In this document: positions 1 through 64,000 of the stretch, piece after piece | Position numbering within the stretch: position 1 is the stretch's first letter | Layout: each line of letters opens with the position of its first letter | NCBI RefSeq assembly: GCF_029227915.1 | Contig: NC_079881.1 | Span: 10,106,001-10,170,000 of the forward strand | Length of the DNA: 64,000 nucleotides | Reading direction: 5' to 3' | Source of the DNA: Hydractinia symbiolongicarpus | Taxonomy: Eukaryota > Cnidaria > Hydrozoa > Anthoathecata > Hydractiniidae | Program-made: the position numbers and the translations under genes | Notes under the pieces: model-generated | Told to the model about the DNA's origin: nothing | The model's input: the letters and a program-made list of their open reading frames with translations, nothing else | The model's database searches: none

Positions 1-59
1 TTTAAAAGCCGCAGTGAATCAAATGTTTGACGCCTATTACAAAACTAGCAACTCAACAA

Positions 60-611
60 TGATTCCGCCGGGCTCGAACCGGGGACCTTGCGCGTGTGAA
101 GCGCACGTGATAACCGCTACACTACGGAATCCAATGAATTTTGGAACCTATGATGAAGGAAAGCAATACAAGGCTAAAATAGCTAGAGAAAAAAGCAAAA
201 ACATGTCGCTTGTTAGTTGCCAGATTCCGTAGTGTAGTGGTTATCACGTGCACTTAACACGTGCAAAGTCCCCGGTTCGAGCCCGGGCGGAATCATTGAT
301 GTTTCTGCGAAGCGAACCTCGGAAGAGCCTCTGTAGGTTCCATGGTGTAATGGTTAGCACTCAGGACTCTGAATCCTGCGATCCGAGTTCAAGTCTCGGT
401 GGAACCTGTGCCGTTAGTTGTGCCTCGGAAGCACCTATTGGGCGTTTGGAAGCAACGGCACTTGAAATATTTTAGTCATTTGCAAAAAGACATTGTAATA
501 ACAACGTTCTTCTGAAATGCATCGGATTAGGGCACAGTGCCTTGTTAGCGCAGTAGGCAGCGCGTCAGTCTCATAATCTGAAGGTCGTGAGTGCGATCCT
601 CAAACAGGGCA
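60..611. tRNA. Unit 1: Val-CAC(-), Val-AAC, Gln-CTG, Met-CAT
   Basis: Val- 60..131 (72 nt, one T-stem C lost); Val+ 223..295; Gln 336..407; Met 539..611. Val+ carries a compensatory anticodon-stem pair change (G30-C40 to A30-T40). Met has T55 changed to G and a T-stem mismatch, so it is doubtful. Confidence 0.93.
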
Positions 612-675
612 AGGCTTTTAAAAGCCGCAGTGAATCAAATGTTTGACGCCTATTACAAAACTAGCAACTCAACAA

Positions 676-1228
676 TGATTCCGCCCGGGCTCGAACCGGG
701 GACCTTGCGCGTGTGAAGCGCACGTGATAACCGCTACACTACAGAATCCAATGAATTTTGGAACCGATGACGAAGGAAAGCAATACAAGGCTAAAACAGC
801 TAGAGAAAAAAGCAAAAACATGTCGCTTGTTAGTTGCCAGATTCCGTAGTGTAGTGGTTATAACGTGCGCCTAACACGCGCAAGGTCCCCGGTTCGAGCC
901 CGGGCGGAATCATTGATGTTTCCGCGAAGCGAACCTCGGAAGAGCCTCTGTAGGTTCGATGGTGTAATGGTTAGCAATCAGGACTCTGAATCTTGCGATC
1001 CGAGTTCAAGTCTCGGTGGAACCTGTGCCGTTAGTTGTGCCTCGAAAGCACCTATTGGGCGTTTGGAAGCAACGGCACTTGAAATATTTTAGTCATTTGC
1101 AAGAAGACATTGTAATAACAACGTTCTTCTGAAATGCATCGGATTAGGGCACAGTGCCTTGTTAGCGCAGTAGGCAGCGCGTCAGTCTCATAATCTGAAG
1201 GTCGTGAGTGCGATCCTCACACAGGGCA
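676..1228. tRNA. Unit 2: Val-CAC(-), Val-AAC, Gln-CTG, Met-CAT
   Basis: Val- 676..748; Val+ 840..912; Gln 953..1024 (acceptor C5 to G mismatch); Met 1156..1228 (T55 to G). Confidence 0.93.
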
Positions 1229-1292
1229 AGGCTTTTAAAAGCCGCAGTGAATCAAATGTTTGACGCCTATTACAAAACTAGCAACTCAACAA

Positions 1293-1845
1293 TGATTCCG
1301 CCCGGGCTCGAACCGGGGACCTTGCGCGTGTGAAGCGCACGTCATAACCGCTACACTACGGAATCCAATGAATTTTGGAACCTATGACGAAGGAAAGCAA
1401 TACAAGGCTAAAATAGCTAGAGAAAAAAGCAAAAACATGTCGGTTGTTAGTTGCCAGATTCCGTAGTGTAGTGGTTATCACGTGCGCTTAACACGCGCAA
1501 GGTCCCCGGTTCGAGCCCGGGCGGAATCATTGATGTTTTCGCGAAGCGAACCTCGGAAGAGCCTCTGTAGGTTCCATGGTGTAATGGTTAGCACTCAGGA
1601 CTCTGAATCCTGCCATCCGAGTTCAAGTCTCGGTGGAACCTGTGCCGTTAGTTGTGCCTCGGAAGCACCTATTGGGCGTTTGGAAGCAACGGCACTTGAA
1701 ATATTTTAGTCATTTGCAAGAAGACATTGTAATAACAACGTTCTTCTGAAATGCATCGGATTAGGGCACAGTGCCTTGTTAGCGCAGTAAGCAGCGCGTC
1801 AGTCCCATAATCTGAAGGTCGTGAGTTCGATCCTCACACAGGGCA
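1293..1845. tRNA. Unit 3: Val-CAC(-), Val-AAC, Gln-CTG, Met-CAT
   Basis: Val- 1293..1365; Val+ 1457..1529; Gln 1570..1641; Met 1773..1845 (U33 to C). A T4 run lies in the Val-Gln spacer. Confidence 0.94.
1773..1845 (+). tRNA. tRNA-Met(CAT) lacking U33 (unit 3)
   Basis: The loop reads CCCATAA: the almost universal U33 before the anticodon is C. The rest of the fold is intact except a D-loop G to A. Decoding is likely impaired. Confidence 0.8.
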
Positions 1846-1909
1846 AGGCTTTTAAAAGCCGCAGTGAATCAAATGTTTGACGCCTATTACAAAACTAGCA
1901 ACTCATTAA

Positions 1910-2462
1910 TGATTCCGCCCGGGCTCGAACCGGGGACCTTGCGCGTGTGAAGCGCACGTGATAACCGCTACACTACGGAATCCAATGAATTTTGGAACCG
2001 ATGACGAAGGAAAGCAATACAAGGCTAAAACAGCTAGAGAAAAAAGCAAAAACATGTCGCTTGTTAGTTGCCAGATTCCGTAGTGTAGTGGTTATCACGT
2101 GCGCTTAACACGCGCAAGGTCCCCGGTTCAAGCCCGGGCGGAATCATTGATGTTTCCGCGAAACGAACCTCGGAAGAGCCTCTGTAGGTTCCTTGGTGTA
2201 ATGGTTAGCAATCAGGACTCTGAATCCTGCGATCCGAGTTCAAGTCTCGGTGGAACCTGTGCCGTTAGTTGTGCCTCGAAAGCACCTATTGGGCGTTTGG
2301 AAGCAACGGCACTTGAAATATTTTAGTCATTTGCAAGAAGACATTGTAATAACAACGTTCTTCTGAAATGCATCGGATTAGGGCACAGTGCCTTGTTAGC
2401 GCAGTAAGCAGCGCGTCAGTCTCATAATCTGAAGGTCGTGAGTTCGATCCTCACACAGGGCA
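1910..2462. tRNA. Unit 4: Val-CAC(-), Val-AAC, Gln-CTG, Met-CAT
   Basis: Val- 1910..1982; Val+ 2074..2146; Gln 2187..2258 (CCTTGG and CAATCAGG variant, shared with units 5, 10, 11); Met 2390..2462. Confidence 0.95.
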
Positions 2463-2526
2463 AGGCTTTTAAAAGCCGCAGTGAATCAAATGTTTGACGC
2501 CTATTACAAAACTAGCAACTCAACAA

Positions 2527-2599
2527 TGATTCCGCCCGGGCTCGAACCGGGGACCTTGCGCGTGTGAAGCGCACGTGATAACCGCTACACTACGGAATC
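2527..2599 (-). tRNA. tRNA-Val-CAC: tRNA-Val(CAC), consensus copy (unit 5)
   Basis: Seen on the minus strand: 7-bp acceptor stem GATTCCG/CGGAATC, discriminator A, D-arm with GCGGTT, anticodon stem TGCGC/GCGCA around loop TTCACAC (anticodon CAC, reads GUG), and T-arm CCCGG-TTCGAGC-CCGGG. Length is 73 nt, no CCA is encoded, and the fold is complete. It differs from the plus-strand Val at anticodon position 34 and at one D-loop base (GCGGTT against GTGGTT), and both differences persist along the array. The internal B box is GGTTCGAGCCC. It lies divergent to Val(+) across a 91-bp spacer. On the minus strand a T4 run follows about 15 nt after the 3' end, and a second one sits in the palindrome. 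Confidence 0.97.
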
Positions 2600-2690
2600 C
2601 AATGAATTTTGGAACCGATGACGAAGGAAAGCAATACAAGGCTAAAACAGCTAGAGAAAAAAGCAAAAACCTGTCGCTTGTTAGTTGCCA
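2600..2690. promoter_or_regulatory. Divergent Val-Val spacer (91 bp, unit 5)
   Basis: This spacer holds the 5' leaders of both Val genes, which point away from each other. It is A-rich on the plus strand, with runs AAAAAA and AAAAA near its right end; on the minus strand these are T6 and T5 runs that would stop polymerase III arriving antisense from the right. No clear TATA element is seen; polymerase III promoters of tRNA genes are internal. A regulatory role is inferred only from position. Confidence 0.5.
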
Positions 2691-2763
2691 GATTCCGTAG
2701 TGTAGTGGTTATCACGTGCGCTTAACACGCGCAAGGTCCCCGGTTCGAGCCCGGGCGGAATCA
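2691..2763 (+). tRNA. tRNA-Val-AAC: tRNA-Val(AAC), consensus copy (unit 5)
   Basis: Acceptor stem GATTCCG/CGGAATC, D-arm with GTGGTT, anticodon stem TGCGC/GCGCA around loop TTAACAC (anticodon AAC), and T-arm CCCGG-TTCGAGC-CCGGG; 73 nt with discriminator A. By established eukaryotic decoding A34 would be edited to inosine, so the tRNA would read GUU, GUC and GUA. The body resembles animal tRNA-Val(AAC) throughout. The next gene, Gln, starts 40 bp downstream, and in most units no T4 run lies between them. By my count 42 full-length copies in the window carry AAC. Confidence 0.97.
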
Positions 2764-3143
2764 TTGATGTTTCCGCGAAACGAACCTCGGAAGAGCCTCT
2801 GTAGGTTCCTTGGTGTAATGGTTAGCAATCAGGACTCTGAATCCTGCGATCCGAGTTCAAGTCTCGGTGGAACCTGTGCCGTTAGTTGTGCCTCGAAAGC
2901 ACCTATTGGGCGTTTGGAAGCAACGGCACTTGAAATATTTTAGTCATTTGCAAGAAGACATTGTAATAACAACGTTCTTCTCAAATGCATCGGATTAGGG
3001 CACAGTGCCTTGTTAGCGCAGTAGGCAGCGCGTCAGTCTCATAATCTGAAGGTCTTGAGTTCGATCCTCACACAGGGCAAGGCTTTTAAAAGCCGCAGTG
3101 AATCAAATGTTTGACGCCTATTACAAAACTAGCAACTCAACAA

Positions 3144-3696
3144 TGATTCCGCCCGGGCTCGAACCGGGGACCTTGCGCGTGTGAAGCGCACGTCATAACC
3201 GCTACACTACGGAATCCAATGAATTTTGGAACCTATGACGAAGGAAAGCAATACAAGGCTAAAATAGCTAGAGAAAAAAGCAAAAACATGTCGGTTGTTA
3301 GTTGCCAGATTCCGTAGTGTAGTGGTTATCACGTGCGCTTAACACGCGCAAGGTCCCCGGTTCGAGCCCAGGCGGAATCATTGATGTTTTCGCGAAGCGA
3401 ACCTCGGAAGAGCCTCTGTAGGTTCCATGGTGTAATGGTTAGCACTCAGGACTCTGAATCCTGCCATCCGAGTTCAAGTCTCGGTGGAACCTGTGCCGTT
3501 ATTTGTGCCTCGAAAGCACCTATTGGGCGTTTGGAAGCAACGGCACTTGAAATATTTTAGTCATTTGCAAGAAGACATTGTAATAACAACGTTCTTCTGA
3601 AATGCATCTGATTAGGGCACAGTGCCTTGTTAGCGCAGTAGGCAGCGCGTCAGTCTCAAAATCTGAAGGTCGTGAGTTCGATCCTCACACAGGGCA
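3144..3696. tRNA. Unit 6: Val-CAC(-), Val-AAC, Gln-CTG, Met-body CAA
   Basis: Val- 3144..3216; Val+ 3308..3380; Gln 3421..3492; Met body 3624..3696 with anticodon CAA. T4 run in the Val-Gln spacer. Close relative of unit 3. Confidence 0.94.
3624..3696 (+). tRNA. tRNA-Met body with anticodon CAA (unit 6)
   Basis: T36 to A gives loop CTCAAAA and anticodon CAA (Leu codon UUG) on an elongator Met body. All stems remain paired. Confidence 0.82.
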
Positions 3697-3760
3697 AGGC
3701 TTTTAAAAGCCGCAGTGAATCAAATGTTTGACGCCTCTTACAAAACTAGCAACTCAACAA

Positions 3761-4313
3761 TGATTCCGCCCGGGCTCGAACCGGGGAACTTGCGCGTGTG
3801 AAGCGCACGTGATAACCGATACACTACGGAATCCACTGAATTTTGGAACCTATGACGAAGGAAAGCAATACAAGGCTAAAACAGCTAGAGAAAAAAGCAA
3901 AAACATGTCGCTTTTTAGTTGCCAGATTCCGTAGTGTAGTGGTTATCACGTGCGCTTAACACGCGCAAGGTCCCCGGTTCAAGCCCGGACGGATTTATTG
4001 ATGTTTCCGCGAAGCGAACCTCAGAAGAGCCTCTGTAGGTTCCATGGTGTAATGGTTAGCACTCAGGACTCTGAATCCTGCGATCCGAGTTCAAGTCTCG
4101 GTGGAACCTATGCCGTTAGTTGTGCCTCGGAAGCACCTATTGGGCGTTTGGAAGCAACGGCACTTCAAATATTTTAGTCATTTGCAAGAAGACATTGTAA
4201 TAACAACGTTCTTCTGAAATGCATCGGATTAGGGCACAGTGCCTTGTTAGCGCAGTAGGCAGCGCGTCAGTCTCATAATCTGAAGGTCGTGAGTTCGATC
4301 CTCACACAGGGCA
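3761..4313. tRNA. Unit 7: Val-CAC(-), Val-AAC, Gln-CTG, Met-CAT
   Basis: Val- 3761..3833; Val+ 3925..3997 (3' acceptor strand has mismatches, weak); Gln 4038..4109; Met 4241..4313. Confidence 0.93.
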
Positions 4314-4377
4314 AGGCTTTTAAAAGCCGCAGTGAATCAAATGTTTGACGCCTATTACAAAACTAGCAACTCAACAA

Positions 4378-4930
4378 TGATTCCGCCCGGGCTCGAACCG
4401 GGGACATTGCGCGTGTGAAGCGCACGTGACACCCGCTACACTACGGAATCCAATGAATTTTGGAACCTATGACGAAGGAAAGCAATACAAGGCTAAAATA
4501 GCTAGAGAAAAAAGCAAAAACATGTCGCTTGTTAGTTGCCAGATTCCGTAGTGTAGTGGTTATCACGTGCGATTAACACGCGCAAGGTCCCCGGTTCGAG
4601 CCCGGGCGGAATCATTGATGTTTCCGCGAAGCAAACCTCGGAAGAGCCTCCGTAGGTTCCATAGTGTAATGGTTAGCACTCAGGACTCTAAATCCTGCCA
4701 TCCGAGTTCAAGTCTCGGTGGAACCTGTGCCGTTAGTTGTGCCTCGGAAGCACCTATTGGGCGTTTGGAAGCAACGGCACTTGAAATATTTTAGTCATTT
4801 GCAAGAAGACATTGTAATAACAACGTTCTTCTGAAATGCATCGGATTAGGGCACAGTGCCTTGTTAGCGCAGTAAGCAGCGCGTCAGTCTCATAATCTGA
4901 AGGTCGTGAGTTCGATCCTCACACAGGGCA
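4378..4930. tRNA. Unit 8: Val-CAC(-), Val-AAC, Gln-body CTA, Met-CAT
   Basis: Val- 4378..4450 (D-arm changes); Val+ 4542..4614; Gln body 4655..4726 with anticodon CTA; Met 4858..4930. Confidence 0.94.
4655..4726 (+). tRNA. tRNA-Gln body with anticodon CTA (unit 8)
   Basis: The anticodon loop is CTCTAAA, so the anticodon is CTA, complementary to the UAG stop codon. Acceptor and T-arm are intact; one D-side base is changed (CATAGTG). It is a candidate amber suppressor if expressed, or a neutral variant in a redundant array. Confidence 0.85.
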
Positions 4931-4994
4931 AGGCTTTTAAAAGCCGCAGTGAATCAAATGTTTGACGCCTATTACAAAACTAGCAACTCAACAA

Positions 4995-5547
4995 TGATTC
5001 CGCCCGGGCTCGAACCGGGGACCTTGCGCGTGTGAAGCGCACGTGATAACCGCTACACTACGGAATCCAATGAATTTTGGAACCGATGACGAAGGAAAGC
5101 AATACAAGGCTAAAACAGCTAGAGAAAAAAGCAAAAACATGTCGCTTGTTAGTTGCCAGATTCCGTAGTGTAGTGGTTATCACGTGCGCTTAACACGCTC
5201 AAGGTCCCCGGTTCGAGCCCGGGCGGAATCATTGATGTTTTCGCGAAGCGAACCTCGGAAGAGCCTCTGTAGGTTCCATGGTGTAATGGTTAGCACTCAG
5301 GACTCTGAATCCTGCCATCCGAGTTCAAGTCTCGGTGGAACCTGTGCCATTAGTTGTGCCTCGGAAGCACCCATTGGGCGTTTGGAAGCAACGGCACTTG
5401 AAATATTTTAGTCATTTGCAAGAAGACATTGTAATAACAACGTTCTTCTGAAATGCATCGGATTAGGGCACAGTGCCTTGTTAGCGCATTAAGCAGCGCG
5501 TCAGTCTCATAATCTGAAGGTCGTGAGTTCGATCCTCACACAGGGCA
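4995..5547. tRNA. Unit 9: Val-CAC(-), Val-AAC, Gln-CTG, Met-CAT
   Basis: Val- 4995..5067; Val+ 5159..5231 (anticodon-stem mismatch); Gln 5272..5343; Met 5475..5547. T4 run in the Val-Gln spacer. Confidence 0.94.
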
Positions 5548-5611
5548 AGGCTTTTAAAAGCCGCAGTGAATCAAATGTTTGACGCCTATTACAAAACTAG
5601 CAACTCAACAA

Positions 5612-6164
5612 TGATTCCGCCCGGGCTCGAACCGGGGACCTTGCGCGTGTGAAGCGCACGTGATAACCGCTACACTACGGAATCCAATGAATTTTGGAAC
5701 CGATGACGAAGGAAAGCAATACAAGGCTAAAACAGCTAGAGAAAAAAGCAAAAACATGTCGCTTGTTAGTTGCCAGATTCCGTAGTGTAGTGGTTATCAC
5801 GTGCGCTTAACACGCGCAAGGTCCCCGGTTCGAGCCCGGGCGGAATCATTGATGTTTCCGCGAAACGAACCTCGGAAGAGCCTCTGTAGGTTCCTTGGTG
5901 TAATGGTTAGCAATCAGGACTTTGAATCCTGCGATCCGAGTTCAAGTCTCGGTGGAACCTGTGCCGTTAGTTGTGCCTCGAAAGCACCTATTGGGCGTTT
6001 GGAAGCAACGGCACTTGAAATATTTTAGTCATTTGCAAGAAGACATTGTAATAACAACGTTCTTCTGAAATGCATCTGATTAGGGCACAGTGCCTTGTTA
6101 GCGCAGTAGGCAGCGCGTCAGTCTCATAATCTGAAGTTCGTGAGTTCGATCCTCACACAGGGCA
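5612..6164. tRNA. Unit 10: Val-CAC(-), Val-AAC, Gln-TTG, Met-CAT
   Basis: Val- 5612..5684; Val+ 5776..5848; Gln 5889..5960 with anticodon TTG; Met 6092..6164. Confidence 0.94.
5889..5960 (+). tRNA. tRNA-Gln-TTG: tRNA-Gln(TTG) (unit 10)
   Basis: One C34-to-T change gives loop CTTTGAA and anticodon TTG, the second Gln isoacceptor (reads CAA and CAG). The body is the unit 4/5/11 subtype. It is the only TTG copy seen in the window. Confidence 0.88.
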
Positions 6165-6228
6165 AGGCTTTTAAAAGCCGCAGTGAATCAAATGTTTGAC
6201 GCCTATTACAAAACTAGCAACTCAACAA

Positions 6229-6781
6229 TGATTCCGCCCGGGCTCGAACCGGGGACCTTGCGCGTGTGAAGCGCACGTGATAACCGCTACACTACGGAAT
6301 CCAATGAATTTTGGAACCGATGACGAAGGAAAGCAATACAAGGCTAAAACAGCTAGAGAAAAAAGCAAAAACATGTCGCTTGTTAGCTGCCAGATTCCGT
6401 AGTGTAGTGGTTATCACGTGCGCTTAACACGCGCAAGGTCCCCGGTTCGAGCCCGGGCGGAATCATTGATGTTTCCGCGAAACGAACCTCGGAAGAGCCT
6501 CTGTAGGTTCCTTGGTGTAATGGTTAGCAATCAGGACTCTCAATCCTGCGATCCGAGTTCAAGTCTCGGTGGAACCTGTGCCGTTATTTGTGCCTCGAAA
6601 GCACCTATTGGGCGTTTGGAAGCAACGGCACTTGAAATATTTTAGTCATTTGCAAGAAGACATTGTAATAACAACGTTCTTCTGAAATGCATCTGATTAG
6701 GGCACAGTGCCTTGTTAGCGCAGTAGGCAGCGCGTCAGTCTCATAATCTGAAGGTCGTGAGTTCGATCCTCACACAGGGCA
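6229..6781. tRNA. Unit 11: Val-CAC(-), Val-AAC, Gln-body CTC, Met-CAT
   Basis: Val- 6229..6301; Val+ 6393..6465; Gln body 6506..6577 with anticodon CTC; Met 6709..6781. Confidence 0.94.
6506..6577 (+). tRNA. tRNA-Gln body with anticodon CTC (unit 11)
   Basis: G36 to C gives loop CTCTCAA and anticodon CTC (Glu codon GAG) on a Gln body. Likely inactive or poorly charged; possible mistranslation if functional. Confidence 0.82.
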
Positions 6782-6845
6782 AGGCTTTTAAAAGCCGCAG
6801 TGAATCAAATGTTTGACGCCTATTACAAAACTAGCAACTCAACAA

Positions 6846-7398
6846 TGATTCCGCCCGGGCTCGAACCGGGGAACTTGCGCGTGTGAAGCGCACGTGATAA
6901 CCGCTACACTACGGAATCCAATGAATTTTGGAACCTATGACGAAGGAAAGCAATACAAGGCTAAAATAGCTAGAGAAAAAAGCAAAAACATGTCGCTTTT
7001 TAGTTGCCAGATTCCGTAGTGTAGTGGTTATCACGTGCGCTTAACACGCGCAAGGTCCCCGGTTCAAGCCCGGACGGATTCATTGATGTTTCCGCGAAGC
7101 GAACCTCAGAAGAGCCTCTGTAGGTTCCATGGTGTAATGGTTAGCACTCAGGACTCTGAATCCTGCGATCCGAGTTCAAGTCTCGGTGGAACCTATGCCG
7201 TTAGTTGTGCCTCGGAAGCACCTTTTGGGCGTTTGGAAGCAACGGCACTTCAAATATTTTAGTCATTTGCAAGAAGACATTGTAATAACAACGTTCTTCT
7301 GAAATGCATCGGATTAGGGCACAGTGCCTTGTTAGCGCAGTAGGCAGCGCGTCAGTCTCATAATCTGAAGGTCGTGAGTTCGATCCTCACACAGGGCA
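6846..7398. tRNA. Unit 12: Val-CAC(-), Val-AAC, Gln-CTG, Met-CAT
   Basis: Val- 6846..6918; Val+ 7010..7082 (acceptor mismatch, as in unit 7); Gln 7123..7194; Met 7326..7398. Confidence 0.94.
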
Positions 7399-7699
7399 AG
7401 GCTTTTAAAAGCCGCAGTGAATCAAATGTTTGACGCCTATTACAAAACTAGCAACTGAACAATGATTCCGCCCGTGCTCGAACCGGGGACCTTGCGCGTG
7501 TGAAGCGCACGTGATAACCGCTACACTACGGAATCCAATGAATTTTGGAACCTATGACGAAGGAAAGCAATACAAGGCTAAAATAGCTAGAGAAAAAAGC
7601 AAAAACATGTCGCTTTTTAGTTGCCAGATTCCGTAGTATAGTGGTTATCACGTGCGCTTAACACGCGCAAGGTCCCCGGTTCGAGCCCGGGCGGAATCA

Positions 7700-7739
7700 T
7701 TGATGTTTCCGCGAAGCGAACCTCGGAAGAGCCTCTGTA
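7700..7739 (+). promoter_or_regulatory. Val-Gln spacer without terminator (unit 13)
   Basis: This 40-bp spacer has at most a T3 run in the standard unit, so Val and Gln could lie on one polymerase III transcript. It contains an inverted repeat TTCCG/CGGAA that could form a small hairpin between the two tRNAs. It shares the motif CCTCGGAAG with the Gln trailer. Confidence 0.55.
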
Positions 7740-7811
7740 GGTTCCATGGTGTAATGGTTAGCACTCAGGACTCTGAATCCTGCGATCCGAGTTCAAGTCT
7801 CGGTGGAACCT
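7740..7811 (+). tRNA. tRNA-Gln-CTG: tRNA-Gln(CTG), consensus copy (unit 13)
   Basis: 72 nt: acceptor stem GGTTCCA/TGGAACC, discriminator T, D-arm with AATGGTTAGCAC, anticodon stem CAGGA/TCCTG around loop CTCTGAA (anticodon CTG, reads CAG), and T-arm CCGAG-TTCAAGT-CTCGG. It matches eukaryotic tRNA-Gln(CTG) nearly base for base. It begins 40 bp after Val(+). No T4 run follows directly; the first one lies 62 nt beyond the gene, so the primary transcript should have a long structured trailer. Confidence 0.97.
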
Positions 7812-7865
7812 GTGCCGTTATTTGTGCCTCGGAAGCACCTATTGGGCGTTTGGAAGCAACGGCAC
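7812..7865 (+). ncRNA. Foldable Gln 3' trailer (54 nt, unit 13)
   Basis: Directly after Gln, GTGCCGTT and AACGGCAC form a perfect 8-bp inverted repeat enclosing 38 nt; inside, GTGC/GCAC closes a 7-nt loop CTCGGAA. The element recurs in every unit. It could be trailer structure guiding 3' processing or a small RNA released from the Gln transcript. No known family is recognised, and conservation alone is weak evidence because the whole unit is homogenised. Confidence 0.4.
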
Positions 7866-7873
7866 TTCAAATA

Positions 7874-7877
7874 TTTT
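7874..7877 (+). terminator. T4 run ending the Gln transcript (unit 13)
   Basis: This is the first T4 run downstream of Gln, 62 nt past the gene. It is lost by substitution to T3 or TTTC in units 19, 21, 28, 38, 41, 43, 49, 53, 57, 92, 96 and 100, where the next good T run is after Met. Confidence 0.65.
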
Positions 7878-7942
7878 AGTCATTTGCAAGAAGACATTGT
7901 ATTAAGAACGTTCTTCTGAAATGCATCGGATTAGGGCACAGT

Positions 7943-8015
7943 GCCTTGTTAGCGCAGTAGGCAGCGCGTCAGTCTCATAATCTGAAGGTCGTGAGTTCGA
8001 TCCTCACACAGGGCA
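7943..8015 (+). tRNA. tRNA-Met-CAT: Elongator tRNA-Met(CAT), consensus copy (unit 13)
   Basis: 73 nt: acceptor GCCTTGT/ACAGGGC with a T4-G69 wobble, D-arm with an A-box match TAGCGCAGTAGG, anticodon stem TCAGT/TCTGA around loop CTCATAA (anticodon CAT), and T-arm GTGAG-TTCGATC-CTCAC. The 31-39 T-T opposition is also found in animal elongator tRNA-Met. Initiator features (three G-C pairs closing the anticodon stem, AUCG in the T loop) are absent, so this is the elongator. A T4 run starts 5 nt after the gene inside the palindrome. A C4 variant (units 14, 18, 23, 30, 32) turns the wobble into a Watson-Crick pair. Confidence 0.97.
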
Positions 8016-8016
8016 A

Positions 8017-8030
8017 GGCTTTTAAAAGCC
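8017..8030. terminator. Palindromic bidirectional terminator GGCTTTTAAAAGCC
   Basis: A perfect 14-bp palindrome starting 2 nt after Met. Read on plus it gives T4 just after Met; read on minus it gives T4 downstream of the next unit's Val(CAC). It occurs in nearly every unit, with arm variants such as AGCC for GGCT (units 38, 45, 46, 49 and others) and CTGC for CCGC just outside it (units 22-26). Confidence 0.8.
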
Positions 8031-8060
8031 GCAGTGAATCAAATTTTTGACGCCTATTAC

Positions 8061-8064
8061 AAAA
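8061..8064 (-). terminator. Proximal minus-strand T4 of Val(CAC) (unit 14)
   Basis: On the minus strand a T4 run lies 15 nt past the 3' end of Val(CAC). It is broken by one substitution in many B- and D-type units (for example 41, 43, 51, 53, 55, 57, 59, 60, 62, 64, 66, 98, 102), leaving the palindrome as backstop. Confidence 0.65.
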
Positions 8065-8079
8065 CTAGCAACTCAACAA

Positions 8080-8632
8080 TGATTCCGCCCGGGCTCGAAC
8101 CGGGGACCTTGCGCGTGTGAAGCGCACGTGATAACCGCTACACTACGGAATCCAATGAATTTTGGAACCTATGACGAAGGAAAGAAATACAAGGCTAAAA
8201 TAGCTAGAGAAAAAAGCAAAAACATGTCGCTTTTTAGTTGCAAGATTCCGTAGTTTAATGGTTATCACGTGCGCTTAACACGCGCAAGGTCCCCGGTTCG
8301 AGCCCGGGCGGAATCATTGATGTTTCCGCGAAGCGAACCTCGGAAGAGCCTCTGTAGGTTCCATGGTGTAATGGTTAGCACTCAGGACTCTGAATCCTGC
8401 GATCCGAGTTCAAGTCTCGGTGGAACCTGTGCCGTTATTTGTGCCTCGGAAGCACCTATTGGGCGTTTGGAAGCAACGGCACTTCAAATATTTTAGTCAT
8501 TTGCAAGAAGACATTGTAATAACAACGTTCTTCTGAAATGCATCAGATTAGGGCACAGTGCCCTGTTAGCGCAGTAGGCAGCGCGTCAGTCTCATAATCT
8601 GAAGGTCGTGAGTTCGATCCGCACACAGGGCA
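8080..8632. tRNA. Unit 14: Val-CAC(-), Val-AAC, Gln-CTG, Met-CAT
   Basis: Val- 8080..8152; Val+ 8244..8316 (A-box variant TAGTTTAATGG, shared with unit 18); Gln 8357..8428; Met 8560..8632 (C4 acceptor variant; T-stem mismatch). Confidence 0.94.
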
Positions 8633-8696
8633 AGGCTTTTAAAAGCCGCAGTGAATCAAATATTTGACGCCTATTACAAAACTAGCAACTCAACAA

Positions 8697-9249
8697 TGAT
8701 TCCGGCCGGGCTCGAACCGGGGACCTTGCGCGTGTGAAGCGCACGTGATAACCGCTACACTACGGAATCCAATGAATTTTGGAACCTATGACGAAGGAAA
8801 GAAATACAAGGCTAAAATAGTTAGAGAAAAAAGCAAAAACATGTCGCTTTTTAGTTGCCAGATTCCGTAGTATAGTGGTTATCACGTGCGCTTAACACGC
8901 GCAAGGTCCGCGGTTCGAGCCCGGGCGGAATCATTGATGTTTCCGCGAAGCGAACCTCGGAAGAGCCTCTGTAGGTTCCATGGTGTAATGGTTAGCACTC
9001 AGGACTCTGAATCCTGCGATCCCAGTTCAAGTCTCGGTGGAACCTGTGCCGTTAGTTGTGCCTCGGAAGCACCTATTGGGCGTTTGGAAGCAACGGCACT
9101 TCAAATATTTTAATCATTTGCAAGAAGACATTGTATTAAGAACGTTCTTCTGAAATGCATCGGAGTAGGGCACAATGCCTTGTTAGCGCAGTAGGCAGCG
9201 CGTCAGTCTCATAATCTGAAGGTCGTGAGTTCGATCCTCACATAGGGCA
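8697..9249. tRNA. Unit 15: Val-CAC(-), Val-AAC, Gln-CTG, Met-CAT
   Basis: Val- 8697..8769; Val+ 8861..8933 (T-stem C to G mismatch, shared with units 20, 24, 31, 33); Gln 8974..9045; Met 9177..9249 (acceptor C to T). Confidence 0.94.
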
Positions 9250-9313
9250 AGGCTTTTAAAAGCCGCAGTGAATCAAATGTTTGACGCCTATTACAAAACT
9301 AGCAACTCAACAA

Positions 9314-9866
9314 TGATTCCGCCCGGGCTCGAACCGGGGACCTTGGGCGTGTGAAGCGCACGTGATAACCGCTACACTACGGAATCCAATGAATTTTGGA
9401 ACCTATGACGAAGGAAAGAAATACAAGGCTAAAATAGCTAGAGAAAAAAGCAAAAACATGTCGCTTTTTAGTTGCCAGATTCCGTATTTTAGTGGTTATC
9501 ACGTGCGCTTAACACGCGCAAGGTCCCCGGTTCGAGCCCGGGCGGAATCATTGATGTTTCCGCGAAGCGAACCTCGGAAGAGCCTCTGTAGGTTCCATGG
9601 TGTAATGGTTAGCACTCAGGACTCTGAATCCTGCGATCCGAGTTCAAGTCTCGGTGGAACCTGTGCCGTTAGTTGTGCCTCGGAAGCACCTATTGGGCGT
9701 TTGGAAGCAACAGCACTTCAAATATTTTAGTCATTTGCAAGAAGACATTGTAATAACAACGTTCTTCTGAAATGCATCGGTTTGGGGCACAGTGCCTTGT
9801 TAGCGCAGAAGGCAGCGCGTCAGTCTCATAATCTGAAGGTCGTGAGTTCGATCCTCACACAGGGCA
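9314..9866. tRNA. Unit 16: Val-CAC(-), Val-AAC, Gln-CTG, Met-CAT
   Basis: Val- 9314..9386 (anticodon-stem mismatch); Val+ 9478..9550 (A-box variant TATTTTAGTGG with an internal T4); Gln 9591..9662; Met 9794..9866. Confidence 0.93.
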
Positions 9867-9930
9867 AGGCTTTTAAAAGCCGCAGTGAATCAAATGTTTG
9901 ACGCCTATTACAAAACTAGCAACTCAACAA

Positions 9931-9984
9931 TGATTCCGGCGCTTAACACGCGCAAGGTCCCCGGTTCGAGCCCGGGCGGAATCA
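9931..9984 (+). pseudogene. D-arm-less Val remnant from Val-Val fusion (unit 17)
   Basis: A 183-bp deletion joins the first bases of the minus-strand Val locus (TGATTCCGG) to the plus Val anticodon arm. Because the acceptor strands of the inverted Val genes read alike on plus, the product keeps a full acceptor stem, anticodon AAC and T-arm but no D-arm or A box. About 53 nt. Confidence 0.85.
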
Positions 9985-10300
9985 TTGATGTTTCCGCGAA
10001 GCGAACCTCGGAAGAGCCTCTGTAGGTTCCATGGTGTAATGGATAGCACTCAGGACTCTGAATCCTGCGATCCGAGTTCAAGTCTCGGTGGAACCTGTGC
10101 CGTTATTTGTGCCTCGGAAGCACCTATTGGGCGTTTGGAAGCAACGGCACTTCAAATATTTTAGTCATTTGCAAGAAGACATTGTATTAAGAACGTTCTT
10201 CTGAAATGCATCGGATTAGGGCACAGTGCCTTGTTAGCGCAGTAGGCAGCGCGTCAGTCTCATAATCTGAAGGTCGTGAGTTCGATCCTCACACAGGGCA
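9931..10300. tRNA. Unit 17 (deleted): Val remnant, Gln-CTG, Met-CAT
   Basis: A 183-bp deletion removed Val-, the divergent spacer and the 5' half of Val+. Fused Val remnant 9931..9984; Gln 10025..10096; Met 10228..10300. Confidence 0.93.
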
Positions 10301-10364
10301 AGGCTTTTAAAAGCCGCAGTGAATCAAATTTTTGACGCCTATTACAAAACTAGCAACTCAACAA

Positions 10365-10917
10365 TGATTCCGCCCGGGCTCGAACCGGGGACCTTGCGCG
10401 TGTGAAGCGCACGTGATAACCGCTACACTACGGAATCCAATGAATTTTGGAACCTATGACGAAGGAAAGAAATACAAGGCTAAAATAGCTAGAGAAAAAA
10501 GCAAAAACATGTCGCTTTTTAGTTGCCAGATTCCGTAGTTTAATGGTTATCACGTGCGCTTAACACGCGCAAGGTCCCCGGTTCGAGCCCGGGCGGAATC
10601 ATTGATGTTTCCGCGAAGCGAACCTCGGAAGAGCCTCTGTAGGTTCCATGGTGTAATGGTTAGCACTCAGGACTCTGAATCCTGCGATCCGAGTTCAAGT
10701 CTCGGTGGAACCTGTGCCGTTATTTGTGCCTCGGAAGCACCTATTGGGCGTTTGGAAGCAACGGCACTTCAAATATTTTAGTCATTTGCAAGAAGACATT
10801 GTAATAACAACGTTCTTCTGAAATGCATCAGATTAGGGCACAGTGCCCTGTTAGCGCAGTAGGCAGCGCGTCAGTCTCATAATCTGAAGGTCGTGAGTTC
10901 GATCCTCACATAGGGCA
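10365..10917. tRNA. Unit 18: Val-CAC(-), Val-AAC, Gln-CTG, Met-CAT
   Basis: Val- 10365..10437; Val+ 10529..10601; Gln 10642..10713; Met 10845..10917. Near copy of unit 14. Confidence 0.94.
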
Positions 10918-10981
10918 AGGCTTTTAAAAGCCGCAGTGAATCAAATGTTTGACGCCTATTACAAAACTAGCAACTCAACAA

Positions 10982-11534
10982 TGATTCCGCCCGGGCTCGA
11001 ACCGGGGACCTTGGGCGTGTGAAGCGCACGTGATAACCGCTACACTACGGAATCCAATGAATTTTGGAACCTATGACGAAGGAAAGAAATACAAGGCTAA
11101 AATAGCTAGAGAAAAAAGCAAAAACATGTCGCTTTTTAATTGCCAGATTCCGTATTTTAGTGGTTATCACGTGCGCTTAACACGCGCAAGGTCCCCGGTT
11201 CGAGCCCGGGCGGAATCATTGATGTTTCCGCGAAGCGAACCTCGGAAGAGCCTCTGTAGGTTCCATGGTGTAATGGTTAGCACTCAGGACTCTGAATCCT
11301 GCGATCCGAGTTCAAGTCTCGGTGGAACCTGTGCCGTTAGTTGTGCCTCGGAAGCACCTATTGGGCGTTTGGAAGCAACGGCACTTCAAATATTTCAGTC
11401 ATTTGCAAGAAGACATTGTAATAACAACGTTCTTCTGAAATGCATCAGATTAGGGCACAGCGCCTTGTTAGCGCAGTAGGCAGCAGGTAATTCTCATAAT
11501 CTGAAGGTCGTGAGTTCGATCCACACACAGGGCA
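10982..11534. tRNA. Unit 19: Val-CAC(-), Val-AAC, Gln-CTG, degenerate Met
   Basis: Val- 10982..11054; Val+ 11146..11218 (internal T4); Gln 11259..11330; Met 11462..11534 (broken anticodon stem). The Gln T4 terminator is TTTC here. Confidence 0.92.
11462..11534 (+). pseudogene. Degenerate tRNA-Met (unit 19)
   Basis: The 5' anticodon strand reads TAATT instead of TCAGT, so most of the anticodon stem cannot pair; the T-stem has CCACAC instead of CCTCAC. Same form in units 21 and 28. Confidence 0.82.
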
Positions 11535-11598
11535 AGGCTTTTAAAAGCCGCAGTGAATCAAATGTTTGACGCCTATTACAAAACTAGCAACTCAACAA

Positions 11599-12151
11599 TG
11601 ATTCCGCCCGGGCTCGAACCGGGGACCTTGCGCGTGTGAAGCGCACGTGATAACCGCTACACTACGGAATCCAATGAATTTTGGAACCTATGACGAAGGA
11701 AAGAAATACAAGGCTAAAATAGTTAGAGAAAAAAGCAAAAACATGTCGCTTTTTAGTTGCCAGATTCCGTAGTATAGTGGTTATCACGTGCGCTTAACAC
11801 GCGCAAGGTCCGCGGTTCGAGCCCGGGCGGAATCATTGATGTTTCCGCGAAGCGAACCTCGGAAGAGCCTCTGTAGGTTCCATGGTGTAATGGTTAGCAC
11901 TCAGGACTCTGAATCCTGCGATCCGAGTTCAAGTCTCGGTGGAACCTGTGCCGTTATTTGTGCCTCGGAAGCACCTATTGGGCGTTTGGAAGCAACGGCA
12001 CATCAAATATTTTAGTCATTTGCAAGAAGACATTGTATTAAGAACGTTCTTCTGAAATGCATCGGAGTAGGGCACAGTGCCTTGTTAGCGCAGTAGGCAG
12101 CGCGTCAGTCTCATAATCTGAAGGTCGTGAGTTCGATCCTCACATAGGGCA
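11599..12151. tRNA. Unit 20: Val-CAC(-), Val-AAC, Gln-CTG, Met-CAT
   Basis: Val- 11599..11671; Val+ 11763..11835; Gln 11876..11947; Met 12079..12151. Similar to unit 15. Confidence 0.94.
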
Positions 12152-12215
12152 AGGCTTTTAAAAGCCGCAGTGAATCAAATGTTTGACGCCTATTACAAAA
12201 CTAGCAACTCAACAA

Positions 12216-12768
12216 TGATTCCGCCCGGGCTCGAACCGGGGACCTTGGGCGTGTGAAGCGCACGTGATAACCGCTACACTACGGAATCCAATGAATTTTG
12301 GAACCTATGACGAAGGAAAGAAATACAAGGCTAAAATAGCTAGAGAAAAAAGCAAAAACATGTCGCTTTTTAGTTGCCAGATTCCGTATTTTAGTGGTTA
12401 TCACGTGCGCTTAACACGCGCAAGGTCCCCGGTTCGAGCCCGGGCGGAATCATTGATGTTTCCGCGAAGCGAACCTCGGAAGAGCCTCTGTAGGTTCCAT
12501 GGTGTAATGGTTAGCACTCAGGACTCTGAATCCTGCGATCCGAGTTCAAGTCTCGGTGGAACCTGTGCCGTTAGTTGTGCCTCGGAAGCACCTATTGGGC
12601 GTTTGGAAGCAACGGCACTTCAAATATTTCAGTCATTTGCAAGAAGACATTGTAATAACAACGTTCTTCTGAAATGCATCAGATTAGGGCACAGCGCCTT
12701 GTTAGCGCAGTAGGCAGCAGGTAATTCTCATAATCTGAAGGTCGTGAGTTCGATCCACACACAGGGCA
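12216..12768. tRNA. Unit 21: Val-CAC(-), Val-AAC, Gln-CTG, degenerate Met
   Basis: Val- 12216..12288; Val+ 12380..12452; Gln 12493..12564; Met 12696..12768 (broken anticodon stem). Near copy of unit 19; Gln T4 lost. Confidence 0.92.
12696..12768 (+). pseudogene. Degenerate tRNA-Met (unit 21)
   Basis: Same broken anticodon and T stems as the Met of unit 19, 1,234 bp upstream. Confidence 0.82.
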
Positions 12769-12832
12769 AGGCTTTTAAAAGCCGCAGTGAATCAAATGTT
12801 TGACGCCTATTACAAAACTAGCAACTCAACAA

Positions 12833-13383
12833 TGATTCCGCCCGGGCTCGAACCGGGGACCTTGCGCGTGTGAAGCGCACGTGATAACCGCTACACTACG
12901 GAATCCAAGGCATTTTGGAACCGATGACGAAGGAAGCAATACAAGGCTAAAATAGCTAGAGAAAAAAGCAAAAACATATCGCTTGTTAGTTGCCAGATTC
13001 CGTAGTGTAGTGGTTATCACGTGCGTTTAACACGCGCAAGGTCCCCGGTTCGAGCCCGGGCGGAATCATTGATGTTTTCGCGAAGCGAACCTCGGAAGAG
13101 CCTCTGTAGGTTCCATGGTGTAATGGTTAGCACTCAGGACTCTGAATCCTGCGATCCGAGTTCAAGTCTCGGTGGAACCTGTGCCGTTAGTTGTGCCTCG
13201 GAAGCACCTATTGGGCGTTTGGAAGCAACGGCACTTGAAATATTTTAGCATTTGCAAAAAGACATTGTAATAACAACGTTCTTCTGAAATGCATCGGATT
13301 AGGGCACAGTGCCTTGTTAGCGCAGTAGGCAGCGCGTCAGTCTCATAATCTGAAAGTCGTGAGTTCGATCCTCACACAGGGCA
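12833..13383. tRNA. Unit 22: Val-CAC(-), Val-AAC, Gln-CTG, Met-CAT
   Basis: Val- 12833..12905; Val+ 12996..13068; Gln 13109..13180; Met 13311..13383. T4 run in the Val-Gln spacer. Confidence 0.95.
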
Positions 13384-13447
13384 AGGCTTTTAAAAGCTGC
13401 AATGAATCAAGTGTTTGACGCCTATTACAAAACTAGCAACTCAACAA

Positions 13448-13999
13448 TGATTCCGCCCGGGCTCGAACCGGGGACCTTGGGCGTGTGAAGCGCACGTGAT
13501 AACCGCTACACTACGGAATCCAATGAATTTTGGAACCGATGACGAAGGAAAGCAATACAAGGCTAAAATAGCTAGAGAAAAAGCAAAAACATGTCGCTTG
13601 TTAGTTGCCAGATTCCGTAGTGTAGTGGTTATCACGTGCGCTTTACACGCGCAAGGTCCCTGGTTCGAGCCCGGGCGGAATCATTGATGTTTCCGCGAAT
13701 CGAACCTCGGAAGGGCCTCTGTAGGTTCCATGGTGTAATGGTTAGCACTCAGGACTCTGAATCCTGCGATCCGAGTTCAAGTCTCGGTGGAACCTGTGCC
13801 GTTATTTGTGCCTCGGAAGCACCTATTGGGTGTTTGGAAGCAACGGCACTTCAAATATTTTAGTCATTTGCAAGAAGACATTGTAATAACAACGTTCTTC
13901 TGAAATGCATCAGATTAGGGCACAGTGCCCTGTTAGCGCAGTAGGCAGCGCGTCAGTCTCATAATCTGAAGGTCGTGAGTTCGATCCTCACACAGGGCA
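13448..13999. tRNA. Unit 23: Val-CAC(-), Val-TAC, Gln-CTG, Met-CAT
   Basis: Val- 13448..13520; Val+ 13611..13683 (first TAC copy from the left; one T-stem C to T); Gln 13724..13795; Met 13927..13999 (C4 acceptor). Confidence 0.95.
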
Positions 14000-14063
14000 A
14001 GGCTTTTAAAAGCCGCAGTGAATCAAATGTTTGACGCCTATTACAAAACTAGCAACTCAACAA

Positions 14064-14616
14064 TGATTCCGGCCGGGCTCGAACCGGGGACCTTGCGCGT
14101 GTGAAGCGCACGTGATAACCGCTACACTACGGAATCCAATGAATTTTGGAACCTATGACGAAGGAAAGAAATACAAGGCTAAAATAGTTAGAGAAAAAAG
14201 CAAAAACATGTCGCTTTTTAGTTGCCAGATTCCGTAGTATAGTGGTTATCACGTGCGCTTAACACGTGCAAGGTCCGCGGTTCGAGCCCGGGCGGAATCA
14301 TTGATGTTTCCGCGAAGCGAACCTCGGAAGAGCCTCTGTAGGTTCCATGGTGTAATGGTTAGCACTCAGGACTCTGAATCCTGCGATCCGAGTTCAAGTC
14401 TCGGTGGAACCTGTGCCGTTAGTTGTGCCTCGGAAGCACCTATTGGGCGTTTGGAAGCAACGGCACTTGAAATATTTTATTCATTTGCAAGAAGACATTG
14501 TAATAACAACGTTCTTCTGAAATGCATCGGATTAGTGCACAGTGCCTTGTTAGCGCAGTAGGCAGCGCGTCAGTCTCATAATCTGAAAGTCGTGAGTTCG
14601 ATCCTCACACAGGTCA
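14064..14616. tRNA. Unit 24: Val-CAC(-), Val-AAC, Gln-CTG, Met-CAT
   Basis: Val- 14064..14136; Val+ 14228..14300; Gln 14341..14412; Met 14544..14616 (3' acceptor G to T mismatch). Confidence 0.94.
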
Positions 14617-14680
14617 AGGCTTTTAAAAGCTGCAATGAATCAAGTGTTTGACGCCTATTACAAAACTAGCAACTCAACAA

Positions 14681-15233
14681 TGATTCCGGCCGGGCTCGAA
14701 CCGGGGACCTTGCGCGTGTGAAACGCACGTGATAACCGCTACACTACGGAATCCAATGAATTTTGGAACCTATGACGAAGAAAAGAAATACAAGGCTAAA
14801 ATAGCTAGAGAAAAAAGCAAAAACATGTCGCTTTTTAGTTGCCAGATTCCGTAGTATAGTGGTTATCACGTGCGCGTAACACGCGCAAGGTCCCCGGTTC
14901 GAGCCCGGGCGGAATCATTGATGTTTCCGCGAAGCGAACCTCGGAAGAGCCTCTGTAGGTTCCATCGTGTAATGGTTAGCACTCAGGACTCTGAATCCTG
15001 CGATCCGAGTTCAAGTCCTGGTGGAACCTGTGCCGTTAGTTGTGCCTCGGAAGCACCTATTGGGCGTTTGGAAGCAACGGCACTTGAAATATTTTAGTCA
15101 TTTGCAAGAAGACATTGTAATAACAACGTTCTTCTGAAATGCATCGGATTAGGGCACAGTGCCTTGTTAGCGCAGTAGGCAGCGCGTCAGTCTCATAATC
15201 TGAAAGTCGTGAGTTCGATCCTCACACAGGTCA
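14681..15233. tRNA. Unit 25: Val-CAC(-), Val-AAC, Gln-CTG, Met-CAT
   Basis: Val- 14681..14753; Val+ 14845..14917 (loop GTAACAC); Gln 14958..15029; Met 15161..15233 (acceptor mismatch). Tandem twin of unit 26. Confidence 0.94.
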
Positions 15234-15297
15234 AGGCTTTTAAAAGCTGCAATGAATCAAGTGTTTGACGCCTATTACAAAACTAGCAACTCAACAA

Positions 15298-15850
15298 TGA
15301 TTCCGGCCGGGCTCGAACCGGGGACCTTGCGCGTGTGAAACGCACGTGATAACCGCTACACTACGGAATCCAATGAATTTTGGAACCTATGACGAAGAAA
15401 AGAAATACAAGGCTAAAATAGCTAGAGAAAAAAGCAAAAACATGTCGCTTTTTAGTTGCCAGATTCCGTAGTATAGTGGTTATCACGTGCGCGTAACACG
15501 CGCAAGGTCCCCGGTTCGAGCCCGGGCGGAATCATTGATGTTTCCGCGAAGCGAACCTCGGAAGAGCCTCTGTAGGTTCCATGGTGTAATGGTTAGCACT
15601 CAGGACTCTGAATCCTGCGATCCGAGTTCAAGTCCTGGTGGAACCTGTGCCGTTAGTTGTGCCTCGGAAGCACCTATTGGGCGTTTGGAAGCAACGGCAC
15701 TTGAAATATTTTAGTCATTTGCAAGAAGACATTGTAATAACAACGTTCTTCTGAAATGCATCGGATTAGGGCACAGTGCCTTGTTAGCGCAGTAGGCAGC
15801 GCGTCAGTCTCATAATCTGAAAGTCGTGAGTTCGATCCTCACACAGGGCA
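15298..15850. tRNA. Unit 26: Val-CAC(-), Val-AAC, Gln-CTG, Met-CAT
   Basis: Val- 15298..15370; Val+ 15462..15534 (loop GTAACAC); Gln 15575..15646; Met 15778..15850. Confidence 0.94.
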
Positions 15851-16006
15851 AGGCTTTTAAAAGCTGCAATGAATCAAGTGTTTGACGCCTATTACAAAAC
15901 TAGCAACTCAACAATGATTCCGCCCGGGCTCGAACCGGGGATCTTGCGCGTGTGAAGCGCACGTGATAACCGCTACACTACGGAATCCAATGAATTTTGG
16001 AACCTA

Positions 16007-16026
16007 TTCGCGCCCGGGCGGAATCA
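16007..16026 (+). pseudogene. 3' stub of tRNA-Val (unit 27)
   Basis: Only the T-loop, 3' T-stem and 3' acceptor strand remain after a 125-bp deletion from the divergent spacer into Val+. Confidence 0.85.
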
Positions 16027-16066
16027 TTGATGTTTCCGCGAAGCAAATCTCGGAAGAGCCTCTGTA

Positions 16067-16138
16067 GGTTCCATGGTGTAATGGTTAGCACTCAGGACTC
16101 TAAATCCTGCGATCCGAGTTCAAGTCTCGGTGGAACCT
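16067..16138 (+). tRNA. tRNA-Gln body with anticodon CTA (unit 27)
   Basis: Anticodon CTA in an otherwise consensus Gln body, next to a deleted Val gene. Duplicated together with that deletion in unit 34. Confidence 0.87.
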
Positions 16139-16269
16139 GTGCCGTTATTTGTGCCTCGGAAGCACCTATTGGGCGTTTGGAAGCAACGGCACATCAAATA
16201 TTTTAGTCATTTGCAAGAAGACATTGTATTAAGAACGTTCTTCTGAAATGCATCGGAGTAGGGCACAGT

Positions 16270-16342
16270 GCCTTGTTAGCGCAGTAGGCAGCGCGTCAGT
16301 CACATAATCTGAAGGTCGTGAGTTCGATCCTCACATAGGGCA
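16270..16342 (+). tRNA. tRNA-Met(CAT) lacking U33 (unit 27)
   Basis: The loop reads CACATAA, with U33 changed to A. The acceptor also has a C-to-T change (ATAGGGC). Confidence 0.78.
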
Positions 16343-16570
16343 AGGCTTTTAAAAGCCGCAGTGAATCAAATGTTTGACGCCTATTACAAAACTAGCAACT
16401 CAACAATGATTCCGCCCGGGCTCGAACCGGGGACCTTGGGCGTGTGAAGCGCACGTGATAACCGCTACACTACGGAATCCAATCAAATTTGGAACCTATG
16501 ACGAAGGAAAGCAATACAAGGCTAAAATAGCTAGAGAAAAAAGCAAAAACATGTCGCTTGTTAGTTGCCA

Positions 16571-16643
16571 GATTTCGGTGTGTAGTTGTTATCACGTGCG
16601 CTTTACACGCGCAAGGTCCCCGGTTCGAGCCCGGGCGGAATCA
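16571..16643 (+). pseudogene. tRNA-Val(TAC) with lost U8 and D-loop G (unit 28)
   Basis: Reads GATTTCGGTGTGTAGTTG at the 5' end: U8 becomes G and one of the conserved D-loop GG pair is T. Tertiary folding and the A box should suffer. Same in unit 35. Confidence 0.7.
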
Positions 16644-16886
16644 TTGATGTTTCCGCGAAGCGAACCTCGGAAGAGCCTCTGTAGGTTCCATGGTGTAATG
16701 GTTAGCACTCAGGACTCTGAATCCTGCGATCCGAGTTCAAGTCTCGGTGGAACCTGTGCCGTTAGTTGTGCCTCGGAAGCACCTATTGGGCGTTTGGAAG
16801 CAACGGCACTTCAAATATTTCAGTCATTTGCAAGAAGACATTGTAATAACAACGTTCTTCTGAAATGCATCGGATTAGAGCACAGC

Positions 16887-16957
16887 GCCTTGTTAGCGCA
16901 GTAGGCAGCAGGTAATTCTCATAATCTGAAGGTCGTGAGTTCGATCCACACAGGGCA
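16887..16957 (+). pseudogene. Degenerate tRNA-Met, 71 nt (unit 28)
   Basis: Anticodon-stem damage as in units 19 and 21, plus a further 2-nt loss in the 3' T-stem strand. Confidence 0.82.
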
Positions 16958-17021
16958 AGGCTTTTAAAAGCCGCAGTGAATCAAATGTTTGACGCCTATT
17001 ACAAAACTAGCAACTCAACAA

Positions 17022-17573
17022 TGATTCCGCCCGGGCTCGAACCGGGGACCTTGCGCGTGTGAAGCGCACGTGATAACCGCTACAATACGGAATCCAAGGC
17101 ATTTTTGGAACCGATGACGAAGGAAGCAATACAAGGCTAAAATAGCTAGAGAAAAAAGCAAAAACATATCGCTTGTTAGTTGCCAGATTCCGTAGTGTAG
17201 TGGTTATCACGTGCGTTTAACACGCGCAAGGTCCCCGGTTCGAGCCCGGGCGGAATCATTGATGTTTCCGCGAAGCGAACCTCGGAAGAGCCTCTGTAAG
17301 TTCCATGGTGTAATGGTTAGCACTCAGGACTCTGAATCCTGCGATCCGAGTTCAAGTCTCGGTGGAACCTGTGCCGTTAGTTGTGCCTCGGAGGCACCTA
17401 TTGGGCGTTTGGAAGCAACGGCACTTGAAATATTTTAGCATTTGCAAAAAGACATTGTAATAACAACGTTCTTCTGAAATGCATCGGATTAGGGCACAGT
17501 GCCTTGTTAGCGCAGTAGGCAGCGCGTCAGTCTCATAATCTGAAAGTCGTGAGTTCGATCCTCACACAGGGCA
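17022..17573. tRNA. Unit 29: Val-CAC(-), Val-AAC, Gln-CTG, Met-CAT
   Basis: Val- 17022..17094; Val+ 17186..17258; Gln 17299..17370 (G1 to A); Met 17501..17573. Copy of unit 22. Confidence 0.94.
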
Positions 17574-17637
17574 AGTCTTTTAAAAGCTGCAATGAATCAA
17601 GTGTTTGACGCCTATTACAAAACTAGCAACTCAACAA

Positions 17638-18189
17638 TGATTCCGCCCGGGCTCGAACCGGGGACCTTGGGCGTGTGAAGCGCACGTGATAACCGCTACA
17701 CTACGGAATCCAATGAATTTTGGAACCGATGACGAAGGAAAGCAATACAAGGCTAAAATAGCTAGAGAAAAAGCAAAAACATGTCGCTTGTTAGTTGCCA
17801 GATTCCGTAGTGTAGTGGTTATCACGTGCGCTTTACACGCGCAAGGTCCCTGGTTCGAGCCCGGGCGGAATCATTGATGTTTCTGCGAATCGAACCTCGG
17901 AAGGGCCTCTGTAGGTTCCATGGTGTAATGGTTAGCACTCAGGACTCTGAATCCTGCGATCCGAGTTCAAGTCTCGGTGGAACCTGTGCCGTTATTTGTG
18001 CCTCGGAAGCACCTATTGGGCGTTTGGAAGCAACGGCACTTCAAATATTTTAGTCATTTGCAAGAAGACATTGTAATAACAACGTTCTTCTGAAATGCAT
18101 CAGATTAGGGCACAGTGCCCTGTTAGCGCAGCAGGCAGCGCGTCAGTCTCATAATCTGAAGGTCGTGAGTTCGATCCTCACACAGGGCA
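17638..18189. tRNA. Unit 30: Val-CAC(-), Val-TAC, Gln-CTG, Met-CAT
   Basis: Val- 17638..17710; Val+ 17801..17873; Gln 17914..17985; Met 18117..18189. Copy of unit 23. Confidence 0.95.
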
Positions 18190-18253
18190 AGGCTTTTAAA
18201 AGCCGCAGTGAATCAAATGTTTGACGCCTATTACAAAACTAGCAACTCAACAA

Positions 18254-18805
18254 TGATTCCGGCCGGGCTCGAACCGGGGACCTTGCGCGTGTGAAGCGCA
18301 CGTGATAACCGCTACACTACGGAATCCAATGAATTTTGGAACCTATGACGAAGGAAAGAAATACAAGGCTAAAATAGTTAGAGAAAAAAGCAAAAACATG
18401 TCGCTTTTTAGTTGCCAGATTCCGTAGTATAGTGGTTATCACGTGCGCTTAACACGCGCAAGGTCCGCGGTTCGAGCCCGGGCGGAATCATTGATGTTTC
18501 CGCGAAGCGAACCTCGGAAGAGCCTCTGCAGGTTCCATGGTGTAATGGTTAGCACTCAGGACTCTGAATCCTGCGATCCGAGTTCAAGTCTCGGTGGAAC
18601 CTGTGCCGTTAGTTGTGCCTCGGAAGCACCTATTGGGCGTTTGAAAGCAACGGCACTTGAAATATTTTAGCATTTGCAAAAAGACATTGTAATAACAACG
18701 TTCTTCTGAAATGCATCGGATTAGGGCACAGTGCCTTGTTAGCGCAGTAGGCAGCGCGTCAGTCTCATAATCTGAAAGTCGTGAGTTCGATCCTCACACA
18801 GGGCA
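18254..18805. tRNA. Unit 31: Val-CAC(-), Val-AAC, Gln-CTG, Met-CAT
   Basis: Val- 18254..18326; Val+ 18418..18490; Gln 18531..18602; Met 18733..18805. Copy of unit 24. Confidence 0.95.
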
Positions 18806-18869
18806 AGGCTTTTAAAAGCTGCAATGAATCAAGTGTTTGACGCCTATTACAAAACTAGCAACTCAACAA

Positions 18870-19421
18870 TGATTCCGCCCGGGCTCGAACCGGGGACCTT
18901 GGGCGTGTGAAGCGCACGTGATAACCGCTACACTACGGAATCCAATGAATTTTGGAACCGATGACGAAGGAAAGCAATACAAGGCTAAAATAGCTAGAGA
19001 AAAAGCAAAAACATGTCGCTTGTTAGTTGCCAGATTCCGTAGTGTAGTGGTTATCACGTGCGCTTTACACGCGCAAGGTCCCTGGTTCGAGCCCGGGCGG
19101 AATCATTGATGTTTCCGCGAATCGAACCTCGGAAGGGCCTCTGTAGGTTCCATGGTGTAATGGTTAGCACTCAGGACTCTGAATCCTGCGATCCGAGTTC
19201 AAGTCTCGGTGGAACCTGTGCCGTTATTTGTGCCTCGGAAGCACCTATTGGGCGTTTGGAAGCAACGGCACTTCAAATATTTTAGTCATTTGCAAGAAGA
19301 CATTGTAATAACAACGTTCTTCTGAAATGCATCAGATTAGGGCACAGTGCCCTGTTAGCGCAGTAGGCAGCGCGTCAGTCTCATAATCTGAAGGTCGTGA
19401 GTTCGATCCTCACACAGGGCA
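18870..19421. tRNA. Unit 32: Val-CAC(-), Val-TAC, Gln-CTG, Met-CAT
   Basis: Val- 18870..18942; Val+ 19033..19105; Gln 19146..19217; Met 19349..19421. Copy of unit 30, 1,232 bp away. Confidence 0.95.
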
Positions 19422-19485
19422 AGGCTTTTAAAAGCCGCAGTGAATCAAATGTTTGACGCCTATTACAAAACTAGCAACTCAACAA

Positions 19486-20037
19486 TGATTCCGGCCGGGC
19501 TCGAACCGGGGACCTTGCGCGTGTGAAGCGCACGTGATAACCGCTACACTACGGAATCCAATGAATTTTGGAACCTATGACGAAGGAAAGAAATACAAGG
19601 CTAAAATAGTTAGAGAAAAAAGCAAAAACATGTCGCTTTTAGTTGCCAGATTCCGTAGTATAGTGGTTATCACGTGCGCTTAACACGCGCAAGGTCCGCG
19701 GTTCGAGCCCGGGCGGAATCATTGATGTTTCCGCGAAGCGAACCTCGGAAGAGCCTCTGTAGGTTCCATGGTGTAATGGTTAGCACTCAGGACTCTGAAT
19801 CCTGCGATCCGAATTCAAGTCTCGGTGGAACCTGTGCCGTTAGTTGTGCCTCGGAAGCACCTATTGGGCGTTTGGAAGCAACGGCACTTGAAATATTTTA
19901 GTCATTTGCAAGAAGACATTGTAATAACAACGTTCTTCTGAAATGCATCGGATTAGGGCACAGTGCCTTGTTAGCGCAGTAGGCAGCGCGTCAGTCTCAT
20001 AATCTGAAAGTCGTGAGTTCGATCCTCACACAGGGCA
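19486..20037. tRNA. Unit 33: Val-CAC(-), Val-AAC, Gln-CTG, Met-CAT
   Basis: Val- 19486..19558; Val+ 19649..19721; Gln 19762..19833; Met 19965..20037. Confidence 0.95.
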
Positions 20038-20193
20038 AGGCTTTTAAAAGCTGCAATGAATCAAGTGTTTGACGCCTATTACAAAACTAGCAACTCAACA
20101 ATGATTCCGCCCGGGCTCGAACCGGGGATCTTGCGCGTGTGAAGCGCACGTGATAACCGCTACACTACGGAATCCAATGAATTTTGGAACCTA

Positions 20194-20213
20194 TTCGAGC
20201 CCGGGCGGAATCA
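20194..20213 (+). pseudogene. 3' stub of tRNA-Val (unit 34)
   Basis: Same breakpoint as unit 27, differing by one base in the T loop (TTCGAGC here, TTCGCGC in unit 27). Proves the deletion was copied by duplication. Confidence 0.85.
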
Positions 20214-20253
20214 TTGATGTTTCCGCGAAGCAAACCTCGGAAGAGCCTCTGTA

Positions 20254-20325
20254 GGTTCCATGGTGTAATGGTTAGCACTCAGGACTCTAAATCCTGCGAT
20301 CCGAGTTCAAGTCTCGGTGGAACCT
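20254..20325 (+). tRNA. tRNA-Gln body with anticodon CTA (unit 34)
   Basis: Anticodon CTA in an otherwise consensus Gln body; the second copy produced by the roughly 4.19-kb higher-order duplication. Confidence 0.87.
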
Positions 20326-20593
20326 GTGCCGTTATTTGTGCCTCGGAAGCACCTATTGGGCGTTTGGAAGCAACGGCACATCAAATATTTTAGTCATTTG
20401 CAAGAAGACATTGTATTAAGAACGTTCTTCTGAAATGCATCGGAGTAGGGCACAGTGCCTTGTTAGCGCAGTAGGCAGCGCGTCAGTCTCATAATCTGAA
20501 GGTCGTGAGTTCGATCCTCACATAGGGCAAGGCTTTTAAAAGCCGCAGTGAATCAAATGTTTGACGCCTATTACAAAACTAGCAACTCAACAA

Positions 20594-21146
20594 TGATTCC
20601 GCCCGTGCTCGAACCGGGGACCTTGGGCGTGTGAAGCGCACGTGATAACCGCTACACTACGGAATCCAATCAAATTTGGAACCTATGACGAAGGAAAGCA
20701 ATACAAGGCTAAAATAGCTAGAGAAAAAAGCAAAAACATGTCGCTTGTTAGTTGCCAGATTTCGGTGTGTAGTTGTTATCACGTGCGCTTTACACGCGCA
20801 AGGTCCCCGGTTCGAGCCCGGGCGGAATCATTGATGTTTCCGCGAAGCGAACCTCGGAAGAGCCTCTGTAGGTTCCATGGTGTAATGGTTAGCACTCAGG
20901 ACTCTGAATCCTGCGATCCGAGTTCAAGTCTCGGTGGAACCTGTGCCGTTATTTGTGCCTCGGAAGCACCTATTGGGCGTTTGGAAGCAACGGCACTTCA
21001 AATATTTTAGTCATTTGCAAGAAGACATTGTAATAACAACGTTCTTCTGAAATGCATCAGATTAGGGCACAGTGCCTTGTTAGCGCAGTAGGCAGCGCGT
21101 CAGTCTCATAATCTGAAGGTCGTGAGTTCGATCCTCACACAGGGCA
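20594..21146. tRNA. Unit 35: Val-CAC(-), degenerate Val-TAC, Gln-CTG, Met-CAT
   Basis: Val- 20594..20666; Val+ 20758..20830 (U8 lost, as in unit 28); Gln 20871..20942; Met 21074..21146 (intact, unlike unit 28). Confidence 0.93.
20758..20830 (+). pseudogene. tRNA-Val(TAC) with lost U8 and D-loop G (unit 35)
   Basis: Same changes as unit 28, 4,187 bp downstream of it. Confidence 0.7.
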
Positions 21147-21210
21147 AGGCTTTTAAAAGCCGCAGTGAGTCAAATGTTTGACGCCTATTACAAAACTAGC
21201 AACTGAACAA

Positions 21211-21751
21211 TGATTCCGCCCGTGTTCGAACCGGGGACCTTGCGCGTGTGAAGCGCACGTGAAAACCGCTACACTATGGAATCCAATGAATTTTGGCACC
21301 TATGACGAAGGAAAGCAATACAAGGCTAAAATAGCTAGAGAAAAAAGCAAAAACATGTCGCTTGTTAGTTGCCAGATTCCGTAGTGTAGTGGTTATCACG
21401 TGCCCTTTACACGCGCAAGGTCCCCGGTTCGATCCCGGGCGGAATCATTGATGTTTCCGCGAAGTGAACCTCGGAAGAGCCTCTGTAGGTTCCATGGTGT
21501 AATGGTTAGCACTCAGGACTCTGAATCCTGCGATCCGAGTTCAAGTCTCGGTGGAACCTGTGCCGTTATTTGTGCCTCGGAAGCACCTATTGGGCGTTTG
21601 GAAGCAACGGCACTTCAAATATTTTAGTCATTTGCAAGAAGACATTGTAATAACAACGTTCTTCTGAAATGCATCAGTGCCTTGTTAGCGCAGTAGGCAG
21701 CGCTTCAGTCTCATAATCTGAAGGTCGTGAGTTCGATCCTCACACAGGGCA
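21211..21751. tRNA. Unit 36: Val-CAC(-), Val-TAC, Gln-CTG, Met-CAT
   Basis: Val- 21211..21283 (T-loop and D-arm changes); Val+ 21375..21447 (anticodon-stem mismatch); Gln 21488..21559; Met 21679..21751. A 12-bp deletion lies just before Met. Confidence 0.92.
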
Positions 21752-21815
21752 AGGCTTTTAAAAGCCGCAGTGAATCAAATGTTTGAGGCCTATTACAAAA
21801 CTAGCAACTCGACAA

Positions 21816-22368
21816 TGATTCCGCCCGGGCTCGAACCAAGGACCTTGCGCGTGTGAAGCGCACGTGATAACCGCTACACTACGGAATCCAATGAATTTTG
21901 GAACCGATGACGAAGGAAAGCCATACAAGGCTAAAATAGCTAGAGAAAAAAGCAAAAACATGTCGCTTGTTAGTTCCCAGATTCCGTAGTGTAGTGGTTA
22001 TCACGTGCGCTTAACACGCGCAAGGTCCCCGGTTCGAGCCCGGGCGGAATCATTGATGTTTCCGCGAAGCGAACCTCGTAAGAGCCTCTGTAGGTTCCAT
22101 GGTGTAATTGTTAGCACTCAGGACTCTGAATCCTGAGATCCGAGTTCAAGTCTCGGTGGAACCTGTGCCGTTAGTTGTGCCTCGGAAGCACCAATTGGGC
22201 GTTTGGAAACAACGGCACTTGAAATATTTTAGTCATTTGCAAGAAGACATTGTAATAACAAGGTTCTTCTGAAATGCATCGGATTAGGGCACAGTGCCTT
22301 GTTAGCGCAGTAGGCAGCGCGTCAGTCTCATAATCTGAAGGTCGTGATTTCGATCCTCACCAAGGGCA
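21816..22368. tRNA. Unit 37: Val-CAC(-), Val-AAC, Gln-CTG, Met-CAT
   Basis: Val- 21816..21888 (T-stem changes); Val+ 21980..22052; Gln 22093..22164 (D-loop G to T); Met 22296..22368 (3' acceptor changes). Confidence 0.92.
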
Positions 22369-22432
22369 AGGCTTTTAAAAGCCGCAGTGAATCAAATGTT
22401 TGACGCCTATTACAAAACTAGCAACTCAACAA

Positions 22433-22985
22433 TGATTCCGCCCGGGATCGAACCGGGAACCTTGCGCGTGTGAAGCGCACGTGATAACCGCTACACTACG
22501 GAATCCAATGAATTTTGGAACCTATGACGAAGGAAAGCAATACAAGGCTAAAATAGCTAGAGAAAAAAGCAAAAACATGTCGCATTTTAGTTGCCAGATT
22601 CCGTAGTGTAGTGGTTATCACGTGCGCTTAACACGCGCAAGGTCCCCGGTTCAAGCCCGGGCGGAATCATTGATCTTTCCACGAAGCAAACCTCGGAAGA
22701 GCCTCTTTAGGTTCCATGGTGTAATGGTTAGCACTCAGGACTCTGAATCCTGCGATCCGAGTTCAAGTCTCGGTGGAACCTGTGCCGTTATTTGTGCCTC
22801 GGAAGCACCTATTGGGCGTTTGGAAGCAACGGCACTTCAAATAATTTAGTCATTTGCAAGAAGACATTGTAATAACAACGTTCTTCTGAAATGCATCGGA
22901 TTAGGGCACAGTGCCTTGTTAGCGCAGTAGGCAGCGCCTCAGTCTCATAATCTGAAGGTCGTGAGTTCGATCCTCACACCGGGCA
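22433..22985. tRNA. Unit 38: Val-CAC(-), Val-AAC, Gln-CTG, Met-CAT
   Basis: Val- 22433..22505; Val+ 22597..22669; Gln 22710..22781; Met 22913..22985. Gln T4 lost. Pairs with unit 49. Confidence 0.94.
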
Positions 22986-23049
22986 AGCCTTTTAAAAGCC
23001 GCAGTGAATCAAATGTTTGACGCCTATTACAAAACTAGCAACTCAACAA

Positions 23050-23602
23050 TGATTCCGCCCGGGCTCGAACCGGGGACCTTGCGCGTGTGAAGCGCACGTG
23101 ATAACCGCTACACTACGGAATTCAACGATTTTTGGAACCTATGACGAAGGAAAGTAATACAAGGCTAAATAAGCTAGAGAAAAAAGCAAAAACATGTCGC
23201 TTGTTAGGTGCCAGATTCCGTAGTGTAGTGGTTATCACGTGCGCTTTACACTCGCAAGGTCCCCGGTTCGAGCCCGGGCGGAATCATTGATGTTTCCGCG
23301 AAGCGAACCTCGGAAGAGCCTCTGTAGGTTCCATGGTGTAATGGTTAGCACTCAGGACTCTGAATCCTGCGATCCGAGTTCAAGTCTCGGTGGAACCTGT
23401 GCCGTTATTTGTGCCTCGGAAGCACCTATTGGGCGTTTGGAAGCAACGGCACTTCAAATATTTTAGTCATTTGCAAGAAGACATTCTAATAACAACGTTC
23501 TTCTGAAATGCATCGGATTAGGGCACAGTGCCTTGTTAGCGCAGTAGGCAGCGCGTCAGTCTCATAATCTGAAGGTCGTGAGTTCGATCCTCACACAGGG
23601 CA
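23050..23602. tRNA. Unit 39 (B-like): Val-CAC(-), Val-TAC, Gln-CTG, Met-CAT
   Basis: Val- 23050..23122 (G1 to A); Val+ 23214..23286; Gln 23327..23398; Met 23530..23602. Confidence 0.94.
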
Positions 23603-23666
23603 AGGCTTTTAAAAGCCGCAGTGAATCAGATGTTTGACGCCTATTACAAAACTAGCAACTCAACAA

Positions 23667-24219
23667 TGATTCCGCCCGGGCTCGAACTGGGGACCTTGGG
23701 CGTGTGAAGCGCACGTGATAACCGCTACACTACGGAATCCAATGAATTTTGGAGCCGATGACGAAGGAAAGCAATACAAGACTAAAATACCTAGAAAAAA
23801 AAGCAAAAACATGTCGCTTGTTAGTTGCCAGTATCCGTAGTGTAGTGGTTATCACGTGCGCTTAACACGCGCAAGGTCCCCGGTTCGAGCCCGGGCGGAA
23901 TCATTGATGTTTCCGCGAAGCGAACCTCGGAAGAGCCTCTGTAGGTTCCATGGTGTAATGGTTAGCACTCAGGACTCTGAATCCTGCGAACCGAGTTCAA
24001 GTCTCGGCGGAACCTTTGCCGTTAGTTGTGCCTTAGAAGCACCTATTGGGCGTTTGGAAGCAACGGCACTTGAAATATTTTAGTCATTTGCAAGAAGACA
24101 TTGTAATAAAAACGTTCTTCTGAAATGCATCGGATTAGGGCACAGTGCCTTGTTAGCGCAGTAGGCAGCGTGTCAGTCTCATAATCTGAAGGTCGTGAGT
24201 TCGATCCTCACACAGGGCA
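23667..24219. tRNA. Unit 40 (C): Val-CAC(-), Val-AAC, Gln-CTG, Met-CAT
   Basis: Val- 23667..23739; Val+ 23831..23903 (two acceptor mismatches); Gln 23944..24015; Met 24147..24219. Confidence 0.94.
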
Positions 24220-24284
24220 AGGCTTTTAAAAGCCGGCAGTGAATCAAATGTTTGACGCCTATTACAAATCTAGCAACTCAACAA

Positions 24285-24837
24285 TGATTCCGCCCGGGCT
24301 CGAACCGGGGACCTTGCGCGTGTGAAGCGCACGTGATAACCGCTACACTACGTAATCCAATGATTTTTGGAACCTATGACGAAGGAAAGCAATACAAGGC
24401 TAAAATAGCTAGAGAAAAAATCAAAAACATGTCGCTTGTTACTTTCCAGATTCCGTAGTGTAGTGGTTATCACGTGCGCTTTACACGCGCAAGGTCTCCG
24501 GTTCGAGCCCGGGCGAAATCATTGATGTTTCCGCGAAGCGAACCTCGGAAGAGCCTCTGTAGGTTCCATGGTGTAATGGTTAGCACTCAGGACTCTGAAT
24601 CCTGCGATCCGAGTTCAAGTCTCGGTGGAACCTGTGCCGTTATTTGTGCCTCGGAAGCACCTATTGGGCGTTTGGAAGCAACGGCACTTCAAATATTTCA
24701 GTCATTTGCAAGAAGACATTGTAATAACAACGTTCTTCTGAAATGCATCGGATTAGGGCACAGTGCCTTGTTAGCGCAGTAGGCAGCGCGTCAGTCTCAT
24801 AATCTGAAGGTCGTGAGTTCGATCCTCACACAGGGCA
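24285..24837. tRNA. Unit 41 (D): Val-CAC(-), Val-TAC, Gln-CTG, Met-CAT
   Basis: Val- 24285..24357 (first copy with the A5-G68 acceptor mismatch); Val+ 24449..24521; Gln 24562..24633; Met 24765..24837. Gln T4 lost. Confidence 0.94.
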
Positions 24838-24901
24838 AGGCTTTTAAAAGCCGCAGTGAATCAAATGTTTGACGCCTATTACAAAACTAGCAACTCAACA
24901 A

Positions 24902-25454
24902 TGATTCCACCCGAGCTCGAACCGGGGACCTTGCGCGTGTGAAGCGCACGTGATAACCGCTACACTACGTAATCCAATGAATTTTGGAACCTATGACGAA
25001 GGAAAGCAATACAAGGCTAAAATAGCTAGAGAAAAAAGCAAAAGCATGTCGCTTGTTAGTTGCCAGATTCCGTTGTGTAGTGGTTATCACGTGCGCTTTA
25101 CACGCGCAAGGTCCCCGGTTCGAGCCCGGGCGGAATCATTGATGTTTCCGCGAAGCGAACCTCGGAAGAGCCTCTGTAGGTTCCATGGTGTAATGGTTAG
25201 CACTCAGGACTCTGAATCCTGCGAACCGAGTTCAAGTCTCGGCGGAACCTTTGCCGTTAGTTGTGCCTTAGAAGCACCTATTGGGCGTTTGGAAGCAACG
25301 GCACTTGAAATATTTTAGTCATTTGCAAGAAGACATTGTAATAAAAACGTTCTTCTGAAATGCATCGGATTAGGGCACAGTGCCTTGTTAGCGCAGTAGG
25401 CAGCGTGTCAGTCTCATAATCTGAAGGTCGTGAGTTCGATCCTCACACAGGGCA
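24902..25454. tRNA. Unit 42: Val-CAC(-), Val-TAC, Gln-CTG, Met-CAT
   Basis: Val- 24902..24974; Val+ 25066..25138; Gln 25179..25250; Met 25382..25454. The Gln and trailer match unit 40 while the Val half does not. Confidence 0.94.
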
Positions 25455-25519
25455 AGGCTTTTAAAAGCCGGCAGTGAATCAAATGTTTGACGCCTATTAC
25501 AAATCTAGCAACTCAACAA

Positions 25520-26072
25520 TGATTCCGCCCGGGCTCGAACCGGGGACCTTGCGCGTGTGAAGCGCACGTGATAACCGCTACACTACGTAATCCAATGAAT
25601 TTTGGAACCTATGACGAAGGAAAGCAATACAAGGCTAAAATAGCTAGAGAAAAAATCAAAAACATGTCGCTTGTTACTTTCCAGATTCCGTAGTGTAGTG
25701 GTTATCACGTGCGCTTTACACGCGCAAGGTCTCCGGTTCGAGCCCGGGCGAAATCATTGATGTTTCCGCGAAGCGAACCTCGGAAGAGCCTCTGTAGGTT
25801 CCATGGTGTAATGGTTAGCACTCAGGACTCTGAATCCTGCGATCCGAGTTCAAGTCTCGGTGGAACCTGTGCCGTTATTTGTGCCTCGGAAGCACCTATT
25901 GGGCGTTTGGAAGCAACGGCACTTCAAATATTTCAGTCATTTGCAAGAAGACATTGTAATAACAACGTTGTTCTGAAATGCATCGGATTAGGGCACAGTG
26001 CCTTGTTAGCGCAGTAGGCAGCGCGTCAGTCTCATAATCTGAAGGTCGTGAGTTCGATCCTCACACAGGGCA
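25520..26072. tRNA. Unit 43 (D): Val-CAC(-), Val-TAC, Gln-CTG, Met-CAT
   Basis: Val- 25520..25592; Val+ 25684..25756; Gln 25797..25868; Met 26000..26072. Copy of unit 41. Confidence 0.94.
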
Positions 26073-26136
26073 AGGCTTTTAAAAGCCGCAGTGAATCAAA
26101 TGTTTGACGCCTATTACAAAACTAGCAACTCAACAA

Positions 26137-26689
26137 TGATTCCACCCGAGCTCGAACCGGGGACCTTGCGCGTGTGAAGCGCACGTGATAACCGCTACAC
26201 TACGTAATCCAATGAATTTTGGAACCTATGACGAAGGAAAGCAATACAAGGCTAAAATAGCTAGAGAAAAAAGCAAAAACATGTCGCTTGTTAGTTGCCA
26301 GATTCCGTTGTGTAGTGGTTATCACGTGCGCTTTACACGCGCAAGGTCCCCGGTTCGAGCCCGGGCGGAATCATTGATGTTTCCGCGAAGCGAACCTCGG
26401 AAGAGCCTCTGTAGGTTCCATGGTGTAATGGTTAGCACTCAGGACTCGGAATCCTGCGATCCGAGTTCAAGTCTCGGTGGAACCTGTGCCGTTATTTGTG
26501 CCTCGGAAGCACCTATTGGGCGTTTGGAAGCAACGGCGCTTCAAATATTTTAGTCATTTACAAGAAGACATTGTAATAACAACGTTCTTCTGAAATGCAT
26601 CGGATTAGGGCACAGTGCCTTGTTAGTGCAGTAGGCAGCGCGTCAGTCTCATAATCTGAAGGTCGTGAGTTCGATCCTCACACAGGGCA
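26137..26689. tRNA. Unit 44: Val-CAC(-), Val-TAC, Gln-body CGG, Met-CAT
   Basis: Val- 26137..26209; Val+ 26301..26373; Gln body 26414..26485 (anticodon CGG); Met 26617..26689. Confidence 0.94.
26414..26485 (+). tRNA. tRNA-Gln body with anticodon CGG (unit 44)
   Basis: T35 to G gives loop CTCGGAA and anticodon CGG (Pro codon CCG) in an otherwise consensus Gln body. Shared by units 44, 62, 66 and 67, so the variant has been multiplied by array turnover. Confidence 0.85.
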
Positions 26690-26753
26690 AGGCTTTTAAA
26701 AGCCGCAGTGAATCAAATGTTTGACGCCTATTACAAAACTAGCAACTCAACAA

Positions 26754-27306
26754 TGATTCCGCCCGAGCTCGAACCGGGGACCTTGCGCGTGTGAAGCGCA
26801 CGTGATAACCGCTACACTACGTAATCCAATGAATTTTGGAACCTATGACGAAGGAAAGCAATACAAGGCTAAAATAGCTAGAGAAAAAAGCAAAAACATG
26901 TCGCTTGTTAGTTGCCAGATTCCGTAGTGTAGTGGTTATCACGTGCGCTTTACACGCGCAAGGTCCCCTGTTCGAGCCCGGGCGGAATCATTGATGTTTC
27001 CGCGAAGCGAACCTCGGAAGAGCCTCTGTAGGTTCCATGGTGTAATGGTTAGCACTCAGGACTCTGAATCTTGGGATCCGAGTTCAAGTCTCGGTGGAAC
27101 CTGTGCCGTTATTTGTGCCTCGGAAGCACCTATTGGGCGTTTGGAAGCAACGGCACTTCAAATATTTTAGTCATTTGCAAGTAGACATTGTAATAACAAC
27201 GTTCTTCTGAAATGCATCGGATTAGGGCACAGTGCCTTGTTAGCGCAGTAGGCAGCGCGTCAGTCTCATAATCTGAAGGTCGTGAGTTCGATCCTCACAC
27301 AGGGCA
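26754..27306. tRNA. Unit 45: Val-CAC(-), Val-TAC, Gln-CTG, Met-CAT
   Basis: Val- 26754..26826; Val+ 26918..26990 (T-stem mismatch); Gln 27031..27102 (TCTTGGG variant); Met 27234..27306. Confidence 0.94.
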
Positions 27307-27370
27307 AGCCTTTTAAAAGCCGCAGTGAATCAAATGTTTGACGCCTATTACAAAACTAGCAACTCAACAC

Positions 27371-27923
27371 TGAGTCCGCCCGAGCTCGAACCGGGGACCT
27401 TGCGCGTGTGAAGCGCACGTGATAACCGCTTCACTACGTAATCCAATGAATTTTGGAACCTATGACGAAGGAAAGCAATACAAGGCTAAAATAGCTAGAG
27501 AAAAAAGCAAAAACATGTCACTTGTTAGTTGCCAGATTCCGTAGTGTAGTGGTTATCACGTGCGCTTTACACGCGCAAGGTCCCCGGTTCGAGCCCGGGC
27601 GGAATCATTGATGTTTCCGCGAAGCGAACCTCGGAAGAGCCTCTGTAGGTTCCATGGTGTAATGGTTAGCACTCAGGACTCTGAATCTTGGGATCCGAGT
27701 TCAAGTGTCGGTGGAACCTGTGCCGTTATTTGTGCCTCGGAAGCACCTATTGGGCGTTTGGAAGCAACGGCACTTCAAATATTTTAGTCATTTGCAAGAA
27801 GACATTGTAATAACAACGTTCTTCTGAAATGCATCGGATTAGGGCACAGTGCCTTGTTAGCGCAGTAGGCAGCGCGTCAGTCTCATAATCTGAAGGTCGT
27901 GAGTTCGATCCTCACACAGGGCA
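27371..27923. tRNA. Unit 46: Val-CAC(-), Val-TAC, Gln-CTG, Met-CAT
   Basis: Val- 27371..27443 (acceptor changes at both ends, doubtful); Val+ 27535..27607; Gln 27648..27719; Met 27851..27923. Confidence 0.93.
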
Positions 27924-27987
27924 AGCCTTTTAAAAGCCGCAGTGAATCAAATGTTTGACGCCTATTACAAAACTAGCAACTCAACAA

Positions 27988-28540
27988 TGATTCCGCACGA
28001 GCTCGAACCGGGGACCTTGCGCGTGTGAAGCGCACGTGATAACCGCTACACTACGTATACCAATGAATTTTGGAACCTATGACGAAGGAAAGCAATACAA
28101 GGCTAAAATAGCTAGAGAAAAAAGCAAAAACATGTCGCTTGTTAGTTGCCAGATTCCGTAGTGTAGTGGTTATCACGTGCGCTTTACACGCGCAAGGTCC
28201 CCGGTTCGAGCCCGGGCGGAATCATTGATGTTTCCGCGAAGCGAACCTCGGAAGAGCCTCTGTTGGTTCCATGGATTAATGGTTAGCACTCAGGACTCTG
28301 AATCTTGCGATCCGAGTTTAAGTCTCGGTGGAACCTGTGCCGTTATTTGTGCCTCGGAAGCACCTATTGGGCGTTTGGAAGCAACGGCACTTCAAATATT
28401 TTAGTCATTTGCAAGAAGACATTGTAATAACAACGTTGTTCTGAAATGCATCGGATTAGGGCACAGTGCCTTGTTAGCGCAGTAGGCAGCACGTCAGTCT
28501 CATAATCTGAAGGTCGAGAGTTCGATACTCACACAGGGCA
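27988..28540. tRNA. Unit 47: Val-CAC(-), Val-TAC, Gln-CTG, Met-CAT
   Basis: Val- 27988..28060; Val+ 28152..28224; Gln 28265..28336 (A-box changes); Met 28468..28540 (T-stem changes). Closely matches unit 80, about 20 kb away. Confidence 0.93.
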
Positions 28541-28604
28541 AGGCTTTTAAAAGCCGCAGTGAGTCAAATGTTTGACGCCTATTACAAAACTAGCAACTCA
28601 ACAA

Positions 28605-28677
28605 TGATTCCGCCCGAGCTCGAACCGGGAACCTTGCGCGTGCGAAGCGCACGTGATAACCGCTACACTACGGAATC
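28605..28677 (-). tRNA. Minus-strand Val body with anticodon CGC (unit 48)
   Basis: Loop TTCGCAC gives anticodon CGC (Ala codon GCG). The rest of the minus Val body is near consensus. Single copy in the window. Confidence 0.8.
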
Positions 28678-29157
28678 CAATGAATTTTGGAACCTATGAC
28701 AAAGGAAAGCAATACAAGGCTAAAATAGCTAGAGAAAAAAGCAAAAACATGTCGCTTTTTAGTTGCCAGATTTCGTAGTGTACTGGTTATCACGTGCGCT
28801 TAACACGCGCAAGTTCCCCGGTTCGAGCCCGGGCGGAATCATTGATGTTTCCGAGAAGCGAACCTCGGAAGAGCCTCTGTAGGTTCCATGGTGTAATGGT
28901 TAGCACTCAGGACTCTGAATCCTGCGATCCGAGTTCAAGTCTCGGTGGAACCTGTGCCGTTATTTTTGCCTCGGAAGCACCTATTGGGCGTTTGGAAGCA
29001 ACGGCACTTCAAATATTTTTGTCATTTGCAAGAAGACATTGTAATAACAACGTTCTTCTGAAATGCATCGGATTAGGGCACAGTGCCTTGTTAGCGCAGT
29101 AGGCAGCGTGTCAGTCTCATAATCTGAAGGTCGTGAGTTCGATCCTCACACAGGGCG
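28605..29157. tRNA. Unit 48: Val-body CGC(-), Val-AAC, Gln-CTG, Met-CAT
   Basis: Val- body 28605..28677 (anticodon CGC); Val+ 28769..28841; Gln 28882..28953; Met 29085..29157 (discriminator G). Confidence 0.93.
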
Positions 29158-29221
29158 AGCTTTTTAAAAGCCGCAGTGAATCAAATGTTTGACGCCTATT
29201 ACAAAACTAGCAACTCAACAA

Positions 29222-29774
29222 TGATTCCGCCCGGGCTCGAACCTGGGACATTGCGCGTGTGAAGCGCACGTGATAACCGCTACACTACGGAATCCAATGA
29301 ATTTTGGAACCTATGACGAAGGAAAGCAATACAAGGCTAAAATAGCTAGAGGAAAAAGCAAAAACATGTCGCATTTTAGTTGCCAGATTCCGTAGTGTAG
29401 TGGTTATCACGTGCGCTTAACACGCGCAAGGTCCCCGGTTCAAGCCCGGGCGGAATCATTGATTTTTCCACGAAGCAAACCTCGGAAGAGCCTCTGTAGG
29501 TTCCATGGTGTAATGGTTAGCACTCAGGACTCTGAATCCTGCGATCCGAGTTCAAGTCTCCGTGGAACCTGTGCCGTTATTTGTGCCTCGGAAGCACCTA
29601 TTGGGCGTTTGGAAGCAACGGCACTTCAAATAATTTAGTCATTTGCAAGAAGACATTGTAATAACAACGTTCTTCTGAAATGCATCGGATTAGGGCACAG
29701 TGCCTTGTTAGCGCAGAAGGCAGCGCGTCAGTCTCATAATCTGAAGGTCGTGAGTTCGATCCTCACACCGGGCA
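29222..29774. tRNA. Unit 49: Val-CAC(-), Val-AAC, Gln-CTG, Met-CAT
   Basis: Val- 29222..29294; Val+ 29386..29458; Gln 29499..29570 (T-stem mismatch); Met 29702..29774. T5 in the Val-Gln spacer; Gln T4 lost. Confidence 0.93.
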
Positions 29775-29838
29775 AGCCTTTTAAAAGCCGCAGTGAATCA
29801 AATGTTTGACGCCTATTACAAAACTAGCAACTCAACAA

Positions 29839-30391
29839 TGATTCCGCCCGGGCTCGAACCGGGGACCTTGCGCGTGTGAAGCGCACGTGATAACCGCTAC
29901 ACTACGGAATCCAATGAATTTTGGAACCGATGACGAAGGAAAGCAATACAAGGCTAGAATAGCTAGAGAAAAAAGCAAAAACATGTCGCTTGTTAGTTTC
30001 CAGATTCTGTAGTGTAGTGGTTATCACGTGCGCTTAAGACGCGCAAGGTCCCCGGTTCGAGCCCGGGCGGAATCATTGACGTTTCCGCGAAGCGAACCTC
30101 GGAAGAGCCTCTGTAGGTTCCATGGTGTAATGGTTAGCACTCAGGACTCTGCATCCTGCGATCCGAGTTCAAGTCTCGGTGGAACTTGTGCCGTTAGTTG
30201 TGCCTCGGAAGCACCTATTGGGCGTTTGGAAGCAACGGCACTTCAAATATTTTAGTCATTTGCAAGAAGACATTGTAATAACAACGTTCTTCTGAAATGC
30301 ATCGGATTAGGGCACAGTGCCTTGTTAGCGCAGTAGGCAGCGCGTCAGTCTCATAACCTAGAGGTCGTGAGTTCGATCCTCACACAGGGCA
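29839..30391. tRNA. Unit 50 (A): Val-CAC(-), Val-body AAG, Gln-CTG, Met-CAT
   Basis: Val- 29839..29911; Val+ body 30003..30075 (anticodon AAG); Gln 30116..30187 (C37); Met 30319..30391 (anticodon stem altered). Confidence 0.93.
30003..30075 (+). tRNA. tRNA-Val body with anticodon AAG (unit 50)
   Basis: C36 to G gives loop TTAAGAC and anticodon AAG (Leu codon CUU) on a Val body. Acceptor has a C5-to-T wobble shared by A-type units. Single copy. Confidence 0.82.
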
Positions 30392-30455
30392 AGGCTTTTA
30401 AAAGCCGCAGTGAATCAAATGTTTGACGCCTATTACAGAACTAGCAACTCAACAA

Positions 30456-31008
30456 TGATTCCGCCCGGGCTCGAACCGGGGACCTTGCGCGTGTGAAGCG
30501 CACGTGATAACCGCTACACTACGGAATCCAATGATTTTTGGAACCTATGACGAAGGAAAGCAATACAAGGCTAAAATAGCTAGAGAAAAAAGCAAAAACA
30601 TGTCGCTTGTTAGGTGCCAGATTCCGTTGTGTAGTGGTTATCACGTGCGCTTTACACGCTCAAGGTCCCCGGTTCGAGCCCGGGCGGAATCATTGATGTT
30701 TCCGCGAAGCGAACCTCGGAAGAGCCTCTGTAGGTTCCATGGTGTAATGGTTAGCACTCAGGACTCTGAATCCTGCGATCCGAGTTCAAGTCTCGGTGGA
30801 ACCTGTGCCGTTATTTGTGCCTCGGAAGCACCTATAGGGCGTTTGGAAGCAACGGCACTTCAAATATTTTAGTCATTTGCAAGAAGACATTCTAATAACA
30901 ACGTTCTTCTGAAATGCATCGGATTAGGGCACAGTGCCTTGTTAGCGCAGTAGGCAGCGCGTCAGTCTCATAATCTGAAGGTCGTGAGTTCGATCCTCAC
31001 ACAGGGCA
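30456..31008. tRNA. Unit 51 (B): Val-CAC(-), Val-TAC, Gln-CTG, Met-CAT
   Basis: Val- 30456..30528; Val+ 30620..30692; Gln 30733..30804; Met 30936..31008. Confidence 0.95.
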
Positions 31009-31072
31009 AGGCTTTTAAAAGCCGCAGTGAATCAGATGTTTGACGCCTATTACAAAACTAGCAACTCAACAA

Positions 31073-31625
31073 TGATTCCGCCCGGGCTCGAACTGGGGAC
31101 CTTGGGCGTGTGAAGCGCACGTGATAACCGCTACACTACGGAATCCAATGAATTTTGGAGCCGATGACGAAGGAAAGCAATACAAGGCTAAAATACCTAG
31201 AAAAAAAAGCAAAAACATGTCGCTTGTTAGTTGCCAGATTCCGTAGTGTAGTGGTTATCACGTGCGCTTAACACGCGCAAGGTCTCCGGTTCGAGCCCGG
31301 GCGGAATCATTGATGTTTCCGCGAAGCGAACCTCGGAAGAGCCTCTGTAGGTTCCATGGTGTAATGGTTAGCACTCAGGACTCTGAATCCTGCGAACCGA
31401 GTTCAAGTCTCGGCGGAACCTGTGCCGTTAGTTGTGCCTTAGAAGCACCTATTGGGCGTTTGGAAGCAACGGCACTTGAAATATTTTAGTCATTTGCAAG
31501 AAGACATTGTAATAAAAACGTTCTTCTGAAATGCATCGGATTAGGGCACAGTGCCTTGTTAGCGCAGTAGGCAGCGCGTCAGTCTCATAATCTGAAGGTC
31601 GTGAGTTCGATCCTCACACAGGGCA
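31073..31625. tRNA. Unit 52 (C): Val-CAC(-), Val-AAC, Gln-CTG, Met-CAT
   Basis: Val- 31073..31145 (T-stem and anticodon-stem mismatches); Val+ 31237..31309; Gln 31350..31421; Met 31553..31625. Confidence 0.94.
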
Positions 31626-31690
31626 AGGCTTTTAAAAGCCGGCAGTGAATCAAATGTTTGACGCCTATTACAAATATAGCAACTCAACAA

Positions 31691-32243
31691 TGATTCCGCC
31701 CGGGCTCGAACCGGGGACCTTGCGCGTGTGAAGCGCACGTGATAACCGCTACACTACGTAATCCAATGAATTTTGGAACCTATGACGAAGGAAAGCAATA
31801 CAAGGCTAAAATAGCTAGAGAAAAAATCAAAAACATGTCGCTTGTTTGTTTCCAGATTCCGTAGTGTAGTGGTTATCACGTGCGCTTTACACGCGCAAGG
31901 TCTCCGGTTCGAGCCCGGGCGGAATCATTGATGTTTCCGCGAAGCGAACCTCGGAAGAGCCTCTGTAGGTTCCATGGTGTAATGGTTAGCACTCAGGACT
32001 CTGAATCCTGCGATCCGAGTTCAAGTCTCGGTGGAACCTGTGCCGTTATTTGTGCCTCGGAAGCACCTATTGGACGTTTGGAAGCAACGGCACTTCAAAT
32101 ATTTCAGTCATTTGCAAGAAGACATTGTAATAACAACGTTCTTCTGAAATGCATCGGATTAGGGCACAGTGTCTTGTTAGCGCAGTAGGCAGCGCGTCAG
32201 TCTCATAATCTGAAGGTCGTGAGTTCGATCCTCACACCGGGCA
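31691..32243. tRNA. Unit 53 (D): Val-CAC(-), Val-TAC, Gln-CTG, Met-CAT
   Basis: Val- 31691..31763; Val+ 31855..31927; Gln 31968..32039; Met 32171..32243 (C2 to T wobble). Gln T4 lost. Confidence 0.94.
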
Positions 32244-32307
32244 AGCCTTTTAAAAGCCGCAGTGAATCAAATGTTTGACGCCTATTACAAAACTAGCAAC
32301 TCAACAA

Positions 32308-32859
32308 TGATTCCGCCCGGCTCGAACTGGGGACCTTGCGCGTGTGAAGCGCACGTGATAACCGCTACACTACGGAATCCAATGAATTTTGGAACCGATG
32401 ACGAAGGAAAGCAATACAAGGCTAGAATAGCTAGAGAAAAAAGCAAAAACATGTCGCTTGTTACTTTCCAGATTCTGTAGTGTAGTGGTTATCACGTGCG
32501 CTTAACACGCGCAAGGTCCCCGGTTCGAGCCCGGGCGGAATCATTGATGTTTCCGCGAAGCGAACCTCGGAAGAGCCTCTGTAGGTTCCATGGTGTAATG
32601 GTTAGCACTCAGGACTCTGCATCCTGCGATCCGACTTCAAGTCTCGGTGGAAGTTGTGCCGTTAGTTGTGCCTCGGAAGCACCTATTGGGCGTTTGGAAG
32701 CAACGGCACTTCAAATATTTTAGTCATTTGCAAGAAGACATTGTAATAACAACGTTCTTCTGAAATGCATCGGATTAGGGCACAGTGCCTTGTTAGCGCA
32801 GTAGGCAGCGCGTCAGTCTCATAATCTAGAGGTCGTGAGTTCGATCCTCACACAGGGCA
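32308..32859. tRNA. Unit 54 (A): Val-CAC(-), Val-AAC, Gln-CTG, Met-CAT
   Basis: Val- 32308..32379 (72 nt, T-arm base lost); Val+ 32471..32543 (acceptor C5 to T wobble); Gln 32584..32655 (C37, acceptor damage); Met 32787..32859. Confidence 0.93.
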
Positions 32860-32923
32860 AGGCTTTTAAAAGCCGCAGTGAATCAAATGTTTGACGCCTA
32901 TTACAGAACTAGCAACTCAACAA

Positions 32924-33476
32924 TGATTCCGCCCGGGCTCGAACCGGGGACCTTGCGCGTGTGAAGCGCACGTGATAACCGCTACACTACGGAATCCAAT
33001 GATTTTTGGAACCTATGACGAAGGAAAGCAATACAAGGCTAAAATAGCTAGAGAAAAAAGCAAAAACATGTCGCTTGTTAGGTGCCAGATTCCGTAGTGT
33101 AGTGGTTATCACGTGCGCTTTACACGCGCAAGGTCCCCGGTTCGAGCCCGGGCGGAATCATTGATGTTTCCGCGAAGCGAACCTCGGGAGAGCCTCTGTA
33201 GGTTCCATGGTGTAATGGTTAGCACTCAGGACTCTGAATCCTGCGATCCGAGTTCAAGTCTCGGTGGAACCTGTGCCGTTATTTGTGCCTCGGAAGCACC
33301 TATAGGGCGTTTGGAAGCAACGGCACTTCAAATTTTTTAGTCATTTGCAAGAAGACATTCTAATAACAACGTTCTTCTGAAATGCATCGGATTAGTGCAC
33401 AGTGCCTTGTTAGCGCAGTAGGCAGCGCGTCAGTCTCATAATCTGAAGGTCGTGAGTTCGATCCTCACACAGGGCA
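32924..33476. tRNA. Unit 55 (B): Val-CAC(-), Val-TAC, Gln-CTG, Met-CAT
   Basis: Val- 32924..32996; Val+ 33088..33160; Gln 33201..33272; Met 33404..33476. The Gln terminator is a T6 run. Confidence 0.95.
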
Positions 33477-33540
33477 AGGCTTTTAAAAGCCGCAGTGAAT
33501 CAGATGTTTGACGCCTATTACAAAACTAGCAACTCAACAA

Positions 33541-34093
33541 TGATTCCGCCCGGGCTCGAACTGGGGACCTTGGGCGTGTGAAGCGCACGTGATAACCGCT
33601 ACACTACGGAATCCAATGAATTTTGGAGCCGATGACGAAGGAAAGCAATACAAGGCTAAAATACCTAGAAAAAAAAGCAAAAACATGTCGCTTGTTAGTT
33701 GCCAGATTCCGTAGTGTAGTGGTTATCACGTGCGCTTAACACGCGCAAGGTCCCCGGTTCGAGGCCGGGCGGAATCATTGATGTTTCCGCGAAGCGAACC
33801 TCGGAAGAGCCTCTTTAGGTTCCATGGTGTAATGGTTAGCTCTCAGGACTCTAAATCCTGCGAACCGAGTTCAAGTCTCGGCGGAACCTGTGCCGTTATT
33901 TGTGCCTTAGAAGCACCTATTGGGCGTTTGGAAGCAACGGCACTTGAATTATTTTAGTCATTTGCAAGAAGACATTGTAATAAAAACGTTCTTCTGAAAT
34001 GCATCAGATTAGGGCACAGTGCCTTGTTAGCGCAGTAGGCAGCGCGTCAGTCTCATAATCTGAAGGTCGTGAGTTCGATCCTCACACAGGGCA
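33541..34093. tRNA. Unit 56 (C): Val-CAC(-), Val-AAC, Gln-body CTA, Met-CAT
   Basis: Val- 33541..33613; Val+ 33705..33777 (T-loop C to G); Gln body 33818..33889 (CTA); Met 34021..34093. Confidence 0.93.
33818..33889 (+). tRNA. tRNA-Gln body with anticodon CTA (unit 56)
   Basis: C-type Gln (CGAACCG variable region, CGGCGG in the T-stem to acceptor junction) with anticodon CTA. Sister C units 52, 61 and 65 keep CTG, so this change arose separately. Confidence 0.85.
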
Positions 34094-34158
34094 AGGCTTT
34101 TAAAAGCCGGCAGTGAATCAAATGTTTGACGCCTATTACAAATCTAGCAACTCAACAA

Positions 34159-34710
34159 TGATTCCGCCCGGGCTCGAACCGGGGACCTTGCGCGTGTGAA
34201 GCGCATGTGATAACCGCTACACTACGTAATCCAATGAATTTTGGAACCTATGACGAAGGAAAGCAATACAAGGCTAAAATAGCTAGAGAGAAAATCAAAA
34301 ACATGTCGCTTGTTAGTTTCCAGATTCCGTAGTGTAGTGGTTATCACGTGCGCTTTACACGCGCAAGGTCTCCGGTTCGAGCCCGGGCAGAATCATTGAT
34401 GTTTCCGCGAAGCGAACCTCGGAAGAGCCTCTGTAGGTTCAATGGTGTAATGGTTAGCACTCACGACTCTGAATCCTGCGATCCGAGTTCAAGTCTCGGT
34501 GGAACCTGTGCCGTTATTTGTGCCTCGGAAGCACCTATTGGGCGTTTGAAAGCAACGGCACTTCAAATATTTCAGTCATTTGCAAGAAGACATTGTAATA
34601 ACAACGTTCTTCTGAAATGCATCGGTTAGGGCACAGTGCCTTGTTAGCGCAGTAGGCAGCGCGTCAGTCTCATAATCTGAAGGTCGTGAGTTCGATCCTC
34701 ACACCGGGCA
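34159..34710. tRNA. Unit 57 (D): Val-CAC(-), Val-TAC, Gln-CTG, Met-CAT
   Basis: Val- 34159..34231; Val+ 34323..34395; Gln 34436..34507 (acceptor and anticodon-stem mismatches); Met 34638..34710. Gln T4 lost. Confidence 0.93.
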
Positions 34711-34774
34711 AGCCTTTTAAAAGCCGCAGTGAATCAAATGTTTGACGCCTATTACAAAACTAGCAACTCAACAA

Positions 34775-35327
34775 TGATTCCGCCCGGGCTCGAACCGGGG
34801 ACCTTGCGCGTGTGAAGCGCACGTGATAACCGCTACACTACGGAATCCAATGAATTTTGGAACCGATGACGAAGGACAGCAATACAAGGCTAGAATAGCT
34901 AGAGAAAAAAGCAAAAACATGTCGCTTGTTAGTTTCCAGATTCTGTAGTGTAGTGGTTATCACGTGCGCTTAACACGCGCAAGGTCCCCGGTTCGAGCCC
35001 GGGCGGAATCATTGATGTTTCCGCGAAGCGAACCTCGGAAGAGCCTCTGTAGGTTCCATGGTGTAATGGTTAGCACTCAGGACTCTGCATCCTGCGATCC
35101 GAGTTCAAGTCTCGGTGGAACTTGTGTTGTTAGTTGTGCCTCGGAAGCACCTATTGGGCGTTTGGAAGCAACGGCACTTCAAATATTTTAGTCATTTGCA
35201 AGAAGACATTGTAATAAAAACGTTCTTCTGAAATGCATCGGATTAGGGCACAGTGCCTTGTTAGCGCAGTAGGCAGCGCGTCAGTCTCATAATCTAGAGG
35301 TCGTGAGTTCGATCCTCACACAGGGCA
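34775..35327. tRNA. Unit 58 (A): Val-CAC(-), Val-AAC, Gln-CTG, Met-CAT
   Basis: Val- 34775..34847; Val+ 34939..35011; Gln 35052..35123 (C37); Met 35255..35327 (anticodon stem TCTAG). Confidence 0.94.
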
Positions 35328-35391
35328 AGGCTTTTAAAAGCCGCAGTGAATCAAATGTTTGACGCCTATTACAGAACTAGCAACTCAACAA

Positions 35392-35944
35392 TGATTCCGC
35401 CCGGGCTCGAACCGGGGACCTTGCGCGTGTGAAGCGCACGTGATAACCGCTACACTACGGAATCCAATGATTTTTGGAACTTATGACGAAGGAAAGCAAT
35501 ACAAGGCTAAAATAGCTAGAGAAAAAAGCAAAAACATGTCGCTTGTTAGGTGCCAGATTCCGTAGTGTAGTGGTTATCACGTGCGCTTTACACGCGCAAG
35601 GTCCCCGGTTCGAGCCCGGGCGGAATCATTGATGTTTCCGCGAAGCGAACCTCGGAAGAGCCTCTGTAGGTTCCATGGTGTAATGGTTAGCACTCAGGAC
35701 TCTGAATCCTGCGATCCGAGTTCAAGTCTCGGTGGAACCTGTGCCGTTATTTGTGCCTCGGAAGCACCTATAGGGCGTTTGGAAGCAACGGCACCTCAAA
35801 TATTTTAGTCATTTGCAAGAAGACATTCTAATAACAACGTTCTTCTGAAATGCATCGGATTAGGGCACAGTGCCTTGTTAGCGCAGTAGGCAGCGCGTCA
35901 GTCTCATAATCTGAAGGTCGTGAGTTCGATCCTCACACAGGGCA
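35392..35944. tRNA. Unit 59 (B): Val-CAC(-), Val-TAC, Gln-CTG, Met-CAT
   Basis: Val- 35392..35464; Val+ 35556..35628; Gln 35669..35740; Met 35872..35944. Tandem twin of unit 60. Confidence 0.95.
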
Positions 35945-36008
35945 AGGCTTTTAAAAGCCGCAGTGAATCAAATGTTTGACGCCTATTACAGAACTAGCAA
36001 CTCAACAA

Positions 36009-36561
36009 TGATTCCGCCCGGGCTCGAACCGGGGACCTTGCGCGTGTGAAGCGCACGTGATAACCGCTACACTACGGAATCCAATGATTTTTGGAACTTA
36101 TGACGAAGGAAAGCAATACAAGGCTAAAATAGCTAGAGAAAAAAGCAAAAACATGTCGCTTGTTAGGTGCCAGATTCCGTAGTGTAGTGGTTATCACGTG
36201 CGCTTTACACGCGCAAGGTCCCCGGTTCGAGCCCGGGCGGAATCATTGATGTTTCCGCGAAGCGAACCTCGGAAGAGCCTCTGTAGGTTCCATGGTGTAA
36301 TGGTTAGCACTCAGGACTCTGAATCCTGCGATCCGAGTTCAAGTCTCGGTGGAACCTGTGCCGTTATTTGTGCCTCGGAAGCACCTATAGGGCGTTTGGA
36401 AGCAACGGCACCTCAAATATTTTAGTCATTTGCAAGAAGACATTCTAATAACAACGTTCTTCTGAAATGCATCGGATTAGGGCACAGTGCCTTGTTAGCG
36501 CAGTAGGCAGCGCGTCAGTCTCATAATCTGAAGGTCGTGAGTTCGATCCTCACACAGGGCA
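36009..36561. tRNA. Unit 60 (B, duplicated): Val-CAC(-), Val-TAC, Gln-CTG, Met-CAT
   Basis: Val- 36009..36081; Val+ 36173..36245; Gln 36286..36357; Met 36489..36561. Confidence 0.95.
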
Positions 36562-36625
36562 AGGCTTTTAAAAGCCGCAGTGAATCAGATGTTTGACGCC
36601 TATTACAAAACTAGCAACTCAACAA

Positions 36626-37178
36626 TGATTCCGCCCGGGCTCGAACTGGGGACCTTGGGCGTGTGAAGCGCACGTGATAACCGCTACACTACGGAATCCA
36701 ATGAATTTTGGAGCCGATGACGAAGGAAAGCAATACAAGGCTAAAATACCTAGAAAAAAAAGCAAAAACATGTCGCTTGTTAGTTGCCAGATTCCGTAGT
36801 GTAGTGGTTATCACGTGCGCTTAACTCGCGCAAGATCCCCGGTTCGAGCCCGGGCGGAATCATTGATGTTTCCGCGAAGCGAACCTCGGAAGAGCCTCTG
36901 TAGATTCCATGGTGTAATGGTTAGCACTCAGGACTCTGAATCCTGCGAACCGAGTTCAAGTCTCGGCGGAACCTGTGCCGTTAGTTGTGCGTTAGAAGCA
37001 CCTATTGGGCGTTTGGAAGCAACGGCACTTGAAATATTTTAGTCATTTGCAAGAAGACATTGTAATAAAAACGTTCTTCTGAAATGCATCGGATTAGGGC
37101 ACAGTGCCTTGTTAGCGCAGTAGGCAGCGCGTCAGTCTCATAATCTGAAGGTCGTAAGTTCGATCCTCACACAGGGCA
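36626..37178. tRNA. Unit 61 (C): Val-CAC(-), Val-AAC, Gln-CTG, Met-CAT
   Basis: Val- 36626..36698; Val+ 36790..36862 (loop TTAACTC); Gln 36903..36974 (G2 to A, acceptor weakened); Met 37106..37178. Confidence 0.93.
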
Positions 37179-37243
37179 AGGCTTTTAAAAGCCGGCAGTG
37201 AATCAAATGTTTGACGCCTATTACAAATCTAGCAACTCAACAA

Positions 37244-37796
37244 TGATTCCGCCCGGGCTCGAACCGGGGACCTTGCGCGTGTGAAGCGCACGTGATAACC
37301 GCTACACTACGTAATCCAATGAATTTTGGAACCTATGACGAAGGAAAGCAATACAAGGCTAAAATAGCTAGAGAAAAAAGCAAAAACATGTCGCTTGTTA
37401 GTTGCCAGATTCCGTTGTGTAGTGGTTATCACGTGTGCTTTACACGCGCAAGGTCCCCGGTTCGAGCCCGGGCGGAATCATTGATGTTTCCGCGAAGCGA
37501 ACCTCGGAAGAGCCTCTGTAGGTTCCATGTTGTAATGGTTAGCACTCAGGACTCGGAATCCTGCGATCCGAGTTCAAGTCTCGGTGGAACCTGTGCCGTT
37601 ATTTGTGCCTCGGAAGCACCTATTGGGCGTTTGGAAGCAACGGCGCTTCAAATATTTTAGTCATTTGCAAGAAGACATTGTAATAACAACGTTCTTCTGA
37701 AATGCATCGGATTAGGGCACAGTGCCTTGTTAGCGCAGTAGGCAGCGCGTCAGTCTCATAATCTGAAGGTCGTGAGTTCGATCCTCACACAGGGCA
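37244..37796. tRNA. Unit 62 (D'): Val-CAC(-), Val-TAC, Gln-body CGG, Met-CAT
   Basis: Val- 37244..37316; Val+ 37408..37480; Gln body 37521..37592 (CGG); Met 37724..37796. Confidence 0.93.
37521..37592 (+). tRNA. tRNA-Gln body with anticodon CGG (unit 62)
   Basis: Anticodon CGG; also one change at the D-arm edge (CATGTTG). Identical variant in unit 66, 2,469 bp downstream. Confidence 0.83.
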
Positions 37797-37860
37797 AGCC
37801 TTTTAAAAGCCGCAGTAAATCAAATGTTTGACGCCTATTACAAAACTAGCAACTCAACAA

Positions 37861-38413
37861 TGATTCCGCCCGGGCTCGAACCGGGGACCTTGCGCGTGTG
37901 AAGCGCACGTGATAACCGCTACACTACGGAATCCAATGAATTTTGGAACCGATGACGAAGGACAGCAATACAAGGCTAGAATAGCTAGAGAAAAAAGCAA
38001 AAACATGTCGCTTGTTAGTTTCCAGATTCTGTAGTGTAGTGGTTATCACGTGCGCTTAACACGCGCAAGGTCCCCGGTTCGAGCCCGGGCGGAATCATTG
38101 ATGTTTCCGCGAAGCGAACCTCGGAAGAGCCTCTGTAGGTTCCATGGTGTAATGGTTAGCACTCAGGACTCTGCATCCTGCGATCCGAGTTCAAGTCTCG
38201 GTGGAACTTGTGTTGTTAGTTGTGCCTCGGAAGCACCTATTGGGCGTTTGGAAGCAACGGCACTTCAAATATTTTAGTCATTTGCAAGAAGACATTGTAA
38301 TAACAACGTTCTTCTGAAATGCATCGGATTAGGGCACAGTGCCTTGTTAGCGCAGTAGGCAGCGCGTCAGTCTCATAATCTAGAGGTCGTGAGTTCGATC
38401 CTCACACAGGGCA
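37861..38413. tRNA. Unit 63 (A): Val-CAC(-), Val-AAC, Gln-CTG, Met-CAT
   Basis: Val- 37861..37933; Val+ 38025..38097; Gln 38138..38209 (C37); Met 38341..38413. Near-identical to unit 58. Confidence 0.94.
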
Positions 38414-38477
38414 AGGCTTTTAAAAGCCGCAGTGAATCAAATGTTTGACGCCTATTACAGAACTAGCAACTCAACAA

Positions 38478-39030
38478 TGATTCCGCCCGGGCTCGAACCG
38501 GGGACCTTGCGCGTGTGAAGCGCACGTGATAACCGCTACACTACGGAATCCAATGATTTTTGGAACTTATGACGAAGGAAAGCAATACAAGGCTAAAATA
38601 GCTAGAGAAAAAAGCAAAAACATGTCGCTTGTTAGGTGCCAGATTCCGTAGTGTAGTGGTTATCACGTGCGCTTTACACGCGCAAGGTCCCCGGTTCGAG
38701 CCCGGGCGGAATCATTGATGTTTCCGCGAAGCGAACCTCGGAAGAGCCTCTGTAGGTTCCATGGTGTAATGGTTAGCACTCAGGACTCTGAATCCTGCGA
38801 TCCGAGTTCAAGTCTCGGTGGAACCTGTGCCGTTATTTGTGCCTCGGAAGCACCTATAGGGCGTTTGGAAGCAACGGCACCTCAAATATTTTAGTCATTT
38901 GCAAGAAGACATTCTAATAACAACGTTCTTCTGAAATGCATCGGATTAGGGCACAGTGCCTTGTTAGCGCAGTAGGCAGCGCGTCAGTCTCATAATCTGA
39001 AGGTCGTGAGTTCGATCCTCACACAGGGCA
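38478..39030. tRNA. Unit 64 (B): Val-CAC(-), Val-TAC, Gln-CTG, Met-CAT
   Basis: Val- 38478..38550; Val+ 38642..38714; Gln 38755..38826; Met 38958..39030. Confidence 0.95.
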
Positions 39031-39094
39031 AGGCTTTTAAAAGCCGCAGTGAATCAGATGTTTGACGCCTATTACAAAACTAGCAACTCAACAA

Positions 39095-39647
39095 TGATTC
39101 CGCCCGGGCTCGAACTGGGGACCTTGGGCGTGTGAAGCGCACGTGATAACCGCTACACTACGGAATCCAATGAATTTTGGAGCCGATGACGAAGGAAAGC
39201 AATACAAGGCTAAAATACCTAGAAAAAAAAGCAAAAACATGTCGCTTGTTAGTTGCCAGATTCCGTAGTGTAGTGGTTATCACGTGCGCTTAACTCGCGC
39301 AAGATCCCCGGTTCGAGCCCGGGCGGAATCATTGATGTTTCCGCGAAGCGAACCTCGGAAGAGCCTCTGTAGATTCCATGGTGTAATGGTTAGCACTCAG
39401 GACTCTGAATCCTGCGAACCGAGTTCAAGTCTCGGCGGAACCTGTGCCGTTAGTTGTGCGTTAGAAGCACCTATTGGGCGTTTGGAAGCAACGGCACTTG
39501 AAATATTTTAGTCATTTGCAAGAAGACATTGTAATAAAAACGTTCTTCTGAAATGCATCGGATTAGGGCACAGTGCCTTGTTAGCGCAGTAGGCAGCGCG
39601 TCAGTCTCATAATCTGAAGGTCGTAAGTTCGATCCTCACACAGGGCA
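39095..39647. tRNA. Unit 65 (C): Val-CAC(-), Val-AAC, Gln-CTG, Met-CAT
   Basis: Val- 39095..39167; Val+ 39259..39331; Gln 39372..39443; Met 39575..39647. Near-identical to unit 61. Confidence 0.93.
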
Positions 39648-39712
39648 AGGCTTTTAAAAGCCGGCAGTGAATCAAATGTTTGACGCCTATTACAAATCTA
39701 GCAACTCAACAA

Positions 39713-40265
39713 TGATTCCGCCCGGGCTCGAACCGGGGACCTTGCGCGTGTGAAGCGCACGTGATAACCGCTACACTACGTAATCCAATGAATTTTGGAA
39801 CCTATGACGAAGGAAAGCAATACAAGGCTAAAATAGCTAGAGAAAAAAGCAAAAACATGTCGCTTGTTAGTTGCCAGATTCCGTTGTGTAGTGGTTATCA
39901 CGTGTGCTTTACACGCGCAAGGTCCCCGGTTCGAGCCCGGGCGGAATCATTGATGTTTCCGCGAAGCGAACCTCGGAAGAGCCTCTGTAGGTTCCATGTT
40001 GTAATGGTTAGCACTCAGGACTCGGAATCCTGCGATCCGAGTTCAAGTCTCGGTGGAACCTGTGCCGTTATTTGTGCCTCGGAAGCACCTATTGGGCGTT
40101 TGGAAGCAACGGCGCTTCAAATATTTTAGTCATTTGCAAGAAGACATTGTAATAACAACGTTCTTCTGAAATTCATCGGATTAGGGCACAGTGCCTTGTT
40201 AGCGCAGTAGGCAGCGCGTCAGTCTCATAATCTGAAGGTCGTGAGTTCGATCCTCACACAGGGCA
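39713..40265. tRNA. Unit 66 (D'): Val-CAC(-), Val-TAC, Gln-body CGG, Met-CAT
   Basis: Val- 39713..39785; Val+ 39877..39949; Gln body 39990..40061 (CGG); Met 40193..40265. Near-identical to unit 62. Confidence 0.93.
39990..40061 (+). tRNA. tRNA-Gln body with anticodon CGG (unit 66)
   Basis: Anticodon CGG with the CATGTTG change; higher-order copy of the unit 62 gene. Confidence 0.83.
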
Positions 40266-40493
40266 AAGCTTTTAAAAGCCGCAGTAAATCAAATGTTTGA
40301 CGCCTATTACAAAACTAGCAACTCAACAATGATTCCGCCCGAGCTCGAACAGGGGACCTTGCGCGTGTGAAGCGCACGTGATAACCGCTACACTACGTAA
40401 TCCAATGAATTTTGGAACCTATGACGAAGGAAACCAATACAAGGCTAAAATAGCTAGAGAAAAAAGCAAAAACATGTCGCTTGTTAGTTGCCA

Positions 40494-40564
40494 GATTCCG
40501 TTGTGTAGTGGTTATCACGTGCTTTACACGCGCAAGGTCCCCGGTTCGAGCCCGGGCGGAATCA
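40494..40564 (+). pseudogene. tRNA-Val(TAC) with 2-nt anticodon-stem loss (unit 67)
   Basis: Two bases (CG) are missing from the 5' anticodon strand, leaving only three possible pairs. 71 nt. Confidence 0.78.
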
Positions 40565-40604
40565 TTGATGTTTCCGCGAAGCGAACCTCGGAAGAGCCTC
40601 TGTA

Positions 40605-40676
40605 GGTTCCATGGTGTAATGGTTAGCACTCAGGACTCGGAATCCTGCGATCCGAGTTCAAGTCTCGGTGGAACCT
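40605..40676 (+). tRNA. tRNA-Gln body with anticodon CGG (unit 67)
   Basis: Anticodon CGG without the CATGTTG change, thus nearer the unit 44 form. Confidence 0.84.
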
Positions 40677-40944
40677 GTGCCGTTATTTGTGCCTCGGAAG
40701 CACCTATTGGGCGGTTGGAAGCAACGGCGCTTCAAATATTTTAGTCATTTGCAAGAAGACATTGTAATAACAACGTTCTTCTGAAATGCATCGGATTAGG
40801 GCACAGTGCCTTGTTAGCGCAGTAGGCAGCGCGTCAGTCTCATAATCTGAAGGTCGTGAGTTCGATCCTCACACAGGGCAAGGCTTTTAAAAGCCGCAGT
40901 GAATCAAATGTTTGACGCCTATTACAAAACTAGCAACTCAACAA

Positions 40945-41017
40945 TGATTCCGCCCGAGCTCGAACCGGGGACCTTGCGCGTGTAAAGCGCACGTGATAAC
41001 CGCTACACTACGTAATC
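40945..41017 (-). tRNA. tRNA-Val-TAC: Minus-strand tRNA-Val(TAC) (unit 68)
   Basis: The minus-strand gene has loop TTTACAC, anticodon TAC, instead of CAC: an independent C34-to-T change or a conversion tract from the plus Val. It retains the minus-type D-loop base, favouring mutation or a very short tract. The acceptor has the A5-G68 mismatch. Confidence 0.84.
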
Positions 41018-41497
41018 CAATGAATTTTGGAACCTATGACGAAGGAAAGCAATACAAGGCTAAAATAGCTAGAGAAAAAAGCAAAAACATGTGGCTTGTT
41101 AGTTGCCAGATTCCGTTGTGTAGTGGTTATCACGTGCGCTTTACTCGCGCAAGGTCCCCGGTTCGAGCCCGGGCGGAATCATTGATGTTTCCGCGAAGCG
41201 AACCTCGGAAGAGCCTCTGTAGGTTCCATGGTGTAATGGTTAGCACTCAGGACTCTGAATCCTGCGATCCGAGTTCAAGTCTCGGTGGAACCTGTGCCGT
41301 TATTTGTGCCTCGGAAGCACCTATTGGGCGTTTGGAAGCAACGGCGCTTAAAATATTTTAGTTATTTGCAAGAAGACATTGTAATAACAACGTTCTTCTG
41401 AAATGCATCGGATTAGGGCACAGTGCCTTGTTAGCGCAGTAGGCAGCGCGTCAGTCTCATAATCTGAAGGTCGTGAGTTCGATCCTCACACAGGGCA
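40945..41497. tRNA. Unit 68: Val-TAC(-), Val-TAC, Gln-CTG, Met-CAT
   Basis: Val- 40945..41017 (anticodon TAC on the minus strand); Val+ 41109..41181 (loop TTTACTC); Gln 41222..41293; Met 41425..41497. Confidence 0.94.
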
Positions 41498-41561
41498 AGG
41501 CTTTTAAAAGCCGCAGTGAATCAAATGTTTGACGCCTATTACAAAACTAGCAACTCAACAA

Positions 41562-42114
41562 TGATTCCGCCCGAGCTCGAACTGGGGACCTTGCGCGTGT
41601 GAAGCGCTTGTGATAACCGCTACACTACGTAATCCAATGAATTTTGGAACTTATGACGAAGGAAAGCAATACAAGGCTAAAATAGCTAGAGAAAAAAGCA
41701 AAAACATGTCGCTTGTTAGTTGCCAGATTCCGTAGTGTAGTGGTTATCACGTGCGCTTTACACGCGCAAGGTCCCCGGTTCGAGCCCGGGCGGAATCATT
41801 GATGTTTCCGCGAAGCGAACCTCGGAAGAGCCTCTGTAGGTTCCATGGTGTAATGGTTAGCACTCAGGACTCTGAATCCTGCGATCCGAGTTCAAGTCTC
41901 GGTGGAACCTGTGCCGTTATTTGTGCCTCGGAAGCACCTATTGGGCGTTTGGAAGCAACGGCACTTCAAATATTTTAGTCATTTGCAAGAAGACATTGTA
42001 ATAACAACGTTCTTCTGAAATGCATCGGATTAGGGCACAGTGCCTTGTTAGCGCAGTAGGCAGCGCGTCAGTCTCATAATCTGAAGGTCGAGAGTTCGAT
42101 CCTCACACAGGGCA
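41562..42114. tRNA. Unit 69: Val-CAC(-), Val-TAC, Gln-CTG, Met-CAT
   Basis: Val- 41562..41634 (anticodon-stem damage); Val+ 41726..41798; Gln 41839..41910; Met 42042..42114. Confidence 0.94.
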
Positions 42115-42178
42115 AGGCTTTTAAAAGCCGCAGTGAATCAAATGTTTGACGCCTATTACAAAACTAGCAACTCAACAA

Positions 42179-42731
42179 TGATTCCGCTCGAGCACGAACC
42201 GGGAACCTTGCGCGTGTGAAGCGCACGTGATGACCGCTACACTACGTAATCCAATGAATTTTGGAACCTATGACGAAGGAAAGCAATACAAGGCTAAAAT
42301 AGCTAGAGAAAAAAGCAAAAACATGTCGCTTGTTAGTTGCCAGATTCCGTAGTGTAGTGGTTATCACGTGCGCTTTACACGCGCAAGGTCCCCGGTTCGA
42401 GCCCGGGCGGAATCATTGATGTTTCCGCGAAGCGAACCTCGGAAGAGCCTCTGTAGGTTCCATGGTGTAATGGTTAGCACTCAGGACTCTGAATCTTGGG
42501 ATCCCAGTTCAAGTCTCGGTGGAACCTGTGCCGTTATTCGTGCCTCGGAAGCACCTATTGGGCGTTTGGAAGCAACGGCACTTCAATTATTTTAGTCATT
42601 TGCAAGAAGACATTGTAATAACAACGTTCTTCTGAAATGCATCGGATTAGGGCACAGTGCCTTGTTAGCGCAGTAGGCAGCGCGTCAGTCTCATAATCTG
42701 AAGGTCGAGAGTTCGATCCTCACACAGGGAA
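42179..42731. tRNA. Unit 70: Val-CAC(-), Val-TAC, Gln-CTG, Met-CAT
   Basis: Val- 42179..42251 (T-arm changes); Val+ 42343..42415; Gln 42456..42527 (T-stem change); Met 42659..42731. Confidence 0.93.
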
Positions 42732-42795
42732 AGGCTTTTAAAAGCCGCAGTGAATCAAATGTTTGACGCCTATTACAAAACTAGCAACTCAACAA

Positions 42796-42871
42796 TGATT
42801 CCGCTCGAGCACGAACCGGGGGGATCCTTGCGCGTGTGAAGCGCATGTGATAACCGCTACACTACGTAATC
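42796..42871 (-). pseudogene. Minus Val(CAC) with 3-bp insertion (unit 71)
   Basis: The T-arm and variable region read CCGGGGGGATCC on plus, 3 bp longer than normal, and the T loop is altered (GAGCACG). Probably misfolds. 76 nt. Confidence 0.72.
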
Positions 42872-43351
42872 CAATGAATTTTGGAACCTATGACGAAGGA
42901 AAGCAATACAAGGCTAAAATAGCTAGAGAAAAAAGCAAAAACATGTCGCTTGTTAGTTGCCAGATTCCGTAGTGTAGTGGTTATCACGTGCGCTTTACAC
43001 GCGCAAGGTCCCCGGTTCGAGCCCGGGCGGAATCATTGATGTTTCCGCGAAGCGAACCTCGGAAGAGCCTCTGTAGGTTCCATGGTGTAATGGTTAGCAC
43101 TCAGGACTCTGAATCTTGGGATCCGAGTTCAAGTCTCGGTGGAACCTGTGCCGTTATTTGTGCCTCGGAAGCACCTATTGGGCGTTTGGAAGCAACGGCA
43201 CTTCAAATATTTTAGTCATTTGCAAGAAGACATTGTAATAACAACGTTCTTCTGAAATGCATCGGAATAGGGCACAGTGCCTTGTTAGCGCAGTAGGCAG
43301 CGCGTCAGTCTCATAATCTGAAGGTCGTAAGTTCGATCCTCACACAGGGCA
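42796..43351. tRNA. Unit 71: Val(-) with 3-bp insertion, Val-TAC, Gln-CTG, Met-CAT
   Basis: Val- 42796..42871 (76 nt); Val+ 42963..43035; Gln 43076..43147; Met 43279..43351. Confidence 0.92.
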
Positions 43352-43415
43352 AGCCTTTTAAAAGCCGCAGTGAATCAAATGTTTGACGCCTATTACAAAA
43401 CTAGCAACTCAACAC

Positions 43416-43968
43416 TGAGTCCCCCCGAGCTCGAACCGGGGACCTTGCGCGTGTGAAGCGCACGTGATAACCGCTACACTACGTAATCCAATGAATTTTG
43501 GAACCTATGACGAAGGAAAGCAATACAAGGCTAAAATAGCTAGAGAAAAAAGCAAAAACATGTCGCTTGTTAATTGCCAGATTCCGTAGTGTAGTGGTTA
43601 TCACGTGCGCTTTACACGCGCAAGGTCCCCGGTTCGAGCCCGGGCGGAATCATTGATGTTTCCGCGAAGCGAACCTCGGAAGAGCCTCTGTAGGTTCCAT
43701 GGTGTAATGGTTAGCACTCAGGACTCTGAATCTTGGGATCCGAGTTCAAGTCTCGGTGGAACCTGTGCCGTTATTTGTGCCTCGGAAGCACCTATTGGGC
43801 GTTTGGAAGCAACGGCACTTCAAATATTTTAGTCATTTGCAAGAAGACATTGTAATAACAACGTTCTTCTGAAATGCATCGGATTAGGGCACAGTGCATT
43901 GTTAGCGCAGTAGGCAGCGCGTCAGTTTCATAATCTGAAGGTCGTGAGTTCGATCCTCACACAGGGCA
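43416..43968. tRNA. Unit 72: Val-CAC(-), Val-TAC, Gln-CTG, Met-CAT
   Basis: Val- 43416..43488 (acceptor GAGTCCC, doubtful); Val+ 43580..43652; Gln 43693..43764; Met 43896..43968. Confidence 0.93.
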
Positions 43969-44032
43969 AGCCTTTTAAAAGCCGCAGTGAATCAAATGTT
44001 TGACGCCTATTACAAAACTAGCAACTCAACAA

Positions 44033-44585
44033 TGATTCCGCCCGAGCTCGAACCGGGGACCTTGCGCGTGTGAAGCGCACGTGATAACCGCTACACTACG
44101 TAATCCAATGAATTTTGGAACCTATGACGAAGGAAAGCAATACAAGGCTAAAATAGCTAGAGAAAAAAGCAAAAACATGTCGCTTGTTAGTTGCCAGATT
44201 CCGTAGTGTAGTGGTTATCACGTGCGCTTTACACGCGCAAGGTCCCCGGTTCGAGCCCGGGCGGAATCATTGATGTTTCTGCGAAGCGAACCTCGGAAGA
44301 GCCTCTGTAGGTTCCATGGTGTAATGGTTAGCACTCAGGACTCTGAATCCTGCGATCCGAGTTCAAGTCTCGGTGGAACCTGTGCCGTTATTTGTGCCTC
44401 GGAAGCACCTATTGGGCGTTTGGAAGCAACGGCACTTCAAATATTTTAGTCATTTGCAAGAAGACATTGTAATAACAACGTTCTTCTGAAATGCATCGGA
44501 TTAGGGCACAGTGCCTTGTTAGCGCAGTAGGCAGCGCGTCAGTCTCATGATCTGAAGGTCGTGAGTTCGATCCTCACACAGGGCA
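44033..44585. tRNA. Unit 73: Val-CAC(-), Val-TAC, Gln-CTG, Met-CAT
   Basis: Val- 44033..44105; Val+ 44197..44269; Gln 44310..44381; Met 44513..44585 (A37 to G). Confidence 0.95.
44197..44269 (+). tRNA. tRNA-Val-TAC: tRNA-Val(TAC), consensus copy (unit 73)
   Basis: Identical in body to the Val(AAC) genes of this array except for a single A-to-T change at anticodon position 34, giving loop TTTACAC and anticodon TAC (reads GUA and, by wobble, GUG). All stems pair and the length is 73 nt. Animal Val(UAC) genes usually have a body clearly different from Val(AAC). The shared body here implies that TAC arose inside this array by one substitution and then spread by copying. By my count 56 of 105 plus-strand Val loci carry TAC. 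Confidence 0.96.
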
Positions 44586-44649
44586 AGGCTTTTAAAAACC
44601 GCAGTGAATCAAATGTTTGATGCCTATTACAAAACTAGCAACTCAACAA

Positions 44650-45203
44650 TGATTCCGCCCGAGCTCGAACCGGGGACCTTGCGCGTGTGAAGCGCACGTG
44701 ATAACTGCTACACTACGTAATCCAATGAATTTTGGAACCTATGACGAAGGAAAGCAATACAAGGCTAAATAAGCTAGAGAAAAAAGCAAAAACATGTCGC
44801 TTGTTAGTTGCCAGATTCCGTAGTGTAGTGGTTATCACGTGCGCTTTACACGCACAAGGTCCCCGGTTCGAGCCCGGGCGGAAGCATTGATGTTTCCGCG
44901 AAGCGAAACTCGGAAGAGCCTCTGTAGGTTACATGGTGTAATGGTTAGCACTCACGACTCTGAATCCTGCGATCCGAGTTCAAGTCTCGGTGGAACCTGT
45001 GCCGTTATTTGTGCCTCGAAAGCACCCAATGGGGCGTTTGGAAGCAACGGCACTTCAAATATTTTAGTCATTTGCAAGAAGACATTGTAATAACAACGTT
45101 CTTCTGAAATGCATCGGATTAGGGCACAGTGCCTTGTTAGCGCAGTAGGCAGCGCGTCAGTCTCATAATCTGAAGGTCGTGAGTTCGATCCTCACACAGG
45201 GCA
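44650..45203. tRNA. Unit 74: Val-CAC(-), Val-TAC, Gln-CTG, Met-CAT
   Basis: Val- 44650..44722; Val+ 44814..44886; Gln 44927..44998 (acceptor C to A); Met 45131..45203. Confidence 0.93.
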
Positions 45204-45267
45204 AGGCTTTTAAAAGCCGCAGTGAATCAAATGTTTGACGCCTATTACAAAACTAGCAACTCAACAA

Positions 45268-45820
45268 TGATTCCGCCCGTGCTCGAACCGGGGACCTTGC
45301 GCGTGTGAAGCGCACGTGATAACCGCTACACTACGTAATCCAATGAATTTTGGAACCTATGACGAAGGAAAGCAATACAAGGCTAAAATAGCTAGAGAAA
45401 AAAGCAAAAACATGTCGCTTGTTAGTTGCCAGATTCCGTAGTGTAGTGGTTATCACGTGCGCTTTACACGCGCAAGGTCCCCGGTTCGAGCCCGGGCGGA
45501 ATCATTGATGTTTCCGCGAAGCGAACCTCGGAAGAGCCTCTGTAGGTTCCATGGTGTAATGGTTAGCACTCAGGACTCTGAATCTTGGGATCCCAGTTCA
45601 AGTCTCGGTGGAACCTGTGCCGTTATTCGTGCCTCGGAAGCACCTATTGGGCGTTTGGAAGCAACGGCACTTCAATTATTTTAGTCATTTGCAAGAAGAC
45701 ATTGTAATAACAACGTTCTTCTGAAATGCATCGGATTAGGCCACAGTGCCTTGTTAGCGCAGTAGGCAGCGCGTCAGTCTCATAATCTGAAGGTCGTAAG
45801 TTCGATCCTCACACAGGGCA
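45268..45820. tRNA. Unit 75: Val-CAC(-), Val-TAC, Gln-CTG, Met-CAT
   Basis: Val- 45268..45340; Val+ 45432..45504; Gln 45545..45616; Met 45748..45820. Val+ and Gln copy unit 70. Confidence 0.94.
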
Positions 45821-45884
45821 AGCCTTTTAAAAGCCGCAGTGAATCAAATGTTTGACGCCTATTACAAAACTAGCAACTCATCAC

Positions 45885-46437
45885 TGAGTCCGCCCGAGCT
45901 CGAACCGGGGACCTTGCGCGTGTGAAGCGCACGTGATAACCGCTACACTACGTAATCCAATGAATTTTGGAACCTATGACGAAGGAAAGCAATACAAGGC
46001 TAAAATAGCTAGAGAAAAAAGCAAAAACATGTCGCTTGTTAGTTGCCAGATTCCGTAGTGTAGTGGTTATCACGTGCGCTTTACACGGGCAAGGTCCCCG
46101 GTTCGAGCCCGGGCGGAATCATTGATGTTTCCGCGAAGCGAACCTCGGAAGAGCCTCTGTAGGTTCCATGGTGTAATGGTTAGCACTCAGGACTCTGAAT
46201 CCTGCGATCCGAGTTCAAGTCTCGGTGGAACCTGTGCCGTTATTTGTGCCTCGGAAGCACCTATTGGGCGTTTGGAAGCAACGGCACTTCAAATATTTTA
46301 GTCATTTGCAAGAAGACATTGTAATAACAAAGTTCTTCTGAAATGCATCGGATTAGGGCACAGTGCCTTGTTAGCGCAGTAGGCAGCGCGTCAGTCTCAT
46401 AATCTGAAGGTCGAGAGTTCGATCCTCACACAGGGCA
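45885..46437. tRNA. Unit 76: Val-CAC(-), Val-TAC, Gln-CTG, Met-CAT
   Basis: Val- 45885..45957; Val+ 46049..46121 (anticodon-stem mismatch); Gln 46162..46233; Met 46365..46437. Confidence 0.94.
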
Positions 46438-46501
46438 AGGCTTTTAAAAGCCGCAGTGAATCAAATGTTTGACGCCTATTACAAAACTAGCAACTCAACA
46501 A

Positions 46502-46577
46502 TGATTCCGCTCGAGCACGAACCGGGGGGATCCTTGCGCGTGTGAAGCGCACGTGATAACCGCTACACTACGTAATC
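46502..46577 (-). pseudogene. Minus Val(CAC) with 3-bp insertion (unit 77)
   Basis: Same insertion and T-loop changes as unit 71, six units away. Confidence 0.72.
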
Positions 46578-47057
46578 CAATGAATTTTGGAACCTATGAC
46601 GAAGGAAAGCAATACAAGGCTAAAATAGCTAGAGAAAAAAGCAAAAACATGTCGCTTGTTAGTTGCCAGATTCCGTAGTGTAGTGGTTATCACGTGCGCT
46701 TTACACGCGCAAGGTCCCCGGTTCGAGCCCGGGCGGAATCATTGATGTTTCCGCGAAGCGAACCTCGGAAGAGCCTCTGTAGGTTCCATGGTGTAATGGT
46801 TAGCACTCAGGACTCTGAATCTTGGGATCCGAGTTCAAGTCTCGGTGGAACCTGTGCCGTTATTTGTGCCTCGGAAGCACCTATTGGGCGTTTGGAAGCA
46901 ACGGCACTTCAAATATTTTAGTCAATTGCAAGAAGACATTGTAATAACAACGTTCTTCTGAAATGCATCGGATTAGTGCACAGTGCCTTGTTAGCGCAGT
47001 AGGCAGCGCGTCAGTCTCATAATCTGAAGGTCGTAAGTTCGATCCTCACACAGGGCA
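46502..47057. tRNA. Unit 77: Val(-) with 3-bp insertion, Val-TAC, Gln-CTG, Met-CAT
   Basis: Val- 46502..46577 (76 nt, same insertion as unit 71); Val+ 46669..46741; Gln 46782..46853; Met 46985..47057. Confidence 0.92.
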
Positions 47058-47121
47058 AGCCTTTTAAAAGCCGCAGTGAATCAAATGTTTGACGCCTATT
47101 ACAAAACTAGCAACTCAACAC

Positions 47122-47194
47122 TGAGTCCCCCCGAGCTCGAACCGGGGACCTTGCGCGTTTGAAGCGCACGTGATAACCGCTACACTACGTAATC
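47122..47194 (-). pseudogene. Minus-strand Val body with anticodon CAA (unit 78)
   Basis: Loop TTCAAAC gives anticodon CAA (Leu codon UUG). The acceptor is damaged at both ends (GAGTCCC on the 3' side and the A5 mismatch on the 5' side), so it is probably inactive. Confidence 0.75.
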
Positions 47195-47674
47195 CAATGA
47201 ATTTTGGAACCTATGACGAAGGAAAGCAATACAAGGCTAAAATAGCTAGAGAAAAAAGCAAAAACATGTCGCTTGTTAGTTGCCAGATTCCGTAGTGTAG
47301 TGGTTATCACGTGCGCTTTACACGCGCAAGGTCCCCGGTTCGAGCCCGGACGGAATCATTGATGTTTCTGCGAAGCGAACCTCGGAAGAGCCTCTGTAGG
47401 TTCCATGGTGTAATGGTTAGCACTCAGGACTCTGAATCCTGCGATCCGAGTTCAAGTCTCGGTGGAACCTGTGCCGTTATTTGTGCCTCGGAAGCACCTA
47501 TTGGGCGTTTGGAAGCAACGGCACTTCAAATATTTTAGTCATTTGCAAGAAGACATTGTAATAACAACGTTCTCCTGAAATGCATCGGATTAGGGCACAG
47601 TGCCTTGTTAGCGCAGTAGGCAGCGCGTCAGTCTCATGATCTGAAGGTCGTGAGTTCGATCCTCACACAGGGCA
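47122..47674. tRNA. Unit 78: Val-body CAA(-), Val-TAC, Gln-CTG, Met-CAT
   Basis: Val- body 47122..47194 (anticodon CAA); Val+ 47286..47358; Gln 47399..47470; Met 47602..47674 (A37 to G). Confidence 0.93.
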
Positions 47675-47738
47675 AGGCTTTTAAAAACCGCAGTGAATCA
47701 AATGTTTGATGCCTATTACAAAACTAGCAACTCAACAA

Positions 47739-48292
47739 TGATTCCGCCCGAGCTCGAACCGGGGACCTTGCGCGTGTGAAGCGCACGTGATAACTGCTAC
47801 ACTACGTAATCCAATGAATTTTGGAACCTATGACGAAGGAAAGCAATACAAGGCTAAATAAGCTAGAGAAAAAAGCAAAAACATGTCGCTTGTTAGTTGC
47901 CAGATTCCGTAGTGTAGTGGTTATCACGTGCGCTTTACACGCACAAGGTCCCCGGTTCGAGCCCGGGCGGAAGCATTGATGTTTCCGCGAAGCGAAACTC
48001 GGAAGAGCCTCTGTAGGTTACATGGTGTAATGGTTAGCACTCAGGACTCTGAATCCTGCGATCCGAGTTCAAGTCTCGGTGGAACCTGTGCCGTTATTTG
48101 TGCCTCGAAAGCACCCAATGGGGCGTTTGGAAGCAACGGCACTTCAAATATTTTAGTCATTTGCAAGAAGACATTGTAATAACAACGTTCTTCTGAAATG
48201 CATCGGATTAGGGCACAGTGCCTTGTTAGCGCAGTAGGCAGCGCGTCAGTCTCATAATCTGAAGGTCGTGAGTTCGATCCTCACACAGGGCA
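47739..48292. tRNA. Unit 79: Val-CAC(-), Val-TAC, Gln-CTG, Met-CAT
   Basis: Val- 47739..47811; Val+ 47903..47975; Gln 48016..48087; Met 48220..48292. Copy of unit 74. Confidence 0.93.
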
Positions 48293-48356
48293 AGGCTTTT
48301 AAAAGCCGCAGTGAATCAAATGTTTGACGCCTATTACAAAACTAGCAACTCAACAA

Positions 48357-48909
48357 TGATTCCGCCCGTGCTCGAACCGGGGACCTTGCGCGTGTGAAGC
48401 GCACGTGATAACCGCTACACTACGTAATCCAATAAATTTTGGAACCTATGACGAAGGAAAGCAATACAAGGCTAAAATAGATAGAGAAAAAAGCAAAAAC
48501 ATGTCGCTTGTTAGTTGCCAGATTCCGTAGTGTAGTGGTTATCACGTGCGCTTTACACGCGCAAGGTCCCCGGTTCGAGCCCGGGCGGAATCATTGATGT
48601 TTCCGCGAAGCGAACCTCGGAAGAGCCTCTGTAGGTTCCATGGTGTAATGGTTAGCACTCAGGACTCTGAATCTTGCGATCCGAGTTTAAGTCTCGGTGG
48701 AACCTGTGCCGTTATTTGTGCCTCGGAAGCACCTATTGGGCGTTTGGAAGCAACGGCACTTCAAATATTTTAGTCATTTGCAAGAAGACATTGTAATAAC
48801 AACGTTGTTCTGAAATGCATCGGATTAGGGCACAGTGCCTTGTTAGCGCAGTAGGCAGCACGTCAGTCTCATAATCTGAACGTCGAGAGTTCGATACTCA
48901 CACAGGGCA
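48357..48909. tRNA. Unit 80: Val-CAC(-), Val-TAC, Gln-CTG, Met-CAT
   Basis: Val- 48357..48429; Val+ 48521..48593; Gln 48634..48705; Met 48837..48909. Shares rare Met and Gln variants with unit 47. Confidence 0.93.
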
Positions 48910-48973
48910 AGCCTTTTAAAAGCCGCAGTGAGTCAAATGTTTGACGCCTATTACAAAACTAGCAACTCAATAA

Positions 48974-49525
48974 TGATTCCGCCCGAGCTCGAACCGAGAA
49001 CCTTGCGCGTGTGAAGCGCACGTGATAACTGCTACACTACGTAACCAATGAATTTTGGAACCTATGACGAAGGAAAGCAATACAAGGCTAAATAAGCTAG
49101 AGAAAAAAGCAAAAACATGTCGCTTGTTAGTTGCCAGGTTCCGTTGTGTAGTGGTTATCATGTGCGCTTTACACGCACAAGGTCCCCGGTTCGAGCCCGG
49201 GCGGAATCATTGATGTTTCCGCGAAGCGAACCTCGGAAGAGCCTCTGTAGGTTCCATGGTGTAATGGTTAGCACTCAGGACTCTGAATCCTGCGATCCGA
49301 GTTCAAGTCTCGGTGGAACCTGTGCCGTTATTTGTGCCTCGGAAGCACCTATTGAGCGTTTGGAAGCAACGGCACTTCAAATATTTTAGTCATTTGCAAG
49401 AAGACATTGTAATAACAACGTTCTTCTGAAATGCATCGGATTAGGGCACAGTGCCTCGTTAGCGCAGTAGCCAGCGCGTCAGTCTCATAATCTGAAGGTC
49501 GTGAGTTCGATCCTCACACAGGGCA
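48974..49525. tRNA. Unit 81: Val-CAC(-), Val-TAC, Gln-CTG, Met-CAT
   Basis: Val- 48974..49045 (72 nt, acceptor base lost); Val+ 49137..49209; Gln 49250..49321; Met 49453..49525. Confidence 0.92.
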
Positions 49526-49589
49526 AGGCTTTTAAAAGCCGCAGTGAATCAAATGTTTGACGCCTATTACAAAACTAGCAACTCAACAA

Positions 49590-50131
49590 TGATTTCGCCC
49601 GAGCTCGAACCGGGGACCTTGCGCGTGTGAAGCGCACGTGATAACCGCTACACTACGTAATCCAATGAATTTTGGAACCTATGACGAAGGAAAGCAATAC
49701 AAGGCTAAAATAGATAGAGAAAAAAGCAAAAACATGTCGCTTGTTAGTTGCCAGATTCCGTAGTGTAGTGGTTTATCACGTGCGCTTTACACACGCAAGG
49801 TCCCCGGTTCGAGCCCGGGCGGAATCATTGATGTTTCCGCCAAGCGAACCTCGGAAGAGCCTCTGTAGGTTCCATGGTGTAATGGTTAGCACTCAGGACT
49901 CTGAATCCTGCGATCCGAGTTCAAGTCTCGGTGGAACCTGTGCCGTTATTTGTGCCTCGGAAGCACCTGTTGGGCGTTTGGAAGCAACGGCACTTCAAAT
50001 ATTTTAGTCATTTGCAAGAAGACATTGTAATAACAACGTTCTTCTGAAATGCATCGGATTATTGTTAGCGCAGTAGGCAGCGCGTCAGTCTCATAATCTG
50101 AAGGTCGTGAGTTCGATCCTCACACAGGGCA
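49590..50131. tRNA. Unit 82: Val-CAC(-), Val-TAC, Gln-CTG, truncated Met
   Basis: Val- 49590..49662; Val+ 49754..49827 (74 nt, one T inserted in the D loop); Gln 49868..49939; Met remnant 50062..50131. Confidence 0.92.
50062..50131 (+). pseudogene. 5'-truncated tRNA-Met (unit 82)
   Basis: A 12-bp deletion removed the leader end and the first three gene bases (GCC). The acceptor stem can no longer close at its end, while A box, anticodon and T-arm remain. Confidence 0.85.
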
Positions 50132-50195
50132 AGGCTTTTAAAAGCCGCAGTGAATCAAATGTTTGACGCCTATTACAAAACTAGCAACTCAACAA

Positions 50196-50748
50196 TGATT
50201 CCGCCCGTGCTCGAACCGGGGACCTTGCGCGTGTGAAGCGCACGTGATAACCGCTACACTACGTAATCCAATAAATTTTGGAACCTATGACGAAGGAAAG
50301 CAATACAAGGCTAAAATAGATAGAGAAAAAAGCAAAAACATGTCGCTTGTTAGTTGCCAGATTCCGTAGTGTAGTGGTTATCACGTGCGCTTTACACGCG
50401 CAAGGTCCCCGGTTCGAGCCCGGGCGGAATCATTGATGTTTCCGCGAAGCGAACCTCGGAAGAGCCTCTGTAGGTTCCATGGTGTAATGGTTAGCACTCA
50501 GGACTCTGAATCTTGCGATCCGAGTTCAAGTCTCGGTGGAACCTGTGCCGTTATTTGTGCCTCGGAAGCACCTATTGGGCGTTTGGAAGCAACGGCACTT
50601 CAAATATTTTAGTCATTTGCAAGAAGACATTGTAATAACAACGTTCTTCTGAAATGCATCGGATTAGGGTACAGTGCTTTGTTAGCGCAGTAGGCAGCGC
50701 GTCAGTCTCATAATCTGAAGGTCGTGAGTTCGATCCTCACACAGGGCA
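50196..50748. tRNA. Unit 83: Val-CAC(-), Val-TAC, Gln-CTG, Met-CAT
   Basis: Val- 50196..50268; Val+ 50360..50432; Gln 50473..50544; Met 50676..50748. Confidence 0.94.
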
Positions 50749-50812
50749 AGGCTTTTAAAAGCCGCAGTGAATCAAATGTTTGACGCCTATTACAAAACTA
50801 GCAACTCAACAA

Positions 50813-51365
50813 TGATTCCGCCCGAGCTCGAACCGGGGACCTTGCCCGTGTGAAGCGCACGTGATAACCGCTACACTACGTAATCCAATGAATTTTGGAA
50901 CCTATGACGAAGGAAAGCAATACAAGGCTAAAATAGCTAGAGAAAAAAGCAAAAACATGTCGCTTGTTAGTTGCCAGATTCCGTAGTGTAGTGGTTATCA
51001 CGTGCGCTTTACAAACGCAAGGTCCCCGGTTCGAGGCCGGGCGGAATTATTGATGTTTCCGCAAAGCGAACCTCGGAAGAGCCTCTGTAGGTTCCATGGT
51101 GTAATGGTTAGCACTCAGGACTCTGAATCTTGCGATCCGAGTTCAAGTCTCGGTGGAACCTGTGCCGTTATTTGTGCCTCGGAAGCACCTATTGAGCGTT
51201 TGGAAGCAACGGCTCTTCAAATATTTTAGTCATTTGCAAGAAGACATTGTAATAACAACGTTCTTCTGAAATGCATCGGATTAGGGCACAGTGCCTTGTT
51301 AGCGCAGTAGGCAGCGCGTCAGTCTCATAATCTGAAGGTCGTGAGTTCGATCCTCACACAGGGCA
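50813..51365. tRNA. Unit 84: Val-CAC(-), weak Val-TAC, Gln-CTG, Met-CAT
   Basis: Val- 50813..50885; Val+ 50977..51049 (anticodon stem, T loop and acceptor all altered); Gln 51090..51161; Met 51293..51365. Confidence 0.92.
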
Positions 51366-51429
51366 AGGCTTTTAAAAGCCGCAGTGAATCAAATGTTTGA
51401 CGCCTATTACAAAACTAGCAACTCAACAA

Positions 51430-51982
51430 TGATTCCGCCCGTGCTCGAACCGGGGACCTTGCGCGTGTGAAGCGCACGTGATAACCGCTACACTACGGAA
51501 TCCAATGAATTTTGGAACCTATGACGAAGGAAAGCAATACAAGGCTAAAAAAGCTGGAGAAAAAAGCAAAAACATGTCGCTTGTTAGGTGCCAGATTCCG
51601 TAGTGTAGTGGTTATCACGTGCGCTTTACACGCGCAAGGTCCCCGGTTCGAGCCCGGGCGGAATCATTGATGTTTCCGCGAAGCGAACCTCGGAAGAGCC
51701 TCTGTAGGTTCCATGGTGTAATGGCTGGCACTCAGGACTCTGAATCCTGCGATCCGAGTTCAAGTCTCGGTGGAACCTGTGCCGTTATTTGTGCCTCGGA
51801 AGCACCTATCGGGCGTTTGGAAACAACGGCACTTCAAATATTTTAGTCATTTGCAAGAAGACATTGTAATAACAACGTTTTTCTGAAATGCATCAGATTA
51901 GGGCACAGTGCCTTGTTAGCGCAGTAGGCAGCGCGTCAGTCTCATGATCTGAAAGCCGTGAGTTCGATCCTCACACGGGGCA
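51430..51982. tRNA. Unit 85: Val-CAC(-), Val-TAC, Gln-CTG, Met-CAT
   Basis: Val- 51430..51502; Val+ 51594..51666; Gln 51707..51778 (D-loop TGGCTGG variant); Met 51910..51982 (A37 to G). Confidence 0.93.
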
Positions 51983-52046
51983 AGGCTTTTAAAAGCCGCA
52001 GTGAATCAAATGTTCGACGCCTTTTACAGAACTAGCAACTCAACAA

Positions 52047-52599
52047 TAATTCCGCCCGGGCTCGAACCGGGGACCTTGCGCGTGTGAAGCGCACGTGATA
52101 ACCGCTACACTACGGAATCCAATGAATTTTGGAACCTATGACGAAGGAAAGCAATACTAGGCTAAAATAGCTAGAGGTGAAAGCAAAAACATGTCGCTTT
52201 TTAGTTGCCAGATTCCGTAGTGTAGTGGTTATCACGTGCGTTTAAAACGCGCAAGGTCCCCGGTTAGACCCCGGGCGGAATCATTGATGTTTCCGCGAAG
52301 CGAACCTCGGAAGAGCCTCTGTAGGTTCCATAGTGTAATGGTTAGCACTCAGGACTCTGAATCCTGCGATCCGAGTTCAAGTCTCGGTGGAACCTGTGCC
52401 GTTAGTTGTGCCTCGGAAGCACCTATTGGGCGTTTGGAAGCAACGGCACTTCAAATATTTTAGTCATTTGCAAGAAGACATTGTAATAACAACGTTCTTC
52501 TGAAATGCATCGGATTAGGGCACAGTGCCTTGTTAGCGCAGTAGGCAGCGCGTCAGTCTCATAATCTGAAGGTCGTGAGTTCGATCCTCACACAGGGCA
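52047..52599. tRNA. Unit 86: Val-CAC(-), Val-body AAA, Gln-CTG, Met-CAT
   Basis: Val- 52047..52119; Val+ body 52211..52283 (AAA, broken T loop); Gln 52324..52395; Met 52527..52599. Confidence 0.92.
52211..52283 (+). pseudogene. tRNA-Val body with anticodon AAA and broken T loop (unit 86)
   Basis: Loop TTAAAAC gives anticodon AAA. The T loop and B box read GTTAGACC instead of GTTCGAGC, losing C56 and the core B box, so transcription and folding should both fail. Confidence 0.8.
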
Positions 52600-52663
52600 A
52601 GGCTTTTAAAAGCCGCAGTGAATCAAATGTTTGACGCCTATTACAAAACTAGCAACTCAACAA

Positions 52664-53216
52664 TGATTCCGCCCGGGCTCGAACAGGGGACCTTGCGCGT
52701 GTGAAGCGCACGTGATAACCGCTACACTACGGAATCCAATGAATTTTGGAACCGATGACAAAGGAAAGCAATACAAGGCTAAAATAGCTAGAGAAAAAAG
52801 CAAAAACATGTCGCTTGTTAGTTGCCAGATTCCGTAGTGTAGTGTTTATCACGTGCGCTTAACACGCGCAAGGTCCCCGGTTCGAGCCCGGGCGGAATCA
52901 TTGATGTTTCCGCGAAGCGAACCTCGGAAGAGCCTCTGTAAGTTCCATGGTGTAATGGTTAGCACTCAGGACTCTGAATCCTGCGATCCGAGTTCAAGTC
53001 TCGGTGGAACCTGTGCCGTTAGTTGTGCCTCGGAAGCACCTATTGGGCGTTTGGAAGCAACGGCACTTCAAATATTTTAGTCATTTGGTTGAAGACATTG
53101 TAATGACAACGTTCTTCTGAAATGCATCGGATTAGGGCACAGTGCCTTGTTAGCGCAGTAGGCAGCGCGTCAGTCTCATAATCTGAAGGTCGTCAGTTCG
53201 ATCCTCACACAGGGCA
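52664..53216. tRNA. Unit 87: Val-CAC(-), Val-AAC, Gln-CTG, Met-CAT
   Basis: Val- 52664..52736; Val+ 52828..52900; Gln 52941..53012 (G1 to A); Met 53144..53216 (T-stem mismatch). Confidence 0.93.
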
Positions 53217-53280
53217 AGGCTTTTAAAAGCCGCAGTGAATCAAATGTTTGACGCCTATTTCAAAACTAGCAACTCAACAA

Positions 53281-53833
53281 TGATTCCGCCCGGGCTCGAA
53301 CCGGGGACCTTGCGCGTGTGAAGCGCACGTGATAACCGCTACACTACGGAATCCAATGAATTTTGGAACCGATGACGAAGGAAAGCAATACAAGGCTAAA
53401 ATAGCTAAAGAAAAAAGCTCAAACATGTCGCTTGTTAGTTGCCAGTTTCCGTAGTGTAGTGGTTATCACGTGCGCTTTACACGCGCTAGGTCCCCGGTTC
53501 GAGCCCGGGCGGAATCATTGATGTTTCCGCGAAGCGAACCTCGGAAGAGCCTCTGTAGGTTCCATGGTGTAATGGTTAGCACTCAGGACTCTAAATCCTG
53601 CGATCCGAGTTCAAGTCTCGGTGGAACTTGGGCTGTTAGTTGTGCCTCGGAAGCACCTATTGGGCGTTTGGAAGCAACGGCACTTCAAATATTTTAGTCA
53701 TTTGGTAGAAGACATTGTAATGACAACGTTCTTCTGAAATGCATCGGATTAGGGCACAGTGCCTTGTTAGCGCAGTAGGCAGCGCGTCAGTCTCATAATC
53801 TGAAGGTCGTCAGTTCGATCCTCACACAGGGCA
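53281..53833. tRNA. Unit 88: Val-CAC(-), Val-TAC, Gln-body CTA, Met-CAT
   Basis: Val- 53281..53353; Val+ 53445..53517; Gln body 53558..53629 (CTA); Met 53761..53833 (T-stem mismatch). Confidence 0.93.
53558..53629 (+). tRNA. tRNA-Gln body with anticodon CTA (unit 88)
   Basis: Anticodon CTA; body consensus except C72 to T, which leaves a G1-T72 wobble. The neighbouring unit 89 has the same C72 change but keeps CTG, so the anticodon change is specific to unit 88. Confidence 0.85.
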
Positions 53834-53897
53834 AGGCTTTTAAAAGCCGCAGTGAATCAAATGTTTGACGCCTATTTCAAAACTAGCAACTCAACAA

Positions 53898-54450
53898 TGA
53901 TTCCGCCCGGGCTCGAACCGGGGACCTTGCGCGTGTGAAGTGCACGTGATAACTGCTACACTACGGAATCCAATGAATTTTGGAACCGATGACGAAGGAA
54001 AGCAATACAAGGCTAAAATAGCTAAAGAAAAAAGCTCAAACATGTCGCTTGTTAGTTGCCAGTTTTCGTAGTGTAGTGGTTATCACGTGCGCTTTACACG
54101 CGCTAGGTCCCCGGTTCGAGCCCGGGCGGAATCATTGATGTTTCCGCGAAGCGAACCTCGGAAGAGCCTCTGTAGGTTCCATGGTGTAATGGTTAGCACT
54201 CAGGACTCTGAATCCTGCGATCCGAGTTCAAGTCTCGGTGGAACTTGGGCTGTTATTTGTGCCTCGGAAGCACCTATTGGGCGTTTGGAAGCAACGGCTC
54301 TTCAAATATTTTAGTCATTTGCAAGAAGACATTGTAATAACAACGTTCTTCTGAAATGCATCGGATTAGGGCACAGTGCCTTGTTAGCGCAGTAAGCAGC
54401 GGGTCAGTCTCATAATCTGAAGGTCGTGAGTTCGATCCTCACACAGGGCA
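53898..54450. tRNA. Unit 89: Val-CAC(-), Val-TAC, Gln-CTG, Met-CAT
   Basis: Val- 53898..53970 (anticodon-stem mismatch); Val+ 54062..54134 (starts GTTTTCG, so a T4 lies in the acceptor strand); Gln 54175..54246; Met 54378..54450. Confidence 0.92.
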
Positions 54451-54514
54451 AGGCTTTTAAAAGCCGCAGTGAATCAAATGTTTGACGCCTATTACAAAAC
54501 TAGCAACTCAACAA

Positions 54515-55067
54515 TGATTCCGCCCGGGCTCGAACCGGGGACCTTGCGCGTGTGAAGCGCACGTGATAACCGCTACACTACGGAATCCATAGATTTTTGG
54601 AACCTATGACGAAGGAAAGCAATACAAGGCTAAAATAGCTAGAGAAAAAAGCAAAAACATGTCGCTTGTTAGGTGCCAGATTCCGTTGTGTAGTGGTTAT
54701 CACGTGCGCTTTACACGCGCAAGGTCCCCGCTTCGAGCCCGGGCGGAATCATTGATGTTTCCGCGAAGCGAACCTCGGAAGAGCCTCTGTAGGTTCCATG
54801 GTGTAATGGTTAGCACTCAGGACTCTGAATCCTGCGATCCGAGTTCAAGTCTCGGTGGAACCTGTGCCGTTAGTTGTGCCTCGGAAGCACCTATTGGGCG
54901 TTTGGAAGCAACGGCACTTGAAATATTTTAGTCATTTGCAAGAAGACATTGTAATAACAACGTTCTTCTGAAATGCATCGGATTAGGGCACAGTGCCTTG
55001 TTAGCGCAGTAGGCAACGCGTCAGTCTCATAATCTGAAGGTCGTGAGTTCGATCCTCACACAGGGCA
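54515..55067. tRNA. Unit 90: Val-CAC(-), Val-TAC, Gln-CTG, Met-CAT
   Basis: Val- 54515..54587; Val+ 54679..54751 (T-stem mismatch); Gln 54792..54863; Met 54995..55067. Confidence 0.94.
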
Positions 55068-55131
55068 AGGCTTTTAAAAGCCGCAGTGAATCAAATTTTT
55101 GACGTCTATTACAAAACTAGCAACTCAACAA

Positions 55132-55683
55132 TGATTCCGCCCGGGCTCGAACCGGGACCTTGCGCGTGTGAAGCGCACGTGATAACCGCTACACTACAGA
55201 ATCCAATGAGTTTTGGAACCTATGACGAAGGAAAGCAATACAAGGCTAAAATAGCTAGAGGAAAAAGCAAAAACATGTCGCTTGTTAGTTGCCAGATTCC
55301 GTAGTGTAGTGGTTATCACGTGCGCTTTACACGTGCAAGGTCCCCGGTTCGAGCCCGGGCGGAATCATTGATGTTTCCGCGAAGCGAACCTCGGAAGAGC
55401 CTCTGTAGGTTCCATGGTGTAATGGTTAGCACTCAGGACTCTGCATCCTGCGATCCGAGTTCAAGTCTCGGTGGACCCTGTGCCGTTAGTTGTGCCTCGG
55501 AAGCACCTATTTGGCGTTTGAAAGCAACGGCACTTCAAATATTTTAGTCATTTGCAAGAAGACATTGTAATAACAACGTTCTTCTGAAATGCATCGGATT
55601 AGGGCACAGTGCCTTGTTAGCGCAGTAGGCAGCGCGTCAGTCTCATAATCTAGAGGTCGTGACTTCGATCCTCACACAGGGCA
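55132..55683. tRNA. Unit 91: Val-CAC(-), Val-TAC, Gln-CTG, Met-CAT
   Basis: Val- 55132..55203 (72 nt); Val+ 55295..55367; Gln 55408..55479 (C37); Met 55611..55683 (anticodon stem TCTAG). Confidence 0.93.
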
Positions 55684-55747
55684 AGGCTTTTAAAAGCCGC
55701 AGTGAATCAAATTTTTGACGCCTATTACAAAACTAGCAACTCAACAA

Positions 55748-56300
55748 TGATTCCGCCAGGGCTCGAACCGGGGACCTTGCGCGTGTGAAGCGCACGTGAT
55801 AATCGCTACAATACGGAATACAATGAATTTTGGAACCTATGACGAAGGAAAGCAATACAAGGCTAAAATAGCTAGAGAAAAAAGCAAAATCATGTCGCTT
55901 GTTAGTTGCCAGATTCCGTAGTGTAGTGGTTATCACGTGCGCTTTACAAGCGCAAGGTCCCCGGTTCGAGCCCCGGCGGAATCATTGATGATTCCGCGAA
56001 GCGAACCTCGGAAGAGCCTCTGTAGGTTCCATGGTGTATTGGTTAGCACTCAGGACTCTGAATCCTGCGATCCGAGTTCAAGTCTCGGTGGAACCTGTGC
56101 CGTTATTTGTGCCTCGGAAGCACCTATTGGGCGTTTGGAAGCAACGGCACTTCAAATACTTTAGTCATTTGCAAGAAGACATTGTAATAACAACGTTCTT
56201 CTGAAATGCATCAGATTAGGGCACAGTGCCTTGTTAGCGCAGTAGGCAGCGCGTCAGTCTCATGATCTCAAGGCCGTGAGTTCGATCCTCTCACAGGGCA
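55748..56300. tRNA. Unit 92: Val-CAC(-), Val-TAC, Gln-CTG, Met-CAT
   Basis: Val- 55748..55820; Val+ 55912..55984; Gln 56025..56096; Met 56228..56300 (A37 to G and stem change). Gln T4 lost. Confidence 0.93.
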
Positions 56301-56364
56301 AGGCTTTTAAAAGCCGCAGTGAATCAAATGTTTGACGCCTATTACAAAACTAGCATCTCAACAA

Positions 56365-56904
56365 TGATTCCGCCCGGGCTCGAACCGGGGACCTTGCGCG
56401 TGTGAAGCGCACGTGATATCCGCTACACTACGGAATCCAAGGAATTTTGGAACCTATGACGAAGGAAAGCAATACAAGGCTAAAATAGCTAGAGAAAAAA
56501 GCAAAAACATGTCGCTTTTTAGTTGCCAGATTCCGTAGTGTAGTGGTTAGCACGTGCGCTTAACACGGTTCGAGCCCGGGCGGAATCATTGATGTTTCCG
56601 CGAAGCGAACCTCGGAAGAGCCTCTGTAGGTTCCATGGTGTAATGGTTAGCACTCAGGACTCTGAATCCTGCAATCCTAGTTCAAGTCTCGGTGGAACCT
56701 GTGCCGTTAGTTGTGCCTCGGAAACACCTATTTGGCGTTTGGAAGCAACGGCACTTCAAATATTTTAGTCATTTGCAAGAAGACATTGTAATAACAACGT
56801 TCTTCTGAAATGCATCGGAATAGGGCACAGTGCCTTGTTAGCGCAGTAGGCAGCGCGTCAGTCTCATAATCTGAAGGTCGTGAGTTCGATCCTCCCACAG
56901 GGCA
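56365..56904. tRNA. Unit 93: Val-CAC(-), deleted Val, Gln-CTG, Met-CAT
   Basis: Val- 56365..56437; Val+ 56529..56588 (13-bp internal deletion); Gln 56629..56700; Met 56832..56904. Twin of unit 94. Confidence 0.93.
56529..56588 (+). pseudogene. tRNA-Val lacking variable loop and half T-arm (unit 93)
   Basis: A 13-bp deletion between two CG-rich sites removes the 3' anticodon strand, variable loop and 5' T-stem. 60 nt. Confidence 0.87.
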
Positions 56905-56968
56905 AGGCTTTTAAAAGCCGCAGTGAATCAAATGTTTGACGCCTATTACAAAACTAGCATCTCAACAA

Positions 56969-57508
56969 TGATTCCGCCTGGGCTCGAACCGGGGACCTTG
57001 CGCGTGTGAAGCGCACGTGATAACCGCTACACTACGGAATCCAAGGAATTTTGGAACCTATGACGAAGGAAAGCAATACAAGGCTAAAATAGCTAGAGAA
57101 AAAAGCAAAAACATGTCGCTTTTTAGTTGCCAGATTCCGTAGTGTAGTGGTTAGCACGTGCGCTTAACACGGTTCGAGCCCGGGCGGAATCATTGATGTT
57201 TCCGCGAAGCGAACCTCGGAAGAGCCTCTGTAGGTTCCATGGTGTAATGGTTAGCACTCAGGACTCTGAATCCTGCAATCCTAGTTCAAGTCTCGGTGGA
57301 ACCTGTGCCGTTAGTTGTGCCTCGGAAACACCTATTGGGCGTTTGGAAGCAACGGCACTTCAAATATTTTAGTCATTTGCAAGAAGACATTGTAATAACA
57401 ACGTTCTTCTGAAATTCATCGGAATAGGGCACAGTGCCTTGTTAGCGCAGTAGGCAGCGCGTCAGTCTCATAATCTGAAGGTCGTGAGTTCGATCCTCCC
57501 ACAGGGCA
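56969..57508. tRNA. Unit 94: Val-CAC(-), deleted Val, Gln-CTG, Met-CAT
   Basis: Val- 56969..57041; Val+ 57133..57192 (same 13-bp deletion); Gln 57233..57304; Met 57436..57508. Confidence 0.93.
57133..57192 (+). pseudogene. tRNA-Val lacking variable loop and half T-arm (unit 94)
   Basis: The same 13-bp deletion as unit 93, 604 bp upstream. Confidence 0.87.
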
Positions 57509-57572
57509 AGGCTTTTAAAAGCCGCAGTGAATCAAATGTTTGACGCCTATTACAAAACTAGCAACTCAACAA

Positions 57573-58125
57573 TGATTCCGCCCGGCCTCGAACCGGGGAC
57601 CTTGCGCGTGTGAAGCGCACGTGATAACCGCTACACTACGGAATCCAATGAATTTTGGAACCTATGACGAAGGAAAGCAATGCAAGGCTAAAATAGCTAG
57701 AGAAAAAAGCAAAAACATGTCGCTCGTTAGTTGCCAGATTCCGTAGTGTAGAGGTTTTCACGTGCGCTTTACACGCGCAAGGTCACCGGTTCGAGCCCAG
57801 GCGGGATCATTGATGTTTCCGCGAAGCGAACCTCGGAAAAGCCTCTGTAGGTTCCATGGTGTAATGGTTAGCACTCAGGACTCTGAATCCTGCGATCCGA
57901 GTTCAAGTCTCGGTGGAACCTGTGCCGTTATTTGTGCCTCGGAAGCACCTATTGGGCGTTTGGAAGCAACGGCACTTCAAATATTTTAGTCATTTGCAAG
58001 AGGACATTGTAATAACAACGTTGTTCTGAAATGCATCAGATTAGGGCACAGTGCCTTGTTAGCGCAGTAGGCAGCGCGTCAGTCTCATAATCTGAAGGTC
58101 GTGAGTTCGATCCTCACACTGGGCA
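57573..58125. tRNA. Unit 95: Val-CAC(-), weak Val-TAC, Gln-CTG, Met-CAT
   Basis: Val- 57573..57645; Val+ 57737..57809 (several D-arm, T-stem and acceptor changes); Gln 57850..57921; Met 58053..58125. Confidence 0.92.
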
Positions 58126-58189
58126 AGGCTTTTAAAAGCCGCAGTGAATCAAATGTTTGACGCCTATTACAAAACTAGCAACTCAACAA

Positions 58190-58742
58190 TGATTCCGCCC
58201 GGGCTCGAACCGGGGACCTTGCGCGTGTGAAGCGCACGTGATAACCGCTACACTACGGAATCCAATGAATTTTGGAACCTATGACGAAGGAAAGCAATAC
58301 AAGGCTAAAATAGCTAGGGGAAAAAGCAAAAACATGTCGCTTTTTAGTTGCCAGATTCCGTAGTGTAGTGGTTATCACGTTCGCTTAACACGCGCAAGGT
58401 CCCCGGTTTGAGCCCGGGCGGAATCATTGATGTTTCCGCGAAGCAAACCTCGGAAGAGCCTCTGTAGGTTCCATGGTGTAATGGTTAGCACTCAGGACTC
58501 TGAATCCTGCGATCCGAGTTCAAATCTCGGTGGAACCTGTGCCGTTAGTTGTGCCTCGGAAGCACCTATTGGGCGTTTGGAAGCAACGGCACTTCAAATA
58601 CTTTAGTCATTTGCAAGAAGACATTGTAATAACAACGTTCTTCTCATATGCATCGGATTAGGGCACAGTGCCTTTTTAGCGCAGTAGGCAGCGCGTCAGT
58701 CTCATAATCTGAAGATCGTGAGTTCGATCCTCACACAGGGGA
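58190..58742. tRNA. Unit 96: Val-CAC(-), Val-AAC, Gln-CTG, Met with internal T5
   Basis: Val- 58190..58262; Val+ 58354..58426 (anticodon-stem G to T); Gln 58467..58538; Met 58670..58742 (T5 inside). Gln T4 lost. Confidence 0.92.
58670..58742 (+). pseudogene. tRNA-Met with internal T5 run (unit 96)
   Basis: Acceptor G6 to T makes GCCTTTTTAGCG: a T5 run at gene positions 4-8, expected to stop polymerase III inside the gene. Sister unit 100 has the normal G. Confidence 0.82.
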
Positions 58743-58806
58743 AGGATTTTAAAAACCGCAGTGAATCAAATGTTTGACGCCTATTACAAAACTAGCAACT
58801 CAACAA

Positions 58807-59358
58807 TGATTCCGCCCGGGCTCGAACCGGGACCTTGCGCGTGTGAAGCGCACGTGATAACCGCTACACTGCAGAATCCAATGAGATTTGGAACCTATGA
58901 CGAAGGAAAGCAATACAAGGCTAAAATAGCTAGAGAAAAAAGCAAAAACATGTCGCTTGTTAGTTGCCAGATTCCGTAGTGTAGTGGTTATCACGTGCGC
59001 TTTACACGTGCAAGGTCCCCGGTTCGAGCCCGGGCGGAATCATTGATGTTTCCGCGAAGCGAACCTCGGAAGAGCCTCTGTAGGTTCCATGGTGTAATGG
59101 TTAGCACTCAGGACTCTGCATCCTGCGATCCGAGTTCAAGTCTCGGTGGAACCTGTGCCGTTAGTTGTGCCTCGGAAGCACCTATTTGGCGTTTGGAAGC
59201 AACGGCACTTCAAATATTTTAGTCATTTGCATGAAGACATTGTAATAACAACGTTCTTCTGAAATGCATCGGATTAGGGCACAGTGCCTTGTTAGCGCAG
59301 TAGGCAGCGCGTCAGTCTCATAATCTAGAGGTCGTGAGTTCGATCCTCACACAGGGCA
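58807..59358. tRNA. Unit 97: Val-CAC(-), Val-TAC, Gln-CTG, Met-CAT
   Basis: Val- 58807..58878 (72 nt); Val+ 58970..59042; Gln 59083..59154 (C37); Met 59286..59358. Confidence 0.93.
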
Positions 59359-59422
59359 AGGCTTTTAAAAGCCGCAGGGAATCAAATGTTTGACGCCTAT
59401 TACAGAACTAGCAACTCAACAA

Positions 59423-59975
59423 TGATTCCGCCCGGGCTCGAACCGGGGACCTTGCGCGTGTGAAGCGCACGTGATAACCGCTACACTACGGAATCCAATG
59501 ATTTTTGGAACCTATGACGAAGGAAAGCAATACAAGGCTAAAATAGCTAGAGAAAAAAGCAAAAACATGTCGCTTGTTAGGTGCCAGATTCCGTTGTGTA
59601 GTGGTTATCACGTGCGCTTTACACGCGCAAGGTCCCCGGTTCGAGCCCGGGCGGAATCATTGATGTTTCCGCGAAGCGAACCTCGGAAGAGCCTCTGTAG
59701 GTTCCATGGTGTAATGGTTAGCACTCAGGACTCTGAATCCTGCGATCCGAGTTCAAGTCTCGGTGGAACCTGTGCCGTTAGTTGTGCCTCGGAAGCACCT
59801 ATTGGGCGTTTGGAAGCAACGGCACTTGAAATATTTTAGTCATTTGCAAGAAGACATTGTAATAACAACGTTCTTCTGAAATGCATCGGATTAGGGCACA
59901 GTGCCTTATTAGCGCAGTAGGCAGCGCGTCAGTCTCATAATCTGAAGGTCGTGAGTTCGATCCTCACACAGGGCA
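59423..59975. tRNA. Unit 98: Val-CAC(-), Val-TAC, Gln-CTG, Met-CAT
   Basis: Val- 59423..59495; Val+ 59587..59659; Gln 59700..59771; Met 59903..59975 (G6 to A). Confidence 0.94.
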
Positions 59976-60039
59976 AGGCTTTTAAAAGCCGCAGTGAATC
60001 AAATTTTTGACGCCTATTACAAAACTAGCAACTCAACAA

Positions 60040-60563
60040 TGATTCCGCCCGGGCTCGAACCGGGACCTTGCGCGTGTGAAGCGCACGTGATAACCGCTAC
60101 AATACGGAATACAATGAATTTTGGAACCTATGACGAAGGAAAGCAATACAAGGCTAAAATAGCTAGAGAAAAAAGCAAAATCATGTCGCTTGTTAGTTGC
60201 CAGATTCCGTAGTGTAGTGGTTATCACGTGCGCTTTACAAGCGCAAGGTCCCCGGTTCGAGCCCCGGCGGAATCATTGATGTTTTTAGGTTCCATGGTGT
60301 ATTGGTTAGCACTCAGGACTCTGAATCCTGCGATCCGAGTTCAAGTCTCGGTGGAACCTGTGCCGTTATTTGTGCCTCGGAAGCACCTATTGGGCGTTTG
60401 GAAGCAACGGCACTTCAAATATTTTAGTCATTTGCAAGAAGACATTGTAATAACAACGTTCTTCTGAAATGCATCAGATTAGGGCACAGTGCCTTGTTAG
60501 CGCAGTAGGCAGCGCGTCAGTCTCATGATCTGAAGGCCGTGAGTTCGATCCTCTCACAGGGCA
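60040..60563. tRNA. Unit 99: Val-CAC(-), Val-TAC, Gln-CTG, Met-CAT; short spacer
   Basis: Val- 60040..60111 (72 nt); Val+ 60203..60275; Gln 60288..60359 only 12 bp after Val, with a T5 run between; Met 60491..60563 (A37 to G). Confidence 0.93.
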
Positions 60564-60627
60564 AGGCTTTTAAAATCCGCAGTGAATCAAATGTTTGACG
60601 CCTATTACAAAACTAGCAACTCAACAA

Positions 60628-61180
60628 TGATTCCGCCCGGGCTCGAACCGGGGACCTTGCGCGTGTGAAGCGTACGTGATAACCGCTACACTACGGAATC
60701 CAATGAATTTTGGAACCTATGACGAAGGAAAGCAATACAAGGCTAAAATAGCTAGGGAAAAAAGCAAAAACATGTCGCTTTTTAGTTGCCAGATTCCGTA
60801 GTGTAGTGGTTATCACGTTCGCTTAACACGCGCAAGGTCCCCCGTTCGAGCCCGGGCGGAATCATTGATGTTTCCGGGAAGCGAACCTCGGAAGAGCCTC
60901 TGTAGGTTCCATGGTGTAATGGTTAGCACTCAGGACTCTGAATCCTGCGATCCGAGTTCAAATCTCGGTGGAACCTGTGCCGTTAGTTGTGCCTCGGAAG
61001 CACCTATTGGGCGTTTGGAAGCAACGGCACTTCAAATACTTTAGTCATTTGCAAGAAGACATTGTAATAACAACGTTCTTCTCATATGCATCGGATTAGG
61101 GCACAGTGCCTTGTTAGCGCAGTAGGCAGCGCGTCAGTCTCATAATCTGAAGATCGTGAATTCGATCCTCACACAGGGGA
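60628..61180. tRNA. Unit 100: Val-CAC(-), Val-AAC, Gln-CTG, Met-CAT
   Basis: Val- 60628..60700; Val+ 60792..60864; Gln 60905..60976; Met 61108..61180. Copy of unit 96; Gln T4 lost. Confidence 0.93.
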
Positions 61181-61244
61181 AGGCTTTTAAAAGCCGCAGT
61201 GAATCAAATGTTTGACGCCTATTACAAAACTAGCAACTCAACAA

Positions 61245-61796
61245 TGATTCCGCCCGGGCTCGAACCGGGACCTTGCGCGTGTGAAGCGCACGTGATAACC
61301 GCTACACTACAGAATCCAATGAGATTTGGAACCTATGACGAAGGAAAGCAATACAAGGCTAAAATAGCTAGAGAAAAAAGCAAAAACATGTCGCTTGTTA
61401 GTTGCCAGATTCCGTAGTGTAGTGGTTATCACGTGCGCTTTACACGTGCAAGGTCCCCGGTTCGAGCCCGGGCGGAATCATTGATGTTTCCGCGAAGCGA
61501 ACCTCGGAAGAGCCTCTGTAGGTTCCATGGTGTAATGGTTAGCACTCAGGAATCTGCATCCTGCGATCCGAGTTCAAGTCTCGGTGGAACCTGTGCTGTT
61601 AGTTGTGCCTCGGAAGCACCTATTTGGCGTTTGGAAGCAACGGCACTTCAAATATTTTAGTCATTTGCAAGAAGACATTGTAATAACAACGCTCTTCTGA
61701 AATGCATCGGATTAGGGCACAGTGCCTTGTTAGCGCAGTAGGCAACGCGTCAGTCTCATAATCTAGAGGTCGTGAGTTCGATCCTCACACAGGGCA
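61245..61796. tRNA. Unit 101: Val-CAC(-), Val-TAC, Gln-CTG, Met-CAT
   Basis: Val- 61245..61316 (72 nt); Val+ 61408..61480; Gln 61521..61592 (C37); Met 61724..61796. Copy of unit 97. Confidence 0.93.
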
Positions 61797-61860
61797 AGGC
61801 TTTTAAAAGCCGCAGGGAATCAAATGTTTGACGCCTATTACAGAACTAGCAACTCAACAA

Positions 61861-62413
61861 TGATTCCGCCCGGGCTCGAACCGGGGACCTTGCGCGTGTG
61901 AAGCGCACGTGATAACCGCTACACTACGGAATCCAATGATTTTTGGAACCTATGACGAAGGAAAGCAATACAAGGCTAAAATAGCTAGAGAAAAAAGCAA
62001 AAACATGTCGCTTGTTAGGTGCCAGATTCCGTTGTGTAGTGGTTATCACGTGCGCTTTACACGCACAAGGTCCCCGGTTCGAGCCCGGGCGGAATCATTG
62101 ATGTTTCCGCGAAGCGAACCTCGGAAGAGCCTCTGTAGGTTCCATGGTGTAATGGTTAGCACTCAGGACTCTGCATCCTGCGATCCGAGTTCAAGTCTCG
62201 GTGGACCCTGTGCCGTTAGTTGTGCCTCGGAAGCACCTATTTGGCGTTTGGAAGCAACGGCACTTCAAATATTTTAGTCATTTGCAAGAAGACATTGTAA
62301 TAACAACGTTCTTCTGAAATGCATCGGATTAGGGCACAGTGCCTTGTTAGCGCAGTAGGCAGCGCGTCAGTCTCATAATCTAGGGGTCGTGAGTTCGATC
62401 CTCACACAGGACA
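61861..62413. tRNA. Unit 102: Val-CAC(-), Val-TAC, Gln-CTG, Met-CAT
   Basis: Val- 61861..61933; Val+ 62025..62097; Gln 62138..62209 (C37, acceptor mismatch); Met 62341..62413. The Val half copies unit 98 while the Gln is of unit 91 type. Confidence 0.93.
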
Positions 62414-62477
62414 AGGCTTTTAAAAGCCGCAGTGAATCAAATTTTTGACGCCTATTACAAAACTAGCAACTCAACAA

Positions 62478-63002
62478 TGATTCCGCCCGGGCTCGAACCG
62501 GGGACCTTGCGCGTGTGAAGCGCACGTGATAACCGCTACAATACGGAATACAATGAATTTTGGAACCTATGACGAAGGAAAGCAATGCAAGGCTAAAATA
62601 GCTAGAGAAAAAAGCAAAATCATGTCGCTTGTTAGTTGCCAGATTCCGTAGTGTAGTGGTTATCACGTGCGCTTTACAAGCGCAAGGTCCCGGGTTCGAG
62701 CCCCGGCGGAATCATTGATGTTTGTAGGTTCCATGGTGTATTGGTTAGCACTCAGGACTCTGAATCCTGCGATCCGAGTTCAAGTCTCGGTGGAACCTGT
62801 GCCGTTATTTGTGCCTCGGAAGCACCTATTGGGCGTTTGGAAGCAACGGCACTTCAAATATTTTAGTCATTTGCAAGAAGACATTGTAATAACAACGTTC
62901 TTCTGAAATGCATCAGATTAGGGCACAGTGCCTTGTTAGCGCAGTAGGCAGCGCGTCAGTCTCATGATCTGAAGGCCGTGAGTTCGATCCTCTCACAGGG
63001 CA
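62478..63002. tRNA. Unit 103: Val-CAC(-), Val-TAC, Gln-CTG, Met-CAT; short spacer
   Basis: Val- 62478..62550; Val+ 62642..62714; Gln 62727..62798, 12 bp after Val with only T3 between; Met 62930..63002. Confidence 0.93.
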
Positions 63003-63066
63003 AGGCTTTTAAAATCCGCAGTGAATCAAATGTTTGACGCCTATTACAAAACTAGCAACTCAACAA

Positions 63067-63621
63067 TGATTCCGCCCGGGCTCGAACCGGGGACCTTGCG
63101 CGTGTGAAGCGCACGTGATAACCGCTACACAACGGAATCCAAGGAATTTTGGAACCTATGACGAAGGAAAGCAATACAAGGCTAAAATAGCTAGAGAAAA
63201 AAGCAAAAACATGTCGCTTGTTAGGTGCCAGATTCCGTTGTGTAGTGGTTATCACGTGCGCTTTACACGCGCAAGGTCACCGGTTCGAGCCCGGGCGGAA
63301 TCATTGATGTTTCCGCGAAGCGAACCTCGGAAGAGCCTCTGTAGGTTCCATGGTGTAATGGTTAGCACTCAGGACTCTGAATCCTGCGATCCGAGTTCAA
63401 GTCTCGGTGGAACCTGTGCCGTTAGTTGTGCCTCAGAAGCACCTATTGGGCGTTTGGAAGCAACGGCACTTGAAATATTTTAGTCATTTGCAAGAAGACA
63501 TTGTAATAACAACGTTCTTCTGAAATGCATCGGATTAGGGCACACAGTGCCTTGTTAGCGCAGTAGGCAGCGCGTCAGTCTCATAATCTGAAGGTCGTGA
63601 GTTCGATCCTCACACAGGGCA
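63067..63621. tRNA. Unit 104: Val-CAC(-), Val-TAC, Gln-CTG, Met-CAT
   Basis: Val- 63067..63139; Val+ 63231..63303; Gln 63344..63415; Met 63549..63621 (2-bp CA insertion just upstream). Confidence 0.94.
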
Positions 63622-63685
63622 AGGCTTTTAAAAGCCGCAGTGAATCAAATGTTTGACGCCTATTACAAAACTAGCAACTCAACAA

Positions 63686-64000
63686 TGATTCCGCCCCGGC
63701 TCGAACCGGGACCTTGCGCGTGTGAAGCGCACGTGATAACCGCTAGACTATAGAATCCAATGAATTTTGGAACCTATGACGAAGGAAAGCAATGCAAGGC
63801 TAAAATAGCTAGAGAAAAAAGCAAAAACATGTCGCTTGTTAGTTGCCAGATTCCGTAGTGTAGTGGTTATCACGTGCGCTTTACACGTGCAAGGTCCCCG
63901 GTTCGAGCCCGGGCGGAATCATTGATGTTTCCGCGAAGCGAACCTCGGAAGAGCCTCTGTAGGTTCCATGGTGTAATGTTTAGCACTCAGGACTCTGAAT
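63686..64000. tRNA. Unit 105 (partial): Val-CAC(-), Val-TAC, Gln cut by window end
   Basis: Val- 63686..63757 (72 nt, acceptor changes); Val+ 63849..63921; Gln 63962..64000 runs off the window within the anticodon arm. Met lies outside. Confidence 0.92.

What the first reader, a model, noticed from the sequence alone, without database searches (positions are those of the whole stretch)
1..64000. A tRNA megasatellite: about 418 tRNA loci in one 64-kb tandem array
Seen: 105 units of about 617 bp, each a four-gene tRNA cassette, with no other gene. Known: tandem tRNA repeats exist in some eukaryotes (for example Entamoeba, Xenopus), but this Val-Val-Gln-Met cassette is not one I recognise. Inferred: it may serve high tRNA supply, chromatin structure, or be a selfish satellite built of genes.
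Basis: partly seen in the sequence, partly recalled or inferred. Interest (0 to 1): 0.9.

Follow-up and report, generated by a model that had tools for sequence, protein, structure and literature searches.

The report
Decaying tRNA-gene satellite in a hydroid
One chromosome of a small colonial sea animal, very probably the hydroid Hydractinia symbiolongicarpus, carries about 0.7 million bases of one four-tRNA-gene cassette repeated about a thousand times; such arrays are already reported in this species, but the copies here mutate as freely as the DNA between them, so the array is built of genes yet evolves like satellite DNA.

Summary
In detail: 105 units (usual length 617 bp) in one orientation, four tRNA genes each (Val-CAC on the minus strand; Val-AAC/TAC, Gln-CTG, Met-CAT on the plus strand); 418 gene positions, 403 called by ARAGORN. 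The window lies inside an array of about 706 kb on a chromosome of a 481-Mb genome, very probably Hydractinia symbiolongicarpus. Tandem tRNA arrays in that species are published (PMC11067881), so the kind is known. What I did not see in the texts I read is how the copies evolve. tRNA genes vary at least as much as spacers; 117 of 248 variants break a stem, 114 expected at random; 2 pair changes are compensated against 277 broken. A separate sample of 160 units outside the window agrees; phage tRNAs tested similarly show strong compensation. Units form local higher-order repeats, a sign of unequal exchange. Best reading: a satellite made of tRNA genes, copied and homogenised by recombination, single copies not visibly selected, tRNA supply (if it matters) kept by redundancy. 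Whether the array is transcribed, or is the only source of these Val and Met tRNAs, is open.

The parts
1..64000 (+). Interior of the tRNA-cassette array (105 units, the last one cut by the window end); both array edges lie outside the window
   Evidence: edges
1237..1853 (+). Example full unit (unit 3, 617 bp)
1293..1365 (-). tRNA-Val(CAC) of unit 3
1457..1529 (+). tRNA-Val(AAC) of unit 3; TAC in about half of the units. The two Val consensus genes agree at 71 of 73 positions and lie head to head
1569..1642 (+). tRNA-Gln(CTG) of unit 3
1772..1846 (+). tRNA-Met(CAT) of unit 3; elongator type by resemblance (recalled), followed by a T4 run in 104 of 104 units
29783..40273 (+). Units 50-66: four rounds of a four-unit higher-order repeat with one extra unit
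12777..21154 (+). Units 22-35: seven-unit block repeated once (six of seven in-register pairs at 0.5-1.8% divergence, the seventh at 3.6%)
15859..16350 (+). Unit 27, 125-bp deletion shared with unit 34 (20046-20537), removing the 5' part of the plus-strand Val gene
9875..10308 (+). Unit 17, 434 bp, Val genes largely missing
4654..4727 (+). Gln-type gene with anticodon CTA (also at 16066, 20253, 33817, 53557): 5 of 105 units
26413..26486 (+). Gln-type gene with anticodon CGG (also at 37520, 39989, 40604): 4 of 105 units

Best explanation
It is a satellite DNA whose monomer is a four-tRNA-gene cassette. Shown: the array is about 0.71 Mb of one unit, mostly in one orientation; units are duplicated in local blocks; substitutions fall in the tRNA genes at least as often as in the spacers, break stems as often as chance predicts, are almost never compensated, and reach many copies even when they break a stem. 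Inferred: an intact cassette was amplified recently compared with the mutation rate; unequal crossing-over and conversion between neighbours copy and delete units and carry defects along by drift; the consensus still folds into four good tRNAs because the founder was good and about half of the copies are still intact, not because each copy is kept by selection. The intact part may well be transcribed by RNA polymerase III and may supply the cell, but with about a thousand copies no single one matters.
For: Variable sites 185 of 295 in genes against 161 of 322 in spacers; rate ratio 1.53 after matching base and CpG class. Stem-breaking alleles 58 of 128 seen once (58.7 expected) and 59 of 120 shared (55.5 expected); 95% bound of 19% on the share of such alleles removed. 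2 compensated against 277 broken pair cells. Sample of 160 units outside the window: 50 of 112 and 59 of 126 (51.8 and 58.2 expected), 2 against 287 cells, three of four genes. Positive control on T4-like phage tRNAs: 46 of 51 stem changes compensated, 5 left against 43 expected. Nearest relative within ten units for 80 of 104 units, shuffled mean 19, maximum 38. A stem-breaking change in 29 Val-CAC copies.
Against: 203 of 418 gene positions are defect-free by my criteria, slightly above the 188.5 +/- 13.4 of the relocation test, though P=0.16. For variants in 6 or more copies genes are slightly less variable than spacers (19 of 295 against 27 of 322, p=0.44), and outside the window the gene excess is not significant (p=0.19). 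Weak selection (up to about a fifth of stem-breaking alleles) cannot be excluded. Exact searches found Val and Met genes of this sequence only inside the two C7 arrays, which speaks for some use of the array. No expression or read data were available.
Confidence: 0.7

Rival explanations
1. A working gene bank like rDNA: the array is kept for high tRNA supply, with selection and concerted evolution keeping copies functional.
For: The consensus folds into four canonical tRNAs; 203 of 418 positions are defect-free; T-runs follow Met in 104 of 104 units; no stand-alone Val or Met copy of the same sequence found by exact patterns.
Against: No constraint on single copies in three tests and in an outside sample. 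A stand-alone tRNA-Gln gene matching the consensus at 73 of 74 positions exists on C12. Weak selection on the total number of good copies is not excluded.
Confidence: 0.18
2. A structural element (centromere, boundary or replication-pause region) in which the tRNA genes matter only as binding sites for TFIIIC or Pol III.
For: tDNA clusters are linked to boundaries and fork pausing in other organisms (PMC2888827 and PMC4041453); the array is one block in one chromosome interior.
Against: Binding-site function would predict conserved A and B boxes; gene positions are not less variable than spacers. Boxes were not tested as a separate class. No chromatin data.
Confidence: 0.08
3. An assembly artefact: a short array expanded, or errors read as variants.
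For: Arrays of this length are hard to assemble; no reads could be checked.
Against: Many variants are shared by blocks of units in a higher-order pattern, and substitutions, not small indels, dominate. The genome paper reports tRNA arrays also from a differently made assembly of H. echinata (PMC11067881 section 14). The exact unit number stays unverified.
Confidence: 0.04

Closest known systems
Tandem ncRNA and tRNA arrays of Hydractinia symbiolongicarpus and H. echinata (Genome Res. 2024, PMC11067881)
   Same: Very probably the same species; [quoted passage not shown]
   Different: The section speaks of tens or even hundreds of copies and functional ncRNAs; here about a thousand units in one array, higher-order repeats and neutral decay. 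This array may be in its supplementary tables, which I could not read.
Entamoeba tRNA gene arrays (PMC2652664; passages and section 29 read)
   Same: Tandem units with several tRNA genes (1 to 5 there, 4 here), many copies.
   Different: There most copies are uniform and no clear pseudogenes were seen; almost all tRNA genes are in arrays; short tandem repeats lie between genes in E. histolytica and E. dispar. Here copies differ by 3.75% on average and about half carry defects.
Human 1q23.3 tRNA VNTR (PMC4041453; passages read)
   Same: Tandem repeat with several tRNA genes per unit, units about 98% alike.
   Different: 7.3-kb units, 9 to 43 per allele, CTCF-bound; here 617-bp units.
Nippostrongylus brasiliensis tRNA repeats (PMC5765664; passages read)
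   Same: About 90 to 150 tandem copies of a tRNA gene with a species-specific spacer.
   Different: One gene per unit there; no test of selection in the passages read.
Amplified 5S rDNA of pikes (PMC5437419; abstract and section 18 read)
   Same: A Pol III gene amplified to satellite scale.
   Different: There genes are far more homogeneous than spacers (2.5 against 12.8 SNPs per 100 bp at 5% frequency or more); here 6.4 against 8.4 per 100 bp at 6 copies or more, not significant.

Membership tests
Hydractinia tandem tRNA arrays (PMC11067881) | Genome is a Hydractinia | tested here: met
   Inference: three hits to a neighbouring GPCR ORF are named H. symbiolongicarpus on a contig of 33,314,500 bases, the length of C7
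Hydractinia tandem tRNA arrays (PMC11067881) | Evenly spaced tandem copies with near-identical spacers | tested here: met
Hydractinia tandem tRNA arrays (PMC11067881) | Listed in the paper's supplementary tables | not testable with these tools
Entamoeba-type tRNA arrays | Tandem units of 1 to 5 tRNA genes in many copies | tested here: met
Entamoeba-type tRNA arrays | Copies uniform, without clear pseudogenes | tested here: not met
   mean divergence 3.75%; 215 of 418 positions carry at least one defect by my criteria
Entamoeba-type tRNA arrays | Short tandem repeats between genes (E. histolytica and E. dispar only) | tested here: not met
   Tandem Repeats Finder lists 3 rows only, periods 434 and 492
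Satellite DNA with higher-order repeats | Long head-to-tail array of one monomer | tested here: met
Satellite DNA with higher-order repeats | Local higher-order repeats and similarity of neighbours | tested here: met
Satellite DNA with higher-order repeats | Monomer sequence without visible constraint | tested here: met
   weak constraint not excluded
Satellite DNA with higher-order repeats | Heterochromatic or centromeric location | not testable with these tools
   no chromatin or cytogenetic data
Functional tRNA gene set under purifying selection | Stem changes rare or compensated | tested here: not met
   2 compensated against 277 broken pair cells, 2 against 287 outside; phage control 46 of 51 compensated
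Functional tRNA gene set under purifying selection | Expression as mature tRNA | not testable with these tools
   no RNA data

The most novel reading that the evidence does not exclude
The array is the genome's main or only source of these particular Val and Met tRNAs, yet no single copy is under measurable selection: an essential translation function kept purely by collective redundancy inside a drifting satellite, in which anticodon variants (Gln bodies that would read UAG stops or Pro codons) are copied along with the rest and are either silent or cause low-level misreading.
Probability: 0.25. Interest if true: 0.7.

Novelty: already known. Interest (0 to 1): 0.45.

Why it matters
Tandem tRNA arrays are reported in this species and their significance is called unclear. 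The neutral pattern gives a direct answer for single copies and a testable question for the whole array: how much of it is transcribed, and what becomes of suppressor-like and mis-sense anticodons in an animal studied for its stem cells. It also warns that tRNA gene counts in such genomes overstate the working set.

Tried and rejected
Transcription-associated mutation as cause of extra variation in genes: no strand asymmetry in the coding-strand spectrum (12 comparisons, all p above 0.2); left open. Conversion between the two inverted Val genes: 23 shared variants, 23.2 expected. Rfam microRNA matches MIR869 and MIR8562 lie below their gathering scores; I put them down to the inverted Val-Val pair. 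Decay at the edge: the leftmost units still match the consensus at about 98%. Decay gradient along the window: none (Spearman 0.02). Exact searches for the cassette in viral contigs and bacterial and archaeal genomes, blastn in phages and plasmids: no match; such collections could hardly hold an animal satellite. A protein search with a chance ORF of the array gave 35 hits; the six that I read, four of them also aligned, match it only over a translated tRNA-Gln gene. C3 array: 10 units only, 9 of 20 alleles break stems (8.3 expected), variable sites 19 of 463 in genes and 41 of 839 in spacers, p=0.58; too few to conclude, and its loci were chosen by best tRNA score. ARAGORN's TTA 'Stop' calls in the Val gene read the loop one base off: the alignment shows no TTA anticodon there, while the CTA in Gln is real. 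Other papers opened for passages without use in the argument: PMC7919458, PMC9526063, PMC9112765.
Full report
Observation. The window is one tandem array from end to end. Anchored on a spacer word it holds 105 units, all on the + strand, 68 of 104 spacings exactly 617 bp and 93 of 104 between 615 and 619. The consensus unit carries Val-CAC on the minus strand and Val-TAC/AAC, Gln-CTG and Met-CAT on the plus strand. ORFs listed from 130 aa up are three, of 149 aa each.

Where it is. The genome tool, after ten unanswered tries, placed the window at C7:10,106,001-10,170,000 of a 480.9-Mb genome in 76 contigs. Eleven of eleven 10-kb pieces sampled between 9.70 and 10.38 Mb outside the window hold the same unit, and their full-unit matches are all on +. 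The left edge is sharp, inside a unit, at about 9,678,063; the right edge lies between 10,384,000 and 10,385,501. That is about 706-707 kb, 1,144-1,147 units of 617 bp if uninterrupted, which I sampled but did not read throughout. An exact 25-base spacer word occurs 860 times forward and 21 times reverse in the genome; it is in about 75% of sampled units, which gives an estimate of 1,172 units, so most of them are probably in this one array. One reverse copy of the word lies at C7:10,234,917, inside the array span. A stretch of the same unit in the opposite orientation, 95.8% identical to the consensus over a full unit, lies near the far end of C7 at 33.205 Mb. In 154.5 kb of sampled C7 outside the array ARAGORN finds no tRNA. 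Another tRNA array type, consensus unit 1,302 bp (Asp, Lys, Ala, Leu, Met, Ala), lies at several places on C3. The genome-wide tRNA search had 49,105 first-look candidates, of which 63 were scored.

Organism. I take the genome to be that species, a hydrozoan cnidarian.

Is it constrained? Three tests. (1) Density: 185 of 295 tRNA sites and 161 of 322 spacer sites vary (p=0.0016); with base and CpG classes matched, once-seen variants are 1.53 times commoner in genes (permutation p=0.003; 18 of 617 circular shifts, the unshifted one included, reach it). Without four truncated units it is 175 of 295 against 157 of 322 (p=0.010); for variants in at least 2 copies 106 against 99 (p=0.20); for at least 6 copies 19 against 27 (p=0.44). 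So genes are not clearly less variable; whether they are more variable is less sure. (2) Structure: 58 of 128 once-seen alleles break a stem pair, 58.7 expected; 59 of 120 shared alleles, 55.5 expected. Two pair cells are compensated against 277 broken. The 95% bound on the share of stem-breaking alleles removed is 19%. (3) Whole genes: 203 of 418 positions pass my criteria (stems, eight invariant bases, anticodon, no gap); relocating each variant at random within its gene gives 188.5 +/- 13.4 (P=0.16).

Controls. A separate sample of 160 units from the 11 outside pieces (160 of 169 intervals, the others dropped for length; three of the four genes, the fourth left out because withheld letters cut its sample) gives 50 of 112 (51.8 expected) and 59 of 126 (58.2 expected), with 2 compensated and 287 broken cells; variable sites are 156 of 220 against 211 of 322 (p=0.19). 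As positive control, tRNAs of seven T4-like phage loci (eight families present in at least four loci; a simple 2:1 transition weighting in place of the array's own spectrum) show 51 stem changes among 113 alleles, 46 of them compensated in their carriers, leaving 5 against 43 expected. These are differences between phages, not within one array, but they show that the test sees constraint.

How it spreads. Mean divergence between units is 3.75%. Eighty of 104 units have their nearest relative within ten units (500 shuffles: mean 19, maximum 38). Units 50-66 form four rounds of a four-unit repeat with one extra unit; units 22-28 recur as 29-35, six of the seven pairs at 0.5-1.8% divergence, and units 27 and 34 share a 125-bp deletion. 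This is what unequal exchange between neighbours gives. Defects travel with it: a stem-breaking C5>A change in Val-CAC is in 29 copies. A Gln body with anticodon CTA is in 5 of 105 units and with CGG in 4 of 105; outside the window CTA is in 1 of 160 and CGG in 0 of 160. If charged with Gln these would read UAG stops or Pro codons; nothing here shows that they are expressed.

Expression. Units keep a T4 run after Met (104 of 104), after Gln (92 of 104) and, on the minus strand, after Val-CAC (89 of 104). The consensus has none between Val and Gln, so a joint Val-Gln transcript is likely; that is inference.

Other sources. The Gln 3' half with a next base other than the array's occurs 5 times genome-wide: 3 in the array, one on C12 and one on C13. 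The C12 gene matches the array consensus at 73 of 74 called positions, the difference being the last called base, which I take to be flank; its flanks are unrelated to the array. The C13 gene matches at 72 of 74. For Val, 2 places have a non-T next base, one in each C7 array, and 18 have TT followed by a base other than G, all 18 inside the main array. For Met, 1 place, in the array. The patterns were exact and did not cover every flank, and some genome letters are withheld, so absence of other genes is not shown.

Literature. The Hydractinia genome paper (PMC11067881; [quoted passage not shown] The array as a kind is therefore already known. In ten paper searches and the passages read I saw no analysis of selection or higher-order repeats in such tRNA arrays of Hydractinia; supplementary files were not readable, and this very array may be listed there. 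Contrasts: Entamoeba arrays, uniform and without clear pseudogenes (PMC2652664, passages and section 29); pike 5S, genes about five times less variable than spacers (PMC5437419, abstract and section 18); large tDNA clusters in Nematostella and teleosts (PMC2888827, passages and sections 6 and 8); Nippostrongylus (PMC5765664, passages); human 1q23.3 (PMC4041453, passages).

Verdict. A real, very long tRNA-gene satellite in a species where such arrays are already reported. The added result is that its copies decay as if unselected. Mechanism: amplification and local homogenisation by unequal exchange (supported by the higher-order repeats), with tRNA supply kept, if needed, by redundancy (inferred).

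Noticed in passing
L008-L015 (contig C3, about 3.35, 8.54, 8.93 and 8.96 Mb): A different tRNA array, consensus unit 1,302 bp with Asp, Lys, Ala, Leu, Met and Ala genes, at several places of one chromosome.
   Followed up: partly
L064 (C7:33,204,800-33,205,600): The window's cassette in the opposite orientation, 95.8% identical, about 0.1 Mb from the end of the same contig.
   Followed up: partly
window, plus-strand Val gene of each unit, position 34: A/T polymorphism (47 A, 56 T) makes two isoacceptors, AAC and TAC, from one gene position.
   Followed up: no
L062 and L063: Two stand-alone tRNA-Gln genes on C12 and C13 share similar flanks, so one looks like a duplicate of the other; the C12 one lies near a tRNA-Arg(TCT).
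   Followed up: no
unit columns 1-56 (spacer before the Val-CAC gene): Fewest once-seen variants of any long region: 8 in 56 sites, against 90 in 322 for all spacer sites; unexplained.
   Followed up: no
P0001 (protein database hit, contig of 1,105 bases): A chance ORF that translates a tRNA-Gln gene twice, 99 residues apart, with the segment between also repeated: another tandem tRNA repeat in an unnamed organism.
   Followed up: no
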